From contig NZ_LBHJ01000002.1 of NCBI RefSeq assembly GCF_001006305.1, positions 186,001 to 250,000 of the forward strand: a stretch of 64,000 bases of DNA. The letters are read 5' to 3'. The stretch is from Silvibacterium bohemicum. GTDB lineage: Bacteria > Acidobacteriota > Terriglobia > Terriglobales > Acidobacteriaceae. A program made the position numbers and the translations under genes. Of this stretch, positions 1 to 64,000 are shown in pieces. The notes beneath the pieces were generated by a model. The model had not been told where the DNA came from and searched no databases. It saw only the letters and a list, made by a program, of their open reading frames with translations. Position 1 is the stretch's first letter. Each line of letters opens with the position of its first letter.

Positions 1-96
1 GGGCCTGGAGCGGCTGGTTTGACGGACATCCAAAAGCCGGATGGCGTGGCCGTGCCCAAAGCTCCGCTGCCGCAGAACGATGCCACCCCGCAATAA
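1..96 (+). CDS. C-terminal end of an unidentified protein (partial)
   Basis: The frame starting at base 1 is open for 31 codons and ends with TAA at 94-96. The visible tail is rich in proline and alanine and ends in PQNDATPQ, as C-terminal tails of secreted acidobacterial proteins often do. The body of the gene lies left of the window, so no function can be assigned. A perfect inverted repeat follows shortly after the stop, in keeping with the end of a gene. Confidence 0.5.
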   Translation, partial: GPGAAGLTDIQKPDGVAVPKAPLPQNDATPQ

Positions 97-137
97 TTGT
101 GCTGCGGAGTAATGACGCTGTCCGCTATTCGCGCGCA

Positions 138-161
138 GCGAAGAATGTCAGAATTCTTCGC
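138..161. terminator. Inverted repeat between convergent genes
   Basis: A perfect 9-bp stem (138-146 with 153-161) closes a 6-nt loop between a plus-strand gene end and a minus-strand gene end, so it may terminate both. It lacks a strong T tract. The left arm contains the GCGAAGAAT string that recurs in other intergenic repeats of this window, so it may be a dispersed repeat used as a terminator. Confidence 0.5.
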
Positions 162-187
162 AGAAGAGCACAAAGCTGCGTCCCACG

Positions 188-526
188 TTAATCGGCAATG
201 GCTTCAACGAGCATATGCAGCAGCGCCAAAACCGCGGCTCCGATGAACGCTGCGCCAAAGGTCGACACGATGAAGCCGGGAGCCACTCCGCTGGCCAGTC
301 GTAAAATGAAGGCATTGATTACCAGGAAGAAAATTCCCAACGTAAGAATTCCGAGCGGCAGGGTGATGATCTTGAGCAGCAACCCGAGCGTCGCGTTGAG
401 CAGTCCGATGACCAGCGCCGCAATTAGCGCCGAAGCGAAATCCCGGACGTGAAAACCGGGCACCAGCCAGGCCACCAGCAACAGGGCCACAGCCTGCAAA
501 AACCATCGCAAAAGCAAACGAAGCAT
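188..526 (-). CDS. Phage holin family 4 superfamily (PF04020-like) membrane protein
   Basis: A 112-residue protein made almost wholly of hydrophobic segments: about four helices at residues 5-25, 30-52, 56-78 and 86-108. The GLLNATLG and LPLGILTLGIFFLVINA stretches are typical of the PF04020 family, which is widespread as small inner-membrane proteins in bacteria without prophage. The start is supported by GGAG eight bases before ATG (minus strand). Nothing around it is phage-like, so a housekeeping membrane role is more likely than lysis. The molecular function is unknown. Confidence 0.8.
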   Translation of the reverse strand: MLRLLLRWFLQAVALLLVAWLVPGFHVRDFASALIAALVIGLLNATLGLLLKIITLPLGILTLGIFFLVINAFILRLASGVAPGFIVSTFGAAFIGAAVLALLHMLVEAIAD

Positions 527-643
527 TCTTTTAACACTCCCTCGTTCCGAGTCTACTTCTATCCTTATCGCAGGCCGGGGGAGATGGAACTGGTCGGCAG
601 GTAACAGCGTACGTCATTCCATCTGCGAAAGAAAGATTCACTC

Positions 644-1474
644 ATGCGCTTCGCCATTTTCGCCGCATTGCTTTGCCTTGCCGCTAGGGCCTACGCCCAA
701 GCGCCTCTGCCCGACGTGTCTACGCTGATGCGACAGGTGCAGGATCATCAGCGCAAGATGGACGAAACCCGCGAAAACTATACCTACCGCGAGGTAATGT
801 TCACGCGCGAGCTGAACAAGGATAGTTCCGTAAAGAAAACCGAGAGCGAGGAGAGCGAGATCTTCTACGTCAACACGCACGAGATCGATCGCACGGTGAA
901 GAAGAACGGCAAAGAGCTCACTCCCGACGAGCAAAAGAAAGAGCAGGGCCGCGTGATGAAGGCAGTACAGAAGGCGCAGAGCACGCCGCCCGGCCAATCG
1001 ACCGACAAGAACGAAGTAACCGTCAGCCAGTTGCTGGCGATCATGAAGGTATCGAATCCCCGCCGCGAGATGATGGACGGCCGCAGCACCATTGCCTTCG
1101 ATTTCGTCGGCGATCCTCACGCGAAAACCCACGGCATGGCCGAGGATGCCTCGAAGAAACTATCCGGCACGCTGTGGGTCGATGAGCAGGACCGCGAGGT
1201 GCGCCGCATGGTGGCGCGCTTCGACGACAACTTTCATCTCGGCTTCGGCCTCTTCTCGGTGGGCAAGGGCAGCAACTTCACCTTCAACCAGAAGCTGGTC
1301 AACAACGAGCTGTGGCTGCCCACCGATGGGCAGGCTCACCTCATCGCCCACGCCATCGGCATCATCGGCTACCGTGCGGATATCGCAGTGACCGACAACG
1401 ACTACCAGAAATTTCACGCCGAGGCGCAACAGCAGGCCGGCGCGAAACCCGCTCAACCCGCAACGCAGCCGTGA
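644..1474 (+). CDS. Secreted protein of unknown function, possibly LolA-like
   Basis: A 276-residue protein with a clear signal peptide (residues 1-18, cleavage after AYA). The N-terminal third is strongly charged (many Lys and Glu, residues 40-120). The C-terminal part contains a GTLWVDEQDREVRR segment and beta-strand-like repeats that resemble outer-membrane lipoprotein-sorting (LolA/LolB-like) folds. That resemblance is weak and is my inference. The tail (residues 255-276) is Gln/Ala/Pro-rich. It is probably periplasmic. It stands alone, with a GNAT gene about 100 bp downstream on the same strand. Confidence 0.65.
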   Translation: MRFAIFAALLCLAARAYAQAPLPDVSTLMRQVQDHQRKMDETRENYTYREVMFTRELNKDSSVKKTESEESEIFYVNTHEIDRTVKKNGKELTPDEQKKEQGRVMKAVQKAQSTPPGQSTDKNEVTVSQLLAIMKVSNPRREMMDGRSTIAFDFVGDPHAKTHGMAEDASKKLSGTLWVDEQDREVRRMVARFDDNFHLGFGLFSVGKGSNFTFNQKLVNNELWLPTDGQAHLIAHAIGIIGYRADIAVTDNDYQKFHAEAQQQAGAKPAQPATQP

Positions 1475-1581
1475 TGCGAGGCTGGCCAGAGGCGCCATCG
1501 GCGAAGCTTCACAGATGCCGGCCTCAATCCGCTCGAACATGTGATTGGACGTATCGTGACAAATGCTCCACCATAAAAGCC

Positions 1582-2079
1582 ATGACAGTTGCAGCGGACG
1601 CCAGCCCGAAGACAGGAGATCTCCTCACCCGCACGTTCCGGCCCGGAGATGAAAAGCCATTCAAAGAGCTCAATGAGTTTTGGATCAGCCAGGACTTTGC
1701 ACTGGAGCAGGCCGATCGCGAGGTGCTGGAAGATCCCAAAGGAAAAATTCTTGATGGTGGCGGCGAAATCTTTATCGCTGAATTGGATGGCCAGGTGGCC
1801 GGCTGCTGCGCTCTGCTGGTGATTGGACCCGCGGAGTTCGAGCTGGCCAAGATGACTGTGGCGGAGTCGGCACGAGGACGCGGCGTTGGACGCAAGCTGC
1901 TGCAATTCGCCATCGATCATGCCCGGCAGCTGAAGGCGCGACGCCTCTATCTGGAATCGAACACCAAGGCCGCCGACGCGATTCATCTCTATGAAGAGGT
2001 GGGCTTCCGGCACATGGGCGCACCTGCGCATGCCTCGAAATACGCCCGCGCCGATACCTACATGGAAATGTTTCTCTGA
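1582..2079 (+). CDS. GNAT-family N-acetyltransferase
   Basis: A 165-residue protein covering a whole GNAT domain. Motif A for acetyl-CoA pyrophosphate binding is visible as RGRGVGRKLL near residue 100, followed by a helix and the LYLESNTKAADAIHLYEEVGF segment typical of the C-terminal half (shown here in part: LYEEVGF). I chose the ATG at 1582 because the upstream extension reads through the previous gene's 3' region and has no domain similarity. The substrate cannot be deduced. An inverted repeat just after the stop probably terminates it. Confidence 0.85.
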   Translation: MTVAADASPKTGDLLTRTFRPGDEKPFKELNEFWISQDFALEQADREVLEDPKGKILDGGGEIFIAELDGQVAGCCALLVIGPAEFELAKMTVAESARGRGVGRKLLQFAIDHARQLKARRLYLESNTKAADAIHLYEEVGFRHMGAPAHASKYARADTYMEMFL

Positions 2080-2085
2080 AAAAGC

Positions 2086-2109
2086 AAGGCCGTCGGGTTT
2101 GACGGCCTT
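2086..2109. terminator. Bidirectional terminator hairpin
   Basis: A perfect 9-bp stem (2086-2094 with 2101-2109) with a GGGTTT loop sits between the convergent GNAT and Spy-like genes. A-rich sequence precedes the left arm, giving a U-rich end for minus-strand transcripts. Confidence 0.65.
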
Positions 2110-2128
2110 CGCTGATTGCCGCTCGTTG

Positions 2129-2554
2129 TCACTGTTGCGGAGCCTGACCACCCTGCGAGCGCTCCTGCATGCGCTCTTGCATCCTCGCCTGCATGGCCGC
2201 GTACTTCTGTTTCTGCGTGTCGTTTAGAACCGCTTGAATCTTAGTCTCCGAGTCCTGATGAATCGCCTTCATCTTCGCGAAGCGATCTTCCCGCGAGAGC
2301 GACTGGTCCTGGTGGATGGCCATCATCTGCTGCTGTTGCGATTCGAGGATGGGCTTGATCTGGGTCTGCTGATCGGCACTCAGATCCAGTTCCTTGGTCA
2401 TATGTTTGAGTTGAGCATCCGGATCCATCCCGTGATGCCGCGGTCCGCCTTCCTGCTGCGGTGGAGCCGACGTTTCCTGCGCGATTGCGGCGCTGCCTGC
2501 CATACCTATCGCCAGCAGACCGGCGAGCGTGAGACTACCGAATTTATTTCGCAT
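2129..2554 (-). CDS. Spy/CpxP-like LTXXQ periplasmic protein
   Basis: A 141-residue protein with a signal peptide (residues 1-26, ending AAIAQ) and a helical, Gln- and Met-rich mature part. The segment LDLSADQQTQIKPILESQ followed by a second SLSREDRFAKMKAI helix is the pattern of the LTXXQ/Spy family of small periplasmic chaperone or stress proteins. The start at 2554 is fixed by GGAGG eight bases upstream; a longer frame exists but lacks a ribosome site and would bury the signal peptide. Its likely role is as a periplasmic stress or metal-response protein; this is family-level inference. Confidence 0.75.
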   Translation of the reverse strand: MRNKFGSLTLAGLLAIGMAGSAAIAQETSAPPQQEGGPRHHGMDPDAQLKHMTKELDLSADQQTQIKPILESQQQQMMAIHQDQSLSREDRFAKMKAIHQDSETKIQAVLNDTQKQKYAAMQARMQERMQERSQGGQAPQQ

Positions 2555-2679
2555 TGTGTTGTCCTCCAACACTTCTTGAAACACCGCCGGCATCTGCCGG
2601 TTGCGGACGTTTCCAATCAACCTAGACGGGGAAAGCCTCGGTGGAGACGTCACTTGCGAATGCGATTTTTCAAGTTTTG

Positions 2680-3336
2680 TTATTTGGACTCGCGCTTGGG
2701 TGGCATGATGACCAGGTTGGAACGCAGGCCGCAGGGCAGAAGATCCTTCGCATGTTCGTCAGCAGACGGCAGATAGGCATAAGCGAAGACCGCCTTGTAC
2801 TCGTGCTCGCCAGGATAGTTGCAGATTGCGCAGCCGGGCCGGTAAGCCAGCGCGGCGTTGTCATGCTCATGCGCAACCCATTCATAATTTCCCTTTGCCG
2901 GCACGGTGATAAAGTGCGGATCGGCTGCAGCGCTCTTCGGTTGATAGGCGAAGACCGGCCCGCGCTCGTTGACGGCATCAACATAGCTGCCGCCCTGCCC
3001 GCTCGACGCGCGCCACAGCCAGCGATTGCCCACCCGCGCATACCAGTGCGCGCTGGAGGGCACTGGCTCCGCCAGCTTGATCGGCTTCGCCGCGTTGTTC
3101 TCGATGCGAAACAGAAAGCCGATGCCTTCGCCGGGCTTTGTCTCTGCCAGATAGCTCGCGGTGAAGACGATCTGCTTCGAGCAGAGCGGCACCGTCGGTC
3201 CCGGCGTGTGAACCGCCGCCGAAACGGTCGAAGCTGCGGAGATTCCAAAGATGAAAAGAGGCGAGACGATCCGAAGAGCGCAATGTACGAAAGTACGGGG
3301 CGTGAAAGTGCGGGACTTGAATAGGTGCACGCTCAA
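2680..3336 (-). CDS. Secreted protein of unknown function
   Basis: Up to 218 residues. A hydrophobic stretch around residues 20-40 ending in VSA looks like a signal peptide, so the protein is probably exported. The mature part has beta-rich sequence and four cysteines, two of them close together (GCAICNYPG near residue 170), which could form a disulfide or bind metal. The start is uncertain: the frame opens with TTG at 3336, with GTG at 3330 as an alternative, and neither has a strong ribosome site. I do not recognise the family. Confidence 0.55.
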   Translation of the reverse strand: MSVHLFKSRTFTPRTFVHCALRIVSPLFIFGISAASTVSAAVHTPGPTVPLCSKQIVFTASYLAETKPGEGIGFLFRIENNAAKPIKLAEPVPSSAHWYARVGNRWLWRASSGQGGSYVDAVNERGPVFAYQPKSAAADPHFITVPAKGNYEWVAHEHDNAALAYRPGCAICNYPGEHEYKAVFAYAYLPSADEHAKDLLPCGLRSNLVIMPPKRESK

Positions 3337-3444
3337 GCTTAGCGCAGGCGGCTCATTCCGAATCGACTGCGTGCAGAGAGAGTGTACCCGTGCCTATGCT
3401 TGTTTTCCGCAGATTGCTCTCTTCGGAAAACAGCAAGCTGGATG

Positions 3445-4563
3445 TTATTCGGTCACGACGGCTTTCACCAGGTTGCGTGGAGCGTCGACGTTCACTCCGT
3501 GCAGGATCGCGGTGAAGTACGCGAACATCTGCAGGGGAACGACTTCCAGCATGGGCAGCAGGAACTCATCGGTCGCGGGTACGGAGATGGAGTGCCGGCT
3601 CAGCCGCGCTGCCTCATCATCGCCCTCGGTAACGATGGAGAAGATGCTGGCGCCCTGTGCCTTCATGTCGCGCATCAGCTGCAGTGTCTTCTGGTAGCGC
3701 AGAACCGAATCAGGATCGGACTCGTCGCGCGTTGCCAGCACCACCAGGGGAGCCGACTCGCTGACCAGCGCATTGGGGCCATGCTTCAACTCGCCCGCCG
3801 GATAACCCTCGGCTTGGACATAAGCGGATTCCTTCAGCTTGAGTGCGCCTTCGCGTGCGATTGCGTAATGAACCGCGCGGCCCAGGTAAAGAAATCCCTT
3901 GGCCGACTTCAGCTCTTCGGCAATCGTGCTCACCTGTTGTTCCCAGCGGCCGAGCGACGCTTCCATCAGTTCCGGCAGGCGCTGCAACTGGTCGAGGTGT
4001 GTCGACACAGTCTGACCGGTCATGCGGCCGCCCAGTCTGGCCACATAGAGCGTCAGCAGATAAAGCACGCTGAGCTGCGTGGTGAAGCTCTTGGTCGCGG
4101 GAATTGCACGCTCTTTGCCGGCCACCGTGGGCAGCGACGAATCCGCTTCGCGCGCCATGGCCGACTCGGCATTGTTGGTGATCGCGGCCGTTGCCAGTCC
4201 GCGCGCTTTGGCTTCGCGCAGCGCAGCCAAAGTGTCCGCGGTCTCGCCTGATTGGGAGATCACCAGCACCACCGGGTCGTGCAATGTGTGCGTCGAGCGA
4301 TAAGAGTATTCGCTGGCGTACTCCACGTCGACGGCCAGGCCGGCGTAATCCTCCAGCATGATTTCGCCCGCCAGGCCCGCGTGGCGGCTCGAACCGCTGG
4401 CCGCAATCACCAGCCGCTGGCGTCCGCGATACGTCTCGGCGATGCCGGGAAAAGCGTCGGCGCTCAATGAGCCTTCCGGAGCGTACCTGGCGATGGTGGC
4501 GGCTAAAGCTTCGGGCTGCTCATAGATTTCCTTGAGCATTGCATGCGAAAAGGTGCGTGCCAT
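3445..4563 (-). CDS. Double-SIS-domain aminosugar isomerase/deaminase (GlmS-C/NagB-II-like)
   Basis: A 372-residue protein with two SIS domains (about 40-170 and 205-355). The SQSGETADT loop and the later GELKHGPNALV and LKLKESAYVQAEG motifs match the sugar-phosphate sites of the isomerase half of GlmS, and the C-terminus (VDAPRNLVKAVVTE) also matches. The N-terminal glutaminase domain is absent, so it cannot be a normal glucosamine-6-phosphate synthase. Proteins of this shape are often glucosamine-6-phosphate deaminases (NagB-II) or AgaS-like enzymes. With nanE upstream on the same strand and a GntR regulator beyond, it fits amino-sugar catabolism, producing fructose-6-phosphate. The exact reaction is inferred. 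Confidence 0.85.
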   Translation of the reverse strand: MARTFSHAMLKEIYEQPEALAATIARYAPEGSLSADAFPGIAETYRGRQRLVIAASGSSRHAGLAGEIMLEDYAGLAVDVEYASEYSYRSTHTLHDPVVLVISQSGETADTLAALREAKARGLATAAITNNAESAMAREADSSLPTVAGKERAIPATKSFTTQLSVLYLLTLYVARLGGRMTGQTVSTHLDQLQRLPELMEASLGRWEQQVSTIAEELKSAKGFLYLGRAVHYAIAREGALKLKESAYVQAEGYPAGELKHGPNALVSESAPLVVLATRDESDPDSVLRYQKTLQLMRDMKAQGASIFSIVTEGDDEAARLSRHSISVPATDEFLLPMLEVVPLQMFAYFTAILHGVNVDAPRNLVKAVVTE

Positions 4564-4682
4564 GGTTTCGATTCCGTTCCAATCTCAATCTTGAACATTG
4601 CCGGCGGGGAGAAATGCCATCGAACGTGTCCGCACACCGCTCTCCCTGGGACAGGGTAAATCCTCATTCAAAGTACCATAAT

Positions 4683-4690
4683 GTATAGAC
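4683..4690. promoter_or_regulatory. Possible GntR/HutC-subfamily operator
   Basis: GTATAGAC matches the GTNTANAC consensus of HutC-subfamily GntR regulators. It lies about 120 bp upstream of the SIS-domain gene, inside the only sizeable gap of the amino-sugar cluster, and overlaps a TATAC/CATTATGGT promoter-like stretch on the minus strand. A GntR/UTRA gene is 1 kb away. The match is short, so chance is possible. Confidence 0.35.
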
Positions 4691-4817
4691 AACTCGACCG
4701 GGAACCGCGTACAAGAGATGGCGTGCTCCTGTAATGGAACATTCCCCGCATTTATGTCGTAAGCAGTTGTAAAACGTTTCATCCCGTAGACTCACGGGCC
4801 GGTATCAGTTGCCGTTA

Positions 4818-5504
4818 TCAATAGTGGATAGTCTTCACAAATCGAGCTGTGATGGACTCGGGACGGGTGATCGCCGAGCCGACAACTACGGCATAAGCGC
4901 CGAGATCGAGAGCCCGCTTCACTTCATCGGGCTGGGTGATATGTCCCTCGACGATAACGGGGACGCTCAGCTGGCTCGCCATCTGCTCGACCAGCTGCCA
5001 GTTCACGGAACGAAACTGCTTCGTCTCCGGCGTGAATCCGTACAGGGTGGTGGCGACGGCATCCGCTCCCGCGGCCTGCGCCGCCAGGGCATCTTCAAAA
5101 CTGGACACGTCTGCCAGCACCGGCTTCTTCAACTCGTCATGAATGCGGAGAATCAGCTGCGGCCAGGGGTCGCCGCTGGCCGTAGTCGGAGCCTTCAACC
5201 TTTCGGATGTGCAATCGAGCGCGACCACGTCCGCTCCAGCGTTGCTGATCGCCGCAGCCGATGCGAAATCCGGCGTGATGACCACCGCGCCGTCCACATA
5301 TTGCTTCAGGATGCCGATGATCGGAAGCCCGGTCTCCCGCCGGAAGGCGGCGATGCATTCCACGCCATTGGCGCGCAGGCCGCCAGCTCCGCCGCGCAGT
5401 ACGGATATTGCAATGCGGCGCAGCGTTTCGACATCGTCCAAAGGATCGCCGGGCGCAGCCTGGCACGATACGATCAGGGCCCCACGAAGCGAAGAAGGAA
5501 ACAT
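4818..5504 (-). CDS. nanE: N-acetylmannosamine-6-phosphate 2-epimerase
   Basis: A 228-residue TIM-barrel protein, the usual length for NanE. Recognisable features are GGLRANGVE in strand 1-2, the PIIGILKQ strand, VALDCTSERLK (catalytic Asp/Lys region), the LADVSSFEDAL helix and the terminal VPVIVEGHI / VVVGSAITRP phosphate-binding loops. It converts ManNAc-6-P to GlcNAc-6-P in sialic-acid or ManNAc use. It precedes the SIS-domain gene by about 250 bp on the same strand. A neighbouring GntR/UTRA regulator reads away from it. No sialate lyase, kinase or deacetylase is in the window. Confidence 0.93.
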   Translation of the reverse strand: MFPSSLRGALIVSCQAAPGDPLDDVETLRRIAISVLRGGAGGLRANGVECIAAFRRETGLPIIGILKQYVDGAVVITPDFASAAAISNAGADVVALDCTSERLKAPTTASGDPWPQLILRIHDELKKPVLADVSSFEDALAAQAAGADAVATTLYGFTPETKQFRSVNWQLVEQMASQLSVPVIVEGHITQPDEVKRALDLGAYAVVVGSAITRPESITARFVKTIHY

Positions 5505-5523
5505 GCGGTTGGTCGATTCCTAG

Positions 5524-5568
5524 AGAGTGAAGTCCAAAAGAGTGAAGTCCAAGAGAGTGAAGTCAGGG
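5524..5568. repeat. Three-unit 15-bp tandem repeat
   Basis: Three head-to-tail 15-bp units (5524-5538, 5539-5553, 5554-5568) share AGAGTGAAGTC; the first two differ at one base only. They lie in the divergent promoter region between nanE and the GntR gene and are not coding in a supported frame. Confidence 0.85.
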
Positions 5569-5702
5569 CCGGGCATGAGGCGCAAACCCGGTGTCATGCT
5601 GCCACCCTACTGTACTTCAGCCGTCGATGACAACGGAATCCGATCGCTGCGCCGCCGCACAGAGCGCAAATTCGAAAACATCCCTGGGAAGAGGAATTCA
5701 AC

Positions 5703-6491
5703 GTGCCGAAGAGCCGCATCATTAGCAGTCAGGATCAAGAGCCTTCCGTCCAGCTGCTCGACAAGAAGGGATTCATTCCGCTCTATTACCAGATTCAGCG
5801 CGCCCTGATGGAGCAGATTCAGTCGGGGCAGCTCAGCGAAGGCGATCCGCTCGCCTCCGAAGAAGAGCTTTCGCGTTATTACCAGGTAAGCCGCATGACC
5901 GCCCGCCAGGCGCTGCATGGCCTCAAGACCAAGGGCTATGCGTTCAGCGAAAAAGGCCGCGGAACCTTCGTCACCCGGCCCAAGCTCGAAAAAAATATCC
6001 TCCACCTGCAGGGCTTCACCGAGGACATGCGCCAGCGGGGCATGAAGGCCAGCTCCCGGCTGCTGGAGCAGTCGGTGGTGAAGGCCGACGACAGCCTCGC
6101 GGAGAAGCTGAAGCTGACCAGCGTGGACCGGGTCATGCGTCTTCGCCGCCTCCGCCTGGCCGACGGAACGCCCATGGCCATCGAAGAATCGAATATTCCG
6201 CTCATGCAGTTTCCCGGCCTGGATCGCATCGATTTCGCCAAGCACTCCCTCTACCAGACGCTGCGCGAAAGATACGGCGTGCGCGTCGGCTACGCGGACG
6301 AGATCATCGAGGCGCTGCCCGCCACGCGCGAGGAGGCCGAGCTGCTCACCATCCCCAAGCGCGCCAGCATCCTCTCCATCAGCCGCATCATTCTTACCAC
6401 GCAGGAATCGCCCATTGAAGCCGCCTGCTCCCGTTATCGCGGCGACCGCTACCGGGCATCGATCCGCGTTCCCATGACCACCATCGAGTAA
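5703..6491 (+). CDS. GntR-family transcriptional regulator with UTRA domain (HutC/NagR type)
   Basis: A 262-residue protein with an N-terminal winged helix (about residues 20-88; recognition part VSRMTARQALHGLKTKGY, then KGRGTFV) and a C-terminal UTRA effector domain (about 105-245; e.g. RVMRLRRLRLADGTPM, IEESNIP, LSISRII). This layout matches HutC-subfamily regulators such as NagR/DasR that sense phosphorylated amino sugars. It starts with GTG at 5703, preceded by AGAGG. Divergence from nanE and the SIS gene suggests it controls them; a GTNTANAC-type site lies upstream of the SIS gene. The ligand is inferred, not visible. Confidence 0.9.
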   Translation: MPKSRIISSQDQEPSVQLLDKKGFIPLYYQIQRALMEQIQSGQLSEGDPLASEEELSRYYQVSRMTARQALHGLKTKGYAFSEKGRGTFVTRPKLEKNILHLQGFTEDMRQRGMKASSRLLEQSVVKADDSLAEKLKLTSVDRVMRLRRLRLADGTPMAIEESNIPLMQFPGLDRIDFAKHSLYQTLRERYGVRVGYADEIIEALPATREEAELLTIPKRASILSISRIILTTQESPIEAACSRYRGDRYRASIRVPMTTIE

Positions 6492-6539
6492 GCGCCCCGC
6501 CGCTTTGCCGGAGATGGTTCACAATAGACGGTAAGAGCG

Positions 6540-7685
6540 ATGAAAATCTGGGATGCAATTGTGGTTGGAGCCGGGCCGGCAGGCTGCGCGGCGGCCTACG
6601 ATCTGGCTCGCGCAGGCCGCGAGGTTCTGTTGCTCGACCGTGCGGAGTTTCCCCGGCAGAAGGCCTGCGCCGGTGGCCTCACCACCAAGACAGTCCAGGC
6701 GCTGCGTTATCCCGTCGATCCCGTCATCCGGCAGAGGCTGAAGAGCATCCGCATCGAACGTGACGGCGATCACAGCACCGTTCTCCGGCGTAGTTCAGAC
6801 TATTGCTTCATGACCGTTCGCAAGGAGCTGGACGACTACTGCTTTCGCCAGACCGTTGCCGCTGGTGCGCAATTCCAGCGTATCGGCAGCATCTCCGCGA
6901 TTGCGGAAGATGACTCCGGCGTCACCGTCTCCATCGACGGCGAGCAATTCCATGCCCGCTATCTGATCGGCGCCGACGGAGTTCACAGCCGGGTGCGGCA
7001 GCTGACGCACCGTGAAAATGACAAGTGGTTCTGGCGTGCCTTCGCCCTGGAAGCAAATGTGCCGATGCCGGACGCTTCGTCTCAGGAGCTGGTCTTCGAT
7101 TTCGGCTGCATTCGCGACGGCTACGGCTGGATCTTCCCTAAAGGCGATCACATCAACATCGGCCTCTATTCTTATGCGCCCGACGAAAAGATCGATCGCG
7201 CTCGTCTCGCCGATTACATCGCCGCACGTTACGGGGATGTTACGGCAGAGGATGTCATCGGCCAGTACGCGGGCTTCGGCGCGGCACAACACACCATCTC
7301 CGCAACCAAAATCTTTTTGGTAGGCGATGCCGGCGGCTTTGTCGATCCGCTCACCGGCGAGGGCATTTACTTCGCCCTGGTCAGCGGGCAGGCTGCCGCA
7401 GAAGCGATTCTTTCGGCGCTCCACTCCAAAGTCCCGGCGCACGTATCGTTCGCCCAGAACACGGCCAAGCTGCGTGCCGATCTGGCGATCACGACGTCAG
7501 GAGCGCGGTGGTTTTACGGCAATCTCGACCGCGGCTATCGTTTTCTCTCCATGCCCTTGCTGCGGGGCATGGCGGTGCGCGCCTTTGCCCTGGGGGCGAA
7601 TTTGTCTTCGCTTGCGATGCGGGTAAGAAAGTTGGCGGCTGTGCGATCGTATGGTCGGTCAGATCGGGATTCGCTGTTAAACTAA
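6540..7685 (+). CDS. Geranylgeranyl-reductase-family FAD-dependent oxidoreductase
   Basis: A 381-residue flavoprotein. The N-terminal dinucleotide fold is clear (VVGAGPAGCAAAYDLA, then LLLDRAEFPRQKACAGG with the CxGG-type signature of the geranylgeranyl reductase family). A mid-chain LIGADGVHSRVR segment and a C-terminal FLVGDAGGFVDPLTGEG motif complete the FAD site. Members reduce isoprenoid double bonds in quinones, lipids or chlorophyll side chains, or act as other monooxygenase-like enzymes. The position directly before the respiratory operon would suit menaquinone or lipid tail reduction, but that is only contextual inference. Confidence 0.88.
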   Translation: MKIWDAIVVGAGPAGCAAAYDLARAGREVLLLDRAEFPRQKACAGGLTTKTVQALRYPVDPVIRQRLKSIRIERDGDHSTVLRRSSDYCFMTVRKELDDYCFRQTVAAGAQFQRIGSISAIAEDDSGVTVSIDGEQFHARYLIGADGVHSRVRQLTHRENDKWFWRAFALEANVPMPDASSQELVFDFGCIRDGYGWIFPKGDHINIGLYSYAPDEKIDRARLADYIAARYGDVTAEDVIGQYAGFGAAQHTISATKIFLVGDAGGFVDPLTGEGIYFALVSGQAAAEAILSALHSKVPAHVSFAQNTAKLRADLAITTSGARWFYGNLDRGYRFLSMPLLRGMAVRAFALGANLSSLAMRVRKLAAVRSYGRSDRDSLLN

Positions 7686-7760
7686 ATCGTTGCCCGCACT
7701 CGCTTTTTTTCATAGTCCATAACACAACCCTTCAGAATCTTACTTGTGAAAGGACAAGAA

Positions 7761-8807
7761 ATGCCCTGGCAATGGCTTTGGAAGACGCGAAATGCAATCT
7801 TTGCCGCCGCACTCTTGGCGTTCTGCTGCGGTATTGTTTTTGCGCAAGGCCCCCAGGCCGCCACGCCCAGCATCTTTACGCCTGCGTCCACTCCCGCGAC
7901 TGAGATCAACAACCTTTCCTACTTCGTTCTCGAGATCACTGGCGGCATCTTCCTCGTGGTCGGCGGCCTGCTGGTCTACGTGATCATCCGCTATCGGGCG
8001 CGCGACACGGACGACAACCGCGAGCCGGCCCAGATCTACGGCAGCAATCAGGTGGAGCTGGCCTGGACCGTGATTCCCGTGCTCATCGTGGTTGTGCTCT
8101 TCCTCACCACGGCGCGCATGATCTTCGCCATTCAGGATGCTCCCAAGCCGAAGGCGGCTCTGGATGTCACCACCGTCGCTCACCAGTTCTGGTGGGAGTA
8201 CCGCTATCCAGCGCTGGGCGTCGTGGCCGCGAACGAGCTGCACGTTCCTTTGAGCAACACGCAAGATCCCAAGCCGACATACATGAAATTGCTCTCGGCC
8301 GATGTCGACCACAGCTACTGGGTGCCGCAGCTGTCGGGCAAGGTGGATCTCATCCCCAACCATCCTAACGAGCTGTGGATCGATCCTATGCGTGCGGGAC
8401 TTTACGTCGGACAGTGCGCGCAATTCTGCGGCGCGCAGCACGCCAAGATGCTGCTCCGTGTTTACGTGGACACGCCCGACCAGTTCGCCGCATGGGTAAA
8501 GAATCAGCAGCAGGATGGAGTGCAGGATCCCTCGGTTGCGGCAGGACGCCGGGTCTTCGAAACCCAGGCCTGCATGAACTGCCATGCCGTGCGCGGCACG
8601 GCAGCAACGGGCCGATTCGGCCCCGACCTGACGCACCTCATGAGCCGGGATACCCTGGCTTCGGGAATCCTCCACAACAACAAGGAAAATCTGAGGCAGT
8701 GGATCAAGAATCCTGACAGCTTCAAGCCTGGGTCCTTAATGCCTGCGATGCAGCTCAGCGACGATCAGCTCGATCAGCTTACCGCCTATTTGTCGACACT
8801 GAAATAA
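7761..8807 (+). CDS. coxB: Cytochrome c oxidase subunit II with C-terminal cytochrome c domain
   Basis: A 348-residue caa3-type subunit. It has a signal peptide (to about residue 28), two transmembrane helices (about 45-70 and 90-112) and a cupredoxin domain with the dinuclear CuA site: Cys219, Cys223, His227 and Met230 in GQCAQFCGAQHAKM. After it comes a cytochrome c domain with heme motif CMNCH (Cys271, Cys274, His275) and a late Met ligand in LMPAM. I chose ATG 7761 because AAAGGA lies just before it; a GTG at 7746 is possible. It leads the respiratory operon and takes electrons from cytochrome c to heme a. Confidence 0.96.
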   Translation: MPWQWLWKTRNAIFAAALLAFCCGIVFAQGPQAATPSIFTPASTPATEINNLSYFVLEITGGIFLVVGGLLVYVIIRYRARDTDDNREPAQIYGSNQVELAWTVIPVLIVVVLFLTTARMIFAIQDAPKPKAALDVTTVAHQFWWEYRYPALGVVAANELHVPLSNTQDPKPTYMKLLSADVDHSYWVPQLSGKVDLIPNHPNELWIDPMRAGLYVGQCAQFCGAQHAKMLLRVYVDTPDQFAAWVKNQQQDGVQDPSVAAGRRVFETQACMNCHAVRGTAATGRFGPDLTHLMSRDTLASGILHNNKENLRQWIKNPDSFKPGSLMPAMQLSDDQLDQLTAYLSTLK

Positions 8808-8841
8808 ACGAACGCAATCAACCCAATCAAGTAGGATCGCG

Positions 8842-10563
8842 ATGGCAGACAGCACATTTCCGAATCCCGCAGTCCCGATAGCCGGCGGCGCGCATGGCGC
8901 TCTCGACGTCACGCCGCCGGACGTGCGCAAGCACTCTGTTCTCGAGATCCTCCACTCCTGGATCACTACGGTCGATCACAAGAAGCTGGGCATCCTCTAT
9001 ATGCTCTACGGGATTTTCTTTCTTCTTGTGGCGGGCGCGGAGGCGATCGCTATCCGCATCCAGTTGGCCGTGCCCAACAATCATTTCCTCTCGCCGCAGG
9101 TCTACAACCGCTTCTTCACCATGCACGGCACCACCATGGTGTTCCTGGTCGGCATGACCATGATTTTCGGCTTCGCCAATTACCTGGTGCCGCTGATGAT
9201 CGGCGCACGAGATATGGCCTTCCCCCGCCTCAACGCCTTCAGCTTCTGGGTGACGGCATTCGGCGGTCTGCTCCTTTATTACAGCTTTCTGGGCGGCAGC
9301 GGACTTTACGGCGTGGGCAACGCCCCCGACGTGGGCTGGTTCGCCTATGCGCCGCTCACGGCGCGCGCCTTCTCGCCCGGACACGCCACCGACTATTGGG
9401 CGATTGCGCTCATCGTCTCTGGTTTCGGAACGGTAGGCACGGCCATCAACGTGGTCGCCACCGCATTGTGCATGCGTTGCAAGGGCATGACGTTGATGCG
9501 CATGCCGCTTTTCGTGTGGCTCTTTGTAGTCGTCTCCGGCTTGACCCTGGTCACCATTACCCCGTTGACCGCGGCGCAGATCATGCTGCTGGTCGATCGC
9601 TACCTGGGCGGCCACTTCTTCGATACGCAGGCCGGCGGCTCGGCCGTTGCCTGGATGCACTTCTTCTGGATCTTCGGACACCCCGAAGTCTACGTTCTCG
9701 TGCTTCCCGCCTTCGCCATCGCCAATGAAGTGATTCCGGTCTTCTCGCGCAAGGCCATCTTCGGCTACGCCGCCATGGTCGCGGCTTCGGTCGGCATCGC
9801 CTTCGTCAGCCTCGGCGTGTGGGCGCACCACATGTTCACCGTCGGCATGACTTCGGCATCCAATGCCTTCTTCACTCTGTCGACGATGCTGGTCGGCATT
9901 CCCACGGGCATCAAGATTTTCAACTGGCTGGCCACCATGTGGGGCGGAAGAATTCGCTTTGCCACACCCATGCTCTTCCTCACGGCATTTGTATTTCAAT
10001 TCCTGCTCTCCGGTCTTACCGGAATCATGCTGGCCGTTGCGCCGTGGAACTGGCAGCTGCACAACTCCTATTTCGTGATTGCTCACTTCCATTACGTGCT
10101 GGTGGGGGCGATCGTGACGGCCATCTTCGGCGGCATCTATTACTGGTTCCCCAAGGCCACCGGACGCATGCTCAACGAGCGGCTGGGCAAGTGGCACTTC
10201 TGGCTCTTCACCATCGGCTTCCACATCACCTTCGACGTCATGCACATTCCGGGACTGCTCGGCATGCCGCGTTCGATCTACACCTATGAAGCGGACCGCG
10301 GCTGGGGCACCCTGAACATGATCGTCTCCATCGGCGGCGTCATTCAGGGCATCGCGGTGCTGATCTTCGCCTATAACATGATCGTCTCGCTGCGCAGCGG
10401 TGAGAAAGCAGGCAACGATCCCTGGGATGCCTGGACCCTCGAATGGGCAACCTCATCGCCGCCACCCGACTACAATTTCGCGACCGATCCGGTCGTGAGC
10501 AGCCGCCGTCCACTGTGGGACCTCAAGCATCCTGAAGATCCGGATTGGAAATACGAAGCATGA
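8842..10563 (+). CDS. coxA: Cytochrome c oxidase subunit I
   Basis: A 573-residue, roughly 12-helix heme-copper oxidase core of normal length. Heme and CuB ligands are in place: His95 in MHGTTMVF, His280 in GHPEVYVL, His329/His330 in WAHHMF, and His415 plus His417 in AHFHYV. The Tyr of HPEVYV, cross-linked to a CuB histidine in A-type enzymes, is present. It follows coxB by 34 bp with AGGA ahead of ATG, and overlaps coxC by four bases. It reduces oxygen to water in the inner membrane while pumping protons. Confidence 0.97.
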   Translation: MADSTFPNPAVPIAGGAHGALDVTPPDVRKHSVLEILHSWITTVDHKKLGILYMLYGIFFLLVAGAEAIAIRIQLAVPNNHFLSPQVYNRFFTMHGTTMVFLVGMTMIFGFANYLVPLMIGARDMAFPRLNAFSFWVTAFGGLLLYYSFLGGSGLYGVGNAPDVGWFAYAPLTARAFSPGHATDYWAIALIVSGFGTVGTAINVVATALCMRCKGMTLMRMPLFVWLFVVVSGLTLVTITPLTAAQIMLLVDRYLGGHFFDTQAGGSAVAWMHFFWIFGHPEVYVLVLPAFAIANEVIPVFSRKAIFGYAAMVAASVGIAFVSLGVWAHHMFTVGMTSASNAFFTLSTMLVGIPTGIKIFNWLATMWGGRIRFATPMLFLTAFVFQFLLSGLTGIMLAVAPWNWQLHNSYFVIAHFHYVLVGAIVTAIFGGIYYWFPKATGRMLNERLGKWHFWLFTIGFHITFDVMHIPGLLGMPRSIYTYEADRGWGTLNMIVSIGGVIQGIAVLIFAYNMIVSLRSGEKAGNDPWDAWTLEWATSSPPPDYNFATDPVVSSRRPLWDLKHPEDPDWKYEA

Positions 10564-11162
10564 GCGCGATACCTCTTACTCCGCACGTCTCCGATCACCA
10601 GCACCCCTGGCATCTGCCCTACCGCGGACGGATTGGCATGTACTGCCTCATCCTCGGCGAGTCGGCGATCTTTATCATCTTCGTGCTCGCGTATGTCTTT
10701 TACATCGGCAAGAGCCTGACCGGGCCTACGCCGCAGCAGGTGCTGGAGGTTCCCATCTTCAACTCCATCTGCCTGCTCTCGAGCTCTGTCACCATCTGGC
10801 TTGCGGAACGCAACCTGGAACATCGCAAGATGAAGCCGTTCGCTCTGTGGTGGGCGCTCACCATCGTCCTTGGCCTGATCTTCCTGGTCGGCACGGGCAT
10901 GGAGTGGCACACGCTGATCTACGAGAAAGGGCTGACCGTCAGCACTAATCTCTTTGGAACGACCTTTTATTCGCTGGTCGGCCTGCACGCTTCACACGTC
11001 ATCTTTGGGCTCATCGGTCTCTCGCTGGTGCTGATTTTTACGCTCACCGGGCACGTGAAAGAAGAGCATGCCGAGCGTATTCAGGTGCTGGCCCTCTACT
11101 GGCATTTCGTCGACGCCATCTGGATCGTCGTCTTCACCGTGGTCTACATCATCGGGAGATAG
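10560..11162 (+). CDS. coxC: Cytochrome c oxidase subunit III
   Basis: A 200-residue protein with five to six transmembrane helices, as in the short bacterial subunit III. LILGESAIFIIFVLAY, WHTLIYEKGLTV, FYSLVGLHASHVIFGL and the C-terminal YWHFVDAIWIVVFTVVY are standard family signatures. The start ATG overlaps the coxA stop (ATGA at 10560-10563), which implies translational coupling; a frame start further upstream would overlap coxA more and lacks a ribosome site. Confidence 0.95.
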   Translation: MSAIPLTPHVSDHQHPWHLPYRGRIGMYCLILGESAIFIIFVLAYVFYIGKSLTGPTPQQVLEVPIFNSICLLSSSVTIWLAERNLEHRKMKPFALWWALTIVLGLIFLVGTGMEWHTLIYEKGLTVSTNLFGTTFYSLVGLHASHVIFGLIGLSLVLIFTLTGHVKEEHAERIQVLALYWHFVDAIWIVVFTVVYIIGR

Positions 11163-11172
11163 GAGGCGCGCT

Positions 11173-12036
11173 ATGAACGAAGAACAACATTCCGGCAGCC
11201 ATTCGGAAACCATTCATCTCCCCGCGCCGACGGCATGGCCCATCATCATGGCCTTCGGCGTCATGCTGGCCTTTGCGGGAATGGTCACCAACTTCGGCAT
11301 CTCCCTGCTCGGCATCGTGCTGGCGCTGTCCGGAGCCATCGGCTGGTTCCGCCAGGTGCTGCCTCATGAAGCGCACGAAGACATTCCGGTCGTGGTCGAA
11401 AACATCATCATCACCACCACCCGGCCGGAGGTCGCACGCATCATCGTGCCGGAAGACGACCGCGCCCACCTGCCGGTCGAAACCTATCCTGTTCTGTCCG
11501 GAATCAAAGGCGGCATCGCCGGCGGTATAGCCATGATCCCGCCTGCCATCCTGTACGGGCTCATCGCCCAGCACAGCATCTGGTATCCAGTGAATCTGCT
11601 GGGAGGAGCGGGTGTCGCCAACTGGCGCAATCCGTCGACTGCGGATATCGCGGCCTTTCACTGGCAGGGAGTGCTGGTGGCGATCGTTATCCACGCCATC
11701 ACCTGCCTCCTGGTCGGTCTTCTCTACGGAGCCATGCTCCCCATGCTGCCCCGCCGCCCGATTCTTCTCGGCGGCATCCTTGCGCCGGTTCTTTGGACGG
11801 GCCTGCTTCACTCCACCATGGGCGTCGTGAATCCGGAGCTCGATCAGCACATCGCCTGGGGATGGTTCCTCATCTCGCAGGTCACCTTCGGTCTCGTCGC
11901 GGGATGGGTGGTGGCGCATCAGTCGCGCATCCGCACCGCGCAGTCACTGCCCTTCATCATGCGCATGGGCATCGAAACCCCCGGCCTGGTGCGCGAACGC
12001 GAATCGGCAACAGAAAACGAGGACGAAAGCCGATGA
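11173..12036 (+). CDS. Polytopic membrane protein of the respiratory operon, unassigned
   Basis: A 287-residue protein with about seven predicted membrane segments: two near the N-terminus (residues 18-36, 40-58), then a soluble stretch of about 50 residues, then segments near 118-135, 170-190, 198-216 and 235-255. The start has AGGAGG nine bases upstream and lies 10 bp after coxC; the end overlaps the next gene by four bases. The N-terminal helix pair sits where small subunit IV (CtaF/CyoD type) usually does, so this may be a subunit IV fused to an additional membrane domain. That is inference; I recognise no family for the C-terminal part. Confidence 0.75.
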   Translation: MNEEQHSGSHSETIHLPAPTAWPIIMAFGVMLAFAGMVTNFGISLLGIVLALSGAIGWFRQVLPHEAHEDIPVVVENIIITTTRPEVARIIVPEDDRAHLPVETYPVLSGIKGGIAGGIAMIPPAILYGLIAQHSIWYPVNLLGGAGVANWRNPSTADIAAFHWQGVLVAIVIHAITCLLVGLLYGAMLPMLPRRPILLGGILAPVLWTGLLHSTMGVVNPELDQHIAWGWFLISQVTFGLVAGWVVAHQSRIRTAQSLPFIMRMGIETPGLVRERESATENEDESR

Positions 12037-12764
12037 ACCTGCGCTTTTTCTCCGCAACCGGATTCTCTGCGCTTGCATTGGCCGCGTCGCTCTCCTTTAT
12101 CTCCGGGTGTGATCAGGCCCCAGGCGCGTCACGCGCGGAAGTTGTCGAGCGCCCCGACCAGATCACAGACTTCAAGACGCTCTACACCCAGAACTGTGCC
12201 GGGTGCCACGGCAACGACGGCCGCAACGGAGCTGCTCTCGCCCTCTCCAACCCTGTCTATCAAGCCTGGGTCGATGACGCGACCCTGCAGCGGATCATCT
12301 CGCAAGGCGAGCCGCCCACCCAGATGCCGGCATTTGCCCAGTCGTCCGGCGGCATGTTGACCGATGCGCAGGTCGACGCGCTGGTCAAAGGCATGCGCAC
12401 TGCGTGGCCGGCCAACGGAGCATTCAACGGCCTGACTCCTCCTGCGTCCCAGCCCAGCGGGCAGAGCGATGCAGCGCAGGGGCAGAAGACCTATCAGACC
12501 GCCTGTGCCCAGTGCCATTCCAAGCCCAACCAGCAGGTGACCGACCCCACCTATCTGGCGTTGGTCAACAATCGGACCCTCCGCACCCTCATCGTCACCG
12601 GACGCCCCGATCTTGGCCATCCCGATTGGCGCGGGGTGGTGAACGGACAGGTGCAGCCTGGATATCCGCTCAACGACCAGCAGGTAGGCGATATCATTGC
12701 CTACCTCAATTCGCTCCGGAGCGACACGCCGGGCCAGCCCTATTCTCCTCATTCGCAGCAGTAA
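12033..12764 (+). CDS. Diheme cytochrome c lipoprotein
   Basis: A 243-residue protein with a lipoprotein signal peptide (Cys near residue 27 in FISGCDQ) and two class I cytochrome c domains. Heme motifs are CAGCH (Cys55, Cys58, His59) and CAQCH (Cys158, Cys161, His162), each followed by a possible Met ligand such as PTQMPAF in domain one. The start overlaps the preceding stop (ATGA). It is most simply read as the membrane-anchored carrier linking the Rieske/cytochrome b complex to the caa3 oxidase encoded on either side. Confidence 0.9.
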   Translation: MNLRFFSATGFSALALAASLSFISGCDQAPGASRAEVVERPDQITDFKTLYTQNCAGCHGNDGRNGAALALSNPVYQAWVDDATLQRIISQGEPPTQMPAFAQSSGGMLTDAQVDALVKGMRTAWPANGAFNGLTPPASQPSGQSDAAQGQKTYQTACAQCHSKPNQQVTDPTYLALVNNRTLRTLIVTGRPDLGHPDWRGVVNGQVQPGYPLNDQQVGDIIAYLNSLRSDTPGQPYSPHSQQ

Positions 12765-12774
12765 GGGAAAAGCT

Positions 12775-13428
12775 ATGACCGACCCGCACAATACGCCTGA
12801 ACCGAATACGCCCGATCTTGTCCAAGAAGATCAGAAAATCACCAAGGATGATCCGCGTGTCGTCTCCCGCCGCTGGATGCTGATGGGGTTTGGAGCCCTG
12901 CTCAACGGAGTGGTCGGACTGGCCGTCGCCGTTCCCGTGGTCCGCTATCTGCTCGGACCGGTGAAGCGCAAGGGCGCCTATAACTCCTGGATCTCGCTCG
13001 GCTCGCTCGAGCAGTTTCCGGCCGGCGAAACACGTCTGGCCACCTATGAGAATCCGTTCAACCGGCCATGGGATGGAGAGACTGCCAAGACCGCCTGCTG
13101 GGTTCGCCATACCGGCGCGAACAAGTTCCAGGTCTTCGCCATCAACTGCGCACACCTGGGCTGCCCAGTCCGCTGGTTCCCGCAATCGTCGTTGTTCATG
13201 TGCCCCTGCCACGGCGGAGCCTACTATGCCGATGGCTCGCGCGCCTCGGGACCGCCGGAACGCGGCCTCTTCGAATACGCCTACAAGGTAGTGAACAGCG
13301 AGCTGCACATCGATGCCGGCCAGATGCCGACGCTGTCCAATCCGGCCAGCCCCGGACAGCAGGCCGGTAACAACAACCTGCCGGTCATCAACAACTCTCC
13401 CAAAGGATGCGGCTCATGCACTGGCTAA
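12775..13428 (+). CDS. Rieske iron-sulfur protein of a quinol:cytochrome c reductase
   Basis: A 217-residue protein with an N-terminal membrane anchor preceded by RRWM (about residues 35-60) and a C-terminal Rieske domain. The cluster ligands are Cys125 and His127 (CAHLGC) and Cys143 and His146 (CPCHGG); Cys130 and Cys145 would form the stabilising disulfide. It lies 10 bp after the diheme cytochrome gene with AAGGGAAAAG upstream of ATG, and its end overlaps the cytochrome b gene. It moves electrons from quinol to cytochrome c on the periplasmic side. Confidence 0.95.
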   Translation: MTDPHNTPEPNTPDLVQEDQKITKDDPRVVSRRWMLMGFGALLNGVVGLAVAVPVVRYLLGPVKRKGAYNSWISLGSLEQFPAGETRLATYENPFNRPWDGETAKTACWVRHTGANKFQVFAINCAHLGCPVRWFPQSSLFMCPCHGGAYYADGSRASGPPERGLFEYAYKVVNSELHIDAGQMPTLSNPASPGQQAGNNNLPVINNSPKGCGSCTG

Positions 13429-14900
13429 AAGACACCTACAACTGGCTCGAACGCCGCATTCAGCTCGAGGGACCGGTGAAGGATGCCATCCTTCACCCGG
13501 TGCCCAAGAACACCGCGAGCTGGTGGTACGTCTTCGGCAGCGCGGCCTTCACCTTGCTCCTGCTGCAGGTGGTCACCGGCATCCTCCTGGCCATCGTTTA
13601 CGTGCCCTCTGGCGCCGAGGCTTGGAGCAGCCTGCAGATCCTCAACCACCAGCTGCCGCTGGGCTGGTTCCTGCGCGCCATGCACGGCTGGGGCTCGAAC
13701 TTCATGGTCGCCGTGGTGCTCATCCACATGGCGCAGGTGTTTTTTTTCGGGGCCTACAAGTTTCCCCGTGAGCTGACCTGGATTCTCGGCGTCTTCATGC
13801 TTCTCATGACGCTGGGCATGGCCTTTACCGGGCAGGTACTGCGCTTCGATCAGGATTCCTACTGGGGCCTGGGTATCGGAGCATCGATTGCCAGCCGCGT
13901 GCCGTTGATCGGCGCTCCGCTGGTTCACATCATGCTCGGCGGCCCAATCATCGCCGGCGCGACCCTCACCCGCTTTTTTGCGCTGCACGTCTTCGTGATC
14001 CCTGGCATGCTGCTGGCCTTCACCGGCCTGCACGTCTGGATGGTGCTCAAGCTCGGCGTCAACGAGTGGCCCATGCCCGGCCGGCCAGTCAACCGCAAGA
14101 CCTACATCAAGGAGTACCACGACCTCGCGCACAACGATGGCATCCCCTTTGTTCCGGGAGCCTTCTGGAAAGATCTGGTCTTCTCCGGAGCCATCCTTGC
14201 CGCCGTTGCCGTCTGCGCCGCCGTCTTCGGACCCTACGGGCCGACCGGCCAGCCTGACCCGACCATCATCCAGACCGTTCCCAAGCCGGATTTCTTCTTT
14301 CTCTGGCTGTACTCCGTCCTCTCCTACCTGCCGGCCAATCTCGAAACGCCCTTCCTGCTCATTGCTCCCGTGCTTGGCATCGCTGTTCTCCTCGCCCTGC
14401 CCTTCTATGCAGGAGAAGGAGAAAAGAGCTGGCACCGGCGGCCGGTCGCGGTCATGGTTCTGGCGCTGGTAGCCGTCTCCTGGGGTACTCTCACCCATCT
14501 AGCCACCTTTACCCCGTGGAGCCCGGTCATGAACGCCTGGTCGGGAGCTACCGTCCCCGCCAAGTTCGTTCACAACCTGTCGCCCACAGAGCGTCAGGGC
14601 GCGGTCGTCTTCCAGTCGAAGCAATGCCGCAACTGCCACGCATTAGGCGGAGAAGGCGGCCAGCGCGGCCCTGCTTTGGACACCGTAGCTACGAGACTCA
14701 CGGAAGACCAGCTCATTCGTCAGGTGGTTCAAGGCGGCGGCAACATGCCCGCTTATGGCACCAGTCTCTCGCCGCCGGAGGTCACGGCGCTGGTCCGCTT
14801 CCTGACCACGCTGCATCCAGTAGGCCAGCCCGGAGCTACCGACGCCTCGAGAGCCGATGCCGAAACCAATTCGCCACCGGTCAAGGCGCAAGCGCACTAA
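13416..14900 (+). CDS. Cytochrome b fused to a C-terminal cytochrome c domain
   Basis: A 494-residue protein. The first 210 residues form the four-helix b-heme core (RAMHGWGSNFMVAVVLIH, FALHVFVIPGMLL, TGLHVWMVL supply the histidines), followed by a subunit-IV-like part to about residue 370. A class I cytochrome c domain ends the chain, with heme motif CRNCH (Cys404, Cys407, His408) and a Met in NMPAYG. One polypeptide therefore combines cytochrome b, subunit IV and cytochrome c1-like function. I prefer ATG 13416 (AAAGGA about ten bases upstream) over 13407, where that site would overlap the start. Confidence 0.93.
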   Translation: MHWLKDTYNWLERRIQLEGPVKDAILHPVPKNTASWWYVFGSAAFTLLLLQVVTGILLAIVYVPSGAEAWSSLQILNHQLPLGWFLRAMHGWGSNFMVAVVLIHMAQVFFFGAYKFPRELTWILGVFMLLMTLGMAFTGQVLRFDQDSYWGLGIGASIASRVPLIGAPLVHIMLGGPIIAGATLTRFFALHVFVIPGMLLAFTGLHVWMVLKLGVNEWPMPGRPVNRKTYIKEYHDLAHNDGIPFVPGAFWKDLVFSGAILAAVAVCAAVFGPYGPTGQPDPTIIQTVPKPDFFFLWLYSVLSYLPANLETPFLLIAPVLGIAVLLALPFYAGEGEKSWHRRPVAVMVLALVAVSWGTLTHLATFTPWSPVMNAWSGATVPAKFVHNLSPTERQGAVVFQSKQCRNCHALGGEGGQRGPALDTVATRLTEDQLIRQVVQGGGNMPAYGTSLSPPEVTALVRFLTTLHPVGQPGATDASRADAETNSPPVKAQAH

Positions 14901-14915
14901 ACAAGAAAGCTATTC

Positions 14916-14948
14916 GTCATCCTTCACAGTTTTATCGTGAAGGATGAC
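14916..14948. terminator. Perfect 12-bp hairpin after the cytochrome b/c gene
   Basis: The arms 14916-14927 and 14937-14948 are exact inverted copies around a 9-nt loop (14928-14936). It lies 16 bp past the stop and 84 bp before ctaG. There is no T run after the plus-strand arm; instead an A8 run follows 20 bp later. It may attenuate rather than fully stop transcription into ctaG, or protect the 3' end of the operon mRNA. Confidence 0.5.
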
Positions 14949-14975
14949 GGACAAACTCCCCAACCAAAAAAAAGG

Positions 14976-15009
14976 CATCATCCTGAGGAGCAAAGCGACG
15001 AAGAATCCC
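14976..15009. repeat. Dispersed CATCCTGAG...GCGACGAAGAATCC-type repeat
   Basis: A short element of the CATCCTGAG / GCGAAGAATC type, found in the gap before ctaG. Related strings occur at 31981-32004, 59028-59061 and near 138. All are intergenic. Confidence 0.55.
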
Positions 15010-15031
15010 AACGAGAGCGGAGCGGCGAGCC

Positions 15032-15934
15032 ATGATTGATCTGATCCAGATTGATCCGATCCAGACTGACCCCGTCCAGGCCGCAATCCTCAACTGGGAT
15101 TTCCCTCCCATCGTCTGTACCGCCCTCGCCCTCACCGCGATCATCTACACCCGCGGCTGGATGCGAATCCGCAAGACCCGTCCCCGGCTTTTTCCTCCCT
15201 GGCGTCTATGGTGCTTCCTCGCCGGAATTGCCTTCCTGGTCATCGGCGTGGCATCGCCGCTCGATACCCTGGGCGATCAGCTGCTCTTCATGCACATGGC
15301 GCAGCATTACGTCTTCATGTCCGTCGCGCCGCCTCTGATTGTTCTTGCCGCACCCACCGTGCCGATGCTCCGCGGGCTGCCGCGTTGGTTTGTGCGCCCG
15401 GTGCTGGGGCCGCTGCTTCGCCAGCGCTGGCTGCGCGGCTTTTTCCATGGGCTGATGAACCTGCGCGTAGCGTGGCTGCTGATGAATGTCAGCTACATGG
15501 CCTGGCACATCCCGGCGGCGTATGAATTCGCGCTCAGCTCCGAGAACTGGCACAACTGCGAACACGCCTGCTTCTTCTTCACCAGCCTCATCTTCTGGTG
15601 GCCGATCATCGAACCCTGGCCGAGCCGCTTCCGCAGCTCGCGCTGGCTGCTGCTGCCCTATCTGCTCACTGCGGACATCGTGAACACCATCGTCTCCGCA
15701 TCGCTGGTCTTCTCCGGACGCGTCATCTATCCCAGCTATGCCGCCCAGCCGCGCGCCTTCGGCATCAGCGCGCTCTCCGACCAGGCCGCCGCCGGAGCCT
15801 TCATGTGGGTGCTCGGCTCGACTGTCTTTCTCGTGCCCGTCTTCATCATCACCCTGGAGCAGCTCTCCAATCGCGGCCGCTTCAGCCGGGGAGCGCGGGC
15901 CGCCCGCGCTCTGGGCAGTCATTCCACTTATTAA
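15032..15934 (+). CDS. ctaG: caa3-type cytochrome oxidase assembly factor CtaG
   Basis: A 300-residue polytopic protein with about seven helices. The FMHMAQHYVFMSVAPPLIVL segment and the WLLMNVSYMAWHIPAAYEFA region (shown in part: MAWHIPAAYEFA), with conserved His residues, are typical of the CtaG_caa3 family, which assists CuB/heme insertion into caa3 oxidases. Its position at the end of the cox/cytochrome bc operon agrees. The first 16 residues are coded by three 15-bp tandem units (15035-15079), which makes the exact start doubtful; a start just after them would also leave a complete family domain. Confidence 0.85.
   Translation: MIDLIQIDPIQTDPVQAAILNWDFPPIVCTALALTAIIYTRGWMRIRKTRPRLFPPWRLWCFLAGIAFLVIGVASPLDTLGDQLLFMHMAQHYVFMSVAPPLIVLAAPTVPMLRGLPRWFVRPVLGPLLRQRWLRGFFHGLMNLRVAWLLMNVSYMAWHIPAAYEFALSSENWHNCEHACFFFTSLIFWWPIIEPWPSRFRSSRWLLLPYLLTADIVNTIVSASLVFSGRVIYPSYAAQPRAFGISALSDQAAAGAFMWVLGSTVFLVPVFIITLEQLSNRGRFSRGARAARALGSHSTY
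15035..15079 (+). repeat. Three-unit 15-bp tandem repeat in the ctaG 5' end
   Basis: Units at 15035-15049, 15050-15064 and 15065-15079 share the pattern AxTGAxCxxxTCCAG and code for DLIQI/DPIQT/DPVQA-like pentapeptides directly after the start codon. Confidence 0.8.
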
Positions 15935-16085
15935 ACAATTTAAATTCATTCACTTAGCCAACAGTCCCGTTAGTGATAAACGTCTTCCCGTGCCCATCCG
16001 TCCAACCGGAGATAGTCGGCATCTAATCTTCCGAAGCTGTTGACGGGCCCCAACGCCGTTATCCGGAGTCACTACGATTAAGACC

Positions 16086-18779
16086 ATGGACCTCCCCTTC
16101 GTACGCCTGCGCCGCCTCGTTGTCTTCGCGTGTGCCGTTCTTCTGTTCACTACAGCGACGCGTCTGTTCGCCGATCCCGCGCCCTTCGATCTCACTGGAC
16201 CTAAGGTCGAGGTGAAAGTCACGCGAGGCGGGCAGACCCTGCCTGTCACGCAGGTCCCGAATCTAGCCGCCGGCGACAAGCTCTGGATTCACCCCGATTT
16301 CCCTCCCGGACAGGCCGCGCACTACCTGCTGATTGCCGCTTTTCTGCGTGGATCGACCAATCCTCCGCCGGAGGATTGGTTTTTCAAAGCCGAAACCTGG
16401 GATAAGAAGTTCACCGGCCTCGAAGTGACGGTGCCCGAAGGCGCGCAGCAAGTCATTGTTTTTCTCGCTCCCGAGACTGGTGGTGATTTCAAAACCCTGA
16501 TCAGTGCGGTCCGCGGCCGTCCCGGAGCTTTCGTTCGCGCCTCCCAGGACCTCAACCAGGCCAACCTCGACCGCTCGCGTCTGGATGTCTATCTCGCCGC
16601 TGTCCGCAGGATCAATTCGACCGATCCCAGCCAGCTCAAGGACGCGACGCCGTTGCTGGCCCGCAGCCTGAACGTAGAGCTGGATAAGAAATGCCTCGAT
16701 CTGGACTCGGATCTGCAGGCCTCGTGCCTGACCCAGAAGCAGGATGGCCTGATCCTCAACGACGGCCACAGCATGTCGATTGTCGATGCGCTCACCTCCG
16801 GCCCGGCCGGCGATCTCGCCCTCCAGGCCAGCTACACGCCGCAGGCCAATTACGGCTACTACAGCCCATATATCGCCTCGGTTGCCGACATCGCCCGCAT
16901 CCTGGACTCGTTTCACACCGCGCAGTACCAGTACATTCCTGCCCTCGCCGCGCTCGAAGGCGGGGCGTTGGAGCTCAAGCTCAACACTCCGCCGTCCTTC
17001 CACAATCCGAAGTCGGTAATCGTCATTGCTCTTCCGGCAGTCGAGTCCTCGCAACCCCCGCCGCTGCACCCGATCGATGAAAAGCAGGTATTCTGCGCCG
17101 AGAAAAGCGATCTCATCCTGCCTGTCGATGGCGCGCCGCTGGTCTTCTCCACAAAGTACGCCCACGACCTGGTTCTGCATCTGGAAGCCGGCGGCAAAAC
17201 CGCCGATCTGCCGTTGACCCCGCAAGCCGTCAAAGGCGGATTCGGCGTCGACACCAAGCCGCTGGCTGGAACCGTGCTCGGCTCCGACACCGAGGCATCT
17301 GTTCGAGGACAATGGGGCTTCGAGCCGTTCACCGGCCCCAAGTTTCATCTCCAGGGAGCCCGCGAGCAGAAGTGGCAGATCGCCTCGGCCGACCAGAACG
17401 CTCTGGTCGTCGGACGCGACGACACCATTCATCTCGAAGCCCAGGACGCGAGCTGCATCGATTCCATTCAATACAAGGACGCGCAAGGCAAAGACCAGAA
17501 GGCCGATTGGAAGCTCGACAAGCCGAATTCGGTCGAAGTCAAACTGCCTCTCAAGGATGCGAAACCCGGTGACCTAACCTTGGTTGTCAAGCAGGCAGGG
17601 TTGGACAAGCCGGTGGATATTCAGGCGCACACTTTTTCCGAGGCCGGACATCTGGAAAGCTTCACCCTCCATGCCGGCGACACCAGCGGCTTGCTCAAGG
17701 GCAGCCGTCTGGACGAAGTCGCCAGCCTCTCGGTGAAAGGCATCAAATTTCAGCCGGGCAAACTCTCCAGCTCGCAGGGCAGCGACGAGCTTCCGATGGC
17801 GGCGCAGGATGCCAAGGCCAGCCAGACTTTAACCTCTGGCCAGCAATTGCAGGGAACCGCAACTCTGAAAGACGGCCGCACCGCGGACCTGCAGGTGATC
17901 GTCGATGCAGCGCGCCCCTCAGTCGCCCTGATCGGAAAGAACATCGAATCCGGAGACAGCTCCGCGAGCAATATCGAGCTCGCCAATCAGGATGAGGTCC
18001 CGCAGAATGCCAAGCTGGTCTTCTCCATCAAGGCCAAGTCGCCGGCCGAGTTCAAGCGCGAGGACAAGGTGGAAGTAGCCACCGGTGACGATTCCTATTC
18101 GACGGTCCTCAGCATGGGTGACAGCACCCTGACGTTGCAGGATGCAAGCACAGCATTAGCAACCCTCGACCCCGCCAAAGTCTTCGGCGGATCGGCTTTC
18201 GGGCCGCTGCGCTTCCGTATCATCGATGCCGACGGCACCAAAGGAGATTGGCAACCGCTGGCCACGCTGGTAAGGCTGCCGCAGTTCCAGTCGTTGAAAT
18301 GCCCTGCAGCCGCGGACCAGCCCTGCAAACTCTCCGGCGCGAATCTCTTTCTGGTCGACGCCGTCTCCGGGGATTCGCAATTTGCGCATCCCGTACAGGT
18401 CCCCGATGGCTTCCCCGGCAGCGTCCTGCCCGTACCTCACCCCAGCAGCGGCGAGCTCTTTGTAAAGCTGCGCGATGACCCGTCGGTGGTGAACCAGGTC
18501 AAGCTGACTGCGGAAAATGTAGGACCGCCGGCTCCGGCGCCCACTCAGCCTGATGTCAATCCGATCCATCCGGTGCAGAGCCCCGACGGCAAGCCGCGCC
18601 CCGACTACACTAGGCCAAGCGCATCCTCTCCTGCCGCGCCAGCGAACAACGTTCCCGCCAACCCTGCGCCGGACAACCAGCCGCCCGCGTCTGCCACACC
18701 GCCGCCGCAAGCGGCCACGCAATCGCCTGACGCGAATACCTCGCCGGCTGCAGCTCCGTCGGCGCAACCAAACCGCTAA
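16086..18779 (+). CDS. Large secreted protein of unknown function with proline-rich tail
   Basis: An 897-residue protein with a signal peptide (about residues 1-29, ending RLFA). The body has the high Asp/Lys/Gly and alternating hydrophobic pattern of stacked beta-sandwich domains, but I see no enzyme motif. The last 90 residues are a Pro/Ala/Ser/Gln tail as found on cell-surface or periplasm-spanning proteins. Two cysteines pairs (near residues 200-215 and 738-745) may form disulfides. It stands alone between ctaG and eutB, with its own gap on each side. I do not recognise the family and assign no function. Confidence 0.7.
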   Translation: MDLPFVRLRRLVVFACAVLLFTTATRLFADPAPFDLTGPKVEVKVTRGGQTLPVTQVPNLAAGDKLWIHPDFPPGQAAHYLLIAAFLRGSTNPPPEDWFFKAETWDKKFTGLEVTVPEGAQQVIVFLAPETGGDFKTLISAVRGRPGAFVRASQDLNQANLDRSRLDVYLAAVRRINSTDPSQLKDATPLLARSLNVELDKKCLDLDSDLQASCLTQKQDGLILNDGHSMSIVDALTSGPAGDLALQASYTPQANYGYYSPYIASVADIARILDSFHTAQYQYIPALAALEGGALELKLNTPPSFHNPKSVIVIALPAVESSQPPPLHPIDEKQVFCAEKSDLILPVDGAPLVFSTKYAHDLVLHLEAGGKTADLPLTPQAVKGGFGVDTKPLAGTVLGSDTEASVRGQWGFEPFTGPKFHLQGAREQKWQIASADQNALVVGRDDTIHLEAQDASCIDSIQYKDAQGKDQKADWKLDKPNSVEVKLPLKDAKPGDLTLVVKQAGLDKPVDIQAHTFSEAGHLESFTLHAGDTSGLLKGSRLDEVASLSVKGIKFQPGKLSSSQGSDELPMAAQDAKASQTLTSGQQLQGTATLKDGRTADLQVIVDAARPSVALIGKNIESGDSSASNIELANQDEVPQNAKLVFSIKAKSPAEFKREDKVEVATGDDSYSTVLSMGDSTLTLQDASTALATLDPAKVFGGSAFGPLRFRIIDADGTKGDWQPLATLVRLPQFQSLKCPAAADQPCKLSGANLFLVDAVSGDSQFAHPVQVPDGFPGSVLPVPHPSSGELFVKLRDDPSVVNQVKLTAENVGPPAPAPTQPDVNPIHPVQSPDGKPRPDYTRPSASSPAAPANNVPANPAPDNQPPASATPPPQAATQSPDANTSPAAAPSAQPNR

Positions 18780-18790
18780 TCGAGGACCCG

Positions 18791-18835
18791 CAGGGTGCCC
18801 CATCCTTCGCCGTCTTATGGCGAAAGGTGGGAGCC
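18791..18835. repeat. Divergent copy of the GTGCCCCA...TGGGG palindrome family
   Basis: The sequence begins GGGTGCCCCATC, like the copies at 37.2 and 45.1 kb, and forms an imperfect hairpin centred on GTCTTA (perfect core TTCGCC with GGCGAA). It lies 12 bp after the stop of the 897-aa gene and could act as its terminator. Confidence 0.55.
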
Positions 18836-18902
18836 CCCGCAACGCCGCACTGAAATAACTGTCTACTGAGGTGCCGATGGACGAAGAACCTCAACCGGCC
18901 GG

Positions 18903-18977
18903 TTTTCGCTAACCGGACTTCAGCTAACCGCTTCTCAGCTACCCGCCTCTAAGCGACCCGCCCTCAGCCGCACCTGT
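18903..18977. repeat. Five degenerate 15-bp tandem units upstream of eutB
   Basis: Units at 18903, 18918, 18933, 18948 and 18963 share a CTxAGCxAACCGC-like core (e.g. CTTCAGCTAACCGCT, TCTCAGCTACCCGCC). The array ends 26 bp before the eutB start, where promoter and operator elements would be expected. Confidence 0.7.
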
Positions 18978-19003
18978 GGTAGAAAGCTGGAAGACACCCA
19001 GCC

Positions 19004-20359
19004 ATGGCATACCGGCACACCATCCGCGGCGTCACCTACCTCTTCGATGACCTGCGCACGCTGCTGGCCAAGGCCACACCGCCGCGCAGCGGAGATGAAC
19101 TGGCCGGCATCGCCGCGTCGACCGCTTCCGAACGCGTCGCGGCGCAGATGGCTCTGGCCGATCTTCCGCTCTCCGCATTTCTGAACGAGGCGGTCATTCC
19201 CTACGAGAACGACGAGGTCACCCGCCTCATCCTCGACTCTCACAATGCTGCTGCCTTCGCGCCCATCGCGGCTTTCACCGTCGGCGAGCTGCGCGACTGG
19301 CTATTATCCGAGCAGGCGACCGGCGAGTTGCTCTCCTCTCTGGCATTCGCCTTTACGCCGGAGATGGCCGCCGCTGTTTCGAAGCTCATGCGCCTGCAGG
19401 ACCTGGTTCTGGTGGCGCGCAAGATCCGCGTGATCACGAAATTTCGCACTACCGTCGGCTTGCCCGGAACGCTTTGCTCGCGCTTGCAGCCAAATCATCC
19501 AACCGACGATCCCACAGGCATCGCCGCGTCGATGCTAGATGGCCTGTTGCTGGGCGCGGGCGATGCCGTGATCGGCATCAATCCCGTCTCTGACAGCGTG
19601 GCCAGCGTCACCACGCTGCTATCCATGATCGATCGCGTGCGCGAACGTTATCGGATACCGACGCAAAGCTGCGTGCTGGCCCACATCACCACGCAGCTGC
19701 GCGCGCTCGAGCGTGGAGCGCCGGTCGATCTCATCTTCCAATCGATCGCCGGAACCGAGCAGGCCAACACCTCGTTCGGAGTGAATCTCAAGCTGCTCGA
19801 TGAAGCCTATGCCGCAGGGCTCTCTCTCCGTCGCGGCGAGTCACAAGAGGGAAGTCCCAACATCATGTACTTCGAGACCGGTCAGGGAAGCGCACTCTCA
19901 GCGAATGCGCATCATGGAGTCGATCAGCAGACATGCGAGGCCCGTGCCTATGCCGTGGCCCGCAGATACAAGCCGATGCTGGTCAACACCGTCGTCGGCT
20001 TCATCGGGCCGGAGTATTTGTACGATGGCAAGCAGATTCTGCGCGCGGCGCTCGAAGATCACTTCTGCGGCAAGCTACTTGGCCTGCCCATGGGCTGCGA
20101 CGTCTGCTACACCACACACGCCGAAGCCAACGATGACGACACCGACGCCATCATGACCATGCTCGGCGTCGCAGGCGTGAACTACATCATGGGCGTGCCC
20201 GGCGCCGACGACGTGATGCTTAATTACCAGAGCACCTCGTTTCACGACATCGCCTATCTCCGCTCCGCGCTCAAGATGCGGCCCGCTCCGGAGTTCGAAG
20301 CATGGCTCGAACGCGGGTTACAAAACGAACTGTCGCTCGCCGGTCTGCTCAGCGCATGA
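19004..20359 (+). CDS. eutB: Ethanolamine ammonia-lyase large subunit
   Basis: A 451-residue protein, the normal size of EutB, which forms the TIM-barrel catalytic core of the adenosylcobalamin-dependent lyase that turns ethanolamine into acetaldehyde and ammonia. Family segments include FRTTVGLPGTLCSRLQPNHP, GLLLGAGDAVIGINPVSDS, FQSIAGTEQANTSFGVN, YFETGQGSALSANAHHGVDQ and LGLPMGCDVCYTTHAEAND, which contains the substrate- and cofactor-contacting residues. The stop overlaps eutC. No microcompartment shell genes, aldehyde dehydrogenase or reactivase are nearby, so acetaldehyde handling must be encoded elsewhere. Confidence 0.96.
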   Translation: MAYRHTIRGVTYLFDDLRTLLAKATPPRSGDELAGIAASTASERVAAQMALADLPLSAFLNEAVIPYENDEVTRLILDSHNAAAFAPIAAFTVGELRDWLLSEQATGELLSSLAFAFTPEMAAAVSKLMRLQDLVLVARKIRVITKFRTTVGLPGTLCSRLQPNHPTDDPTGIAASMLDGLLLGAGDAVIGINPVSDSVASVTTLLSMIDRVRERYRIPTQSCVLAHITTQLRALERGAPVDLIFQSIAGTEQANTSFGVNLKLLDEAYAAGLSLRRGESQEGSPNIMYFETGQGSALSANAHHGVDQQTCEARAYAVARRYKPMLVNTVVGFIGPEYLYDGKQILRAALEDHFCGKLLGLPMGCDVCYTTHAEANDDDTDAIMTMLGVAGVNYIMGVPGADDVMLNYQSTSFHDIAYLRSALKMRPAPEFEAWLERGLQNELSLAGLLSA

Positions 20360-21129
20360 AAGAGATTGGGAAACGCGATTCACCGCCTGTGCCCGACCGG
20401 AGCTCCTTGCGCGCACATACGCCCGCTCGTGTCGCACTGAGAACAGCCGGAAGCAGCCTGGCGACGGCTGAGATCCTCGACCTGAACCTCTGCCTTGCCG
20501 AAGCCCGCGACGCTGTCCACTCCACGCTGAGCACCGCGTCGCTAATGCCGCTACTCCGCGAGCGGGGATGGAGCCCGATCCTCCTGAAGAGCGCCGCACG
20601 AGATCGCCATGAGTACCTGCGCAGGCCGGATCTCGGCCGCAAATTGAGCGCGGAATCGCGGAGCCTTCTCGATCGAAATTCCAGCGCCGGAAGTGCAAAC
20701 GATCTGGTGATCGTCATCGCCGATGGCCTCTCCGCTATCGCCGTCGAACGCCATACGGTCCCATTGCTCGATGCGCTGACTCCGCTATGGCTGGGCGCAG
20801 CGCATGCGCCGGTCATCATCGCAGAGCAGGCGCGCGTTGCCATCGGAGACGAGATCGGAGAGCTGCTGCAGGCGCGCCTCACGCTGCTGCTTATCGGCGA
20901 ACGGCCCGGTCTCAGCTCGCCTGATTCGCTAGGCGCGTATATCACCTGGGCTCCGCGCATCGGCCGCACCGACGCCGAACGCAATTGCATCTCGAACATC
21001 CGGCCCGAAGGATTAAGTTACGCCGATGCCGCCGCCAGAATCGCGCATTACCTCAAGGCGGCCACGCAAAGGCAGCTCACCGGAGTCGCATTGAAGGACG
21101 ACAGCCTGTTCTTACCGGATGAGGCGTAG
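20356..21129 (+). CDS. eutC: Ethanolamine ammonia-lyase small subunit
   Basis: A 257-residue protein. Recognisable parts are RTAGSSLATAEILDLNLCLA, VIVIADGLSAIAVERH (shown as two hallmark stretches), LLLIGERPGLSSPDSLGAYI and RNCISNIRPEGLSY, the B12-side surface of EutC. ATG 20356 overlaps the eutB stop (ATGA), so the subunits are translationally coupled; starts further upstream lie inside eutB. The first 25 residues are longer and more basic than usual for the family. It binds adenosylcobalamin together with EutB. Confidence 0.95.
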   Translation: MKEIGKRDSPPVPDRSSLRAHTPARVALRTAGSSLATAEILDLNLCLAEARDAVHSTLSTASLMPLLRERGWSPILLKSAARDRHEYLRRPDLGRKLSAESRSLLDRNSSAGSANDLVIVIADGLSAIAVERHTVPLLDALTPLWLGAAHAPVIIAEQARVAIGDEIGELLQARLTLLLIGERPGLSSPDSLGAYITWAPRIGRTDAERNCISNIRPEGLSYADAAARIAHYLKAATQRQLTGVALKDDSLFLPDEA

Positions 21130-21212
21130 ATGGGATAGCCGGACGCGCGCCTGATCTGCGGATCGGCGTGAAGGCTTTCGGATCGTCCATCAGGCATACT
21201 GAGAAGAGACCT

Positions 21213-22007
21213 ATGCTTCCCGTTCTGTCTCCCGCTCAAGCGCTCGAATCGCGCCTTGCCCCGCTTCGCGACCGCCTCGCAAGACACCCGCTCTACGCCA
21301 GCATCCGCAGCATGGACCATCTCCGAATTTTTATGGAGTCGCATGTCTTCGCGGTGTGGGATTTCATGTCGCTGCTCAAGGCTCTGCAGAACGAGCTCAC
21401 CTGCGTCCGCGTGCCGTGGGTTCCGAATGAAAGCTCTGCAAGCCGTCGCTTCATCAATGCCATCGTTTTGGACGAAGAGAGCGACGAATACGAAGGCCGC
21501 ACGGTAAGCCACTTCGAGTTGTATATCGAAGCTATGCGCGAATGCGGCGCCGATACCGGCCCCGTCCTGCAGCTTCTAAACAAATTATCTGAAGGCAGCG
21601 AATTGAGCGACGCGCTCAACGGCGTTGAAGCTCCCGTAACCGCAAAAGACTTTGTAGCTTCCACCTTCGTCGTCATCGCGGAAGGCAGAGCCCACGCCAT
21701 TGCCGCGGCCTTTACCTTTGGCCGCGAAGATCTCATCCCGGAGATGTTCCGCGGCCTGGTTCGCGAGATGAACGGTCAGCTCTCCGGCCGCCTGCAAAAA
21801 TTTATCTGGTATCTGGAGCGCCACATCGAGCTCGATGGAGAGGATCACGGCCCGCTGGCTCTACGCATGATCGAAGACCTGTGCGGCGACGACGCCAAGC
21901 GTTGGTCCGAAGCGACAGAGGCGGCCGAAGCCGCCCTCGCCGCGCGTCTGAAGCTGTGGGATGGAATCCTTGCTGAAATCGCAGAGCGCGGAGTGAAGCC
22001 AGCTTAA
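21213..22007 (+). CDS. DUF3050 family protein (heme-oxygenase-like fold)
   Basis: A 264-residue, mostly helical protein that matches DUF3050 in length and motifs (MESHVFAVWDFMSLLKALQN, the VPNESSASRRFINAIVLDEE region, HFELYIEAM, FVVIAEGRAHAIAAAFTFG, LERHIELDGEDHGP). The spaced His and Glu residues suggest a metal or heme-oxygenase-like site. ATG 21213 has GAGAAGAGA upstream. It follows eutC by about 80 bp on the same strand and may be co-transcribed. A link to ethanolamine use is unproven. Confidence 0.82.
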   Translation: MLPVLSPAQALESRLAPLRDRLARHPLYASIRSMDHLRIFMESHVFAVWDFMSLLKALQNELTCVRVPWVPNESSASRRFINAIVLDEESDEYEGRTVSHFELYIEAMRECGADTGPVLQLLNKLSEGSELSDALNGVEAPVTAKDFVASTFVVIAEGRAHAIAAAFTFGREDLIPEMFRGLVREMNGQLSGRLQKFIWYLERHIELDGEDHGPLALRMIEDLCGDDAKRWSEATEAAEAALAARLKLWDGILAEIAERGVKPA

Positions 22008-22024
22008 GCTTATGCCGGCTTCAC
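21993..22024. terminator. Imperfect hairpin between convergent genes
   Basis: Arms 21993-22003 and 22014-22024 pair over 11 bp with one mismatch. The left arm overlaps the stop codon of the DUF3050 gene. No T tract follows on the plus strand. Confidence 0.4.
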
Positions 22025-22033
22025 CCGCAGCTT

Positions 22034-22654
22034 TTATTGAGTGGAAGTATCGTTCGCAGGCTGTACGCTTCCCACCTGCCAACCGTTGGTCGATTTCACC
22101 AGATTCGCAGTAGCGATCTGCTGTCCCGAGGTATCGGTCGCAACCTTCGGAAATGCAGTCTTCATCTCCGTGGAATTAGCCCAATCCGGCACGCCGGCCA
22201 CATCGTAGTGATAGGTCACGGAGTACTGCGTCGCGTCGGCGTTGTCGCTCGGCGTATAACTATCCACATTGGTCACTTCGCGGTGACCGAAGCAGAAATT
22301 GCCATAGCCCGGCTGCGTCTGGTCAGCGGTCCAAGTCGAACGGCCCTTGTCCGAGAGGTCATAATCGTTGACCTGCTTCGACCCGATCAGGAAGCGCTTC
22401 TTCTCCGCCGACTTCCTCACCAGTAGGCCAGCATCGGTCAGTGCGTCGAAGCCCTTGGTCTGTTCGTCGTTCGAGGTATCGGCCTGAACAGGAAACTTGA
22501 TCGGGCTCGACCACACGCATGCCTGTCGTGAGCTGTAGTAATCGTTGATCGCCGACTTGAATGCACCCTTGTCGACGGTGTTGGTCTTGCGGCACCCTGC
22601 TGCGAATACCATTGCACCGCATACTGCCAGGCCCAAAACATGTTTTGCTTGCAT
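22034..22654 (-). CDS. Lipoprotein of unknown function
   Basis: A 206-residue protein with a type II signal peptide (lipobox FAAGC, Cys near residue 21) and GAGGAG eight bases before ATG 22654. The mature part has small mixed alpha/beta segments (e.g. FDALTDAGLLVRK, a winged-helix-like stretch, and VTYHYDVAGVPDWA). The longer upstream frame is rejected because it would place the lipobox too far inside. It is probably anchored in a membrane facing the periplasm. It diverges from the BlaI-type repressor. No family is recognised. Confidence 0.7.
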   Translation of the reverse strand: MQAKHVLGLAVCGAMVFAAGCRKTNTVDKGAFKSAINDYYSSRQACVWSSPIKFPVQADTSNDEQTKGFDALTDAGLLVRKSAEKKRFLIGSKQVNDYDLSDKGRSTWTADQTQPGYGNFCFGHREVTNVDSYTPSDNADATQYSVTYHYDVAGVPDWANSTEMKTAFPKVATDTSGQQIATANLVKSTNGWQVGSVQPANDTSTQ

Positions 22655-22790
22655 CCAGAGAATCTCCTCGCAAGCTAAGATGCAAAAGTTCCCATCGGAC
22701 ACGCAGACATGGCCGCTTTATCTTCTCTTCGCCGAATTTAGCCCCAAAAAGAATTCTTTCGAAAAGGGCTTGCCAGTCCTCGGGACCCAT

Positions 22791-22827
22791 GTGTTACATT
22801 GGGTAACACTATGGCGAGTAACGTTAC
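22791..22827. promoter_or_regulatory. Double palindrome over the repressor start: likely BlaI-type operator
   Basis: Two inverted repeats share GTTAC/GTAAC half-sites: GTGTTAC-5 nt-GTAACAC (22791-22809) and the perfect 10-mer GTAACGTTAC (22818-22827). The repressor ATG (22811) lies between them. Centres are about 22 bp apart, two helical turns, suiting two dimers on one face. It resembles autoregulated BlaI/MecI operators in layout. Confidence 0.6.
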
Positions 22828-23224
22828 AGAAAGTCACGACAACAGCGCCCACGATCCGGCCGACCTGGGGGAGCTGGAACGCGAGATCATGCAGCTGGTC
22901 TGGCAGCACAGCACCATGACCGCGGAAGAAGTGCGCGAGCGGATGGAGCGTCCATTGAAGGATTCGACCATCCGCACCGTGCTGCGCCGCCTGGAAGAGA
23001 AAGGATATGTCACGCACACCGTCGACAATCGCACCTTCCACTACCAGCCGGCCGAGCCGCGGCAGGTGGTGGCGGGCAGGGCCGTGAAGCGGATCGTGGA
23101 CTGGTTCTGTGATGGGTCGGTTGAAGATTTGTTGGTGGGCATGGTGGATTCGAAGGTGCTGGACCGCAAGGAACTGCAGCGGCTGGCAGAACGTATTGCA
23201 GCAGCGAAGAAGGGAAAAAAGTGA
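22811..23224 (+). CDS. BlaI/MecI/CopY-family transcriptional repressor
   Basis: A 137-residue winged-helix repressor of normal BlaI length. LGELEREIMQLVWQHSTMTA leads into EEVRERM and STIRTVLRRLEEKGYV (recognition helix), then the wing HTVDNRTFHYQPA; the C-terminal third is the dimerisation and protease-cleavage region. ATG 22811 is preferred; a TTG at 22799 would extend it through the operator palindrome. No Shine-Dalgarno sequence is seen. Its stop overlaps the M56 gene, so the two form a repressor-sensor pair. Confidence 0.9.
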   Translation: MASNVTESHDNSAHDPADLGELEREIMQLVWQHSTMTAEEVRERMERPLKDSTIRTVLRRLEEKGYVTHTVDNRTFHYQPAEPRQVVAGRAVKRIVDWFCDGSVEDLLVGMVDSKVLDRKELQRLAERIAAAKKGKK

Positions 23225-25230
23225 TGACGACTCTCTTGGTGGAATCGGGACTTCGCTCCCTCATGATGGCAGTGATTGTTTGGGGTGGAATCAAGCTGCT
23301 CGGCGTGCGTCATGTGCTGGCGCAGAAGATCGCCTGGGGCCTTGTTCTGCTAACGGCCTTTGCCATGCCCTTGCTGATGCATTGGCAAGCCGCGCACCCC
23401 GGCGCCGCTCTGGTTGTGCCGGTGAAGCAGACTCCGGTCGTGACCGCGATTGAAAAGAGAGTCTCGTCGCTCAATATAACGCCAAGCCCGTCGCGATCTG
23501 GGATTGCATCAACGCCCACAGCATCGGTGCCCACCCCATTGACATCTACTTCGTTGACATCTATAGACGAGGCCATTCCAACCATCTCGCTGCAGCCCGC
23601 GACTCGCTCCTCAGCGACATGGCATGCGTCGGATCTCGTCCGCTACATCGTGCCGTCTTATCTTGCGGTCAGTGCCGTGCTGCTCATACGCCTGCTCTTC
23701 GGATTGGCTCTAGCCATGCGCATCTGGAACCGTGCCGAGCCGGCATCTCCCATTCTTGAGCCTCGCGCGACTGTTCGCATCAGCGATCGTATCCAAAGCC
23801 CTGTCACCATTGGCTCCGGCATCGTGTTGCCGGAAAATTACACGGAGTGGGATCGCTCGAAACTACGCTTTGTGCTCGCCCATGAGCGGTCGCATGTATG
23901 CCAGGGCGATTTCTATCTGCAGCTTCTGGCATCGCTCTATGCGGCGCTGGTGTGGATAAGTCCGCTGGGTTGGTATCTCAAGCACCGACTTGCGGAGTTG
24001 GGCGAGGCCATCAGCGATCATGCGGCACTACAAGAAGCCAATGACCATTCCTCCTATGCCGAAGTCCTGTTGGAATTCGCCGCCATGCCTCGTCATGGCT
24101 TCGCGGGAGTAACGGCAGGGGTGGGCATGGCGCGCTCCAGCAATATTCAGCGCCGCATCGAGCGCATCCTGAATGAGCGAATCTTCCGCAGCGCCTTTCT
24201 CAGCGGACGCCGCCACGCGGTGATCGCAGCACTGCTGGTGCCTTGCGGGCTGGTGCTGGCCACCTCTCTGCTGCATGTGCAGGCCGCGGAAGCAGTAAAG
24301 GCGAAGGCGGTCGCCGTGCTCACGACAGAGATCAAGGTGGGCGTCGGGATGGACAACGGGCAGGAGGCGAAGCCCTCAACGCTTCTTCCGCCGGCTGCCA
24401 TCGCGCCCCTGAACACGAAACCCGAACCCGCAGTGCTGGCCGCGATTGCCGAGAATTCCAACTCAGCGCACGTAGTGCTGGCTGAGGATGCGGAGCCCGC
24501 CGCGCCCGGTGCTAACGACGCGCCCGATGTTGAAGACGCCCAGAATCAATCCGCTCAGATTCAAGGGTGGAGCGATTCCGGCGACGATAACTCCTTCGCC
24601 GTTGTCGATGGAGACAAGAACTCGACAACTTCCGTTCATAGACACACCTACTTCATAGGCTCCTCCGATGACTACGGCGAGCTCGATCGGGTCCGCACGA
24701 AGGTTCACGGAAGCTTTCTGTGGTTCGAGCATGACGGCAAGTCGTATGTGGTAACCGATCCCGCGCTGGTGGCCAAGATCAAGGCTCTCTACGCGCCGCA
24801 GGAAGAGCTTGGACGGCGCCAGGCTGAGTTAGGAAAACAGCAGGGCGAGCTCGGCAGGCAACAGGGTTTGCTTGGGGCACAACAGGAGATGGTGAAGGTC
24901 CCGGTGCCGGATATCTCGAAGGAGATTGCGGAGCTGCAGCGGTCCATCCAGAGCATTTCCTCGCAGGCAACGCAGGAGAGCCTGAGCGAGCTGCAATCGA
25001 AACTCGGCGAAATGCAGAGCAAGCTGGGCGAGGCGCAGTCCCAGGCGGGCGCAAAGATGGGTGTCTTCGGCGAGCAACAAGGCGAGCTAGGCCGGAAACA
25101 GGGCGAGCTCGGCCGCCAGCAAGGGGAACTGGGCAGGGAGCAGGCGCGCATCGCGCGGGAGGCCAGCCGTCAGGCGCAATCAATCATTGACCAGGCGCTG
25201 CGCGACGGCAAGGCCAAGCCGGTCGAATAA
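23221..25230 (+). CDS. BlaR1/MecR1-type M56 membrane metalloprotease with heptad-repeat tail
   Basis: A 669-residue protein. The N-terminal 330 residues hold membrane helices and an M56 peptidase domain with the zinc motif HERSH (about residue 221) followed by GEAISDHAAL. No penicillin-binding sensor domain follows. Instead residues 380-669 form a periplasmic-looking region with a long coiled coil: seven-residue units of the ELGRQQG type in two blocks (about 528-550 and 620-645). It starts with GTG overlapping the repressor stop. It probably cleaves, directly or not, the adjacent repressor in response to an unknown envelope signal. Confidence 0.88.
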   Translation: MMTTLLVESGLRSLMMAVIVWGGIKLLGVRHVLAQKIAWGLVLLTAFAMPLLMHWQAAHPGAALVVPVKQTPVVTAIEKRVSSLNITPSPSRSGIASTPTASVPTPLTSTSLTSIDEAIPTISLQPATRSSATWHASDLVRYIVPSYLAVSAVLLIRLLFGLALAMRIWNRAEPASPILEPRATVRISDRIQSPVTIGSGIVLPENYTEWDRSKLRFVLAHERSHVCQGDFYLQLLASLYAALVWISPLGWYLKHRLAELGEAISDHAALQEANDHSSYAEVLLEFAAMPRHGFAGVTAGVGMARSSNIQRRIERILNERIFRSAFLSGRRHAVIAALLVPCGLVLATSLLHVQAAEAVKAKAVAVLTTEIKVGVGMDNGQEAKPSTLLPPAAIAPLNTKPEPAVLAAIAENSNSAHVVLAEDAEPAAPGANDAPDVEDAQNQSAQIQGWSDSGDDNSFAVVDGDKNSTTSVHRHTYFIGSSDDYGELDRVRTKVHGSFLWFEHDGKSYVVTDPALVAKIKALYAPQEELGRRQAELGKQQGELGRQQGLLGAQQEMVKVPVPDISKEIAELQRSIQSISSQATQESLSELQSKLGEMQSKLGEAQSQAGAKMGVFGEQQGELGRKQGELGRQQGELGREQARIAREASRQAQSIIDQALRDGKAKPVE

Positions 25231-25437
25231 TTTTTTCGGGAGAGCGTGAGCCGTTCTTGCTCCCGCGCGTCCATTGATTGCGGGTTCGGGTGGCGCTTCA
25301 AAATCGGCGCACTTTAAATCCGAGAACCGCAAAACCCGCGAACCGGGCCCCCCAAGATTGCGTAGATGTTATCTGCGTAGATTGCGTAGTTTCTCGCGCC
25401 GGCCAATTGCCGCTTCGGAATTGGTCTGCCAACATGC

Positions 25438-27900
25438 ATGCTGTTCACTCTCGCTCTCCATGATCGGAGCTCGCTGGTGGGAAACGTCCTCGGCTACATC
25501 AAGCACTCTCTGCGGATGCTGGCCAAGCATCCCGGCCTCACCGTCACCGTCCTTTTCACGCTAGCGCTGGGCATCGGAGCCAATACCGCCATCTTCACGG
25601 TGGATTACGCCACGCTGCTGGCGCCGCTGCCGTATCCGAAGCCCGATCAGCTGGTCGTGGTGTGGTCGAAGATTCAAGGCTTTCACAATGGAATGTCTGC
25701 CGGAGACTTCACCGACTGGAAGCGCGAGAACACTGTCTTCTCTGATCTGAACGCGTGGACCGGGGCATCGTTCAACATCGCGACCGCGGCGCAGCCTGAA
25801 AATATCGACGGCCGCCAGACGACGCCCGGCTTCTACAAGATGCTCGCCATCCCCTTCTTCATGGGGCGCGATTTTCTTCCGGAAGAAGGCCAGCAGGGCA
25901 AAGACCACGTCGTCATCCTCACCCACAAAGAGTGGATGCACCTGGGATCGAATCCCAAGATCATCGGCACGACCATCCGCCTCAACAGTGAGCCTTACAC
26001 CGTGGTCGGCGTGCTGCAGCCCGGCATGTACGACCGCGGCCAGGGAGACATTGTCACACCGCTGGTCTTCAAACCGGAGCAGTTGAACCACGACTTCCAC
26101 TGGCTGCTGGCCATGGGCCGCATGAAGCCGGGCGTAACCCTGAAGCAAGCCCAAGAAGATATGGAGCGGGTGACCGCGCACATCGCGCAGGTCTATCCCA
26201 AGAGCAACAAGGGGTGGAGCTCGTTTGTCGAGCCGCTCAAGAACGATTTCCTGCCCAGCGAGCGCATCACCACACTGTGGCTGCTGCTGGGCGCGGTGGC
26301 CTTCGTGCTGCTCATCGCCTGCGTCAACGTGGCTAATCTGCTGCTCGCCAAAGGGCTCACGCGGCAGAAGGAGATGGCCATCCGTGGCGCTCTCGGGGCT
26401 TCACGTAAGGAGATCTTCGGTCAGCTCCTGACCGAGAGCCTGATGCTGGCGCTGATGGGCGGCGCTCTGGGCATCGGCGTGGGCTATGCCATGCTGCGCG
26501 GCCTGATTACCGCGGTTCCGGAGGGCACGCTGCCCAGCGAAGCGGATCTGACCCTGAATGTCCCCATCCTGCTCTTCACGCTGTTGGCCACGACGCTGGC
26601 CGGTTTCCTCTTCGGATGCGCGCCCGCCTGGTATGCGTCGAAGGTTGATCCCGCCGAATCGATGAAGGAAGGCGGCCGCGCCGGAGTGGGCGCAGGCCAC
26701 CAGAAGCTGCGCCGGGCGCTGGTCATCGGCGAGTTCGCGCTGGCGCTTTCGCTGCTGGCTGGCGCGGGCATGGCCATCCACAGTTTCCTCAATTTGCTGC
26801 GCGTCGATCTCGGTGTGAAAACCGACCATGTGCTGACCTTTGGCATGCCGGTTCCCGATACGCGCTCAAAAGATCCGGCAAGAATCATCGCCTATTACCA
26901 CCAGATTTTGAATGCCATCGATGCCGTTCCGGGGGTGACGCATGCGACGGCGATGACCGGTCTGCCGCTCTATGGAGCAGGCTTTGGCATGCCCTTCACG
27001 CTCGAAGGCGGGCAAGCCTATGCCGATCCCTCGCAGCGGCCGAATACGGGCTTCGGCATGGCGACCCCGGACTTTTTCACCACCTTCGGTATCGGCCTCA
27101 GCAAAGGCCGGTCATTTACCGAACAGGACAATGCCGGCAGCGTGAAGGTGGCAGTGGTGAACCAGGAGTTCGTCAACAAATACTTCAAAGGCAAAGACCC
27201 GCTGCAGCAGCGGGTGCTGGTCGAAGAGCTGATTCCGGGCGTGCAAAATCTGGGTCCGCCGATTCCCTGGCAGATTGTCGGCGTGTATCACACCGTCAAA
27301 AGCCGCGGCTTCCGCGAGGACAATCCCGAGATGCTGATACCGTTCTGGCAGATCCCCTGGCCGAGCGCGGGCATCGCCGTGCGCACACAGGAAGAGCCAG
27401 GCTCGATGACCAAGAGTATCGCCGCCGCCGTCCACTCGGTCGATCCCGATATCGCATTGGGCAGGCCGCAGACGCTGGACCAGGTCCGCGATGACATCCT
27501 CTCCAACGACCGCTTCACCATGCTGCTCTTCGCGTGCTTCGCCGTGGTGGCGCTGCTGCTGGCCGCGACCGGCATTTACGGCGTGATGGCTTTCTCGGTG
27601 GCGCAGCGCTCGCATGAGATCGCCCTGCGCATGGCTCTGGGAGCCACCCGCAGCCGCGTCGTCGGCCTCATCGTGCGCGAGGGCATACTTCTCGCCAGCA
27701 TCGGGCTGGCCGCGGGATTGGTGGGTGCTTACTTCATCGGCCGCGCCATGCGCAGCATGCTCTTCGGCGTGGGTGCGATGGATCTGTCGGCCTTCAGCGC
27801 AGTGGCGGTCGTCCTGCTGGCAGCGGCACTGCTGGCCTGCTTCCTGCCGGCACGCCGCGCCGCCTCAACCGAGCCCATGCAGGTGCTGCGCACGGAGTAG
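25438..27900 (+). CDS. ADOP-type MacB/FtsX permease
   Basis: An 820-residue protein with the duplicated MacB periplasmic-core plus FtsX arrangement of acidobacterial duplicated orphan permeases. Each half has an extracytoplasmic domain and FtsX helices: TVTVLFTLALGIGANTAIF opens the first; RGALGASRKEIFGQLLTES and LRMALGATRSRVVGLIVREG mark the FtsX halves; it ends PMQVLRTE. No ATPase gene is adjacent, hence orphan. The usual N-terminal helix-turn-helix extension is missing. GTG 25477 is an equally good start, beginning VGNVLGYIKHS. Substrate unknown. Confidence 0.92.
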   Translation: MLFTLALHDRSSLVGNVLGYIKHSLRMLAKHPGLTVTVLFTLALGIGANTAIFTVDYATLLAPLPYPKPDQLVVVWSKIQGFHNGMSAGDFTDWKRENTVFSDLNAWTGASFNIATAAQPENIDGRQTTPGFYKMLAIPFFMGRDFLPEEGQQGKDHVVILTHKEWMHLGSNPKIIGTTIRLNSEPYTVVGVLQPGMYDRGQGDIVTPLVFKPEQLNHDFHWLLAMGRMKPGVTLKQAQEDMERVTAHIAQVYPKSNKGWSSFVEPLKNDFLPSERITTLWLLLGAVAFVLLIACVNVANLLLAKGLTRQKEMAIRGALGASRKEIFGQLLTESLMLALMGGALGIGVGYAMLRGLITAVPEGTLPSEADLTLNVPILLFTLLATTLAGFLFGCAPAWYASKVDPAESMKEGGRAGVGAGHQKLRRALVIGEFALALSLLAGAGMAIHSFLNLLRVDLGVKTDHVLTFGMPVPDTRSKDPARIIAYYHQILNAIDAVPGVTHATAMTGLPLYGAGFGMPFTLEGGQAYADPSQRPNTGFGMATPDFFTTFGIGLSKGRSFTEQDNAGSVKVAVVNQEFVNKYFKGKDPLQQRVLVEELIPGVQNLGPPIPWQIVGVYHTVKSRGFREDNPEMLIPFWQIPWPSAGIAVRTQEEPGSMTKSIAAAVHSVDPDIALGRPQTLDQVRDDILSNDRFTMLLFACFAVVALLLAATGIYGVMAFSVAQRSHEIALRMALGATRSRVVGLIVREGILLASIGLAAGLVGAYFIGRAMRSMLFGVGAMDLSAFSAVAVVLLAAALLACFLPARRAASTEPMQVLRTE

Positions 27901-27933
27901 GGACTCGCCGTCCAGGCAATGGCGCCTTTGGCG
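27900..27933 (-). repeat. Dispersed repeat family B (reverse copy)
   Basis: Read on the minus strand, it contains GCCTGGACGGCGAGTCCT preceded by GGCGCC, matching copies at 37270-37305 and 50092-50127. It starts at the stop codon of the ADOP gene, just as the 50.1-kb copy abuts the cysS stop. Confidence 0.65.
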
Positions 27934-27950
27934 AAAGCCATTCGCACGTC

Positions 27951-28529
27951 TTATCGCGTCGTAACTTCGATCACCCGAATCTCCGGGTATTGCTGGTTCC
28001 AGCTTGCGGCCACGTGGTCGAAGATCAGCCGGAACTCGCGGCTCTCCCCCGGCTTGATGGGCGCGGCCGAGACCGGTTCCGTGTCGACATACGGCTCATG
28101 CGTGCGGATCAGGCTCAGCGGCGTGGTTTCCTTCTGCGCGAGGATATTGCTGAAGTCGCGGAAGGCCACCTGGACGGTCAGTCCGGTGAGCGTCTTGCTC
28201 CCGTTGTTGGCGATGGTCCCATCGAGGTAAGTCTGTTTGGCGCCGCCCACGCTCGAGGACTCGCTCATCTTGATATCCGAAAAAGCCAGGCTGGCGGCGT
28301 ACGGATCGGCTGGAGCCAGCCCCGCTCCGCCTGGATTCGCCGGCCGGGCATGGCGGCTGGCCAGGATCAGCCCACCCACCACCAGCAGGATGAAAACGCC
28401 CGCAATGATCCACGGAGTAAGGGAGCGCGGCTCCGTGGCAGCTTGATCGGTGGGGCTGAGAAAGCCTGACTGCGGGGCTGGGTTTGGGGCTTGATTCGGA
28501 CCTGGGGTCGGACCTTGGGGCGATGCCAT
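27951..28529 (-). CDS. Membrane-anchored DUF2393/FxLYD-like protein
   Basis: A 192-residue protein. A proline-rich cytosolic N-terminus (residues 1-35) precedes one membrane helix (about 38-58, WIIAGVFILLVVGGLIL) and an extracytoplasmic beta-domain. The segment TYLDGTIANNGSKTLTGLTV, with IKPGESREFRLIFDHV later, is the pattern of DUF2393/FxLYD domains common in Acidobacteria. The start at 28529 is used because the upstream extension has no ribosome site or similarity. Its function is unknown. It is convergent with the ADOP permease. Confidence 0.75.
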   Translation of the reverse strand: MASPQGPTPGPNQAPNPAPQSGFLSPTDQAATEPRSLTPWIIAGVFILLVVGGLILASRHARPANPGGAGLAPADPYAASLAFSDIKMSESSSVGGAKQTYLDGTIANNGSKTLTGLTVQVAFRDFSNILAQKETTPLSLIRTHEPYVDTEPVSAAPIKPGESREFRLIFDHVAASWNQQYPEIRVIEVTTR

Positions 28530-28724
28530 CAGCGCAATTTTACATCTCAAGCCGCGTTGGATGTGCCCTAGGGATGGTGCTGTGCCGTTTCCAGGCAGGT
28601 GACAAATCGGTAACGCCCGCAAATCTTTGGTCTAAATTCGCATCTCGGCGGGTAACAATGAGTCTAAATAGAAAAGCGCAATCCACTCCGTGGGATGCGC
28701 CTATCTAGAAGGTGAGAGCTGGCC

Positions 28725-28856
28725 ATGAACGCTTCCCCAATCCGTTCGATTCGCGCCCGGTACAGCCGGCGATCCGATCGCGCAGCCGCCGATTATGTTT
28801 ACCAGGCGGCCACGGTGGCGGCGGCGATCCTGTTGCTTCTCACCGCGGCTCTCTAA
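28725..28856 (+). CDS. Candidate 43-aa single-span membrane microprotein
   Basis: The frame from ATG 28725 to TAA 28856 codes for 43 residues: an Arg-rich N-terminus (RSIRARYSRRSDR) followed by one hydrophobic helix (TVAAAILLLLTAAL). AAGGTGAG lies about nine bases upstream. The positive-inside layout and ribosome site favour a real small protein, but so short a frame could arise by chance in GC-rich DNA. It lies alone between two minus-strand genes. Confidence 0.45.
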   Translation: MNASPIRSIRARYSRRSDRAAADYVYQAATVAAAILLLLTAAL

Positions 28857-28870
28857 GTCGTAACCGCTTC

Positions 28871-30004
28871 CTATAACTCCATCGCATATTGAAAACTGCC
28901 GTCGGTCTGCGTGCCTTTCGGCTCCTTGGTCAGGTCGAAAACCAGCCGCTCCAGCACCAGCCGCTTGTCCGGAGGCTGCGAGCGCAGCTCGAGGTCGGCC
29001 CGCGCGATCAGCCGCAGAGCACGCGTAACATCCCGGCTGGATTTATAGCGGCGTGCCTGGCGGATCAGGTCATCGGCGGCAAATGGAGGCATGCGGAAGC
29101 CCTGCCATAGCGCCTGCCAGATGGCCCGTGAGTCGCGGACATTCTTTTCCAGGATCACCAGCATCTGCCGGAAAGTCCGTGCCAGCATGTAGAGATGGCC
29201 GATGGCCGAATCTTCGCCGCCGTCCGATGCATTGAGCAGGCCGTGCAGCAGGGCGAGGGCGCGCGGCGTATCGCGGGCCGAGATGGCGTCGGTTAGCTCA
29301 TAAAGCGAGCGCTGCTTGGCGGCCAGGACCATGGTCTCGACATCGCCGAGCGTCACGTGCCGCTTCTCGCCGGCAAAGAGCGTCAGCTTGTTCCACTCGC
29401 TGGCGATGAGCATCATGTCCGCGCCCAGGGCATCGGCCAGCTCGCGTGCGGCATCGGCGTCAAAACGCACGCCGGCTCGTTCGCTCTCCGCGGTGATCCA
29501 GCGCAGGGCATCGGTTTCGTCGACTCGCGCCAGCTCCACCAGGCCGCACCACTCGCCCAGCGTCTCACGGATGCGTTCGTAACGATTTTTATCGTCCATC
29601 TCCATGCGCCGCGGATCGGAGGGGATGCGGATGTGGTCGGCGACAAAAAGAACCAGGCTCTGCGGATTCGGAGAGCGGAAATACTCTTCGATCGCCGCGA
29701 ACTCCTCTTTCTTGGCTCCGCGCGTGTAAAGCGACTTCAGGCCGCGGATGAAGAAGACCTGGAAGGGCGCCATGAGCGACGAGGTGCGGGCGCGGTCGAG
29801 CGCCTCAAAGATGCTGGACTCGGCCAGATCCATCTCCGAGAGGCAGAAATCCCGCATGTCGGCAGGAACCAGCGTATCCAGAACCGCACGGCGGCAGCGA
29901 TCGTAGAGAAAAATCTCATCGCCGACGAGCACGTAGCCGGGCCGCAGCTTGTTTTCCCGAACTTCGGCCACGAAGCGCTCTGCGGCAGCAAATCCCGCGC
30001 CCAT
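28871..30004 (-). CDS. holA: DNA polymerase III delta subunit
   Basis: A 377-residue protein with the HolA layout: an N-terminal RecA-like part (GYVLVGDEIFLYDRCRRAVL, a degenerate P-loop region as usual for delta), the middle helical part (DAARELADALGADMMLIASE, LTLFAGEKRHVTLGDV, ELTDAISARDTPRALALLHG) and the C-terminal collar domain. Delta opens the beta clamp in the clamp loader. lptE lies upstream on the same strand, the gene order often seen around holA in other bacteria. Confidence 0.93.
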   Translation of the reverse strand: MGAGFAAAERFVAEVRENKLRPGYVLVGDEIFLYDRCRRAVLDTLVPADMRDFCLSEMDLAESSIFEALDRARTSSLMAPFQVFFIRGLKSLYTRGAKKEEFAAIEEYFRSPNPQSLVLFVADHIRIPSDPRRMEMDDKNRYERIRETLGEWCGLVELARVDETDALRWITAESERAGVRFDADAARELADALGADMMLIASEWNKLTLFAGEKRHVTLGDVETMVLAAKQRSLYELTDAISARDTPRALALLHGLLNASDGGEDSAIGHLYMLARTFRQMLVILEKNVRDSRAIWQALWQGFRMPPFAADDLIRQARRYKSSRDVTRALRLIARADLELRSQPPDKRLVLERLVFDLTKEPKGTQTDGSFQYAMEL

Positions 30005-30026
30005 CTATCGAGCACCCGCGCAGAGA

Positions 30027-30215
30027 TTCACCACAGAGGACACGGAGAGCATGGAGGTCTTTGCTTGTGTGCTTTGCGTCTCTGCGGAGAATGTCCAGTG
30101 AAAGTCTCTGTGTTCTCTGCGTGCTCTGTGGTGCGTATGTTCTTTTAGTTGCGAAGCAATTTGTGCTCGGTCGCACCTGTAGGACTTCACCACAGAGGAC
30201 ACGAAGAGCACGGTG
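30027..30215. repeat. CACCACAGAGGACAC repeat: inverted pair plus one direct copy
   Basis: TTCACCACAGAGGACACGGA begins at 30027; its inverted partner (TCTGTGTTCTCTGCGTGCTC then TGTGGTG) ends near 30140, and a third copy in the first orientation starts at 30187. The block fills the whole gap between holA and lptE and codes for nothing convincing. This string is a known type of dispersed repeat in several bacterial phyla. Confidence 0.75.
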
Positions 30216-30249
30216 GGATTGGCAACCGGAGTTTTGCTCTCGCGTGACA

Positions 30250-30768
30250 TCAGAAGGACTCCAGAATATCGGAGACGACTCCCTGCGCAAAGTCGCGAGA
30301 GAGGCGCTGCGCTGCCGCGGGATCTTCCTGGATAAACGTCACCAGGTCCTGGGTCGTCTCGTACTGCTGGCGAAAGAGGTAATTGGAATTCTGGTAGAGC
30401 GTCTTGTGGTTGCGATCGAGAAGAACGATCCGCGCCTTCACCGTGATCTCGAAGCTCGACGACTGGCCGGTCTGCGAATTGTAGGTGAGCGGGAGCACCT
30501 GGTAGCTGGTGATGGTTCCCTGCAAGGTCGCATCCGCATCATCGCCGCTCGAGACCAGATGGTAGGAGGTCCGGCTGGAAAACTCCTTCACTATTGCCTG
30601 GGTGAACGCCACTTCTAGATGGTAGGACTGCGTAGCATTCTGGAAGACCGGGACCGCCAGCGTGTGAACGCTGTTCGGCAGGTGAGCCGCCGATCCCGCG
30701 GTGTGATAACCGCAGCCGGCAACGGAGAGAACGAGAGCGGAGAAAGCGGCAACCAACGCACGACGCAT
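30250..30768 (-). CDS. lptE: LPS-assembly lipoprotein LptE-like
   Basis: A 172-residue lipoprotein: signal peptide with lipobox SVAGC (Cys19), then the LptE pattern GYHTAG, HTLAVPVFQNATQSYHLE (residues 35-55) and ITSYQVLPLTYNSQTGQSSS before a helix that ends with LSRDFAQGVVSDILESF. LptE plugs the LptD outer-membrane barrel that inserts lipopolysaccharide. kdsA, for Kdo synthesis, lies about 1.3 kb away. It is followed on the same strand by holA, with a dispersed repeat between them. Confidence 0.85.
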   Translation of the reverse strand: MRRALVAAFSALVLSVAGCGYHTAGSAAHLPNSVHTLAVPVFQNATQSYHLEVAFTQAIVKEFSSRTSYHLVSSGDDADATLQGTITSYQVLPLTYNSQTGQSSSFEITVKARIVLLDRNHKTLYQNSNYLFRQQYETTQDLVTFIQEDPAAAQRLSRDFAQGVVSDILESF

Positions 30769-30870
30769 GCAGATCCATTGTCTCAGAGGCGAGGGCCTGA
30801 AGGAGGAGCGAAGCCGGAGTGACCGCTACCCGGCAGGCACTTTTCTTTGATTCGAAGCACATCCGGCACC

Positions 30871-31083
30871 TTATTCGGCGCGCAGTGATTGCATCGGATT
30901 CAAACGGGCGGCGCGCCAGGCCGGTATCGCGCACACTAACCCTGCAACCGCGGCCAGGAGCAATGCTGCTCCCGCGAAAACCTGTGTGTCCAATGGGCTC
31001 GCCCCGTAGAGCATGCTGCGAATCAGACGGACGGCAAAGAATCCCGAGCCTAGTCCCAGCAAAAGCCCCGCACACTGGACGCA
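30871..31083 (-). pseudogene. C-terminal remnant of an ADOP/MacB permease
   Basis: The frame reads CAGLLLGLGSGFFAVRLIRS, continues with LYGASPLDTQVFAGAALLL and ends in AARLNPMQSLRAE. This is the last FtsX helices of an ADOP permease, closely like the intact one ending at 27900. Reading further upstream meets stop codons at once, so about 90 percent of the gene is missing. No start codon or ribosome site fits; the DUF4230 gene begins about 60 bp beyond the break on the other strand. It is a deletion remnant. Confidence 0.8.
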
Positions 31084-31144
31084 AGCCGTTCATCAACACC
31101 ATCTGCACAATCTATGGGAAGAGAAAATATTCGAGCGAACCAGC

Positions 31145-31843
31145 ATGAGGCGTTCGTCTAACATCCAAGCAGGAATGACGCCCGTAACCATAGCTCCCGA
31201 GCGACTTCCCCAACGCCGGCGGATCGGCGCAGGCACGATTCTGCTCGCTATCTTTCTCGGCCTGCTTATCGGAGCCGGGGCTCTGGCGATCTTTGTGCGC
31301 GAAGCCACCTTCGGCATCTGGGATAAAGTCGCGACCAGGGTCACGGGCCGTGCCCTCAGCATCGACACCTCGCAGCCCACCATCGTCGATAAAATTCAGC
31401 GGCTGGCGCGCCTTGAGTCCGTGACTTACTCGATGGACAAGATGGTCGAGGGTGACCGGACCAGCGCCATTCTGCCTGACTTTCTGGTAGGAGACAAGCT
31501 CCTGCTCAACGTCCATGGCCAGGCGGTTGCCGGCATCGATCTGAGCCAGTTGAAGTCCTCCGACGTTGTGGTTCGCGGAAGATCGGTGACCGTGCATCTG
31601 CCTCCGGCACAGATCTTCATCGTTGCTCTCGACGACAGCAAGACCCGCGTCTTCTCTCGCGCAACCGGCTTCTTTGTGCAGGCCGATCCAAATCTGGAGA
31701 CAGAGGTCCGCGCCAAGGCCGAAGAGCAGCTGCGCGAATCCGCGCAGGCCGGCGGCATTTTGCAGACAGCCCATCAAAACGCCGCCTCGACTCTGACCAA
31801 GCTGCTTCTCAGCCTGGGTTTCGAACAGGTCCGGGTGGATTAA
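31145..31843 (+). CDS. DUF4230 family membrane-anchored protein
   Basis: A 232-residue protein with a basic N-terminus, one membrane helix (about residues 30-50, TILLAIFLGLLIGAGALAIF) and an extracytoplasmic domain. The LARLESVTYSMDKMVEG motif, the GDKLLLNVHGQAVAGIDLSQ strand pair and the closing AASTLTKLLLSLGF helix match DUF4230. The start is uncertain: ATG 31145 or ATG 31175 would both keep the helix near the N-terminus. Function unknown; it may be co-transcribed with nothing else here. Confidence 0.78.
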   Translation: MRRSSNIQAGMTPVTIAPERLPQRRRIGAGTILLAIFLGLLIGAGALAIFVREATFGIWDKVATRVTGRALSIDTSQPTIVDKIQRLARLESVTYSMDKMVEGDRTSAILPDFLVGDKLLLNVHGQAVAGIDLSQLKSSDVVVRGRSVTVHLPPAQIFIVALDDSKTRVFSRATGFFVQADPNLETEVRAKAEEQLRESAQAGGILQTAHQNAASTLTKLLLSLGFEQVRVD

Positions 31844-31980
31844 GTCAATTTGATTATGACCAGCCGTCCCAGCTCTCGTCCTCAGGAGCCGTTGTTCTTG
31901 TATCTATGAAGGATCGACAGTTTAGGTAGAGACTGTTGAGGTGGGGGAGCACTTTGTATTGCTCCCCCGCGGGCGTACGG

Positions 31981-32004
31981 CTGAGCGTAGCGAAGAATCT
32001 CAGC
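31981..32004. repeat. Dispersed GCGAAGAATCTCAG-type repeat
   Basis: CTGAGCGTAGCGAAGAATCT then CAG, with CTGAG/CTCAG ends, belongs to the same loose family as the element at 14976-15009 and 59028-59061. It lies 50 bp before kdsA. Confidence 0.5.
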
Positions 32005-32056
32005 AGGGCTATGTATCTGTCTCGACCTATGCTTCCGTTGTGATTCAATTGAAGAT

Positions 32057-32872
32057 GTGAATCAAGCATTTGAAATCGGCCCGGTCCGCGTCGGCGGCGG
32101 CCAACTCTTTCTCATCGCCGGACCTTGTGTCATTGAGTCCGAGGCTCACGTTCGCAAGATGGCCGATGCCATTCAGCGCATCACCTCCGACCTCGGCGTT
32201 CCGTACATCTTCAAAGCCTCGTATGACAAGGCCAACCGCACGTCGGTGAAGAGCTTTCGTGGTCCGGGGATCAAAGAAGGAGTCGCGATTTTGCGCCGGC
32301 TTGCCGAGTCGACCGGACTGCCTGTCCTGACCGATGTGCACGAACCCGGGCATTGCGAAATCGTGGCCCAAGGCGTCGATGTGTTGCAGATTCCAGCCTT
32401 CCTCTGCCGCCAGACGGATCTCTTGGTCGCTGCAGCCAAAACCGGCCGCGCCATCAACGTGAAGAAGGGCCAGTTTGTCGCTCCCTGGGACATGAAACAC
32501 GCGGTCGAGAAGGTCACGGAGAGCGGCAACGATCATGTCTTTCTCACCGAGCGTGGAACCACCTTCGGCTACAACAACCTCGTCGTCGACATGCGTTCCC
32601 TCGCCATCATGCGCAAGCTCGCGCCGGTCGTTTTCGACGGAACCCACTCCGTACAAACGCCCTCGGCCGCCAATGGAGTCTCCGGAGGCCAGCCGGAATT
32701 CATTCCACTCCTCGCACGCGCCGCGGTTGCCGCCGGAGTGGACGGAGTCTTTCTTGAGGTGCACGACAATCCCGCGGAGGCCAAGTCGGACGGCGCCAAT
32801 GCGCTGCATCTCGACAAGCTGAAGGGTGTTTTGGAGATCCTGCTTGCCGTTCACGGAGTGGTTGCAGGCTAA
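32057..32872 (+). CDS. kdsA: 3-deoxy-D-manno-octulosonate 8-phosphate synthase
   Basis: A 271-residue class I aldolase of normal KdsA length. LIAGPCVIESEAHV, FKASYDKANRTSVKSFRGPG, VLTDVHEPGHCEIVA, QIPAFLCRQTDLLVAAAKTG and TERGTTFGYNNLVVDMR are the standard substrate and phosphate loops. Cys in the AGPC motif is a metal ligand in the metal-dependent KdsA type. The start is GTG 32057. It condenses PEP with arabinose-5-phosphate to Kdo-8-P for LPS core, in line with lptE nearby. Confidence 0.96.
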   Translation: MNQAFEIGPVRVGGGQLFLIAGPCVIESEAHVRKMADAIQRITSDLGVPYIFKASYDKANRTSVKSFRGPGIKEGVAILRRLAESTGLPVLTDVHEPGHCEIVAQGVDVLQIPAFLCRQTDLLVAAAKTGRAINVKKGQFVAPWDMKHAVEKVTESGNDHVFLTERGTTFGYNNLVVDMRSLAIMRKLAPVVFDGTHSVQTPSAANGVSGGQPEFIPLLARAAVAAGVDGVFLEVHDNPAEAKSDGANALHLDKLKGVLEILLAVHGVVAG

Positions 32873-32957
32873 CAAAACACCGTTTTTGAAACGACCGCAT
32901 TTTACGGCTCCGCTCCTTTAGAACCGCGCGCCTGCGCTGAACCATTTCCAGAATCAT

Positions 32958-34040
32958 TTATGCAATCAATTGGGATCTTTCTTCTGGCGCATCGGCTCGA
33001 ACTGCATGCAGCCTCGAGAGTGCTCCAACGACGCAGGCAGCCAAGGTTGCAGGAACGACTGCATAGCTGTAGACAAGATAGGGGCCCTCGAATCCTATCG
33101 CGGCGTAGGCCTGCAAGCCGAGGGCGAGAATGGCGACGCATCCGATATCTCGAAAAGCGATGCCGAAATGCGGCGCACTTGTTCTGCGGATGTAATATCC
33201 GGCCATTGTCACGCACGCTGTCTCAGCACATAGGAAAAGTCCACGTCTGTCGGTGAGGATCACGTAAAGGCTTCGTCCGGCCTTCCGCTGGGCCTGGTAG
33301 GCCATGTGCCTGTGGAAGAGCTCAAGATGCTGGAAAACAAGAATCGCTTCCGCGGCAATCGCGGCGGCCACCAAAACAAGAATCGTAATCTCTACCGTGC
33401 GTATCCTCTTGGAGTCGCCAGCCGAAAAGAGCGCTCCTTGGGGCGTTGTCCATCGCAAAGTCACCAATCCGGCGAGATACATCGTCAGGCTGATGGAGAG
33501 CGCTGGATGTACGAGTAGTGAAAAGGCCAGCAGGGATACAGCCGGCAAATATCTGCCATACGTATGCAACAGAATTGCCAGCGCGTAGAGAAGGAAGATC
33601 AGGCTTTCCATGCGAACCGCGTTGGCCGTATAGATTGTCGCGGGAGAAATCAGGATGAGCGCGCAAAGCGTCGCGATCGCGCGGGACCGCAAGATCCGAG
33701 CCGATGCTGCTACGAGAATTGTCGCCGCCAGCGCCGTCGTCGCCTGGCTCAGTGTCCGCGCTGTCTCCATGGTGGGACCAAAGAGGCGGAAAAAAAGCGC
33801 GTTCCAAAAATAGAACGCGTGGGGAACCCAATAGATGCCGTCCGGCGCATTGAGGACCAGCAGTCGGAAGTTGCCATGAAGCGCGAAGTTCCAGGCCGGC
33901 AGGAAGAAAGTTGCGTCGTCTTCATTGGGTAACGTAAAGGTGAGTTGATTAACTCTGGCGAGAAAGAAGATCGCGAAAAAAGTAGTCAGAAGGGCGCCGA
34001 GAAAGAATCTCCTTCGCGTCGGACCGGGCAAACTAATCAC
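32958..34040 (-). CDS. Polytopic GT-C-type (PMT/ArnT-like) membrane protein
   Basis: A 360-residue protein with about ten membrane helices. The first periplasmic loop carries LPNEDDATFFLPA, where acidic residues occupy the place of the catalytic Asp/Glu of GT-C glycosyltransferases; the following FALHGNFRLLVLNAPDGIYW and FYFWNALFFRLFGPTMETAR resemble the PMT_2 domain. It probably transfers a sugar from a lipid carrier; donor and acceptor are unknown. GTG 34040 overlaps the stop of the upstream gene, so the two are translationally coupled, and the longer frame inside that gene is rejected. Confidence 0.75.
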   Translation of the reverse strand: MISLPGPTRRRFFLGALLTTFFAIFFLARVNQLTFTLPNEDDATFFLPAWNFALHGNFRLLVLNAPDGIYWVPHAFYFWNALFFRLFGPTMETARTLSQATTALAATILVAASARILRSRAIATLCALILISPATIYTANAVRMESLIFLLYALAILLHTYGRYLPAVSLLAFSLLVHPALSISLTMYLAGLVTLRWTTPQGALFSAGDSKRIRTVEITILVLVAAAIAAEAILVFQHLELFHRHMAYQAQRKAGRSLYVILTDRRGLFLCAETACVTMAGYYIRRTSAPHFGIAFRDIGCVAILALGLQAYAAIGFEGPYLVYSYAVVPATLAACVVGALSRLHAVRADAPEERSQLIA

Positions 34041-34578
34041 CAGAGGGTACTCCGACGGGCTCGGAGCAACCGCGTTTCCGATAGACGGTGAAACCGAACT
34101 TCCGGTCTGGAGACGACCATCGCCGCAGGATCGATACCCGTGTCGCGACGGGACCCAGTTCGGCGCCGACAACTCCGGGAAGCCAGGAACTCAAATGCTG
34201 TTCTTTCACAATTAAAGAGGAACACTGTGCTGTTTCATCGACGTTGAGCGGCGTCACCGGAGTGGGTCGTACCGGCTGGCATCGCGTATTCCAGAATCCG
34301 GCGTTCACAATGTAAGGCAGCGCCACGTCGAGATCATCAAAATAGATCTTGCGGATAACTCCGGAAGAACAATCGCCCGAAAGCTCCGTTTCAAGGGCGG
34401 TTTGGAACAACATAATGCTATGGGCTACCTGCACATGCTGGCCGTCGAAGATAGTTGATGCGCCGATGCGACGCCCGGCCGTCCATTGCGCGAGAATGAA
34501 CGCAACGATCAGTGCAGCGCTATAGCTCTTGATCCTGCCGCGACGGTATCCGATGGCTCCGTGGGTGGCAGCTGTCAT
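34033..34578 (-). CDS. Single-span membrane protein coupled to the GT-C-like gene
   Basis: A 181-residue protein with one N-terminal membrane helix (about residues 17-34, SYSAALIVAFILAQWTAG) and a soluble domain with four cysteines (SGDCSSGVIRKIYF, WNTRCQP, AQCSSLIVKE, RGCSEP) that probably form two disulfides outside the cytoplasm. AGAGGA lies eight bases before ATG 34578. The stop overlaps the start of the GT-C-like gene. I do not recognise the family; a partner role in the same glycosylation step is inferred only from coupling. Confidence 0.65.
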   Translation of the reverse strand: MTAATHGAIGYRRGRIKSYSAALIVAFILAQWTAGRRIGASTIFDGQHVQVAHSIMLFQTALETELSGDCSSGVIRKIYFDDLDVALPYIVNAGFWNTRCQPVRPTPVTPLNVDETAQCSSLIVKEQHLSSWLPGVVGAELGPVATRVSILRRWSSPDRKFGFTVYRKRGCSEPVGVPSGD

Positions 34579-35235
34579 AGTCAATATCCTCTCTACTTCG
34601 TTTTTGGGCGAAGCTCCGCCTTCCGCGTAATTTGCTGCAGGGAGAGGTAGCGACTGCATTCCGCCGGCTCAGAGGGAACCATGCCGGAGGGAAAAGTGCG
34701 AGTCCTAAGCTGGAATAACTGCTAGTCCTAAGTTGGAATAACTCGGATGTGCACGCAAGTATTCACAATGCCCGATTGAAGGGGGCGCAGTACTGGCGCA
34801 TTTTCCTATCACTGTGTCCTTTTAAAGATTCGCTAAGTGCAGCGTTTCCAGGCGGAAAACTGCGTAAAGCGTCTCACTCCGGTTTACATGTGTAGGAAAA
34901 ATGCTTGAAGAGCTGTGAGGAGATCGTGCCGGTGCTTGCGGTCTTGGCGTAAGTGTACAGGCACTTATGAAATTGATTCAAGTTAATCTCGCCAAGAATT
35001 TTTCGGCCAGTAATCTAGCCCGTTCTCTTTTCCAGAAAGATAGAAGACCTTTATGCAGGCGCTTTCTTTTTCGTGATAGATGCGGGCTGTTACACACATT
35101 TGATGTGGATGACTCGTGAGGGTGAGGCTACACTGAAGGAGTTGTAGTGCATCTGATCAAGAGTGGCATGGACACTCTGAATCGCAGAATTCTACCTTAG
35201 TCTGTCTTTTCGCCAACGCCAAAGGGGGAATTGGA
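34579..35235. other. 650-bp gap, AT-richer than its surroundings
   Basis: No convincing gene is seen. A 20-bp direct repeat (AGTCCTAAGCTGGAATAACT at 34701-34720, one base different at 34724-34743) lies near its left side. Further right are several A/T-rich, promoter-like stretches, and a 50-codon frame at 34967-35119 that lacks a good ribosome site. The region may hold promoters for both flanking genes, or an unrecognised small RNA. Confidence 0.5.
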
Positions 35236-35505
35236 ATGCAAGTTTTATGCGTGGCAACCAACGAATCAGCCGACGTGATCTGTGAGGTCTGCGGCCACCA
35301 GTACAAGCTCTATTTTGCGCGGCCGTCGCGGACGGAGCGTGCTGAAGCCATAGCCAAGGTGACTGAAGCGCTCGCGGAGCATCATGCTCAGGGCGATGAC
35401 CAGTCGGTGCATCCCGCGAAGCCATTCAATGTGCCGGAGTGGTCGGGACGCGCGGAGTGGTCCGCGGCTGCCCTGCTGGGCGGCGCCCCCACGCTGGCTG
35501 CCTAG
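35236..35505 (+). CDS. Small protein with a CxxC knuckle
   Basis: An 89-residue protein preceded by GGGGG eight bases before ATG. The N-terminal half has VICEVCGHQYKLYF, a single CxxC that could bind zinc as a dimer or act in redox chemistry, followed by a helix (TERAEAIAKVTEALAEHH). The rest is low complexity. I do not recognise the family. A palindromic repeat 25 bp after the stop may terminate it. Confidence 0.65.
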   Translation: MQVLCVATNESADVICEVCGHQYKLYFARPSRTERAEAIAKVTEALAEHHAQGDDQSVHPAKPFNVPEWSGRAEWSAAALLGGAPTLAA

Positions 35506-35533
35506 AGCTGTGTGAGCCCACGCCTTTTGTGAG

Positions 35534-35558
35534 CCCACGTCTCATGGCGAGACGTGGG
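35534..35558. repeat. Palindromic repeat family A, copy with CACGTCTC stem
   Basis: A perfect 10-bp stem (35534-35543 with 35549-35558) around a 5-nt loop, between the convergent CxxC-protein and frr genes. The stem differs from other family members by a paired change (CACGTCTC/GAGACGTG). A direct repeat TGTGAGCCCACG occurs at 35511 and 35528. Confidence 0.8.
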
Positions 35559-35582
35559 GCATCCGCAAGCCTCTGGCGCAGG

Positions 35583-36170
35583 TCAGACCTGCATGACCTC
35601 GGCTTCCTTCTTCTTCGACATCTCTTCCATCCGCTTAATCTCTTCGTCGGTCAGCTTCTGCATCTCTTCGAGCGAGCGTTTTTCTTCGTCGGCGGAGATG
35701 AGCTTGTCCTTCGCAGCCTTCTTGATGGCGTCATTCCCATCGCGGCGGATATTGCGGATGCCGGTCCGGTGATCCTCTAAGACCTTGTTCAGGTGCTTCA
35801 CTACCTCGCGCCGGCGCTCCTCGGTCATGGGCGGCACGGGGATGCGGACGACCTTGCCGTCATTCTGCGGATTGAACTTAAGGTCCGATACGCGCAGGGC
35901 TTTTTCGATCTCGCCGATCAGACCGGTGTCCCAGGGCTGAACCAGAATCATGTTGGCATCCGGTGTCGTGATCTGGCCCACCTGGCTGAGCGGCGTTGGC
36001 GTGCCATAGTAGTCGACGCGGATCTGGTCCAGCATCTGGACCGAAGCGCGTCCCGTGCGCGTCGAGGCAAGGTTGGCCTGGAAATCGACGACCGCCTTCT
36101 CCATGCGCGTCTTGAGCTGCTGGTAGGTGTCTTTGAGCGCGGGGATACCCGCCATTACTGGTGGCGCCAT
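35583..36170 (-). CDS. frr: Ribosome recycling factor
   Basis: A 195-residue protein; the family is about 185. Two-domain RRF pattern: helical bundle with FQANLASTRTGRASVQMLDQ, the hinge VDYYGTPTPLSQVGQI, then VQPWDTGLIGEIEKAL and the C-terminal helices (RREVVKHLNKVLEDHRTGIR). An internal Met at residue 6 is an alternative start. It releases mRNA and tRNA from ribosomes after termination. The usual upstream partner pyrH is not next to it here; lipA is. Confidence 0.95.
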   Translation of the reverse strand: MAPPVMAGIPALKDTYQQLKTRMEKAVVDFQANLASTRTGRASVQMLDQIRVDYYGTPTPLSQVGQITTPDANMILVQPWDTGLIGEIEKALRVSDLKFNPQNDGKVVRIPVPPMTEERRREVVKHLNKVLEDHRTGIRNIRRDGNDAIKKAAKDKLISADEEKRSLEEMQKLTDEEIKRMEEMSKKKEAEVMQV

Positions 36171-36229
36171 GTGGTCTTCATCCTTCTGGTGCGGTGTTCA
36201 AAAGGAGATTGTAAACGCCTGCCCCATCG

Positions 36230-37156
36230 CTAGACCAATAGCCGGGCGCTGCTCGCACCCGCCGCATCCGCCTGTTCCTGCGCGTGGTAGGACGAGCGAA
36301 CCAGCGGGCCCGACTCCACATGCTTGAAACCCATGCGCAGCGCTTCGTCTTTCATGTGGGCAAACTCATCAGGGGTGTAGTAGCGGGTCATGGGCAGATG
36401 GTCCTTCGATGGCCGCAGATACTGGCCGATCGTCAACACATCCGTCCCGACATTGGCCAGGTCGCGGTAGACATCGAGCAGCTCGTGCATCTCTTCGCCC
36501 AGACCGACCATGACTCCGGACTTGGTGACGACGGTGGAATCGACCTGCTTTGAAAATTCCAGCAGGCGCAGCGTCCTCTCGTAGCGCGCTCCCGACCGTA
36601 CCGCGCGATAGAGGCGAGGGACCGACTCGGTATTGTGGTTCAGAATCTCGGGATGCGCATCGACCACGATCTTGATGGCGTCTTCGCGGCCCTGGAAGTC
36701 GGGGATGAGCACCTCGACCTGGCATCCGGGAGCCTGCTTGCGAATCTCTTCGATGACCATGGCGAAGGCGCGCGCTCCGCCGAGAACATCGTCATCGCGA
36801 TTCACGCTGGTGATGACGGCGAACTTCAGATCCAGAGCGGCCACGGCCTCAGCCACACGGCGCGGCTCGTCGAAATCGATGGCATCGGGACGGCCCTTGG
36901 GCACGGCGCAGAATCCGCAGCGGCGCGTGCAGAGATTGCCCAGCATCATGAAGGTCGCGGTCTTGTGGTTCCAACACTCGCCGATGTTGGGGCAGTGAGC
37001 CGATTCGCAGACCGTGTGCAGGTTCAGGTCGCGCGCCAGCTTCTTCAGATTATGGTAATTGTCGCCAACCGGCGCACGCGCCTTCAGCCACTCGGGCTTG
37101 GAGACAGGACGCTTCGGCGCCAGGTCAATCTGGACGAGTTCGGGGCTTGTGGCCAT
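36230..37156 (-). CDS. lipA: Lipoyl synthase
   Basis: A 308-residue radical SAM enzyme. Both cluster motifs are visible: the auxiliary CESAHCPNIGECW (C-x4-C-x5-C) and the radical SAM CTRRCGFCAVPKGRP (C-x3-C-x2-C). FAVITSVNRDDDVLGGA and a C-terminal VESGPLVRSSYHA complete the family pattern, including the Arg-Ser-Ser-Tyr end. It inserts two sulfurs into octanoyl groups on lipoyl domains. A cluster of dispersed repeats lies just upstream of its start (37206-37335). Confidence 0.97.
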   Translation of the reverse strand: MATSPELVQIDLAPKRPVSKPEWLKARAPVGDNYHNLKKLARDLNLHTVCESAHCPNIGECWNHKTATFMMLGNLCTRRCGFCAVPKGRPDAIDFDEPRRVAEAVAALDLKFAVITSVNRDDDVLGGARAFAMVIEEIRKQAPGCQVEVLIPDFQGREDAIKIVVDAHPEILNHNTESVPRLYRAVRSGARYERTLRLLEFSKQVDSTVVTKSGVMVGLGEEMHELLDVYRDLANVGTDVLTIGQYLRPSKDHLPMTRYYTPDEFAHMKDEALRMGFKHVESGPLVRSSYHAQEQADAAGASSARLLV

Positions 37157-37212
37157 GAGCTTTTATTGTAAATGGCCGGGTGAAAGCCATGAAAACGCGA
37201 AACTCCGGGTGC

Positions 37213-37238
37213 CCCACATCTCGATGCTGAGATGTGGG
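37213..37238. repeat. Palindromic repeat family A, copy with CACATCTC stem (first)
   Basis: A perfect 10-bp stem (37213-37222 with 37229-37238) and 6-nt loop GATGCT, preceded by GGGTGC. It lies 57 bp from the lipA start. Confidence 0.85.
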
Positions 37239-37269
37239 ATTCCACAGGCGCCATCATAACAACGGATCA

Positions 37270-37305
37270 GGCGCCGAAGGCGCAATTGCCCGGACGGCCA
37301 GTCCT
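37270..37305 (+). repeat. Dispersed repeat family B (forward copy)
   Basis: GGCGCCGAAGGCGC, then a short variable stretch, then CGGACGGCCAGTCCT. It is nearly identical to 50092-50127 and sits between two family A palindromes. Confidence 0.8.
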
Positions 37306-37306
37306 G

Positions 37307-37332
37307 CCCACATCTCGTCTTTTAGATGTGGG
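37307..37332. repeat. Palindromic repeat family A, copy with CACATCT stem (second)
   Basis: A perfect 9-bp stem (37307-37315 with 37324-37332) around the 8-nt loop CGTCTTTT, directly abutting the family B repeat. Confidence 0.8.
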
Positions 37333-37350
37333 ACTGCTCGAGGATCAACG

Positions 37351-37968
37351 TCAAGCAGGCAATGGCTCAACCCGGCCAATCGCGATTGCCAGCGTGACGA
37401 AGTCATCTGACGGGCCGAATTGAAAGGCTGTCGGCTCCCCGTTGTCGTCGACCTCGAAGTTGATGAAGCCGGAGCCAACGCCGTTCGGGAACTGGCCATC
37501 GCCTGTCCCGCGCGTATCTTCGAAGTGCGGCTGGTCGGCGGAGTCGTAGACGCGGACCACGAAGATACCCGAGCTCTCTTTGACCGGAGTGTCCGCGACA
37601 AAGAAGACATGCCCGGTGTCTTCCCCCACCTCGATCTGCGGGACTCGCCATGCGACGATATCTCCGCGCCGCGCGTCTTGTAGGAAATCGATTCTGTGCC
37701 ATCCTCCCGTGGATTCCGGTGTAAGCGAGGCGAAGAAATCGTAATACTCAAAGGCGCGCGGGCGAGGTTGATTTGCTTCTACCGGAATCATCGAGTAGTA
37801 GGTAGGCGCAAGTGCCTCAAGAACAAAACCGACAAAGCTGTTGCAATCGCAGTCGTAAGTTCCAGCGTCGGCATTGATCTCTTCGTCGTACTGGTAATCC
37901 GTTTGCACGAGGTTGTTAACGATGGACTCGGCTTGCGCAGCCAGCTCTGCGGGCAATGAATTAGGCAT
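37351..37968 (-). CDS. NlpC/P60-like cysteine hydrolase (inferred)
   Basis: A protein of 205 residues from ATG 37968; a start nine residues upstream is possible. YDCDCNSFVGFVL resembles the nucleophile segment of NlpC/P60 and related amidases (DC-SFV), and the later RRGDIVAWR and DTGHVFFV match the second and third blocks, where the catalytic His lies. No signal peptide is visible, so it may act in the cytosol or leave by another route. The family call is by motif pattern only, and the substrate is unknown. Confidence 0.55.
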   Translation of the reverse strand: MPNSLPAELAAQAESIVNNLVQTDYQYDEEINADAGTYDCDCNSFVGFVLEALAPTYYSMIPVEANQPRPRAFEYYDFFASLTPESTGGWHRIDFLQDARRGDIVAWRVPQIEVGEDTGHVFFVADTPVKESSGIFVVRVYDSADQPHFEDTRGTGDGQFPNGVGSGFINFEVDDNGEPTAFQFGPSDDFVTLAIAIGRVEPLPA

Positions 37969-38123
37969 GGGGGTCACCGGGCGCGATTCTAGCATCGATT
38001 CATCCGGAGACTAAGCACATTCACTGGAGTGCACTGTAACTGGTGCGGCGAGTTATCGAACCAGCTGAGAACCGGGAAGCTCCGCAGCCTCACGACCGCT
38101 GTGAGGCTGCGTGAATGGCGGCT

Positions 38124-38528
38124 TCAGCCGCGGCCCGCAATAAATACGTCGATAGGCATCTTGAACCGCGCGCTTAACCTCCGCATCTGCTCGAGGGTAA
38201 GTTTCCGTTGCCTGGATAAGAACATCGACACGGCACTCTCCGATCCGAACTGTGGGATCAGATCGCGTTGTGTCAGGCTCTGCTTCTCGATAAGGAAACG
38301 CACGACGGAGACCGGATCGGCTGCGGGAATGGCGTAGTGTTCCTGTTCGTATCGTTCGATCAAGAGGGTGAGCAGCTCGACCGCCTCCCGCTCCGACAGC
38401 GACGGGTGCTCCAGGGCGGTGAGATCGAAGAGCGCAGCCGTGTAAGCTTCCAACTCCTCGTCGTTGTGAATGACGCGGGGAGCGCCTCGGGCAATCATCT
38501 TGGCCGGATTGGCGAGGAGTGTGCTCAT
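38124..38528 (-). CDS. higA: HigA-type antitoxin with helix-turn-helix
   Basis: A 134-residue protein. The N-terminal half (HNDEELEAYTAALFDLTALE) is the usual HigA neutralising segment; the C-terminal half is a Cro/C1-type helix-turn-helix (LTQRDLIPQFGSESAVSMFL, RRKLTLEQ-like region, LSARFKMPIDVFI). It follows the toxin gene with a four-base overlap, the toxin-first order of HigBA modules. It should bind the toxin and repress the operon, probably at the palindrome 38864-38886. Confidence 0.88.
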   Translation of the reverse strand: MSTLLANPAKMIARGAPRVIHNDEELEAYTAALFDLTALEHPSLSEREAVELLTLLIERYEQEHYAIPAADPVSVVRFLIEKQSLTQRDLIPQFGSESAVSMFLSRQRKLTLEQMRRLSARFKMPIDVFIAGRG

Positions 38529-38854
38529 TTTGTGGCGAATCTCTTATCCCAGTTGCGGGGGTTGTCGTACTGCTTGTGTGTTAAGAAGGATCGGATGTAA
38601 ACATGCCCCTGTGTCTGGCTTTCCTTCGTTGATTTCGCGTAGTGAATCACGGTGATGAGCCGATACCTGTTCTGCCGGATGTTGAAGACAACGTAGCCCT
38701 CAACGGAATCGGCGTCTGTGAACATCGCCCTGAGCTCGACAAAGTTATGCCATCGGACCGCCTCGACGATCGCCGCCCACGCGGCTATTTCGTCTGCTGC
38801 ATCCGGGTAGCAATCGATTGCCTCGCGCAGGTGCCTGCGCGTCACGATATGCAC
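38525..38854 (-). CDS. higB: HigB-family mRNA interferase toxin
   Basis: A 109-residue protein of the HigB_toxin (RelE-superfamily) group: REAIDCYPDAADEIAAWAAI, WHNFVELRAMF, VVFNIRQNRYRLITVIHY and FLTHKQYDNPRNW are all in order. Most relatives have YRYQRVFIRFVL-like sequence after the INY strand, whereas this one carries about nine extra residues (AKSTKESQTQG). It starts with GTG 38854; an ATG two bases upstream is out of frame. A 9-bp palindrome lies 10 bases upstream of the start. Confidence 0.9.
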   Translation of the reverse strand: MHIVTRRHLREAIDCYPDAADEIAAWAAIVEAVRWHNFVELRAMFTDADSVEGYVVFNIRQNRYRLITVIHYAKSTKESQTQGHVYIRSFLTHKQYDNPRNWDKRFATK

Positions 38855-38863
38855 ATGCCTATT

Positions 38864-38886
38864 CTACTTCACGTATTGTGAAGTAG
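38864..38886. promoter_or_regulatory. Palindromic operator of the higBA module
   Basis: CTACTTCAC and GTGAAGTAG (38864-38872 and 38878-38886) form a perfect 9-bp inverted repeat with a 5-nt spacer, 10 bases upstream of the higB start. Position and symmetry fit a binding site for the HigA dimer overlapping the promoter. Confidence 0.7.
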
Positions 38887-38906
38887 GGCTGTTTTCTTTT
38901 TCGGTA

Positions 38907-39305
38907 TCACTTCACCCGCTCCAGCACCTCAGGCCGGATCAGGTAGAGGAAGAAGATCAGGTTCACCACCACCATCACGATCATCGGACCCTGGTGCATG
39001 CGGATGAGCATCCAGGTTCCGTAGCAGAGAGAGAGAAAGGTGGCGGCGAGGGTGAGCGCCCATCCCCAGCGGCGCAGCTTGAGTAGGCCGTTGGCGGCGA
39101 TGGCCAGGATGACGCAGATGACCATCACGCCAGGAGGCAGGTGGTGCGTGATCACGCCGATAAGGCCAAGGCCGCAGAGGGCGAGCATCCAGAGACAGAT
39201 GACGGCCATGCCCGGGAGCAGGCCCGAGGCCGGTGCGGGCTTTGCGGGTTCGGCGCCGGCCGGTGTGTCGGGCTTCTCTGATCCGGACTTATCTGACTCA
39301 GTCAT
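38907..39305 (-). CDS. Four-helix membrane protein of unknown function
   Basis: A 132-residue protein. A Lys/Pro/Ala-rich cytosolic N-terminus (residues 1-28) is followed by about four membrane helices (30-52, 57-72, 79-97, 107-123). Its ATG overlaps the stop of the small cytochrome c gene by four bases, so the two are translationally coupled. A membrane anchor or partner for that cytochrome is plausible but not shown. No family recognised. Confidence 0.7.
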   Translation of the reverse strand: MTESDKSGSEKPDTPAGAEPAKPAPASGLLPGMAVICLWMLALCGLGLIGVITHHLPPGVMVICVILAIAANGLLKLRRWGWALTLAATFLSLCYGTWMLIRMHQGPMIVMVVVNLIFFLYLIRPEVLERVK

Positions 39306-39661
39306 AGGCTATGAAGATAGGCAAGCAGGTCGTCGAGCTGCTGGTCGTCAAGATTATTTCCGAAGGCTGGCATCATGTTGCGGCCCCGCAGGATCACTGC
39401 CGTCACGCGTTCGTCGTTCGCTGGAGCTCCGCTGGGGAGAAATTTCTTCTTGTAAAGCCCCTGCAAGCCCGGGCCGTGCAGGGAGTTTTCGTTATTGGCA
39501 TAATGGCAGCCGGCGCAGCGCGAGGCAAAGAGGTGGTATCCAGCGGTCTGCTGCGGGGTGAGTTCGCTGAGCGGCGTGGATGGTGGCAGCGACGGTCGGC
39601 ATCCGGTGGCCAAGGCGAGCAGAAGGGCTGAAGCAGGAATCAATTTGCGCGAGAGGCTCAA
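39302..39661 (-). CDS. Small cytochrome c lipoprotein
   Basis: A 119-residue protein with a type II signal peptide (lipobox LATGC, Cys21) and one class I cytochrome c domain: heme motif CAGCH (Cys49, Cys52, His53), a conserved GPGLQGLYKKKFLPSG stretch and axial Met in GRNMMPAFG. It would be anchored to the membrane as a one-electron carrier. It is translationally coupled to a four-helix membrane protein downstream. Confidence 0.9.
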   Translation of the reverse strand: MSLSRKLIPASALLLALATGCRPSLPPSTPLSELTPQQTAGYHLFASRCAGCHYANNENSLHGPGLQGLYKKKFLPSGAPANDERVTAVILRGRNMMPAFGNNLDDQQLDDLLAYLHSL

Positions 39662-39797
39662 CGGAATGTTCCTATCCTAAATCAGCGCGCATTCCGCTGC
39701 CGATCAGGCTTGAGGACCGGCCCCGCTGATCCCCGGCCCTCCGGCCGTTCCCATTGCCGGAATTGCCGAGAACCCCCACCGGTGTCATCCTTGGGGA

Positions 39798-40259
39798 ATG
39801 AAGCGAGAAACGTCATTCTGCATCGCGGCGGCCTTGTTGCTGGCCAGCTGGGTATCTCTCTCGGCACAGGAACTGGGATACTGGCGTCCGGCGAGCAAGA
39901 CAGCGCAGTCGATTACCGGCGAAATCGCCATATCGGACGCGAAGCTATCGATCAACTTCTACAATTTCAACATCGTTCGCGCCCGCGATCTCGAGCCCGC
40001 CGAGGTAAGCTCGGTTTTCGATACGGACAGCGCCGCGAGTCAAAAGGGCCACCTCTACGGACTGAGCATCCCTGCGACGAAGAAATTCCTGCACAAGACC
40101 ACTCTCTGTGGAACAGAAGATACGCGATGGATGGTGGCTTACTCCGACGGGAACTCCTTGCAGCTCGCCTTTTTCTCCGGTGCCAGAGCCCCTGTCTTCA
40201 CTGTGGACGCAATCCAGAACTCAACCAGCCTCTGCGGCACGTTTAACTACGTACGTTGA
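39798..40259 (+). CDS. Secreted protein of unknown function
   Basis: A 153-residue protein with a signal peptide (residues 1-23, cleaved after SLSA). The mature part is beta-rich and has two cysteines (KTTLCGTEDTRWMVAY and SLCGTFNYV) that could pair. The overall pattern is that of small one-domain secreted proteins seen often in Acidobacteria. It is convergent with dacB. No family recognised. Confidence 0.68.
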   Translation: MKRETSFCIAAALLLASWVSLSAQELGYWRPASKTAQSITGEIAISDAKLSINFYNFNIVRARDLEPAEVSSVFDTDSAASQKGHLYGLSIPATKKFLHKTTLCGTEDTRWMVAYSDGNSLQLAFFSGARAPVFTVDAIQNSTSLCGTFNYVR

Positions 40260-40308
40260 TCCGGCATCGCGACCGAAACGCCGTCTTATCGGGTGCGCCC
40301 GCAATGAA

Positions 40309-42018
40309 TCAATTTGCGGCGGCAATGGCGGCGACGATCTTATCCATGGCCACGCGAGCAGCCTCTCCGCCCGGAGCGCGGTCGTTGCACAGGATGGAAA
40401 ACGCGAAGGTCTTGCCGCTCGCAGCGGTCAGGTATCCGCTGAGACCGTGGACTTCAGCGAGTGTGCCGGTCTTGGCGAAGACTTTTCCTCTAAGCGCGGG
40501 ATCGGTGAAGCGCCCAGCCAGCGATCCATCCACGCCGCCCACGGGCAGGCTGGCGCGGTAGGTCGCACCCCAGGGCTGACGCGCAGCGAACGCCAGCAGG
40601 CGCGTGAACGCCCGCGGCGTGACGAGATCCTGCGGCGAGAGGCCCGATCCATCAAAGAAAATAAAGTCGCCCGGATCGACGGCCGGTCCCGCTGTGCCCG
40701 TAAGGAATTGCCTTACCACGCGCAAACCCTGCGCGGTCGATCCGTCGCCGCCTTCGAGCCGGCCCAGGATGTGCAGATAAAGCTCGGCATGCAGGTTCTG
40801 GCTGACTTTGTTGGTCACGACGACATCCTGCTCGAAGGGAATCGAGACATGCGAGGCAAGAACCCGCATGCCATTCGCCGGCGGCTGAATGGTAGCAAGC
40901 GTAAGAGGATGCAGCGCGACCGGCTGATTCACCTCGGCGCGGAAATCTTCCGTGTCGGTCGAGAGCCGATGCGCGGCGCGGGCGTTGCCCTTGATCTCGA
41001 TGCCATGGGCGAGCAGCATCTGGCGAAGCGCGATGGCTGCGTACTCGGCGGGATCTTCGATAGCCAGCGCGACGTGCAGCCCGTTTTGATTTGCGGCCCC
41101 CCCGTTTTGATTTACCGCTCCCCTGTTTTGATTTATTGCCCCAAAGAGGCGCACAACTTTGGAGCCCGCGGGACGGTCGATTCCAGCGCCTTCAGCCTGT
41201 GTTCCGGGCACAATCTGCAGCGAATTCTCCAGCGTGTAGTACGGAGTGTCGGGATTCCAAGCAGGCGGCTGTCCATTCCCCGACACGCTGAGATAAACGA
41301 CATTGTCGTTCACGGAGAGCGCGGAGACAGGCGCTCCGTAACTCCAGTCGAGATCGTCCCACGCCCAGCCTGAGCCGTAAGGCTGCCAGGGAAACCATGT
41401 ATCGTCGCCGATAATGTCACCGTCAATGCTACGAATTCCGCTGGCGGCAATCTGATCGGCAATCCCTTGCAGTGCCATCAGTGGAGGATTGGGCCGCTCC
41501 GTCTTCTCGGCGTAAGGATAGCTGCGCCCCGACAGGGTGGGATCTCCGGAACCAAGCAACACTACGTCGCCATGCAGATGACCGGCGCCATCCGTGCCTC
41601 CCGCGGTGACCGCAGACGTGGTGTAAGTCGCGTTGGGAGGCAGCAGAGCGAGCGCCGCAGCCGTCACCAGCAATTTCGCATTCGATGCTGGCGCAAAGAA
41701 CTGGCCGTCGTTCAGGCCGTAGACCGCCGCGCCATCCGCGCCAACGACCGAGATGCCCCAGTGCGCTCTAGCAACGGCTGGCTCGGAGACGATGGCGTCG
41801 ATCTGCGCGGCGAGAGCACCCGGCTTCATCTTCTGAACCGCAACCTTGGGATGACGCGTGGCCGCATTCAGTGCCGATGGGATGAGAAGGAAGCTTATCG
41901 TGACAGAGGCGGCGATAAGCATGACGCAGAAAGCTTTGCGGCCTCCCATCTTTGGTGAGACCGCGGCCCGAAGAGCGGAGCACTGGATTGGGAGGAGCAT
42001 GGGGGAGGAGGATTTCAT
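40309..42018 (-). CDS. dacB: D-alanyl-D-alanine carboxypeptidase/endopeptidase (PBP4 type)
   Basis: A 569-residue S13 peptidase. The three active-site motifs are present: SxxK as SNAK (Ser112, Lys115), SxN in LSVNDNVVYL and KTG in VFAKTGTLAEVHGLSG. A membrane-like signal segment lies at residues 28-50; the first 23 residues may be an over-long start, since Met24 or Met33 would give a cleaner signal peptide. A seven-residue Asn/Gln/Gly unit is repeated three times inside the family's inserted domain (41081-41143). It trims peptidoglycan in the periplasm. Confidence 0.94.
   Translation of the reverse strand: MKSSSPMLLPIQCSALRAAVSPKMGGRKAFCVMLIAASVTISFLLIPSALNAATRHPKVAVQKMKPGALAAQIDAIVSEPAVARAHWGISVVGADGAAVYGLNDGQFFAPASNAKLLVTAAALALLPPNATYTTSAVTAGGTDGAGHLHGDVVLLGSGDPTLSGRSYPYAEKTERPNPPLMALQGIADQIAASGIRSIDGDIIGDDTWFPWQPYGSGWAWDDLDWSYGAPVSALSVNDNVVYLSVSGNGQPPAWNPDTPYYTLENSLQIVPGTQAEGAGIDRPAGSKVVRLFGAINQNRGAVNQNGGAANQNGLHVALAIEDPAEYAAIALRQMLLAHGIEIKGNARAAHRLSTDTEDFRAEVNQPVALHPLTLATIQPPANGMRVLASHVSIPFEQDVVVTNKVSQNLHAELYLHILGRLEGGDGSTAQGLRVVRQFLTGTAGPAVDPGDFIFFDGSGLSPQDLVTPRAFTRLLAFAARQPWGATYRASLPVGGVDGSLAGRFTDPALRGKVFAKTGTLAEVHGLSGYLTAASGKTFAFSILCNDRAPGGEAARVAMDKIVAAIAAAN
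41081..41143 (-). repeat. Three-unit 21-bp tandem repeat inside dacB
   Basis: Units 41081-41101, 41102-41122 and 41123-41143 share CxGTTTTGATTT and code, on the minus strand, for three NQNxGAx heptapeptides in frame. Confidence 0.9.
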
Positions 42019-42046
42019 CTTTGCGCGGAGTGTAGCATGATGTTCG

Positions 42047-42940
42047 ATGGCCTTTGCATCTCGCGATCTGTATCAGTGGCAGTTGCGCACCCGCCGCCTT
42101 GAGCTCGGCAAGCGCACATTGATTATGGGCGTGCTCAATGTCACACCCGATTCGTTCTCCGACGGCAATCTTTTTCTTTCTCCTGAAGCGGCGACGGCCC
42201 AGGCCCTGGCCATGCTGAACGAGGGCGCGGACATCATCGACATCGGCGGTGAGTCGACGCGGCCAGGACAGTATGAGCAGGTGCCGGCTGAGGAAGAGCA
42301 GCAGCGCGTGCTTCCAGTGCTCGCGGCGATTTTGCAGGAGCGTCCCAGCGCCGTGATTTCCATCGATACCTACAAGGCTGCAACCGCGCGGCTGGCGGTG
42401 GAAGCCGGCGCCGAGATCGTCAACGACATCAGCGCCTTCGGATGGGATGAAGCAATGACGTCGACCTGTGTTGATCTGAAATGCGGCGTGGTGCTCATGC
42501 ACACCCGTGGACGTTCGGCGGAGTGGCGCTCGCTCCTCGGTCTCCACCATGACGAAGTGCTGCCGCTGGTAAAGCACGAGCTGGCCGCGAGTCTGAAAAT
42601 GGCGCTCGATTCAGGTGTCGAGCGCAGCCGCATCGCTCTCGATCCCGGCTATGGCTTCGGCAAATCCTTCGATGAGAACTATCCTCTGCTGGCGCGCCAG
42701 AACGAGCTCAGTTCGCTGGGCCAGCCGCTGCTGGCGGGGGTCTCGCGCAAATCGTTTCTGGGCCGCAAGCTCGCCGATCTGCACGGTGGTTCCGATGCCC
42801 CAATGGAGGCGCGCGCCAATGCCACCATCGCCGCATCGGTAGCCGCAATCCTGGCCGGTGCCCACATGATCCGCGTCCACGAGGTGGAGCCGGCAGTGGA
42901 GGCGGCGAGGATCGCAGACGCTGTTCTAGCCGCGGTCTGA
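42047..42940 (+). CDS. folP: Dihydropteroate synthase
   Basis: A 297-residue TIM barrel with both family signatures: MGVLNVTPDSFSDG and ADIIDIGGESTRPG, then SIDTYKAATARLAVEAGA, VNDISAFGWD and LDPGYGFGKSFDENY, ending with the RVHEVEP strand. It joins p-aminobenzoate to dihydropterin pyrophosphate in folate synthesis. It diverges from dacB with only 28 bp between start codons, so the two promoters must overlap the coding starts or each other. Confidence 0.96.
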   Translation: MAFASRDLYQWQLRTRRLELGKRTLIMGVLNVTPDSFSDGNLFLSPEAATAQALAMLNEGADIIDIGGESTRPGQYEQVPAEEEQQRVLPVLAAILQERPSAVISIDTYKAATARLAVEAGAEIVNDISAFGWDEAMTSTCVDLKCGVVLMHTRGRSAEWRSLLGLHHDEVLPLVKHELAASLKMALDSGVERSRIALDPGYGFGKSFDENYPLLARQNELSSLGQPLLAGVSRKSFLGRKLADLHGGSDAPMEARANATIAASVAAILAGAHMIRVHEVEPAVEAARIADAVLAAV

Positions 42941-43035
42941 TTCCCTCTCAAAATCCAAGTCCCAAAATCGGGACCTGGCGCACCCGCAATTCAGGATGTT
43001 GTGTGACGGCGATGGTGCCGTATCATTCTGGCACC

Positions 43036-44034
43036 ATGACAAATCGACTCCGCTTCGCCGTTGCGATTGCCGTCCTTCTTCTTGGGCCTTTTTCTCTCGC
43101 GCAAAAACATCGCGCTGTCTCGGCGAGCGCGGTCTATCCCATTGAAGAGGGCTACGTCGATGCGCATGGCGTGATGATCTACTACACCACCATCGGACGC
43201 GGCTCTCCGCTGATGATCGTCCATGGCGGTCCGGGAGCATCGCACGATTACTTCCTGCCTTACCTGCTGCCTCTTGCGCGGACCAACAAGCTGATCTTCA
43301 TCGATGAGCGTGGATCGGGGCGCTCTCAGAAGCTCGAAGACGTGAAGCAATACACGGTCGAGAACATGGCCGCCGATGTCGAAGCCGTCCGCGTGGAACT
43401 GGGTCTGAACAAAATCAGCCTGCTCGGTCACTCCTATGGCGGTGTGCTGGCGCAGGCGTATGCACTGAAGTATCCCGAGCATCTCTCTCATCTCGTCCTG
43501 GCCAGCACCTTTGCCAGCACCAAAGAGATGAATCAGGTATTGGCGAAGATCAAGAGCCAGATGCCGCCCGGAAAGCTGGCTTTGACCAACGCCATTGAGA
43601 AGGCTGGCCTCTTCGGCAAGGGCGCAGCGTGGGAACACGGCCGCTATCCCGACACCTACGCCACGCTGGCCTGGGGCGATGGATACTTCCCCAAGCTCTA
43701 CGGCGCGCGGCCCGATCCCAACTACGATCCTCAGGCCCAGAACACGACGACAGCATGGGATCTCTACCGCGAGATGTGGGGATCGCACGGTGAGTTCGTC
43801 ATCGACGGTAATTTGACCAGCGTCGAGTATCTCGACAAGCTGCCGGCGATCAAAGTGCCGACCCTGATCCTCGCCGGCGATCACGACGAGTGCGATCCCG
43901 CGATGTCGAAAGAGATGAACGCGAAGATCAAAGGATCGAAGCTGGTGATCCTGCCCAACAGCGGCCACATGGCCTTCGTCGACCAGCAGAATCTCTGGAA
44001 CAAGACGGTGGCGGAGTTCGTGAACGGCAAATAG
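43036..44034 (+). CDS. Exported alpha/beta hydrolase, proline-iminopeptidase-like
   Basis: A 332-residue protein with a signal peptide (residues 1-22, ending SLAQ), so it acts in the periplasm or outside. The fold is clear: oxyanion loop HGGPG (63-67), nucleophile elbow GHSYGG (Ser133), then the acid region TLILAGDHDECDP and C-terminal His in NSGHMAFVD. HGGPG and the DERGSGRS strand are typical of S33 prolyl iminopeptidases. ATG 43036 gives the cleanest signal peptide. The substrate is probably a small peptide, but related hydrolases vary. Confidence 0.85.
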   Translation: MTNRLRFAVAIAVLLLGPFSLAQKHRAVSASAVYPIEEGYVDAHGVMIYYTTIGRGSPLMIVHGGPGASHDYFLPYLLPLARTNKLIFIDERGSGRSQKLEDVKQYTVENMAADVEAVRVELGLNKISLLGHSYGGVLAQAYALKYPEHLSHLVLASTFASTKEMNQVLAKIKSQMPPGKLALTNAIEKAGLFGKGAAWEHGRYPDTYATLAWGDGYFPKLYGARPDPNYDPQAQNTTTAWDLYREMWGSHGEFVIDGNLTSVEYLDKLPAIKVPTLILAGDHDECDPAMSKEMNAKIKGSKLVILPNSGHMAFVDQQNLWNKTVAEFVNGK

Positions 44035-44156
44035 CCTTACTTCCTCACGCCGCAGGATGGGGAGTCTGGGCGACCCATTCTTTTCCATCGAGGCGGTTGG
44101 CGGCTCGACCGTAACGTCGAAGTCCTTCACCATCGCGTGGCAACAGCAAAAGGAAA

Positions 44157-44178
44157 AGGGCGCGATCGCTCGCGCCCT
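44157..44178. terminator. Terminator hairpin after rplT
   Basis: A perfect 9-bp stem (44157-44165 with 44170-44178), loop TCGC. Read from the minus strand it is followed by CCTTTTCCTTTTG, a good rho-independent end for the rplT transcript. It also lies downstream of the convergent hydrolase gene. Confidence 0.75.
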
Positions 44179-44200
44179 CTCTGTATTTCGTGTAACTGAA

Positions 44201-44572
44201 CTAAGCTGCGGCGGTGGTGTCCAGCACGGCCTTGGCCTGTCCCACCAGGGCGGTAAAGCCGGTTGGGTCGTTCACGGCGATGTCGGCGAGCATCTTGCGG
44301 TCTAACTCCACACCGGCCGCCTTCAATCCATGAATGAGCTGCGAGTAGCTGATGCCGTTGATCTTGGCTGCGGCGTTGATGCGCACAATCCAGAGCGAGC
44401 GATACTGGCGCTTCTTCTGTTTGCGGCCGCTGTAGGCGAACTTCAGTCCGCGCTCGACGGCTTCCTGCGCTGCCTGGTAGAGCTTGGATTTTGTAAGAAA
44501 GTAACCGCTGGCGCGCTTCAGGATCTTTTTGCGGCGGTCATTGCGTTTTGTTCCACGTTTTACGCGGGGCAT
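44201..44572 (-). CDS. rplT: Large ribosomal subunit protein bL20
   Basis: A 123-residue protein of normal L20 length. The basic N-terminal arm ([18 protein letters not shown]) and globular part with [38 protein letters not shown] and [14 protein letters not shown] are diagnostic. It assembles on 23S rRNA, and in many bacteria L20 represses its own operon through an mRNA structure. Here an unusually long 250-bp leader separates it from rpmI. Confidence 0.97.
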
Positions 44573-44822
44573 AGCTTATCTCTCCATTTTAGGTTCGCCG
44601 TCGTGGGAATTTAGGTCCCCAGCTACGTGAACGGGTTTAGCGGCTGGAGGCAGGAGCTTGCGCTGTCACCTCTTCACTCGCCTTCTTACTTCCTGATCGC
44701 TCGGGCTCTACTCCGCCGGATTTTCATCCGGTGAGCGTGAACCCGGGGGCCAATGCTGCCGGCCCTTGTTCCTTGATTCGCCGCGCTCCGTCAAGACTTC
44801 GCGCGGTGCGGCAAAGAACAGA
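44573..44822 (-). promoter_or_regulatory. 250-bp rpmI-rplT spacer, possible L20-responsive leader
   Basis: rpmI and rplT are usually separated by a few tens of bases. This spacer has no gene but contains G+C-rich stem candidates on the minus strand (e.g. CCGGATGAAAATCCGG and GGGCCGGCAGCATTGGCCCC). It could hold a separate promoter or an autoregulatory L20 site. No consensus was tested. Confidence 0.4.
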
Positions 44823-45020
44823 TCAAGCGTAGGGAATCATGCGCGCAACCTTCGCGTAGTCGGCGTCCGAAACCAGCGTGCTGTGAGCCAGCTTGCGCTT
44901 GGTCTTGGTTTCCTTCGACGTAAGGATATGGCGCATCTTGGACTGGCCGCGGACGATTTTGCCCGTGCCGGTCTTCTTGAAGCGCTTTGCGGCGCCCTTG
45001 TGGGTCTTTAATTTAGGCAT
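44823..45020 (-). CDS. rpmI: Large ribosomal subunit protein bL35
   Basis: A 65-residue basic protein with the L35 pattern: [20 protein letters not shown], then [20 protein letters not shown] and the short C-terminal helix. It lies upstream of rplT on the same strand. infC, normally the first gene of this operon, is not in the window; rpoD with its own terminator lies upstream instead. Confidence 0.96.
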
Positions 45021-45120
45021 GGTTATCCTGCTTGAAACATACGTACTTACAACATCAACCAGTATACGGGAACAGGTACGGATTGGCCAGTTCTATCCCG
45101 CATCGGTTTTCCGTCGGGTG

Positions 45121-45148
45121 CCCCATGTCTCGCTTTTGAGACATGGGG
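45121..45148. repeat. Palindromic repeat family A, copy with CATGTCTC stem
   Basis: A perfect 11-bp stem (45121-45131 with 45138-45148) with loop GCTTTT, preceded by GGGTG. The stem carries a compensated change (CATGTCTC/GAGACATG) relative to the 37.2-kb copy. It lies between the rpoD terminator and rpmI. Confidence 0.85.
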
Positions 45149-45265
45149 TTTCTCGCGCAAAGTACTTCTACCGGCCGATCCCGTATTCCTGTTCAGCACA
45201 TGTCGAGACTTTTCCTTCAGGACAATGTGTAAAAAAGTTTGCGATCGAAGTCACGAGCAAGAAAA

Positions 45266-45287
45266 AGGCCGCCCTTTCAGGCGGCCT
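45266..45287. terminator. Rho-independent terminator of rpoD
   Basis: AGGCCGCC (45266-45273) pairs perfectly with GGCGGCCT (45280-45287) around a 6-nt loop. T-rich runs flank it on both strands (CTTTTTC after the stem on the minus strand), 18 bp past the rpoD stop. Confidence 0.85.
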
Positions 45288-45304
45288 CTTTTTGCTTCTT
45301 AGCT

Positions 45305-47062
<1,758 letters not shown>

Positions 47063-47280
47063 ATAAGGCGTTATCCCGGTGCGAATTCAATGTCGCTGGG
47101 CAGAAGGCGCACGTCCACCAAAGACTTTCAGGATATCACGATACCTGGCCTAAACTGCTATAATTCCGGGCTTTCCGGGCCGCATTCCTGAGTATTTTGG
47201 ACAGATCCCTTAATTCTTAGATGTGGAAAACGTCGAATCGTTTCATTCACACAAAAATCCGTTCGTTACGTCGGATTTCG

Positions 47281-47454
47281 CTAGCGGGAAGAAATGGAGT
47301 AGACCAGAAAACCCACCATCCCGAAGGCCCCAACGATACAAACCAGGAGAAAGCCGCCAATAACCAGGTTCGCCAGCCTTTCCTTCCCCGGTTCGGGGCG
47401 TGTGATCCCGAAAGTGGCAATGAAGGTTTCGGTGAGATAGGCGAGAAGTTTCAC
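47281..47454 (-). CDS. 57-aa membrane protein between dnaG and rpoD
   Basis: From GTG 47454 to TAG 47281 the minus strand codes for 57 residues: an amphipathic start (LLAYLTETFIATFGITR), a short charged loop (PEPGKERLAN) and one strong membrane helix (LVIGGFLLVCIVGAFGMVGF). AAGGAAG lies five bases upstream. The clear ribosome site and membrane pattern argue for a real gene. It is too short for family recognition; co-transcription with dnaG is likely as there is only about 100 bp between them. Confidence 0.65.
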   Translation of the reverse strand: MKLLAYLTETFIATFGITRPEPGKERLANLVIGGFLLVCIVGAFGMVGFLVYSISSR

Positions 47455-47557
47455 TGACTTCCTTACCGGCAGGAGAGCCTGCGCTGATTCTAAAAGGGGA
47501 CTTTAGCAGATTTGACCGTCGCCATAGAACAGATACAGCTTTTCCTGAACGGCGTCT

Positions 47558-49333
47558 TCAGTCGAGGTCGCGCAGCTTCCGAGTAACATCCTGGGATCGC
47601 AGGGTTAGCTGCACGACCTCTTCGATCTGTCCCCGCCGTTCGGCTTCTTGAAGAGCGCCTCGCAGGCTGCGCTGCTCCTGCTCCAGAGAGGCGCGACGGA
47701 CGGTCATGACTGCCTCCTCGACGTGATTTACCTCGGGATCGGCGCCATGCACGGAGACAAAAATCCCGGCCAGCAGCTGGCGGTGGGACTGCTCAGCCAG
47801 GCACTGCATAGGGTCCGCGCCATCGGCGCGGGCGCGGAGGCAGTTTACGACCTCGTGGACGTCGGAGCGCATCTTGCCGAAGTCTGCTTCGTGGCTGCGA
47901 TAAGCTGCCTCGGCCACGCGATAAATCTCGCTCGAATGCGGCGCCGAAAAGGCCTGGAGCAGAATCTGCTCGAACCGGGTCAGCGGCGAGGCCGCAGGCG
48001 TGGCCATAAAATCCCGGCGTTTGTTGGCCGCCTGCTTCAGCTCCTCGCGGACCAGCGCAGAGTCGATATCCAGCTTCTGAGCGGCATCAGTGGCAAATTC
48101 ATTGCGTCCGATGGAGTTGGGCATGCGCCGGATGTGCGGCAGCAGAAAGTTCAATGCCTTAATCTTGTTCTCTGGCGTGCGCGGCGGAAAGAGCTGACGG
48201 GCGCGGTCGATCAGATAGTCCTGATGGCGGCGTGCCCCGCGCAGAGCAGCCATGTACTCCTTGGCGCCGTGATCGCGAATGTAGCGATCTGGATCTAGAC
48301 CGCCTTCGAGAGTGACCACCTTCACCTCGAAGCCCTCTTCGGTAAGCAGCGAAAGCGATTTCTCGGCGGCATTGGCTCCCGCAGTATCGGGATCGAAGTT
48401 GACGATGACGCGGGTGGTATAGCGGCTGAGCAGGCGAACCTGGGCCTCTGTGAACGCCGTCCCGCTGGTGGCGAGGACATTCGTTATCCCGGCGAGATAA
48501 GCCGAGATGCAGTCCATCTGGCCCTCGACCAGCAGGGCAAAGTTGGCTTCACGGATAGGCTGGCGCGCCTTGTCCAGATTGAAGAGCACGTTTCCCTTCG
48601 TGTAGAGCGGCGTCTCCGGCGAGTTCATATACTTCGGGCCGGCCTTGTCGCCGCTTTCCAACGCTCGTGCAGTGAACGCAATCACTTTTCCCGATTCGTT
48701 GGCGATAGGGAAGGTAATACGCTTGCGAAATTTGGAGTAAAGCGGACCGGGCTTGCCGTCTTCCTGCTCCTTAAACGAAAACAGGCCAGAGAGACGCAGG
48801 GCTTCCGGATCGGCGATCGATTGCAAGCGCTCCCGCAGCGCATGGAAGGACTCGGGTGCATAGCCGATGCGGAACTTCGTGATGCCTTCCTCGGCCATGC
48901 CGCGTCCTGCCAGATATTCGCGGGCCAGTGCGCCCTCGGGGGTTTTCAGCTGCTGCTCGAACCAGGCCGTAGCAACCTCATGCAGCTCGATCAGCTTGCC
49001 CCGCTGCCGGCTCTCGGCAGCCTCTTCCGGAGAAGAGAACTCACGCTTGGGCAGCGGGATACCGCACTTCACGGCGATAGTCTTCACGGCTTCGGGAAAG
49101 CTGACGTTCTCGATCTTCTGGATGAAGGTGAAGACATCGCCCGATTGCCCGCAGCCAAAGCAGTGAAAGAACTGCCGTCCGGCGTGAACGGAAAACGACG
49201 GCGTCTTCTCACCATGAAACGGACAAAGCCCGCTGAAGTTCTGCGCTCCCGCCTTTTTCAGGCGCACGTATTCGCCGATAATCTTGACGATGTCGGCCTG
49301 CTGCTTAACGGTCTGGGCGAAGTTGTCGGCCAT
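47558..49333 (-). CDS. dnaG: DNA primase
   Basis: A 591-residue protein with the DnaG order: N-terminal CHC2 zinc domain (LCPFHGEKTPSFSVHAG, then FHCFGCGQSGDVFTFIQ), the primase core (FRIGYAPESFHALRE, GRITFPI-like strand, FTARALESGDK) and Toprim (LLVEGQMDCISAYLAG, VIVNFDPDTAGANAAEKSL). The C-terminal helicase-binding part is short and divergent. It makes RNA primers for replication. Together with rpoD downstream it forms a partial macromolecular-synthesis cluster without rpsU. Confidence 0.97.
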   Translation of the reverse strand: MADNFAQTVKQQADIVKIIGEYVRLKKAGAQNFSGLCPFHGEKTPSFSVHAGRQFFHCFGCGQSGDVFTFIQKIENVSFPEAVKTIAVKCGIPLPKREFSSPEEAAESRQRGKLIELHEVATAWFEQQLKTPEGALAREYLAGRGMAEEGITKFRIGYAPESFHALRERLQSIADPEALRLSGLFSFKEQEDGKPGPLYSKFRKRITFPIANESGKVIAFTARALESGDKAGPKYMNSPETPLYTKGNVLFNLDKARQPIREANFALLVEGQMDCISAYLAGITNVLATSGTAFTEAQVRLLSRYTTRVIVNFDPDTAGANAAEKSLSLLTEEGFEVKVVTLEGGLDPDRYIRDHGAKEYMAALRGARRHQDYLIDRARQLFPPRTPENKIKALNFLLPHIRRMPNSIGRNEFATDAAQKLDIDSALVREELKQAANKRRDFMATPAASPLTRFEQILLQAFSAPHSSEIYRVAEAAYRSHEADFGKMRSDVHEVVNCLRARADGADPMQCLAEQSHRQLLAGIFVSVHGADPEVNHVEEAVMTVRRASLEQEQRSLRGALQEAERRGQIEEVVQLTLRSQDVTRKLRDLD

Positions 49334-49348
49334 CAGTGGCGAAGCTGC

Positions 49349-49768
49349 TTAAGGCTTTTGCCCAAGAAGGAAAACACCCTCCAGCGGCGCGGCAGCTACC
49401 AGGTGCTTATCCAGTGTTGCGAGCGGAAGTCGCTTGCGTTTCGCCAATTCCAGGTAAGCGGCATCGTAGGCAGTAAGTCCGTACTGCGAGATGAATGGCA
49501 GCAGCTTCAAACCAGTATATGGATCATTCTGATCGTCGATTCGGATGGCGAGCCTGCCCAAGCGCTGCAGGAAGTTTTCCGCCTGCGTGTAGCTCATGCG
49601 TCCACGACGAACACTGCTGGCCAGCGGGTTCGTCACCTCGTATGGCCAGAGAGCGGGAACTTCGGCGTGTGTGAAGGCTAGCTCCCGCAAAATTGCTTCG
49701 GTCTCTTGGGTCTTTTCATCCTCGAAGCACCAGCTCATGGTCATCGAGGCATCGAGCACGAAGGGCAT
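49349..49768 (-). CDS. vapC: PIN-domain toxin (VapC family)
   Basis: A 139-residue PIN ribonuclease. The four acidic metal ligands are in place: Asp6 (VLDAS), Glu44 (PYEVTN), Asp102 (LTAYDAAYLELA) and Asp120 (LATLDKHL). Its start shares one base with the stop of the antitoxin gene upstream (TGATG). VapC toxins cut tRNA or rRNA; the target here is unknown. dnaG follows 15 bp downstream on the same strand. Confidence 0.9.
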   Translation of the reverse strand: MPFVLDASMTMSWCFEDEKTQETEAILRELAFTHAEVPALWPYEVTNPLASSVRRGRMSYTQAENFLQRLGRLAIRIDDQNDPYTGLKLLPFISQYGLTAYDAAYLELAKRKRLPLATLDKHLVAAAPLEGVFLLGQKP

Positions 49769-50010
49769 CAGTAATCGTGCCCATCGTGGATCAGCTCCTG
49801 CAATTCGGTGCCGCCCAGGGAGAGTCCCTGCTCGCGGCTAAAAGAAAGCATGGATTCCACCGCCTGCTTGCGCTCTTGCGCCGCCAGGTCATTCAACGTG
49901 GAATGCTGCTCGATAATCTGCTCTACATAGAGCGCAACATCCAGCCCCCGAGACTGAGCCTCGGCTGCGATCTGCGATTCCACTTCGGGACGTAATTGAA
50001 GCTGAATCAT
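49768..50010 (-). CDS. Antitoxin partner of the PIN toxin
   Basis: An 80-residue protein. The N-terminal part (IQLQLRPEVESQIAAEAQSR then LDVALYVEQIIEQHS) has the strand-helix-helix pattern of a ribbon-helix-helix DNA-binding fold; the Gln/Glu-rich C-terminal part would wrap the toxin. It is not a close VapB by sequence, so I leave the symbol blank. Coupling to the vapC-type gene by a one-base overlap defines the module. Confidence 0.8.
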   Translation of the reverse strand: MIQLQLRPEVESQIAAEAQSRGLDVALYVEQIIEQHSTLNDLAAQERKQAVESMLSFSREQGLSLGGTELQELIHDGHDY

Positions 50011-50091
50011 GGCATGCCCCTACTAAGAACTTTAGCAGGCTGGGAGCGTTTTTCGCTCGTGCGGCCCGCGGACCATCGCGCGAAGCGAAGT

Positions 50092-50127
50092 GGCGCCGAA
50101 GGCGCGGATGCCTGGACGGCCAGTCCT
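50092..50127 (+). repeat. Dispersed repeat family B (forward copy)
   Basis: GGCGCCGAAGGCGC followed by GGATGCCTGGACGGCCAGTC; it ends at the cysS stop codon. Nearly identical to 37270-37305. Confidence 0.8.
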
Positions 50128-51605
50128 CACTTCCGCTTCCACCGCACTCCATCCTTAGAGTCTTCGATCAGCACGCCCTTCTCTGCCAGCTCCTTGCGGA
50201 TGGCATCGGCGCGGGCGAAGTTGCGGGTCTTCTTGGCCTGGGTGCGCTCGTCGACCAGCTTCTGGATCTGCTCGTCGGAGAAGCCGCGCTGCGCCAGCAC
50301 TTCAGGCGACGCTTCATTCAAGCGGCCTTCGCGCTCGGCCCATTCCAGGGCGAATTTCGTCCATTCCGCGTCGTGATCTTCGAGGACGCCAAATACATGA
50401 TCGAACTGCTGCAGCACCCCGAGAATCTGCGCCACGTTCTCGGCTCCCAGCGTTCCCGCGTCGATGGCTGCATTGCCGGCGCGAACCAGGTCGAAGACAG
50501 CAGCGCGGGCTTCGGCGCTGTTGAGATCGTTGGCGAGCCCTTCGATGAAGTTTTTCTCGCACTTCGCCGTCTCATCGGCAAGACTGGAATTCTCCGTCGC
50601 CGCAGCAGATGCCGAGCGGACCCGCTGCTGGAAATTCCGCAGCCGGTCGATCGCGCCTGTCTCCGCAGCCAGTCCTTCGAAAGTAAAGTTCAGCTGCTGG
50701 CGATATGGCACGGAGATCAACAGCAGACGAATCGCGGAAGCCTTGTATCCCTTGAGCAGCAGGTCGCGAAGGGTGTAGAAATTCCCCTCCGACTTCGACA
50801 TCTTCTTGCCTTCCACCAGCAGAAAGCGGACGTGGAACCAGTGGCGCGCGAAGCATTGGTGCGAGGCCGATTCGGACTGCGCGATCTCGTTCTCATGGTG
50901 CGGGAACATCAGATCCTCGCCGCCGGCGTGGAGATCGATGCCGCTGCCCAGATATTCGGTGGCCATCGCCGAGCATTCGATATGCCAGCCGGGCCGCCCC
51001 GCTCCGAGCGCCGTCTCCCAGCGATATTCGCCTGGCTTGGCTGCTTTCCACAGTGCAAAGTCGCGGGCGGAATCCTTGTCGTACTCATCGACGTCGACGC
51101 GCGCGCCGTCGGTAATACCGGTGAAGTCCTTCTTCGAAAGCTTGCCGTAGCCAGGGAACTTCGCAATGCGGAAATACCACGATCCGTCTTCGGTCTTGTA
51201 GGCGCAATCCTGTTCGGCCAGCTTCTCGATGAGCCCCACCATCGACGGAATATGCTCGGTGGCGCGAGCCACAATCTCCGGCTTCTCGACATTCAAGGCG
51301 TCGAGATCCTCAAAGAAAGCCTTCTCGAAGCGCGGCGTGTACTGGCCGATGTCCACGCCCGCTGCGGCGGCGTTGCGGATGATCTTGTCGTCCACGTCGG
51401 TGATGTTCATCACGTGGCGCGGCGTCAGTCCCTGAAGCTTCAGGAAGCGGCGCAGCACGTCGACCTGCAGAAAGGTCCGGAAGTTGCCGATATGCCCGTA
51501 GTCGTAAACGGTCGGTCCGCACGCGTACATCCGGAACGACTGGCCGTCGGAGGCAGCAAGGTCTTCGATTTTTCCAGAGAGAGTATTAAAGAGTCGGATG
51601 GTCAT
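50127..51605 (-). CDS. cysS: Cysteinyl-tRNA synthetase
   Basis: A 492-residue class I synthetase. The zinc ligand Cys29 and HIGH-type motif (YACGPTVYDYGHIGNFRTFL) open the Rossmann fold; further on are GRPGWHIECSAMATEYLG, DLMFPHHENEIAQSE and the KMSKS loop in GKKMSKSEGN. The C-terminal DALR-like anticodon domain ends with the SKDGVRWKRK tail. It charges tRNA-Cys. It lies upstream of the toxin-antitoxin pair on the same strand. Confidence 0.98.
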   Translation of the reverse strand: MTIRLFNTLSGKIEDLAASDGQSFRMYACGPTVYDYGHIGNFRTFLQVDVLRRFLKLQGLTPRHVMNITDVDDKIIRNAAAAGVDIGQYTPRFEKAFFEDLDALNVEKPEIVARATEHIPSMVGLIEKLAEQDCAYKTEDGSWYFRIAKFPGYGKLSKKDFTGITDGARVDVDEYDKDSARDFALWKAAKPGEYRWETALGAGRPGWHIECSAMATEYLGSGIDLHAGGEDLMFPHHENEIAQSESASHQCFARHWFHVRFLLVEGKKMSKSEGNFYTLRDLLLKGYKASAIRLLLISVPYRQQLNFTFEGLAAETGAIDRLRNFQQRVRSASAAATENSSLADETAKCEKNFIEGLANDLNSAEARAAVFDLVRAGNAAIDAGTLGAENVAQILGVLQQFDHVFGVLEDHDAEWTKFALEWAEREGRLNEASPEVLAQRGFSDEQIQKLVDERTQAKKTRNFARADAIRKELAEKGVLIEDSKDGVRWKRK

Positions 51606-51656
51606 TCGTGCGGCAGAATCGTTTCTAAGGCCTTTTTTACAATCGTAGCCGATTTT

Positions 51657-51842
51657 ATGCCGATTTCCCTTCCAGCGCCGTTTCTCTTTCCAGCTGATAA
51701 CGCAGCTTTCGCGGGCCTGGACGAGCCGCGTCCTAACGCATTCTTTATGCCCAAGGTGATACTTTTGGAATCAGCGCCCTCCCCCGTCCTCATTAACGGG
51801 CGCGGGTGGAATGTCGATGACCTCTTCATCACGATCCAATAG
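51657..51842 (+). CDS. Doubtful 61-aa frame upstream of cysS
   Basis: ATG 51657 to TAG 51842 codes for a 61-residue peptide with no signal, membrane or domain features. No clear ribosome site is present and the opposite strand is also open across the same stretch. The 320-bp gap between cysS and the next plus-strand gene otherwise shows nothing definite. I list it only because the gap is large and the frame is intact. Confidence 0.2.
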   Translation: MPISLPAPFLFPADNAAFAGLDEPRPNAFFMPKVILLESAPSPVLINGRGWNVDDLFITIQ

Positions 51843-51927
51843 CGGGGCCGGCGAACGAGTTTAAGTATCCGTTTGGAGTCGGCTGTACCTTTGTCCGTCG
51901 TAGGCCGGTGCATCCGGCCAGGTTCCC

Positions 51928-52125
51928 GTGAAAACGATCGTTAGAATTCTGCTTTCTCTTTTCATTCTCATCATCGGCTACGAGTGCATGGTGGAGGCTT
52001 TCCACATGCTGAACGAGCCAAGCGACCGCGCCGTGTACATGGGCATGGCGATCCTTGCGTTGCTCTGCATTTTCCTATCCCTGGCGTTGTGGCAAGTGTG
52101 GAGGAGACGTGGCAATTTTCGGTGA
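51928..52125 (+). CDS. Small two-helix membrane protein
   Basis: A 65-residue protein from GTG 51928 with two membrane helices (about 5-20 and 35-57) and a basic end (RRRGNFR). It overlaps the start of the SPFH gene by 17 bases, so the two are probably translationally linked. Small membrane partners next to SPFH proteins are common, but this one is unassigned. Confidence 0.6.
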   Translation: MKTIVRILLSLFILIIGYECMVEAFHMLNEPSDRAVYMGMAILALLCIFLSLALWQVWRRRGNFR

Positions 52126-53089
52126 AGTACAGGCGCCGCATGGACGAGCGCCCGAGGGGCTGGACCCTTCGGATGTCAGGAAGTTTTTGCGTACAGGCGC
52201 GGTGGTGGTTGCGGTGATCGTCGCCGCATTGATCTTCTTTAATTATGTGGCCGCGGTAACCCGGATCGGGGCCGGGTACGTAGGCGTCGAAGTTTTGCTT
52301 TCGGGCAGCCAGCGCGGGCCTTCGGAGATCCCCATCAAGACCGGATGGGTCTTCTATAGCCCACTGCGCAGCGAAGTCATCGAGTTTCCCACCTTCGTGC
52401 AGACGGTGAAGTGGACCCACGATCCGAACGAGGGACATCCCGTGAACGAGGAGATGAGCTACAACTCGAAGGAAGGCATGGAAATCTATTCGGACGTCTC
52501 GCTGTCGTACGCGATCGATCCGAAGATGGTGCCGGATTTCTATCTGAAATACCGCCTCAGCAACCTGGACGCCTTCACGCATGGAATTCTGCGCGACGTG
52601 GTTCGCAATTCGCTCAATGAGGTGGCGTCGACCTACCCGGTCGAGGATATCTACGGAGAGCGCAAGACGGAGTTTCTACACAAAGTAGAGGCTCTCATTC
52701 AAAGCAAGATGGCGCCGGTCGGCGTGGGCATCCAGCAGTTCGGATTTATAGGCGCACCGCGCGTTCCGGACGTGATTTCGTCCGCAATTACCGGCAAGGC
52801 GCAGGCGATCCAGAACGCGGAACGCGCGCAGAACGAACTGGCCCAGACCCAGGCCGAAGCGGCAAAGAAAATTGCGGAAGCCGACGGCGATGCCAAATCC
52901 GAGGTAGCGCGGGCGCAAGGCGAAGCCGAGGCCAACCGAATTCGGCAGGCTTCGATCACACCCCAGTTGCTGGAGTTGCGCCGACTGGAGAATCAACGGG
53001 CGCTGGTCGACAAATGGAATGGACAGCTGCCGCAGGTGGAGTCAGGCAATGCCAGCGGCATGATGCTGCAACTTCCGAAACCGCAGTAA
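52109..53089 (+). CDS. SPFH/Band 7 (prohibitin-like) membrane protein
   Basis: About 326 residues from GTG 52109. A membrane helix (about 28-48, AVVVAVIVAALIFFNYVAAV) precedes the SPFH domain (about 50-230: GYVGVEVLLSGSQRGP, VNEEMSYNSKEGMEIYSDVS, RDVVRNSLNEVASTYPVEDI) and an Ala/Glu-rich coiled coil (ERAQNELAQTQAEAAKKIAE, then RAQGEAEANRIRQ) that drives ring assembly. The start is uncertain: GGAGGAG is only two bases before the GTG, and a TTG further upstream keeps the frame. It probably scaffolds membrane microdomains or proteases. Confidence 0.85.
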   Translation: MAIFGEVQAPHGRAPEGLDPSDVRKFLRTGAVVVAVIVAALIFFNYVAAVTRIGAGYVGVEVLLSGSQRGPSEIPIKTGWVFYSPLRSEVIEFPTFVQTVKWTHDPNEGHPVNEEMSYNSKEGMEIYSDVSLSYAIDPKMVPDFYLKYRLSNLDAFTHGILRDVVRNSLNEVASTYPVEDIYGERKTEFLHKVEALIQSKMAPVGVGIQQFGFIGAPRVPDVISSAITGKAQAIQNAERAQNELAQTQAEAAKKIAEADGDAKSEVARAQGEAEANRIRQASITPQLLELRRLENQRALVDKWNGQLPQVESGNASGMMLQLPKPQ

Positions 53090-53121
53090 CGAACGAATTC
53101 TGCCCACGCTGGAAAGATAAT

Positions 53122-53160
53122 GGCGCGGCCGTGTTTTAGATCTAAAACGCGGGCCGCGCC
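53122..53160. terminator. Long near-perfect hairpin between convergent genes
   Basis: Arms 53122-53140 and 53141-53160 pair along 19 bp with one wobble and one bulged G; the centre is AGATCT with A/T-rich inner pairs. It lies between the convergent SPFH and brnA genes and could end both transcripts. Confidence 0.65.
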
Positions 53161-53182
53161 CGGCATTTCTGCGCGGACGCTG

Positions 53183-53476
53183 TTAGGCCGAGGCCTTGCG
53201 CGCCTGGCGCTTGACCCAATCCTGCAGCGCTGCATCCACTCGCGACTGCCAGCCCTTCCCGGTGTTCCGGAAATGAGTCACGACCTCGGGAGAAAGCCGG
53301 ATAGTAATGCGCTGCTTGGTGGGAACCTTCTGCGGTCCGCGTAATTTCTTGAGGGCCAGCAGCTTGAATTGCAAAGATTCAGGCAATTCCGAAAACGGGA
53401 TTGCATGTTTAAAGTCTTCGGTAGTCAGCTCTCGCACTTCGCCGTCATCGTCAGTCAGCGGTTTTCTCTTTGCCAT
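53183..53476 (-). CDS. brnA: BrnA-type antitoxin
   Basis: A 97-residue protein from ATG 53476. The C-terminal ribbon-helix-helix is the BrnA signature: ITIRLSPEVVTHFRNTGKGW then QSRVDAALQDWV. The N-terminal part includes AIPFSELPESLQFKL, as in other BrnA proteins. The gene starts inside the last 26 bases of the toxin gene, typical of brnTA. A longer frame from 53530 would overlap the toxin further and is not preferred. It represses the operon and neutralises BrnT. Confidence 0.9.
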   Translation of the reverse strand: MAKRKPLTDDDGEVRELTTEDFKHAIPFSELPESLQFKLLALKKLRGPQKVPTKQRITIRLSPEVVTHFRNTGKGWQSRVDAALQDWVKRQARKASA

Positions 53477-53723
53477 ATTTCCTTGCCTCCCTGTCATTTG
53501 CTTTACGAAAGCTGATGACGCGGATGCCATCCTCGGTTTCGATATAGCAGATAAGGTGCAGCCGGCGGTATAGATAGCCCACAGATACCAGTCTCAGCTG
53601 GCCATTTCGCATTTCGGGAAAAGTAGTCGCCGTTTCGAAATCAAAATCTGCCGCTTGCTCGAACGATAGCCCGCGTTCCCGGATATTGCGCTCGTTCTTG
53701 CGCGGGTCGAACGCAATCTGCAC
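53451..53723 (-). CDS. brnT: BrnT-family ribonuclease toxin
   Basis: A 90-residue protein with the BrnT pattern: FDPRKNERNIRERGLSFEQA at the N-terminus, then a variable strand and RVISFRKANDREARKY at the C-terminus, where the Arg and Lys residues of the RelE-like active site lie. ATG 53723. It precedes brnA with a short overlap. Like higB and vapC here, it is an RNA-degrading stress toxin candidate. Confidence 0.92.
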   Translation of the reverse strand: MQIAFDPRKNERNIRERGLSFEQAADFDFETATTFPEMRNGQLRLVSVGYLYRRLHLICYIETEDGIRVISFRKANDREARKYGKEKTAD

Positions 53724-53841
53724 GCTCTAATTGTACATACGATTTCGCTTTAGGTTCAGCTTCTTTCTGGAGCGACTTTGCTTATGGAAAGGCCCAAAGG
53801 CAGCCGGAGCGTCGGGCGAGAAGGGAGAATTCGAGAGCAAA

Positions 53842-53875
53842 GCAAAAGGCGAGCGCCGAAGCGCTCGCCTTTTGC
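53842..53875. terminator. Strong terminator hairpin after transaldolase
   Basis: A perfect 14-bp stem (53842-53855 with 53862-53875) extends by one more pair toward the CGAA loop. The outer part is AAAA/TTTT, giving a U-run in the minus-strand transcript of tal. Confidence 0.85.
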
Positions 53876-53889
53876 GTGGTTGGATTGAA

Positions 53890-54900
53890 TTACCGTGCGC
53901 CAACGGCCTTGGGCTCGTTCGCGCTCAGCTCGGAGGCACGCTTGGCCAGAAGCTGTTCCAGCTGCTCCAATGCTTTGGAGAAGCCTTCGATGCCTTCCTT
54001 CAGCTTGTCGTGTGCCATGCGGTCTTCTGCGTGCATCTTTTCGAAGGTCGCCTTGTCGATGGTCAGCTTTTCAATTTCGAGCGTCTTCGCGTGAGCCGGA
54101 TCAAGCTTGCGCGGCAGCTCTTCCTGCTTGGCATCGAGCTCGTGCAGCAGATTCGGAGAGATGGTCAGCAGATCGCAGCCGGCAAGCTGCTCGATCTCAC
54201 CGATGTTGCGGAAGCTCGCGCCCATGACCACAGTCTTGTAATCGAACTTCTTGAAGTAGTTGTAGATCTTGGTGACCGACTGAACGCCGGGGTCATCCGC
54301 GCCCTGAAAGTCCTTGCCGGTGTCCTTCTTGTACCAGTCGAGAATGCGGCCGACGAAGGGCGAGATCAGTGTGACCTTGGCTTCGGCGCAGGCAATCGCC
54401 TGGTGAACGCCGAAGAGCAGCGTCAGGTTGCAGTGAATGCCTTCCTGCTCCAGCTTTTCGGCAGCCTTGATGCCTTCCCAGGTGGAGGCGATCTTGATCA
54501 GTACGCGTTCCTTCGCAATGCCCTGATCCTTGTAGAGCGCGATAATGTCGTGCGCCATCTTCATCGTCGCTTCGGTGTCATAGGACAGGCGGGCATCGAC
54601 TTCGGTCGAAACACGTCCGGGCACGATGGCCAGGATCTTCTTGCCGAAGGCGACCGCCAGGTGCTTGAATGCTTCCTTGGCTACGTCCTCATCCTTGGCA
54701 TCCTCGCCCAGCTTCTTCTTCGCTTCCTTGAGGACATCGTCGACGATCTGCTGATACTGCGGCATCTGGGCGGCTGTGGTAATCAGCGAGGGATTGGTGG
54801 TCGCGTCTTGAGGCTTAACCTTCTCGATCGCTTCGATATCGCCGGTATCGGCAACCACCGTGGTCATCGTGCGTAGCTGTTCCAGCAAACTCTTGGACAT
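53890..54900 (-). CDS. tal: Transaldolase
   Basis: A 336-residue TIM barrel of the TalB-like subfamily (about 317). [69 protein letters not shown] (Schiff-base Lys in LIKIAST), [17 protein letters not shown] and [20 protein letters not shown] follow in the standard order. It works in the non-oxidative pentose phosphate pathway, moving a three-carbon unit to glyceraldehyde-3-phosphate. It appears to be a single-gene unit with its own terminator. Confidence 0.97.
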
Positions 54901-55105
54901 AAATCCTCCATACCGTTATCCGAGTCCATTATCGGCCATCGCTCGCAGGAATGGAACTCAAGCTTCGGCCAATTTCCTGTGACTTATCCCAATTGCAGTT
55001 CCAGGCGGGCATCCTCTGTATTAGATGCTCCGCTCCAGAAGAGAGGTGTAGCACTTTCCCATTCGCGAGACTCAATTGCCTCAAGAATGGGGCAAACAAA
55101 CGCAC

Positions 55106-55891
55106 TTATCTCACCGGATTCGCCAGCATTCCGATGCCTTCCACCCGCACCTCGACGCGATCTCCGGCTCGCATCGGCGCTACGCCCGCCGGAGTGCCGG
55201 TGGGAATCAAGTCGCCAGGATACAGCGTCATCGCCGCCGTAATGTAGCGCAGCAAAAAATCGATGGGGAAGATCAGGTCGCGGGTATGGCCATGCTGTTT
55301 CACCTCGTCATTGAGGCGGGTCTCGACCGTAACCCCGGTCTTGAGATCGATCTCGTCGGTCACCAGCGGTCCGACGGGGCAGAAGGTATCAAAACCCTTG
55401 GCGCGGGACCATTGCCCATCGGATTTCTGCAGATCGCGGGCTGTCACGTCATTCACGATGGTGTAGCCGCGAATGTAGGGGCTCACATCCTCGTCCGACC
55501 CGATCTGAGAAGCCTTCTTGCCGATCACGATCGCCAGCTCTCCCTCGAAATCCACGCGCTGCGATTGCGGAGGAATACGAATTGAATCTTCGGGACCGAT
55601 CACCGCCGAACCCGGCTTCAAGAACAGCAGAGGCTCCTTGGGAACATCGTTTCCCAGTTCCGCGGCATGGTCGCGATAATTGCGGCCGATGCAGAGAATT
55701 TTTCGTGGCACCACCGGGCTCAGCAGCTTGACGGTAGCCATGGGGACAGGCTCGATCTTCTCGGACGCCAATTTCGTCCACGGATCTTCTTCGAAGGGCG
55801 GCAGAAGGCGCTCGATCCATAACGTCCCGGCGCGGTCTTCCACCTGGCCGTACTGCGGCCCGGCAGCGGTTTCAAAGCGGCAATATTTCAT
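55106..55891 (-). CDS. Fumarylacetoacetate hydrolase family protein
   Basis: A 261-residue FAH-fold enzyme. The KILCIGRNYRDHAAELGN start of the catalytic domain, metal-binding FEGELAIVIGKKA (two Glu), the YTIVNDVTARDLQKSDGQW strand, RAKGFDTFCPVGP and the closing GDLIPTGTPAGVAPMRAGDR are diagnostic. Relatives include fumarylpyruvate hydrolase, oxaloacetate tautomerase and acylpyruvases, so the substrate cannot be fixed. It is followed by no related catabolic genes. Confidence 0.92.
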   Translation of the reverse strand: MKYCRFETAAGPQYGQVEDRAGTLWIERLLPPFEEDPWTKLASEKIEPVPMATVKLLSPVVPRKILCIGRNYRDHAAELGNDVPKEPLLFLKPGSAVIGPEDSIRIPPQSQRVDFEGELAIVIGKKASQIGSDEDVSPYIRGYTIVNDVTARDLQKSDGQWSRAKGFDTFCPVGPLVTDEIDLKTGVTVETRLNDEVKQHGHTRDLIFPIDFLLRYITAAMTLYPGDLIPTGTPAGVAPMRAGDRVEVRVEGIGMLANPVR

Positions 55892-55900
55892 CGGTTTCCT

Positions 55901-57022
55901 CTACTGTTGTTGGGGAAGGCCTTCTTCTACATCTGCAGACCGCTCGCTCTCGTTTCCGTCACGGTCGATGGCGCTCACCGAATAGGCATAGTTGTGTCCT
56001 GGCACTGCGCTCGCATCCCGGAAAGATGGCGATACCAGGTCGGGCGGTGACACGCGCGCCGGAGCCGCCGTCGATCCAGCCTCGCGACGGTAGACGACAT
56101 ATCCGGCGATATCCAGCTCCGTGTCTGGCGTCCAGGAGAGATCGATGGCATGCGCCTCGGGATCGGCAACCGCCTGCAATCCCAATGGCACATGAGGCGG
56201 GAAGACATCGCGCGCGTCGATGGTGATCGCCTCACTGATGGTGCTGCTCTCCTCGAAAGCGTGGCCTCCGAGATCGAGCTTGCGCACCCGTTCCACACTG
56301 TATTGATATTTGTTGTCGAGCGCCGCATCCCGGTCGAGCGCCACGCCCTTGTCCGGACCGCTCACCTCGAGCGTCTGCTCCAGAGGCGGCGGCGAACCCG
56401 CGGCCTGATCCTGTTTTGGCGCCTTAGGATCAACCAGAAGCTTGCGATGAATGCGAATCAGCTCGGTATCGGGAACCGGATTCCATTGAAGGATCACGCC
56501 GTCGGCGCTGGCCTTTGCCGAGAAGCTCGCAATCGCAACCGGCGCCGTGCCGCTGGCCACATAAACCAGGTTGGAGGGTCCCGCGTCGTGGCCGAGATGG
56601 TTCTGCAGCAGGACCGTATAGACAAGGAGCTTGGGATCTCCCGAAGTCAGCTCGCCGGGAAGGTGATCGACATAACTGGCCGCGGCAGCCGGAGCCAGCA
56701 GCAGATCTCCCGCAGGCTGGCAATTGCCGGTCCCGATTCTGCGGCATACATGAACCTTCTGGTCGCCCTTCAGCAATACCTTGTCCGTGTCGCGCTTGGG
56801 CATAGTCCAGTGCAGGCTCACGTCATTGCCGGCACGCGTTCCGGAAAGATCGGTTACCGGCTGCGGAAGCTTGAGGCTGGGAGGCTGCGGCGCGGCCTGC
56901 AGGCCGCAGCCGGTGATCGCCAAGATCGGTGTGATCGCCAGGATCGGTGTGATAGCTAGGATCGGTGCAACCAGTAATAACGGCGTCCATCTTCCCGCCG
57001 TCGTCCGCAGTACTACGTTCAT
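55901..57022 (-). CDS. Fibronectin type III-containing lipoprotein
   Basis: About 373 residues. The signal peptide is unusually long and contains the hexapeptide ILAITP three times in tandem, ending with a lipobox AITGC (Cys39). The mature protein has three to four beta-sandwich domains of fibronectin-III type, e.g. VSLHWTMPKRDTDKV, VILQWNPVPDTELIRIHRK and IDLSWTPDTELDIAGYVVYR, each with the Trp and Tyr of the fold. It is probably outer-membrane anchored and may bind proteins or polysaccharide. It lies 10 bp before the FAH gene. Confidence 0.8.
   Translation of the reverse strand: MNVVLRTTAGRWTPLLLVAPILAITPILAITPILAITGCGLQAAPQPPSLKLPQPVTDLSGTRAGNDVSLHWTMPKRDTDKVLLKGDQKVHVCRRIGTGNCQPAGDLLLAPAAAASYVDHLPGELTSGDPKLLVYTVLLQNHLGHDAGPSNLVYVASGTAPVAIASFSAKASADGVILQWNPVPDTELIRIHRKLLVDPKAPKQDQAAGSPPPLEQTLEVSGPDKGVALDRDAALDNKYQYSVERVRKLDLGGHAFEESSTISEAITIDARDVFPPHVPLGLQAVADPEAHAIDLSWTPDTELDIAGYVVYRREAGSTAAPARVSPPDLVSPSFRDASAVPGHNYAYSVSAIDRDGNESERSADVEEGLPQQQ
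56913..56966 (-). repeat. Three-unit 18-bp tandem repeat in a lipoprotein signal peptide
   Basis: Units 56913-56930, 56931-56948 and 56949-56966 share GTGATNGCNANGATCGGT and lengthen the hydrophobic core of the signal peptide by whole codons. Confidence 0.9.
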
Positions 57023-57088
57023 AGGTCCTGCCATCCCCATCGAGCGTTGTCAGGCCGCCCGAACCCATTCCTTTTCAGCCTAGCAGGA

Positions 57089-58030
57089 TCAAAGGGCAGC
57101 TCGCAGTGCGCCGCCGATTTCTGGGTATTGGAAGCGGAACCCCGCCTGCAGCAGCCGTTCCGGGAGAGCCCGCGTCGAGGCCAGCAACACGGAATCGGCT
57201 ATCTCGCCAAAGGCCAGCCGCAGCGCAAAGGCAGGTGCAGGAAGAATCGCCGGCTTGTGGACCGCCGCACCAAGCGCAACAGTGAATTCGGCATTCGTCA
57301 CCGGATTCGGCGCGACCAGATTGAATGGCCCTTCAGGCGTCTCCGGCTCCAGCAGAAACTGGATCGCGCCGAGCACATCAGGGAGCGCGATCCAGTTCAT
57401 CCACTGGCGGCCGCTGCCCAGGCGGCCACCCATGCCCAGCCGGAAGAGCGGCAGCATTTTCCGGAGAGCGCCGCCCTCCGTCGATAGCGCCACTCCGAAA
57501 CGAAGATGGATGACCCTTGCGCCCACGGTCTTCGCCGTGTCCGCCGCAGCTTCCCAGGCGGCGCATGTATCGGCGATGAAGCCCCGCCCTGGGGGGGAGC
57601 TTTCAGTCAACACCTCATCTCCGCGATCTCCGTAAATGCCCGTGGCTGAGGCACACAGCAGGCTCTTCGGAGGCGACTTGAGTCCACGCAGCACCCTCAC
57701 CAGAGCCTGCGTCGACTGCACCCGGCTGTTTACGATCTCGCGCTTGTAGCTTTCCGTCCAGCGATGAGAGGAGAGATTGGCTCCGGAGAGATGAATGGTG
57801 GCATCGAGACCCTCCAGCCGTTCCATATCCTCTACAGGCTGCTCGAGCTGGGGTTTCCATATCACCCGGTCCGTCCCCGAGTCCGATCCAGGATTGGGCG
57901 TCGATGCGCTATTTTTCTCGCGAATAAGTTGAACGACGTGAATCCGTTTCTCGCTGAGCGCTCGTACCAGTTGTGCACCGATAAGTCCGGAAGCGCCGCT
58001 CACGGCGATTTTGAAGATAGGTTGCGTCAT
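57089..58030 (-). CDS. TIGR01777-family NAD-dependent epimerase (YfcH/SDR39U1 type)
   Basis: A 313-residue short-chain-dehydrogenase-like protein. The nucleotide loop is VSGASGLIGAQLVRALS; further on are LSGANLSSHRWTESYKREIV, SATGIYGDRGDEVLTE, AWEAAADTAKTVGARVIHLR and WIALPDVLGAIQFLLE with GPFNLVAPNPVTNAEF, all family signatures. ATG 58030 has GGGAGG eight bases upstream; a longer frame does not. The substrate of the family is unknown in bacteria. It diverges from the XRE-cupin gene. Confidence 0.92.
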   Translation of the reverse strand: MTQPIFKIAVSGASGLIGAQLVRALSEKRIHVVQLIREKNSASTPNPGSDSGTDRVIWKPQLEQPVEDMERLEGLDATIHLSGANLSSHRWTESYKREIVNSRVQSTQALVRVLRGLKSPPKSLLCASATGIYGDRGDEVLTESSPPGRGFIADTCAAWEAAADTAKTVGARVIHLRFGVALSTEGGALRKMLPLFRLGMGGRLGSGRQWMNWIALPDVLGAIQFLLEPETPEGPFNLVAPNPVTNAEFTVALGAAVHKPAILPAPAFALRLAFGEIADSVLLASTRALPERLLQAGFRFQYPEIGGALRAAL

Positions 58031-58101
58031 AGAACGAACCTCCCCATGCTGTTCCATCAACTTTTGATGATGATAATTGCTTTCACTGCGTAAAAATAGT
58101 T

Positions 58102-58107
58102 TATGAT
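58102..58107 (+). promoter_or_regulatory. Possible -10 element of the XRE-cupin gene
   Basis: TATGAT lies in the A/T-rich divergent region about 75 bp upstream of the regulator start, with TTGCTT about 19 bp before it. Spacing is a little long, so this is a tentative promoter call. Confidence 0.3.
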
Positions 58108-58182
58108 GAGGGCAACATCGATAGCTGATTTTGCAGTCTTACTGCATCACAGGACCAAAGAGATGTGCAGGCGAGGTTGAAT

Positions 58183-58980
58183 ATGGCGACAAAACAGGAT
58201 CTCTCCAACTCGAAAATCGACCCGGCAACCGCCGAGGCATTCATCTCCGAGCGGCGCATTGGCGAGCGCATCAAGCGGCTGCGGCTCAAGAAGTCCATGG
58301 GGCTCGTCGAGCTGGGTCGGCACACCGGGCTCTCCGCCAGCTTTCTCTCGCAGCTCGAAACCGGTCGAGTCGTCCCCACGCTGCGGAATCTGGCGCGTAT
58401 CGCCATGGTCTTCAGCAAAGACCTTTCTTATTTCTTCGAGCCCGAGCCGCACACTCTCTTTCGCATCCACAGGAAGAACGAGCGCGTGCGCCTGCCACAG
58501 ACCGGCGTCGACGATCCCACCTATTACTTCGAAAGCCTGGGGTACATGGTGCCGGACCGGCATCTCGATCCCTATTTCGCGGAGTTCGTACCGCTCAAGA
58601 GCGGAACTGATGTTCGTCCCCACGTCCATCCCGGCTCCGAATTCCTTTTCATGCTGCAGGGAGAGCTCGAAATCAAGCACGGCGACAAGGTGCATACCGT
58701 CGAAGAGGGAGACAGCGTCTACTTCGACGCCAGCACGCCTCACGCCTACAAGTGCGCGGGAAAGATTTCAGCGATCGCGCTCATCGTGACCATGCATCAG
58801 CAGCACATTCCGCAGCCGGCAGTGAATCTGCGTCCCCTGGGAGCTCCGGTGACCCGGCCAACAGCATTGCCCGGCACGCCCGCGACGGCGCCCGCCAATC
58901 CGTTACGCACTCCGGAACGGACAGGCGGCATGATGCAGACGCGAACGTCGTCCGATCCGAGCGGCCAGCGCCGGGTCTAA
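58183..58980 (+). CDS. XRE-family regulator with C-terminal cupin domain
   Basis: A 265-residue protein. A Cro/C1 helix-turn-helix covers residues 26-80 (ERIKRLRLKKSMGLVELGRH, then SASFLSQLETGRVVPTLRNL), and a cupin domain covers about 140-210 (DVRPHVHPGSEFLFMLQGEL, EEGDSVYFDASTPHAY) with His residues suited to metal or small-ligand binding. The last 45 residues are a Pro/Thr-rich tail. This layout is that of PuuR/SutR-like regulators that sense small metabolites. ATG 58183 has GCGAGG upstream. The target genes are unknown. Confidence 0.9.
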   Translation: MATKQDLSNSKIDPATAEAFISERRIGERIKRLRLKKSMGLVELGRHTGLSASFLSQLETGRVVPTLRNLARIAMVFSKDLSYFFEPEPHTLFRIHRKNERVRLPQTGVDDPTYYFESLGYMVPDRHLDPYFAEFVPLKSGTDVRPHVHPGSEFLFMLQGELEIKHGDKVHTVEEGDSVYFDASTPHAYKCAGKISAIALIVTMHQQHIPQPAVNLRPLGAPVTRPTALPGTPATAPANPLRTPERTGGMMQTRTSSDPSGQRRV

Positions 58981-59027
58981 TCGAAGATTTTCACCTGAAG
59001 CAATTGCCGGGTCTTCGCAATGCACCG

Positions 59028-59061
59028 TCATTCCGACGACCATCGGGAGGAAGAATCTCAG
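59028..59061. repeat. Dispersed CATTCCGACGACC...AAGAATCTCAG-type repeat
   Basis: It shares the GAAGAATCTCAGC end with the copy at 31981-32004. It is intergenic, 47 bp past the XRE-cupin stop. Confidence 0.5.
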
Positions 59062-59097
59062 CGATGATTGATGCGCCAACGGTGCTCGTCAGCTAAG

Positions 59098-59130
59098 ACA
59101 GAGGGCAAGCTCAAAAAGCTTGCCCTCTGT
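59098..59130. terminator. Perfect 14-bp hairpin
   Basis: Arms 59098-59111 and 59117-59130 pair exactly around CAAAA. The core GGCAAGCT/AGCTTGCC recurs in the hairpin at 59327-59346. It probably ends the XRE-cupin transcript. Confidence 0.65.
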
Positions 59131-59224
59131 GAATGAAGACCCTTCATGAAAACCTTCGGTTTGTCTTACAGATAACTTGTCCTCAGATGGAAGAAAAACT
59201 CTTCGATTCGTTTTTCGGGGGGAG

Positions 59225-59346
59225 CGTGAGGCTTCAGCCTCACGAATAAGTCGATCGAATTCCAAGGGCTTTAGCCCTGGATCTTTTGCATCCGAAAATC
59301 CCGATACAACTTTTTCGAAAGACCAAGGCAAGCTTAATAGCTTGCC
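59225..59346. repeat. Three further hairpins in the same gap
   Basis: The 414-bp gap 58981-59394 holds no gene. Besides the 59098 hairpin it has CGTGAGGC/GCCTCACG (59225-59244, 4-nt loop), AGGGCT/AGCCCT (59265-59278 within 59262-59280) and GGCAAGCT/AGCTTGCC (59327-59346, loop TAAT). Confidence 0.7.
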
Positions 59347-59394
59347 CTTTCATCATGTCCGCAAAATAAAAGTAAGCTGCAGCGGGCCACGCTC

Positions 59395-59937
59395 TCAATC
59401 CAGACGAAAGTCAGGAAGAAAGAGCCCCGCAACCTGCCGCCAGTTATCGACGCGGCGGAATTTTGATACCCCCAGATTATGTGGCGCGGAGTACAAAATT
59501 CCTTCACCTTTGAAGCGGCGAAAATGCAGCGGCTGATCGTCGATCAGGTAATCGGCGTTGAGGATGCCCTTATCCCCGCAATAGACAAAGTGCGTAGGGT
59601 GCAGGTAAGGGAAGTGCTTCCTGAGCCATCGGTATTTGGGGCCGAAGGAGTTGGGAAACTCCATGGCCGCCGTCGCGATGTAGACTTCGTAATCCTTCAC
59701 CAGCTCGCGCAGCACTCGCTGGCTGTCCTCGATGACCGGCAGGTCCTCGAAGAAATCCTCCGAACGCAGATAGCCTTCGAGCCGCTCCTGGCGGTCGACC
59801 GATACGATCTCCCACAGCCATTTGCCCTCAAGATCGGCCTTGGTGACCGCCTCGGTGTGATCCCGGTTGTAGCGGGCGATGTGCTCGGCGAGCGTATCGG
59901 CCAGTACTTCATCCATGTCGACGCAGATTCGCTTCAT
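59395..59937 (-). CDS. NT5C-type 5'(3')-deoxyribonucleotidase-like HAD phosphatase
   Basis: A 180-residue HAD protein. Motif I is VDMDEVLADT (Asp7, Asp9), motif II/III lie in YEVYIATAAMEFPNSFGPKY and the final Asp pair in ADYLIDDQPLHF. The substitution MDEVLADT and the length match the NT5C family that removes phosphate from (deoxy)pyrimidine nucleotides. Cofactor is Mg. It sits between the zinc-ribbon protein and a hairpin-rich gap. Confidence 0.85.
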   Translation of the reverse strand: MKRICVDMDEVLADTLAEHIARYNRDHTEAVTKADLEGKWLWEIVSVDRQERLEGYLRSEDFFEDLPVIEDSQRVLRELVKDYEVYIATAAMEFPNSFGPKYRWLRKHFPYLHPTHFVYCGDKGILNADYLIDDQPLHFRRFKGEGILYSAPHNLGVSKFRRVDNWRQVAGLFLPDFRLD

Positions 59938-59949
59938 CCCCGATAGGCC

Positions 59950-60702
59950 CTAAACCGCTTTGTTCTTGAGCGCTGTCGGAGCGGCATCCGCCACCGGCGC
60001 CTTCTCCTGATCGAAGTAAAGCAGCCGTCCGCAACTTTCGCAGGGCAGCAGCTCGCCCGCCCGCACCTCATTCCACAACTGAGGCCGCAGCCCCATCTGG
60101 CATGCCAGGCAACGCTGGCCTTCGACGCGAGCCAGCGCCGTTCCCTTGGCGCCGGATATCCGGTCATACGTCGGAAGCAGCTGTTTCGGAACCTGGGTGC
60201 GGTATTGGGCGCGGTCTTCCAGGAGAACGGCGAGATATTTCTGCTGATCGATGGAAGCCAGGCGGGCGTCCTCTTTCTCCAGCTCCACCACTTTGGAATG
60301 ATCAGTCAGCTCCTGTTTCGCCGTCCGCAGCTGGGATTCCAGCAGCTCCGATCGCTCCATGCTTTCGAGCTCGCGGTCCTCGATCTTGCGGATCTCTTCC
60401 TCCGCAAAGCTGACCTCGTGCTGCAGAGCGTGATACTGCTCGTTGTTCTTCACACTGCTCGACTGCTCGCGGAACCTCACGATCTTCTGCTGCTGATCCT
60501 TGATGTCGCTTTCCATCCTGCGGCGCTTGGCATCTTCTTCCTTGAGCGCCTTCTCGGCCACGTCCAGCGCAGTCTTCTGCTTGACCAGCTTTTCTTCGAG
60601 GACGGCCAGACGTTTGGGGAGGGCAGCGATCTCTCCATTGAGCCGCGCGATCTTCTGATCGGTGTCTTGCAGCTGAACCAGCGCTAGTAATTCATCATTC
60701 AT
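59950..60702 (-). CDS. Coiled-coil protein with C4 zinc ribbon (DUF164/CdsZ-like)
   Basis: A 250-residue protein. Residues 5-170 form a long antiparallel coiled coil (IARLNGEIAALPKRLAVLEE through ELEKEDARLASIDQQ), and residues 195-230 a C4 zinc ribbon (RCLACQMGLRP, then LLPCESCGRLLYFD, two CxxC knuckles). This matches the zf-RING_7/C4-type zinc-ribbon family found in most bacteria, thought to bind nucleic acid. ATG 60702 begins the family domain; a longer start is possible. It lies 13 bp upstream of the NT5C-like gene. Confidence 0.9.
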   Translation of the reverse strand: MNDELLALVQLQDTDQKIARLNGEIAALPKRLAVLEEKLVKQKTALDVAEKALKEEDAKRRRMESDIKDQQQKIVRFREQSSSVKNNEQYHALQHEVSFAEEEIRKIEDRELESMERSELLESQLRTAKQELTDHSKVVELEKEDARLASIDQQKYLAVLLEDRAQYRTQVPKQLLPTYDRISGAKGTALARVEGQRCLACQMGLRPQLWNEVRAGELLPCESCGRLLYFDQEKAPVADAAPTALKNKAV

Positions 60703-60939
60703 GATAGGAAATTGAAGTCTATACGGTTTTGAGGCTTCCCAAGAGAAAGGCACTCCCAGCGATCTTCTGTCTGAGCGGATTTTTCGTCCAATTCGACGCC
60801 AAAATCGCCCCTCCAGGCCCCTGTAGAATAATTTTCAATCGCGGTTGTTCTTTCAGCAACGCCCCAAAGCTTTGTGCCGGAAGGCGCATCGCGTGTGGAA
60901 TCGCTTCACCCTGTCCAATTTTCTCTTTCAGGAGCCGCC

Positions 60940-63186
60940 TTGCGCCGTCTTTGCGCTTTTTCCGTCTTTGCCCTTGCCGCCGTCTTTGTTCCCTCGTTTC
61001 ACAACGTCTTCGCCCAGAAAGCCTCCGCGCCCACTCATCCGCCCACCAATTCCTGGACGGTGAAAGAGATCTTCGGCGGCGACAATCTGACCGGCGAGCC
61101 GCCCTCCGGCATCAGCTGGTCGCCGGACGGCAGCCGCGCGACGTATCTCTCCGACGAAGGCGACGTGATGCAGATTCAGGTTGCCGACGGGAAGCTGAAG
61201 AAGTTGATCGGCCGCTCCAAGATCAATTCTCTGCTGAACGCGGAAATCACCGAGAAGGATCGCGACCATCGCAATCGGTACGACGAACCCGACTACATCT
61301 GGTCGCCGGATTCGCAGCATCTGCTCTTCGACACCAACGGCGACCTGTGGCTCTACGACCTACATAACGGGACAGGCATCGAGGTCGGCAATACCGGCAT
61401 GCAAAGCGGCGACGATCCCAAGTTCTCGCCAAATGGTCAGTTCATCTCCTATGTGCGGGACCATAATCTTTATCTGCAGGGGGCACAGCAGGGCGACGCA
61501 CCCCTGGCGCTCACTGAAACTCACGACGGGACAGTGCTGAACGGCGAGATCGACTGGGTCTATCTCGAAGAGCTGGATGTGCGCAGCAACTACTTCTGGT
61601 CGCCCGACTCGAAGCAGCTGGTCTATCTGCAGATGAACGAGGCGCAGGTTCCCACCTATCCCCTCACCGACTGGATTCCCCTGCATGCCACCGTCGATGT
61701 GCAGCGTTACCCGCAACCCGGCGATCCCAATCCGTCCGTCCGGGTCGGCGTCGTCAGCGCCACCGGAGGCTCAACCCACTGGCTCAAGATTCCACTGACT
61801 GCCAATGATGATTACGTGCCGCGCTTCGGATGGGTGAATCCTCACGTGGTGTGGGTAGAGGTTTTGACCCGGGATCAGAAGCATGAGAACCTCTACTTTG
61901 CCGACACCCGCACCGGCGAAGTGAAACTGGCTCTCGCCCAGACCGAGCCAAAGTATTTCACGCTGACCTATGACGTGACCTTCGTCGGCGATCACCAGTT
62001 TTTGATCCAAAGCTGGCGCGACGGCTTCACCCACATCTACCGCTACACCTTCGACGCCGGCAATCCGCTGGGCAGTGAAGCGCAGCTCGCCAATCAGTTG
62101 GAGAGTGGCACCTATGAGGCGACGGAAGTGAAGACCGTCGATGAGGCGGCCAGCACTGTCTACTATCTATCGAGCGAAGGCGATTCGCACGAGCAGCAGG
62201 TGTGGGCGGTGCAACTTGACGGCAGCGGCAAGCGCCGGGTGACCAGGGCCGCGGGCTTTCACGATCCCGATTTCCCCGCCAAGGGCGGCTCTTTCATCGA
62301 TACCGCATCCACGCTGACCACGCCTCCCACCGTTAGCTATTGCACGGCCCAGGGAGACTGCACGCCTTTCTGGTCCTCACACAAGATCGTGGGCCACACC
62401 CTGGTCGCGCCAGAACAGTTGGAGCTGAAGGCAGCGGACGGCACCACCACGCTCTACGGAACTCTGCAGCTTCCCGTCGATGCAACGGCGGCGGCCAGCG
62501 TGCCGCTGGTTGTCAATCCTTACGGCGGCCCCGGCGTAGGCGCAGCCAAGAATAAATGGGATGGAAGAGAGTGGCTCTTCGACCAGCTGATGGCCGAGCA
62601 TGGATTTGCCGTGCTGCACGTCGACAATCGCGGCATGGCGGGCCGCGGACGCGACTTTGAACAGGCCGCGTACCATAACTTCGGGCCGCCGCAGCTTGCC
62701 GATCAGCTGACCTCCATCGATCAGGTGCTGGCGAAATACCCGCAGCTCGACGCGCATCGTCTGGGCTGGTGGGGCTGGAGCTGGGGCGGGACATTCACTC
62801 TCTACGCGCTCAGCCACTCCGACCGCTTTCTGGCCGGAGCCAGCGGCGCGCCGGTCACCGACTGGCGCAACTACGATTCGATCTATACCGAACGCTATCT
62901 CGGCCTGCCGGCTGCGAACCCTGATGTGTATCAGGCGGACTCGGTGCAAAACGCAGCGAAGGATCTCAAGGGACACCTGCTGCTCCTGCACGGCACCGGC
63001 GACGACAACGTACACTTCGCCAACACTATCCAATACATCCAGAAGCTGCTCGACGCAGGTATCCCATACGACTACAACGTCTTCCCGCGGAAGACCCACT
63101 CCGTCGCAGGTCCCATAGCGCAGACCGAACTGCACAACCGGCTGCTGCAGCAATTCGAGATGTACGTAAAAAGCGGGAAGGAATAG
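60940..63186 (+). CDS. Dipeptidyl-peptidase IV-family serine peptidase (S9)
   Basis: A 748-residue exported peptidase from TTG 60940, which has AGGAG five bases upstream and opens directly with a signal peptide (to about residue 26, HNVFAQ). A GTG at 60874 would place the signal inside. The N-terminal beta-propeller carries the double Glu (Glu210/Glu211, WVYLEELDVR) that holds the free N-terminus of substrates in DPP-IV. The C-terminal hydrolase has Ser614 (GWSWGG), Asp688 (GTGDDNVHF) and His720 (PRKTHS). It removes N-terminal dipeptides in the periplasm. Confidence 0.94.
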   Translation: MRRLCAFSVFALAAVFVPSFHNVFAQKASAPTHPPTNSWTVKEIFGGDNLTGEPPSGISWSPDGSRATYLSDEGDVMQIQVADGKLKKLIGRSKINSLLNAEITEKDRDHRNRYDEPDYIWSPDSQHLLFDTNGDLWLYDLHNGTGIEVGNTGMQSGDDPKFSPNGQFISYVRDHNLYLQGAQQGDAPLALTETHDGTVLNGEIDWVYLEELDVRSNYFWSPDSKQLVYLQMNEAQVPTYPLTDWIPLHATVDVQRYPQPGDPNPSVRVGVVSATGGSTHWLKIPLTANDDYVPRFGWVNPHVVWVEVLTRDQKHENLYFADTRTGEVKLALAQTEPKYFTLTYDVTFVGDHQFLIQSWRDGFTHIYRYTFDAGNPLGSEAQLANQLESGTYEATEVKTVDEAASTVYYLSSEGDSHEQQVWAVQLDGSGKRRVTRAAGFHDPDFPAKGGSFIDTASTLTTPPTVSYCTAQGDCTPFWSSHKIVGHTLVAPEQLELKAADGTTTLYGTLQLPVDATAAASVPLVVNPYGGPGVGAAKNKWDGREWLFDQLMAEHGFAVLHVDNRGMAGRGRDFEQAAYHNFGPPQLADQLTSIDQVLAKYPQLDAHRLGWWGWSWGGTFTLYALSHSDRFLAGASGAPVTDWRNYDSIYTERYLGLPAANPDVYQADSVQNAAKDLKGHLLLLHGTGDDNVHFANTIQYIQKLLDAGIPYDYNVFPRKTHSVAGPIAQTELHNRLLQQFEMYVKSGKE

Positions 63187-63275
63187 ACGATTGAGGGCTT
63201 CAGAGAGCCGTCATTTTGGGGCAATCGCCGGAGTGGTTGCGATGATGCATTCCCTCCGGCTGATGTGTGCTGCAA

Positions 63276-63308
63276 CGATAAAGCCAGCCTGTGCGGCTGG
63301 CTTTATCG
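63276..63308. terminator. Bidirectional terminator, perfect 14-bp stem
   Basis: CGATAAAGCCAGCC (63276-63289) pairs exactly with 63295-63308 around TGTGC. The outer AAA/TTT pairs serve both strands; it separates the convergent peptidase and the BamE-like gene. Confidence 0.85.
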
Positions 63309-63335
63309 TTATCGGTTCGATGAGGGTCGATTCCC

Positions 63336-64000
63336 TCACTGCACATCGACAACCTTTCCTTCTTTGAAGGTGATCTTCATATCCTGATAGATATAGATCT
63401 GCTTAGCGCCGAGATTGACCTTGCTCTTGGGCTGACCATCGCGGTAATCACCTGGTCCGTGGTCTGACCTAGAGAGATGCTAACCGTGGGGGTCGCTGCG
63501 GCAGCTGGTGCGGGATCATCGCCCACATTCGGTCCTCCTGCAGCTCCGCCGCCGGAAGATACGGTGCCTGCAACCTCCTGCTCGGCCTGGCCCGCTTGCG
63601 TATCCTGTTCCTTGATTTCGGCGGCGGCGTTAGGGTCGGGCGGAGGAGCTACTGCGGCATACGCCGATTGCGTTGGAGCAGCCTGCGCCGAGGGCGGGGC
63701 GGAGGGCAGACCACCCTTGCCCTGCTTGTCTTTCATTTCGCCCATGCCCTTGTCAATGGTTTCACGCATGTGGTTCTGCATGTCCTGCAGGTCGGTGAAG
63801 GCTACCGTCACGTTCGTGCTCTTCAGGCATTCCTTTCCGCCTTTGCTGGTGAGAACGATAGCGGTCGCGGCGGTCGCATCGGCCGCCGGCGACTGTGCCA
63901 CTTCGAGCACATCGCCCTGGCTTACCGCGCATTCTTGACCAGAGTCGGCAACCAGATCGAGATCGCTGCCGGCCACGAAGACATGCGGTTGGCCATCCGA
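63336..64000 (-). pseudogene. BamE/SmpA-like secreted protein, frameshifted and running off the window
   Basis: The open frame enters from the right edge and runs with a Pro/Ala/Gln-rich linker to about 63437 (VSISLGQTTDQVITAM). Beyond that the same frame gives Ser/Arg-rich nonsense to 63377. A +1 shift restores GQPKSKVNLGAKQIYIYQDM, KITFKEGKVVDVQ and a stop at 63336, the end of a SmpA/BamE-like repeat. One missing C at 63436-63437 (G on the coding strand) explains it. The N-terminus is outside the window. It is either a recent pseudogene or a sequencing error. Confidence 0.8.

Follow-up and report, generated by a model that had tools for sequence, protein, structure and literature searches.

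Short intergenic palindromes of Pseudomonas, the REPs, flank genes for RAYTs (REP-associated tyrosine transposases, HuH Y1) and are specific to them (PMC3116915, PMC3686654). Their unit is described as a doublet in inverted orientation (of 430 doublets, 93% were inverted); REPs are argued to move as such doublets, singlets being called defunct remnants, and in REPINs the hairpin between the two REPs has been noted to carry compensatory changes (PMC3116915). REPs that were abundant in the absence of their RAYT "appeared quite often" (PMC3686654). In the IS200/IS605 family (IS608, ISDra2) an HuH Y1 transposase recognizes a hairpin and insertion occurs into the lagging-strand template, a mechanism that would predict strand bias; among the TnpAREP subclasses (Quentin et al. 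2018), some have a "double foot" or atypical structures (PMC6006769). For Acidobacteria, a RAYT system with TIRtrons and TIRYT genes has already been reported (Di Nocera et al. 2013, PMC3733652); TIRtrons occur in T. saanensis, K. versatilis, A. capsulatum, and G. mallensis, and in K. versatilis the TIRs of one gene belong to a repeated family (PMC3733652).

The hairpins described here, families A and B of Silvibacterium bohemicum, share with the Pseudomonas REPs that they are short intergenic palindromes found at RAYT genes (PMC3116915, PMC3686654), and with TIRtrons the occurrence in Acidobacteria of a RAYT-like gene with inverted, non-GTAG flanks (PMC3733652). As in a REPtron, there were a RAYT gene, an inverted flanking repeat, and many dispersed intergenic copies; the foot, however, was CGGGTG in both families, not GT[AG]G. 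The published shared motif of TIRtrons is GGGGWSAS, in contrast to the GGGTGCCCC foot found here, and the TIRtron account, as far as it was available to us, does not include stem covariation, stems that differ by RAYT clade, strand bias, or a catalytically altered clade (PMC3733652). Family A looks like mobile DNA that a RAYT-type transposase has spread, and not like an RNA switch.

The elements were noticed in a window of 64,000 nucleotides, by which we mean the whole stretch of DNA analyzed. The window contained 17 hairpins with perfect stems (at least 9 bp, loop of 3–10), relative to 1–5 in each of ten first-order Markov sequences of the same length. A first-pass annotation had pointed out four with perfect stems of 9–11 bp in three versions, located beside frr, lipA, and rpmI. 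The positions, the stems (10, 10, 9, and 11 bp in the order of Table 1), and the three versions were exactly as written, and the three neighbors were identified by NCBIfam above cut-off. All four are copies of family A, with the consensus form CCGGGTGCCCCACATCTCG[AC]TTYTGAGATGTGGGATTCCAC; a degenerate copy absent from that annotation was also present. The sequence at 18791–18835, taken there for a weaker fifth copy, turned out to be a good member of family B and not a weak A element, as scored with a B model for which it was one of the 13 sequences used.

Table 1. Hairpin elements and an adjoining repeat in the window (second coordinates, where given, are those of C9)
Feature	Position	Strand	Description
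Family A element	35524..35572 (C9:221524-221572)	-	stem CACGTCTC/GAGACGTG; hairpin 35534-35558; 3' side of frr; 46.7 bits
Family A element	37199..37248 (C9:223199-223248)	+	stem CACATCTC/GAGATGTG; hairpin 37213-37238; 5' of lipA; 60.7 bits
Separate repeat "C"	37270..37304	+	GGCGCCGAAGGCGCAATTGCCCGGACGGCCAGTCC; abuts the next family A hairpin directly
Family A hairpin without GGGTG foot	37293..37342	+	hairpin 37307-37332; right behind repeat C; 40.1 bits
Degenerate family A copy	42945..42993 (C9:228945-228993)	-	between folP (dihydropteroate synthase) and the next gene; 34.6 bits
Family A element	45108..45157 (C9:231108-231157)	+	stem CATGTCTC/GAGACATG; hairpin 45121-45148; between rpoD and rpmI; 57.2 bits
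Family B element	18785..18841 (C9:204785-204841)	+	stem CCCCATCCTTCGCC.../...GGCGAAAGGTGGG; 62.4 bits (B model)

A search of the 6.46 Mb genome with a covariance model, as the annotation had proposed, disposed of the alternative that copies are limited to these few: there were at least 140 copies of family A at E ≤ 0.002 and at least 146 at E ≤ 1, and 140 of the 146 matches were taken for the analyses below. Family B had at least 29 copies, these being the ones kept from 66 B-model matches; left out were A elements that the B model had hit, B elements read in reverse, and a few weak matches such as C9:200918 and C4:820463. All such counts are lower bounds, since 150 candidates were scored per genome, and 50 in a survey of 120 genomes. 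The pattern GTGCCCCAN{15,45}TGGG gave 107 genome matches, some of which are not elements, relative to 3 for the reversed control. Five lipA loci from the same genus lacked such an element, as expected if copies are gained or lost.

Each element is a single hairpin with sharp ends, in which the foot, GGGTG(CCCC), is constant and the stem is specific to the family. The repeat is asymmetric, with the constant 5' foot CGGGTG common to both families and a weaker 3' tail ending in CCAC in the S. bohemicum genome. Read on the strand given here, the hairpin foot of A and B lacked the tetranucleotide GT[AG]G. The opposite strand of the S. bohemicum consensus has a GTGG at 3 nt from the stem, but the tail varies in other genera. 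Unlike the Pseudomonas REPINs (PMC3116915, PMC3686654), close neighbors here, with starts less than 250 bp apart, were direct repeats in 23 of 23 pairs; none formed an inverted doublet. Loops had been thought to differ freely; among 57 fixed-length A copies a few types dominated (GATTTT in 15, GCTTCT in 13, and GCTTTT in 6), the remaining 23 comprising 12 variants. This set consisted of pattern matches of exactly 30 bases, without two backward readings of the same palindromes.

These 57 copies had been selected without regard to their inner pairing; of their 342 inner pairs, 332 were Watson-Crick, and shuffles gave at most 305. Genome-wide, changes in family A stems fell into 68 compensated and 71 unpaired (not Watson-Crick) cells; stem covariation is thus real, but not absolute. 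Accordingly, the claim that stem positions always change together held within the window but not across the genome, and stem changes without compensation, which the annotation had named as evidence against itself, do in part occur. Its conclusion that compensatory change means selection on pairing calls for caution: the changes are inherited via copied subfamilies, and single copies decay.

A RAYT/Y1 search, also suggested by the annotation, revealed one intact RAYT gene in S. bohemicum, at C4:849146-849613, with family B copies, the sister hairpins of A, inverted on its two sides. Its protein passed NF047646, "REP-associated tyrosine transposase" (105.6 bits, cut-off 80), matched E. coli TnpArep 4er8 (E 3e-6), and contained the motifs HFH and YMHENP. 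The HuH and Y motifs and the REP-like flanks resemble those of TnpAREP, but the motif found here, YMHRNP/YMHENP, is not among the exact motifs of Table 1 of that account as available to us (PMC6006769). A Y1_Tnp match at C12:134161 was rejected as a mobilizer; its single translated frame was broken by stops, and the locus (L032) contained no A or B hairpin.

Family A hairpins were found on both sides of intact RAYT genes in other genera (G119, G098, G072, G031, G079, and G089), and these loci together with the B-flanked gene support the palindrome-binding, REP-transposase-like reading that the annotation had offered. Among 29 best-match RAYT loci (L176–L204), which were not chosen by their hairpins, 28 had a footed hairpin on one or both sides. 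Over all 52 RAYT gene rows there was one on at least one side in 43 and on both sides in 23, counts that, unlike those for L176–L204, lean towards hairpins because of how 20 added stretches were chosen: L205–L209 for close A and RAYT matches, and the other 15 from RAYT matches in genomes that were mostly A-rich. The two hairpins of one locus shared their stem. In 23 loci they differed on average by 0.83 in at most 8 stem bases, relative to a shuffled mean of 4.09 and minimum of 2.70, so that no shuffle was as close as observed (L205 was scored "none" here despite having A hairpins); the 14 pairs from unchosen loci differed by 0.71, relative to 3.73 shuffled with a minimum of 1.71. A stems occurred mainly on one RAYT clade, which held 10 of the 12 A-labeled RAYTs of related genera, and clustered on the RAYT tree with 3 changes, relative to a shuffled mean of 11.1 (0 of 500 as low), with labels taken from sequence patterns except those of L188 and L205, assigned by hand. 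Because A stems track one RAYT clade and the hairpins of a RAYT locus share their stem, we conclude that families A and B are very probably non-autonomous elements of REP/TIR type that belong to the RAYT system of this acidobacterial family.

Several results weigh against this explanation. No A-type RAYT was found in the near-complete S. bohemicum genome, and family A was abundant in genomes without a PF01797 match, such as G034 and G035; these two findings leave the present mobility of family A a matter of inference. In addition, we saw neither an excision nor a target-site junction, and in further contrast to IS200/IS605 the A and B elements carry no gene. Family A in S. bohemicum is probably either an orphan set, its own RAYT having been lost, or one that depends in trans on the B-type RAYT of C4. 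In favor of the RAYT explanation, at least 10 A matches were present in the survey in 12 of 16 genomes having a RAYT of at least 200 bits to the A-type L188 and in 30 of 104 others, a comparison in which the 200-bit line was set post hoc and takes in RAYTs with other stems (for example, those of G062, G102, and G023), and in which the A counts may include other stem types. The best 30 PF01797 loci of the acidobacterial family (L145–L174) were rejected as RAYTs, since most of them are Y1 genes of other types; L167 alone matched the two RAYT queries, and R1 or R2 matched at E ≤ 0.1 only in L152, L156, L162, and L172.

The elements also had a preferred strand. The strand that was locally rich in C carried 118 of 140 A and 27 of 29 B elements in S. 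bohemicum, and 54 of 56 and 28 of 30 elements in two further genera; for G119, 30 of 33 matches were used, the RAYT-flanking pair and one 94-base match being left out, as were the 24 matches of G117. Random 45-mers with one or two more C than G were on the C-rich strand in 56% of cases. Of the control words, GTGCCCC (n = 15), CCCCGTG (n = 22), and GATTCCAC/TTCCACA (n = 63) leaned to that strand (73%); GGTGCCC (54%, n = 37) and GAGATGT (42%, n = 64) did not. Gene direction was not supported as the cause, as codon-3 skew on the element strand was negative beside genes of both orientations, with a mean of −0.231 for co-oriented genes (106 of 113 negative) and a weaker −0.045 for anti-oriented genes (83 of 127 negative). 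Along G047, GC skew changed sign many times and did not follow gene direction (rho −0.03), which therefore lends no support to GC skew as a proven leading/lagging label; the skew is a proxy, and "lagging strand" is our reading of it. The C-rich-strand bias is what single-strand insertion at forks would predict. We propose that RAYT binds the hairpin as single-stranded DNA, with the stem giving specificity and the foot acting as guide, and inserts copies of it where DNA is exposed single-stranded in one orientation, the simplest such place being the replication fork. If well-paired copies were preferred as templates, two-sided stem changes would found new subfamilies, and most broken copies would stay single and then decay. 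Of the 18 one-change broken stem types, 5 recurred, in 2–3 copies, which weighs against this explanation.

The positions of the elements might instead suggest a role in RNA. Family A was intergenic in 132 of 140 cases, relative to 19% of random sites (160 of 169 for A and B together), as judged with a simple purpose-made gene caller. Its median distance was 66.5 nt to gene 3' ends and 161.5 nt to 5' ends, and convergent spacers were enriched (40 versus 22.7 expected), as might be found if the hairpins were kept as 3'-end stabilizers, terminators, or protein-binding mRNA hairpins of neighboring genes, a role hypothesized for REPs (PMC3733652). We consider this improbable, and the RNA part of the earlier interpretation gained no support. 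Relative to tandem genes, 29 elements had the same orientation and 50 the opposite one, element orientation tracked the DNA skew beside genes of either direction, and 49 of 121 ungapped copies had imperfect stems. Of 121 copies, 5 had a TTTT tract in the 9 nt after the hairpin and none had AAAA before it, and no Rfam family exceeded its gathering score in the window. Mismatches in family A stems were G.T in 25 and A.C in 21 cases, without the excess of G.T expected if RNA were read from one strand. That near equality would also be expected if the paired changes arose by template switching in quasi-palindromes, without selection on pairing, RAYT amplification then multiplying the result; similarly, some two-sided changes were transversions with few intermediates, such as CG to GC, seen at pair 5 of seven copies. 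We regard template switching as unlikely to be the source, because the many one-sided mismatches, the 71 cells above, stayed uncorrected, the stems flanking a RAYT agree across the gene and thus beyond a single hairpin, and full pairing was commoner among recurring stem types (7 of 13) than among single types (3 of 39).

A further explanation concerns a RAYT paralog without the catalytic tyrosine that S. bohemicum keeps at C9:333267-333770. It belongs to a single clade (support 100/100), present in eight genomes of five genera, in which the tyrosine and at least one HuH histidine have been lost and pairwise dN/dS is 0.12–0.43 where computable; the clade is a candidate domesticated transposase. 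An A hairpin lies just upstream of the paralog gene, on one side only, and this is the sole RAYT-type gene flanked by A here. The elements could accordingly be sites of a host palindrome-binding protein, a chromosome organizer or regulator and possibly this paralog, with RAYTs only their historical source. We doubt this strongly, as there was no A-model match upstream of the seven other paralog genes, family A was abundant in genomes where the paralog clade was not found (for example, G047 and G119), and the copies avoided divergent promoter spacers (9 versus 26.6 expected).

Returning to mobilization by RAYT, we suggest tentatively that this is a strand-locked, single-hairpin REP system that records local fork direction across genera, with a non-catalytic RAYT domesticated as a binder of hairpin DNA. 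If so, each copying event by a RAYT would place a single hairpin into one strand at the fork. The direct-only neighbors, the foot other than GT[AG]G, the strand rule in three genera, and the clade-matched stems would make both single-hairpin mobilization and fork single-stranded DNA as its site testable, and the natural stem series is a ready specificity test for RAYTs.

Two minor observations concern paralog loci of other genomes. One A match lay about 1.2 kb from the paralog gene of G033, and in L231 a degenerate, inverted A-like hairpin was seen upstream by eye.

All four perfect hairpins that the first-pass annotation had placed in the window were found as described. On the strand reading GGGTGCCCCA... 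(GGATGCCCCA... at 35534), three are copies of repeat family A, and the one at 37307 is an A hairpin without the foot. The proposed weaker fifth copy has the same foot as A, but its stem is different and longer, and it belongs to a second family, B. The neighbours frr, lipA and rpmI were also correctly named; rplT, rpoD and folP adjoin too. As for the possibility that copies were limited to these few, a covariance model search of the surrounding genome (6.46 Mb, 25 contigs) found far more: the A model, built from 17 copies, gave at least 146 matches at E ≤ 1, at least 140 of these at E ≤ 0.002, and from the 66 matches to the B model, built from 13 copies, we selected a B set of at least 29. A pattern of the outer bases alone matched the genome 107 times, versus 3 times for the reversed control, and 80 fetched regions searched alone gave 225 matches to the A model, reverse readings and B elements included. 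When copies were aligned on the hairpin, conservation dropped fast to background outside the element in both families, A extending from CCGGGTGCCCC to GGGATTCCAC and B from CCGGGTGCCCCATCC to GGGTGGGAGACCAC, with flanks that are only faintly adenine-rich and a tail far weaker in A than in B. These profiles show that the foot is common to the two families and the stem family-specific. The spread of A is very uneven, with 30 of 140 copies in the first 260 kb of contig C4 and none in 800 kb of contig C12 (94-897 kb).

Coordinates of individual features in the window and elsewhere in the genome
Feature	Location	Description
Additional A copy	window 42945-42993	degenerate
Repeat C	window 37270-37304 and 50110-50126	GCGCCGAAGGCGCAATCGCCTGGACGGCCAGTCC
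13-bp hairpin	window 14915-14949	B-like stem (CATCCTTCAC...GTGAAGGATG), different foot; partial, weak match to B model
Perfect long hairpins (14-16 bp)	window 53842-53875, 59098-59130, 63274-63310	neither A nor B
RAYT	C4:849146-849613	intact
RAYT paralog (L225)	C9:333267-333770	tyrosine and first HuH histidine lost; A hairpin just upstream

The earlier claim that stem positions change together with their partners held in part. Among 57 fixed-length copies chosen by their outer bases alone, 332 of 342 inner pairs were Watson-Crick, whereas shuffling of partners gave a mean of 293 and a maximum of 305; with each of the 16 distinct stems counted once, the values were 86 of 96 versus a shuffle maximum of 84. 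The covariation is thus real, yet not absolute, since, of the 140 A copies, the 121 that fit a 10+6+10 register without gaps and have at least 7 pairs (52 distinct stems) contain 68 cells in which both sides had changed with pairing kept, about as many as non-Watson-Crick cells (71). Fully paired stems made up 7 of the 13 multi-copy types versus 3 of the 39 single ones (Fisher p 0.001). All four compensated types two changes away from the main stem were multi-copy and all six broken ones single, and 5 of 18 types broken by one change recurred. We read this excess of fully paired types among recurring stems to mean that paired copies propagate more readily than broken ones. Identical neighbours at C1:418333 and C1:418633 may reflect local duplication. 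Mismatches of the G.T and A.C kinds were about equally frequent (25 and 21), a balance that lends no support to the RNA hairpin suggested earlier, in which structure would form on one strand, and that leaves room for template switching as the source of the paired stem changes.

The other earlier suggestion, a link to a REP-transposase-like protein, gained support when a search for RAYTs (REP-associated tyrosine transposases) found an intact gene on C4 flanked on both sides by inverted B elements. PF01797 detected two Y1 genes in the genome and the RAYT query added a third; the Y1 gene on C12 is broken in the frame translated. Across 120 Acidobacteriaceae genomes evenly drawn from a larger set, the A model matched 89 (E ≤ 1e-4), PF01797 106 and the C4 RAYT 97 (E ≤ 1e-10); among named records, the strict A pattern occurred in Bryocella elongata DSM 22489 and one Acidobacteria MAG. 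A footed hairpin lay on at least one side of the RAYT at 28 of 29 best-hit loci, and beside 43 of all 52 RAYT gene rows (51 loci, some chosen near A hits), on both sides in 23. When the stems of a RAYT locus were compared over up to 8 bases, they differed on average at 0.83 positions, against 4.09 after shuffling (never below 2.70), with 10 identical pairs versus at most 5 in shuffles. On the RAYT tree, 10 of 12 rows labelled A-type lay together in a 12-row group (90/92), of which nine were in a starred group, and the label changed 3 times, against 11.1 times on average in 500 shuffles, not one of which had so few changes. A-type stems are therefore mainly on one RAYT clade. At least 10 A matches were present in 12 of 16 genomes with a RAYT scoring at least 200 bits to L188, the A-type reference, and in 30 of 104 others.

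No RAYT at the level of the A clade was found in the genome studied here (best 144 bits) or, at 1e-25, in genome G066. As A is abundant in both, family A looks orphaned in its own genome, a likeness to the pseudomonads and stenotrophomonads studied in PMC3686654, in which, according to the available part of that paper, abundant REPs without their RAYT "appeared quite often". The consulted part of PMC3733652 describes RAYT-like genes whose flanking inverted repeats are not of the GTAG type, with an acidobacterial group that is sharply defined and, in Koribacter, one repeated family; because of this likeness, our finding belongs to an already known kind of system. Within the accessible parts of PMC3733652, PMC6006769, PMC3116915 and PMC3686654 and in literature listings, we met neither the GGGTGCCCC foot, nor acidobacterial stems sorted by RAYT clade, direct-only single hairpins, a strand rule or a non-catalytic paralog clade.

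That clade comprises eight proteins from eight genomes and five genera: the paralog on C9 and relatives 48-66% identical to it (L226-L232; next match E 1e-31), forming one group (100/100). None of the eight keeps the tyrosine when aligned, and their HuH motifs (SNFH, TGFH, SVFH, DHFR, DHFR, DNFS, DRFH, DRFH) have each lost at least one histidine; the two DRFH proteins stop early, at 130 residues. NF047646 gave 61-77 bits on the four scanned, under its cut-off of 80. Pairwise dN/dS was 0.12-0.43 where computable; every dS value exceeded 0.5, and many were close to saturation. Only our genome, of the eight, has an A-model match just upstream, and L231 has, by eye, a degenerate inverted A-like hairpin there. 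The clade is a candidate domesticated transposase; a limited library, searched for RAYT domestication and loss of catalysis, listed no paper on such a clade.

The elements also follow a strand rule. Local GC skew (listed elements masked; up to 5 kb per side, mostly 1.4 kb in our genome) was negative on the element strand for 118 of 140 A copies (by locus 57 of 70, p 1e-7) and for 27 of 29 B copies (19 of 21 loci), as well as in two single-contig genomes of other genera, G047 (54 of 56 elements, 31 of 32 regions) and G119 (28 of 30, 20 of 20). Random 45-mers of like C excess gave 56% (n 547) and single control words 42% to 73%. With codon-position-3 skew the effect was seen beside genes of both directions, being weaker next to anti-oriented genes. 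By the usual rule the C-rich strand would be the lagging strand; gene direction did not track GC skew. In G047 the skew sign flips repeatedly along the chromosome (L304-L355), with values up to about 0.2, a pattern unlike two plain replichores. The rule is in keeping with elements entering one replication strand while its DNA is single-stranded, which the consulted part of PMC6006769 gives as the route of IS608 and ISDra2.

Genes were called by a simple method based on codon usage. On these calls, 132 of the 140 A copies and 28 of the 29 B copies were intergenic, compared with 19% of positions drawn at random from the same loci, and median distances were 66.5 nt to adjoining 3' gene ends and 161.5 nt to 5' ends. 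Relative to counts expected from spacer lengths in these loci, convergent spacers were enriched (40 versus 22.7) and divergent ones avoided (9 versus 26.6); between tandem genes, 50 copies ran opposite to the genes and 29 in the same direction (p 0.024). All 23 neighbouring A/B pairs with starts less than 250 bp apart were direct. Eight genomes of the same genus were searched for lipA. Five yielded the full locus (L256-L260), in no case with an A or B element, by pattern, within about 1.5 kb; of the others, one yielded a fragment and two had no lipA match. Some foot-less A hairpins, such as that at 37307, directly follow repeat C (...GGACGGCCAGTCC-TG-CCCCAC...). The 17-base core of this repeat has 53 exact genome matches and none reversed, the copy at 37270 is one base off it, and A hairpins often lie directly behind repeat C.
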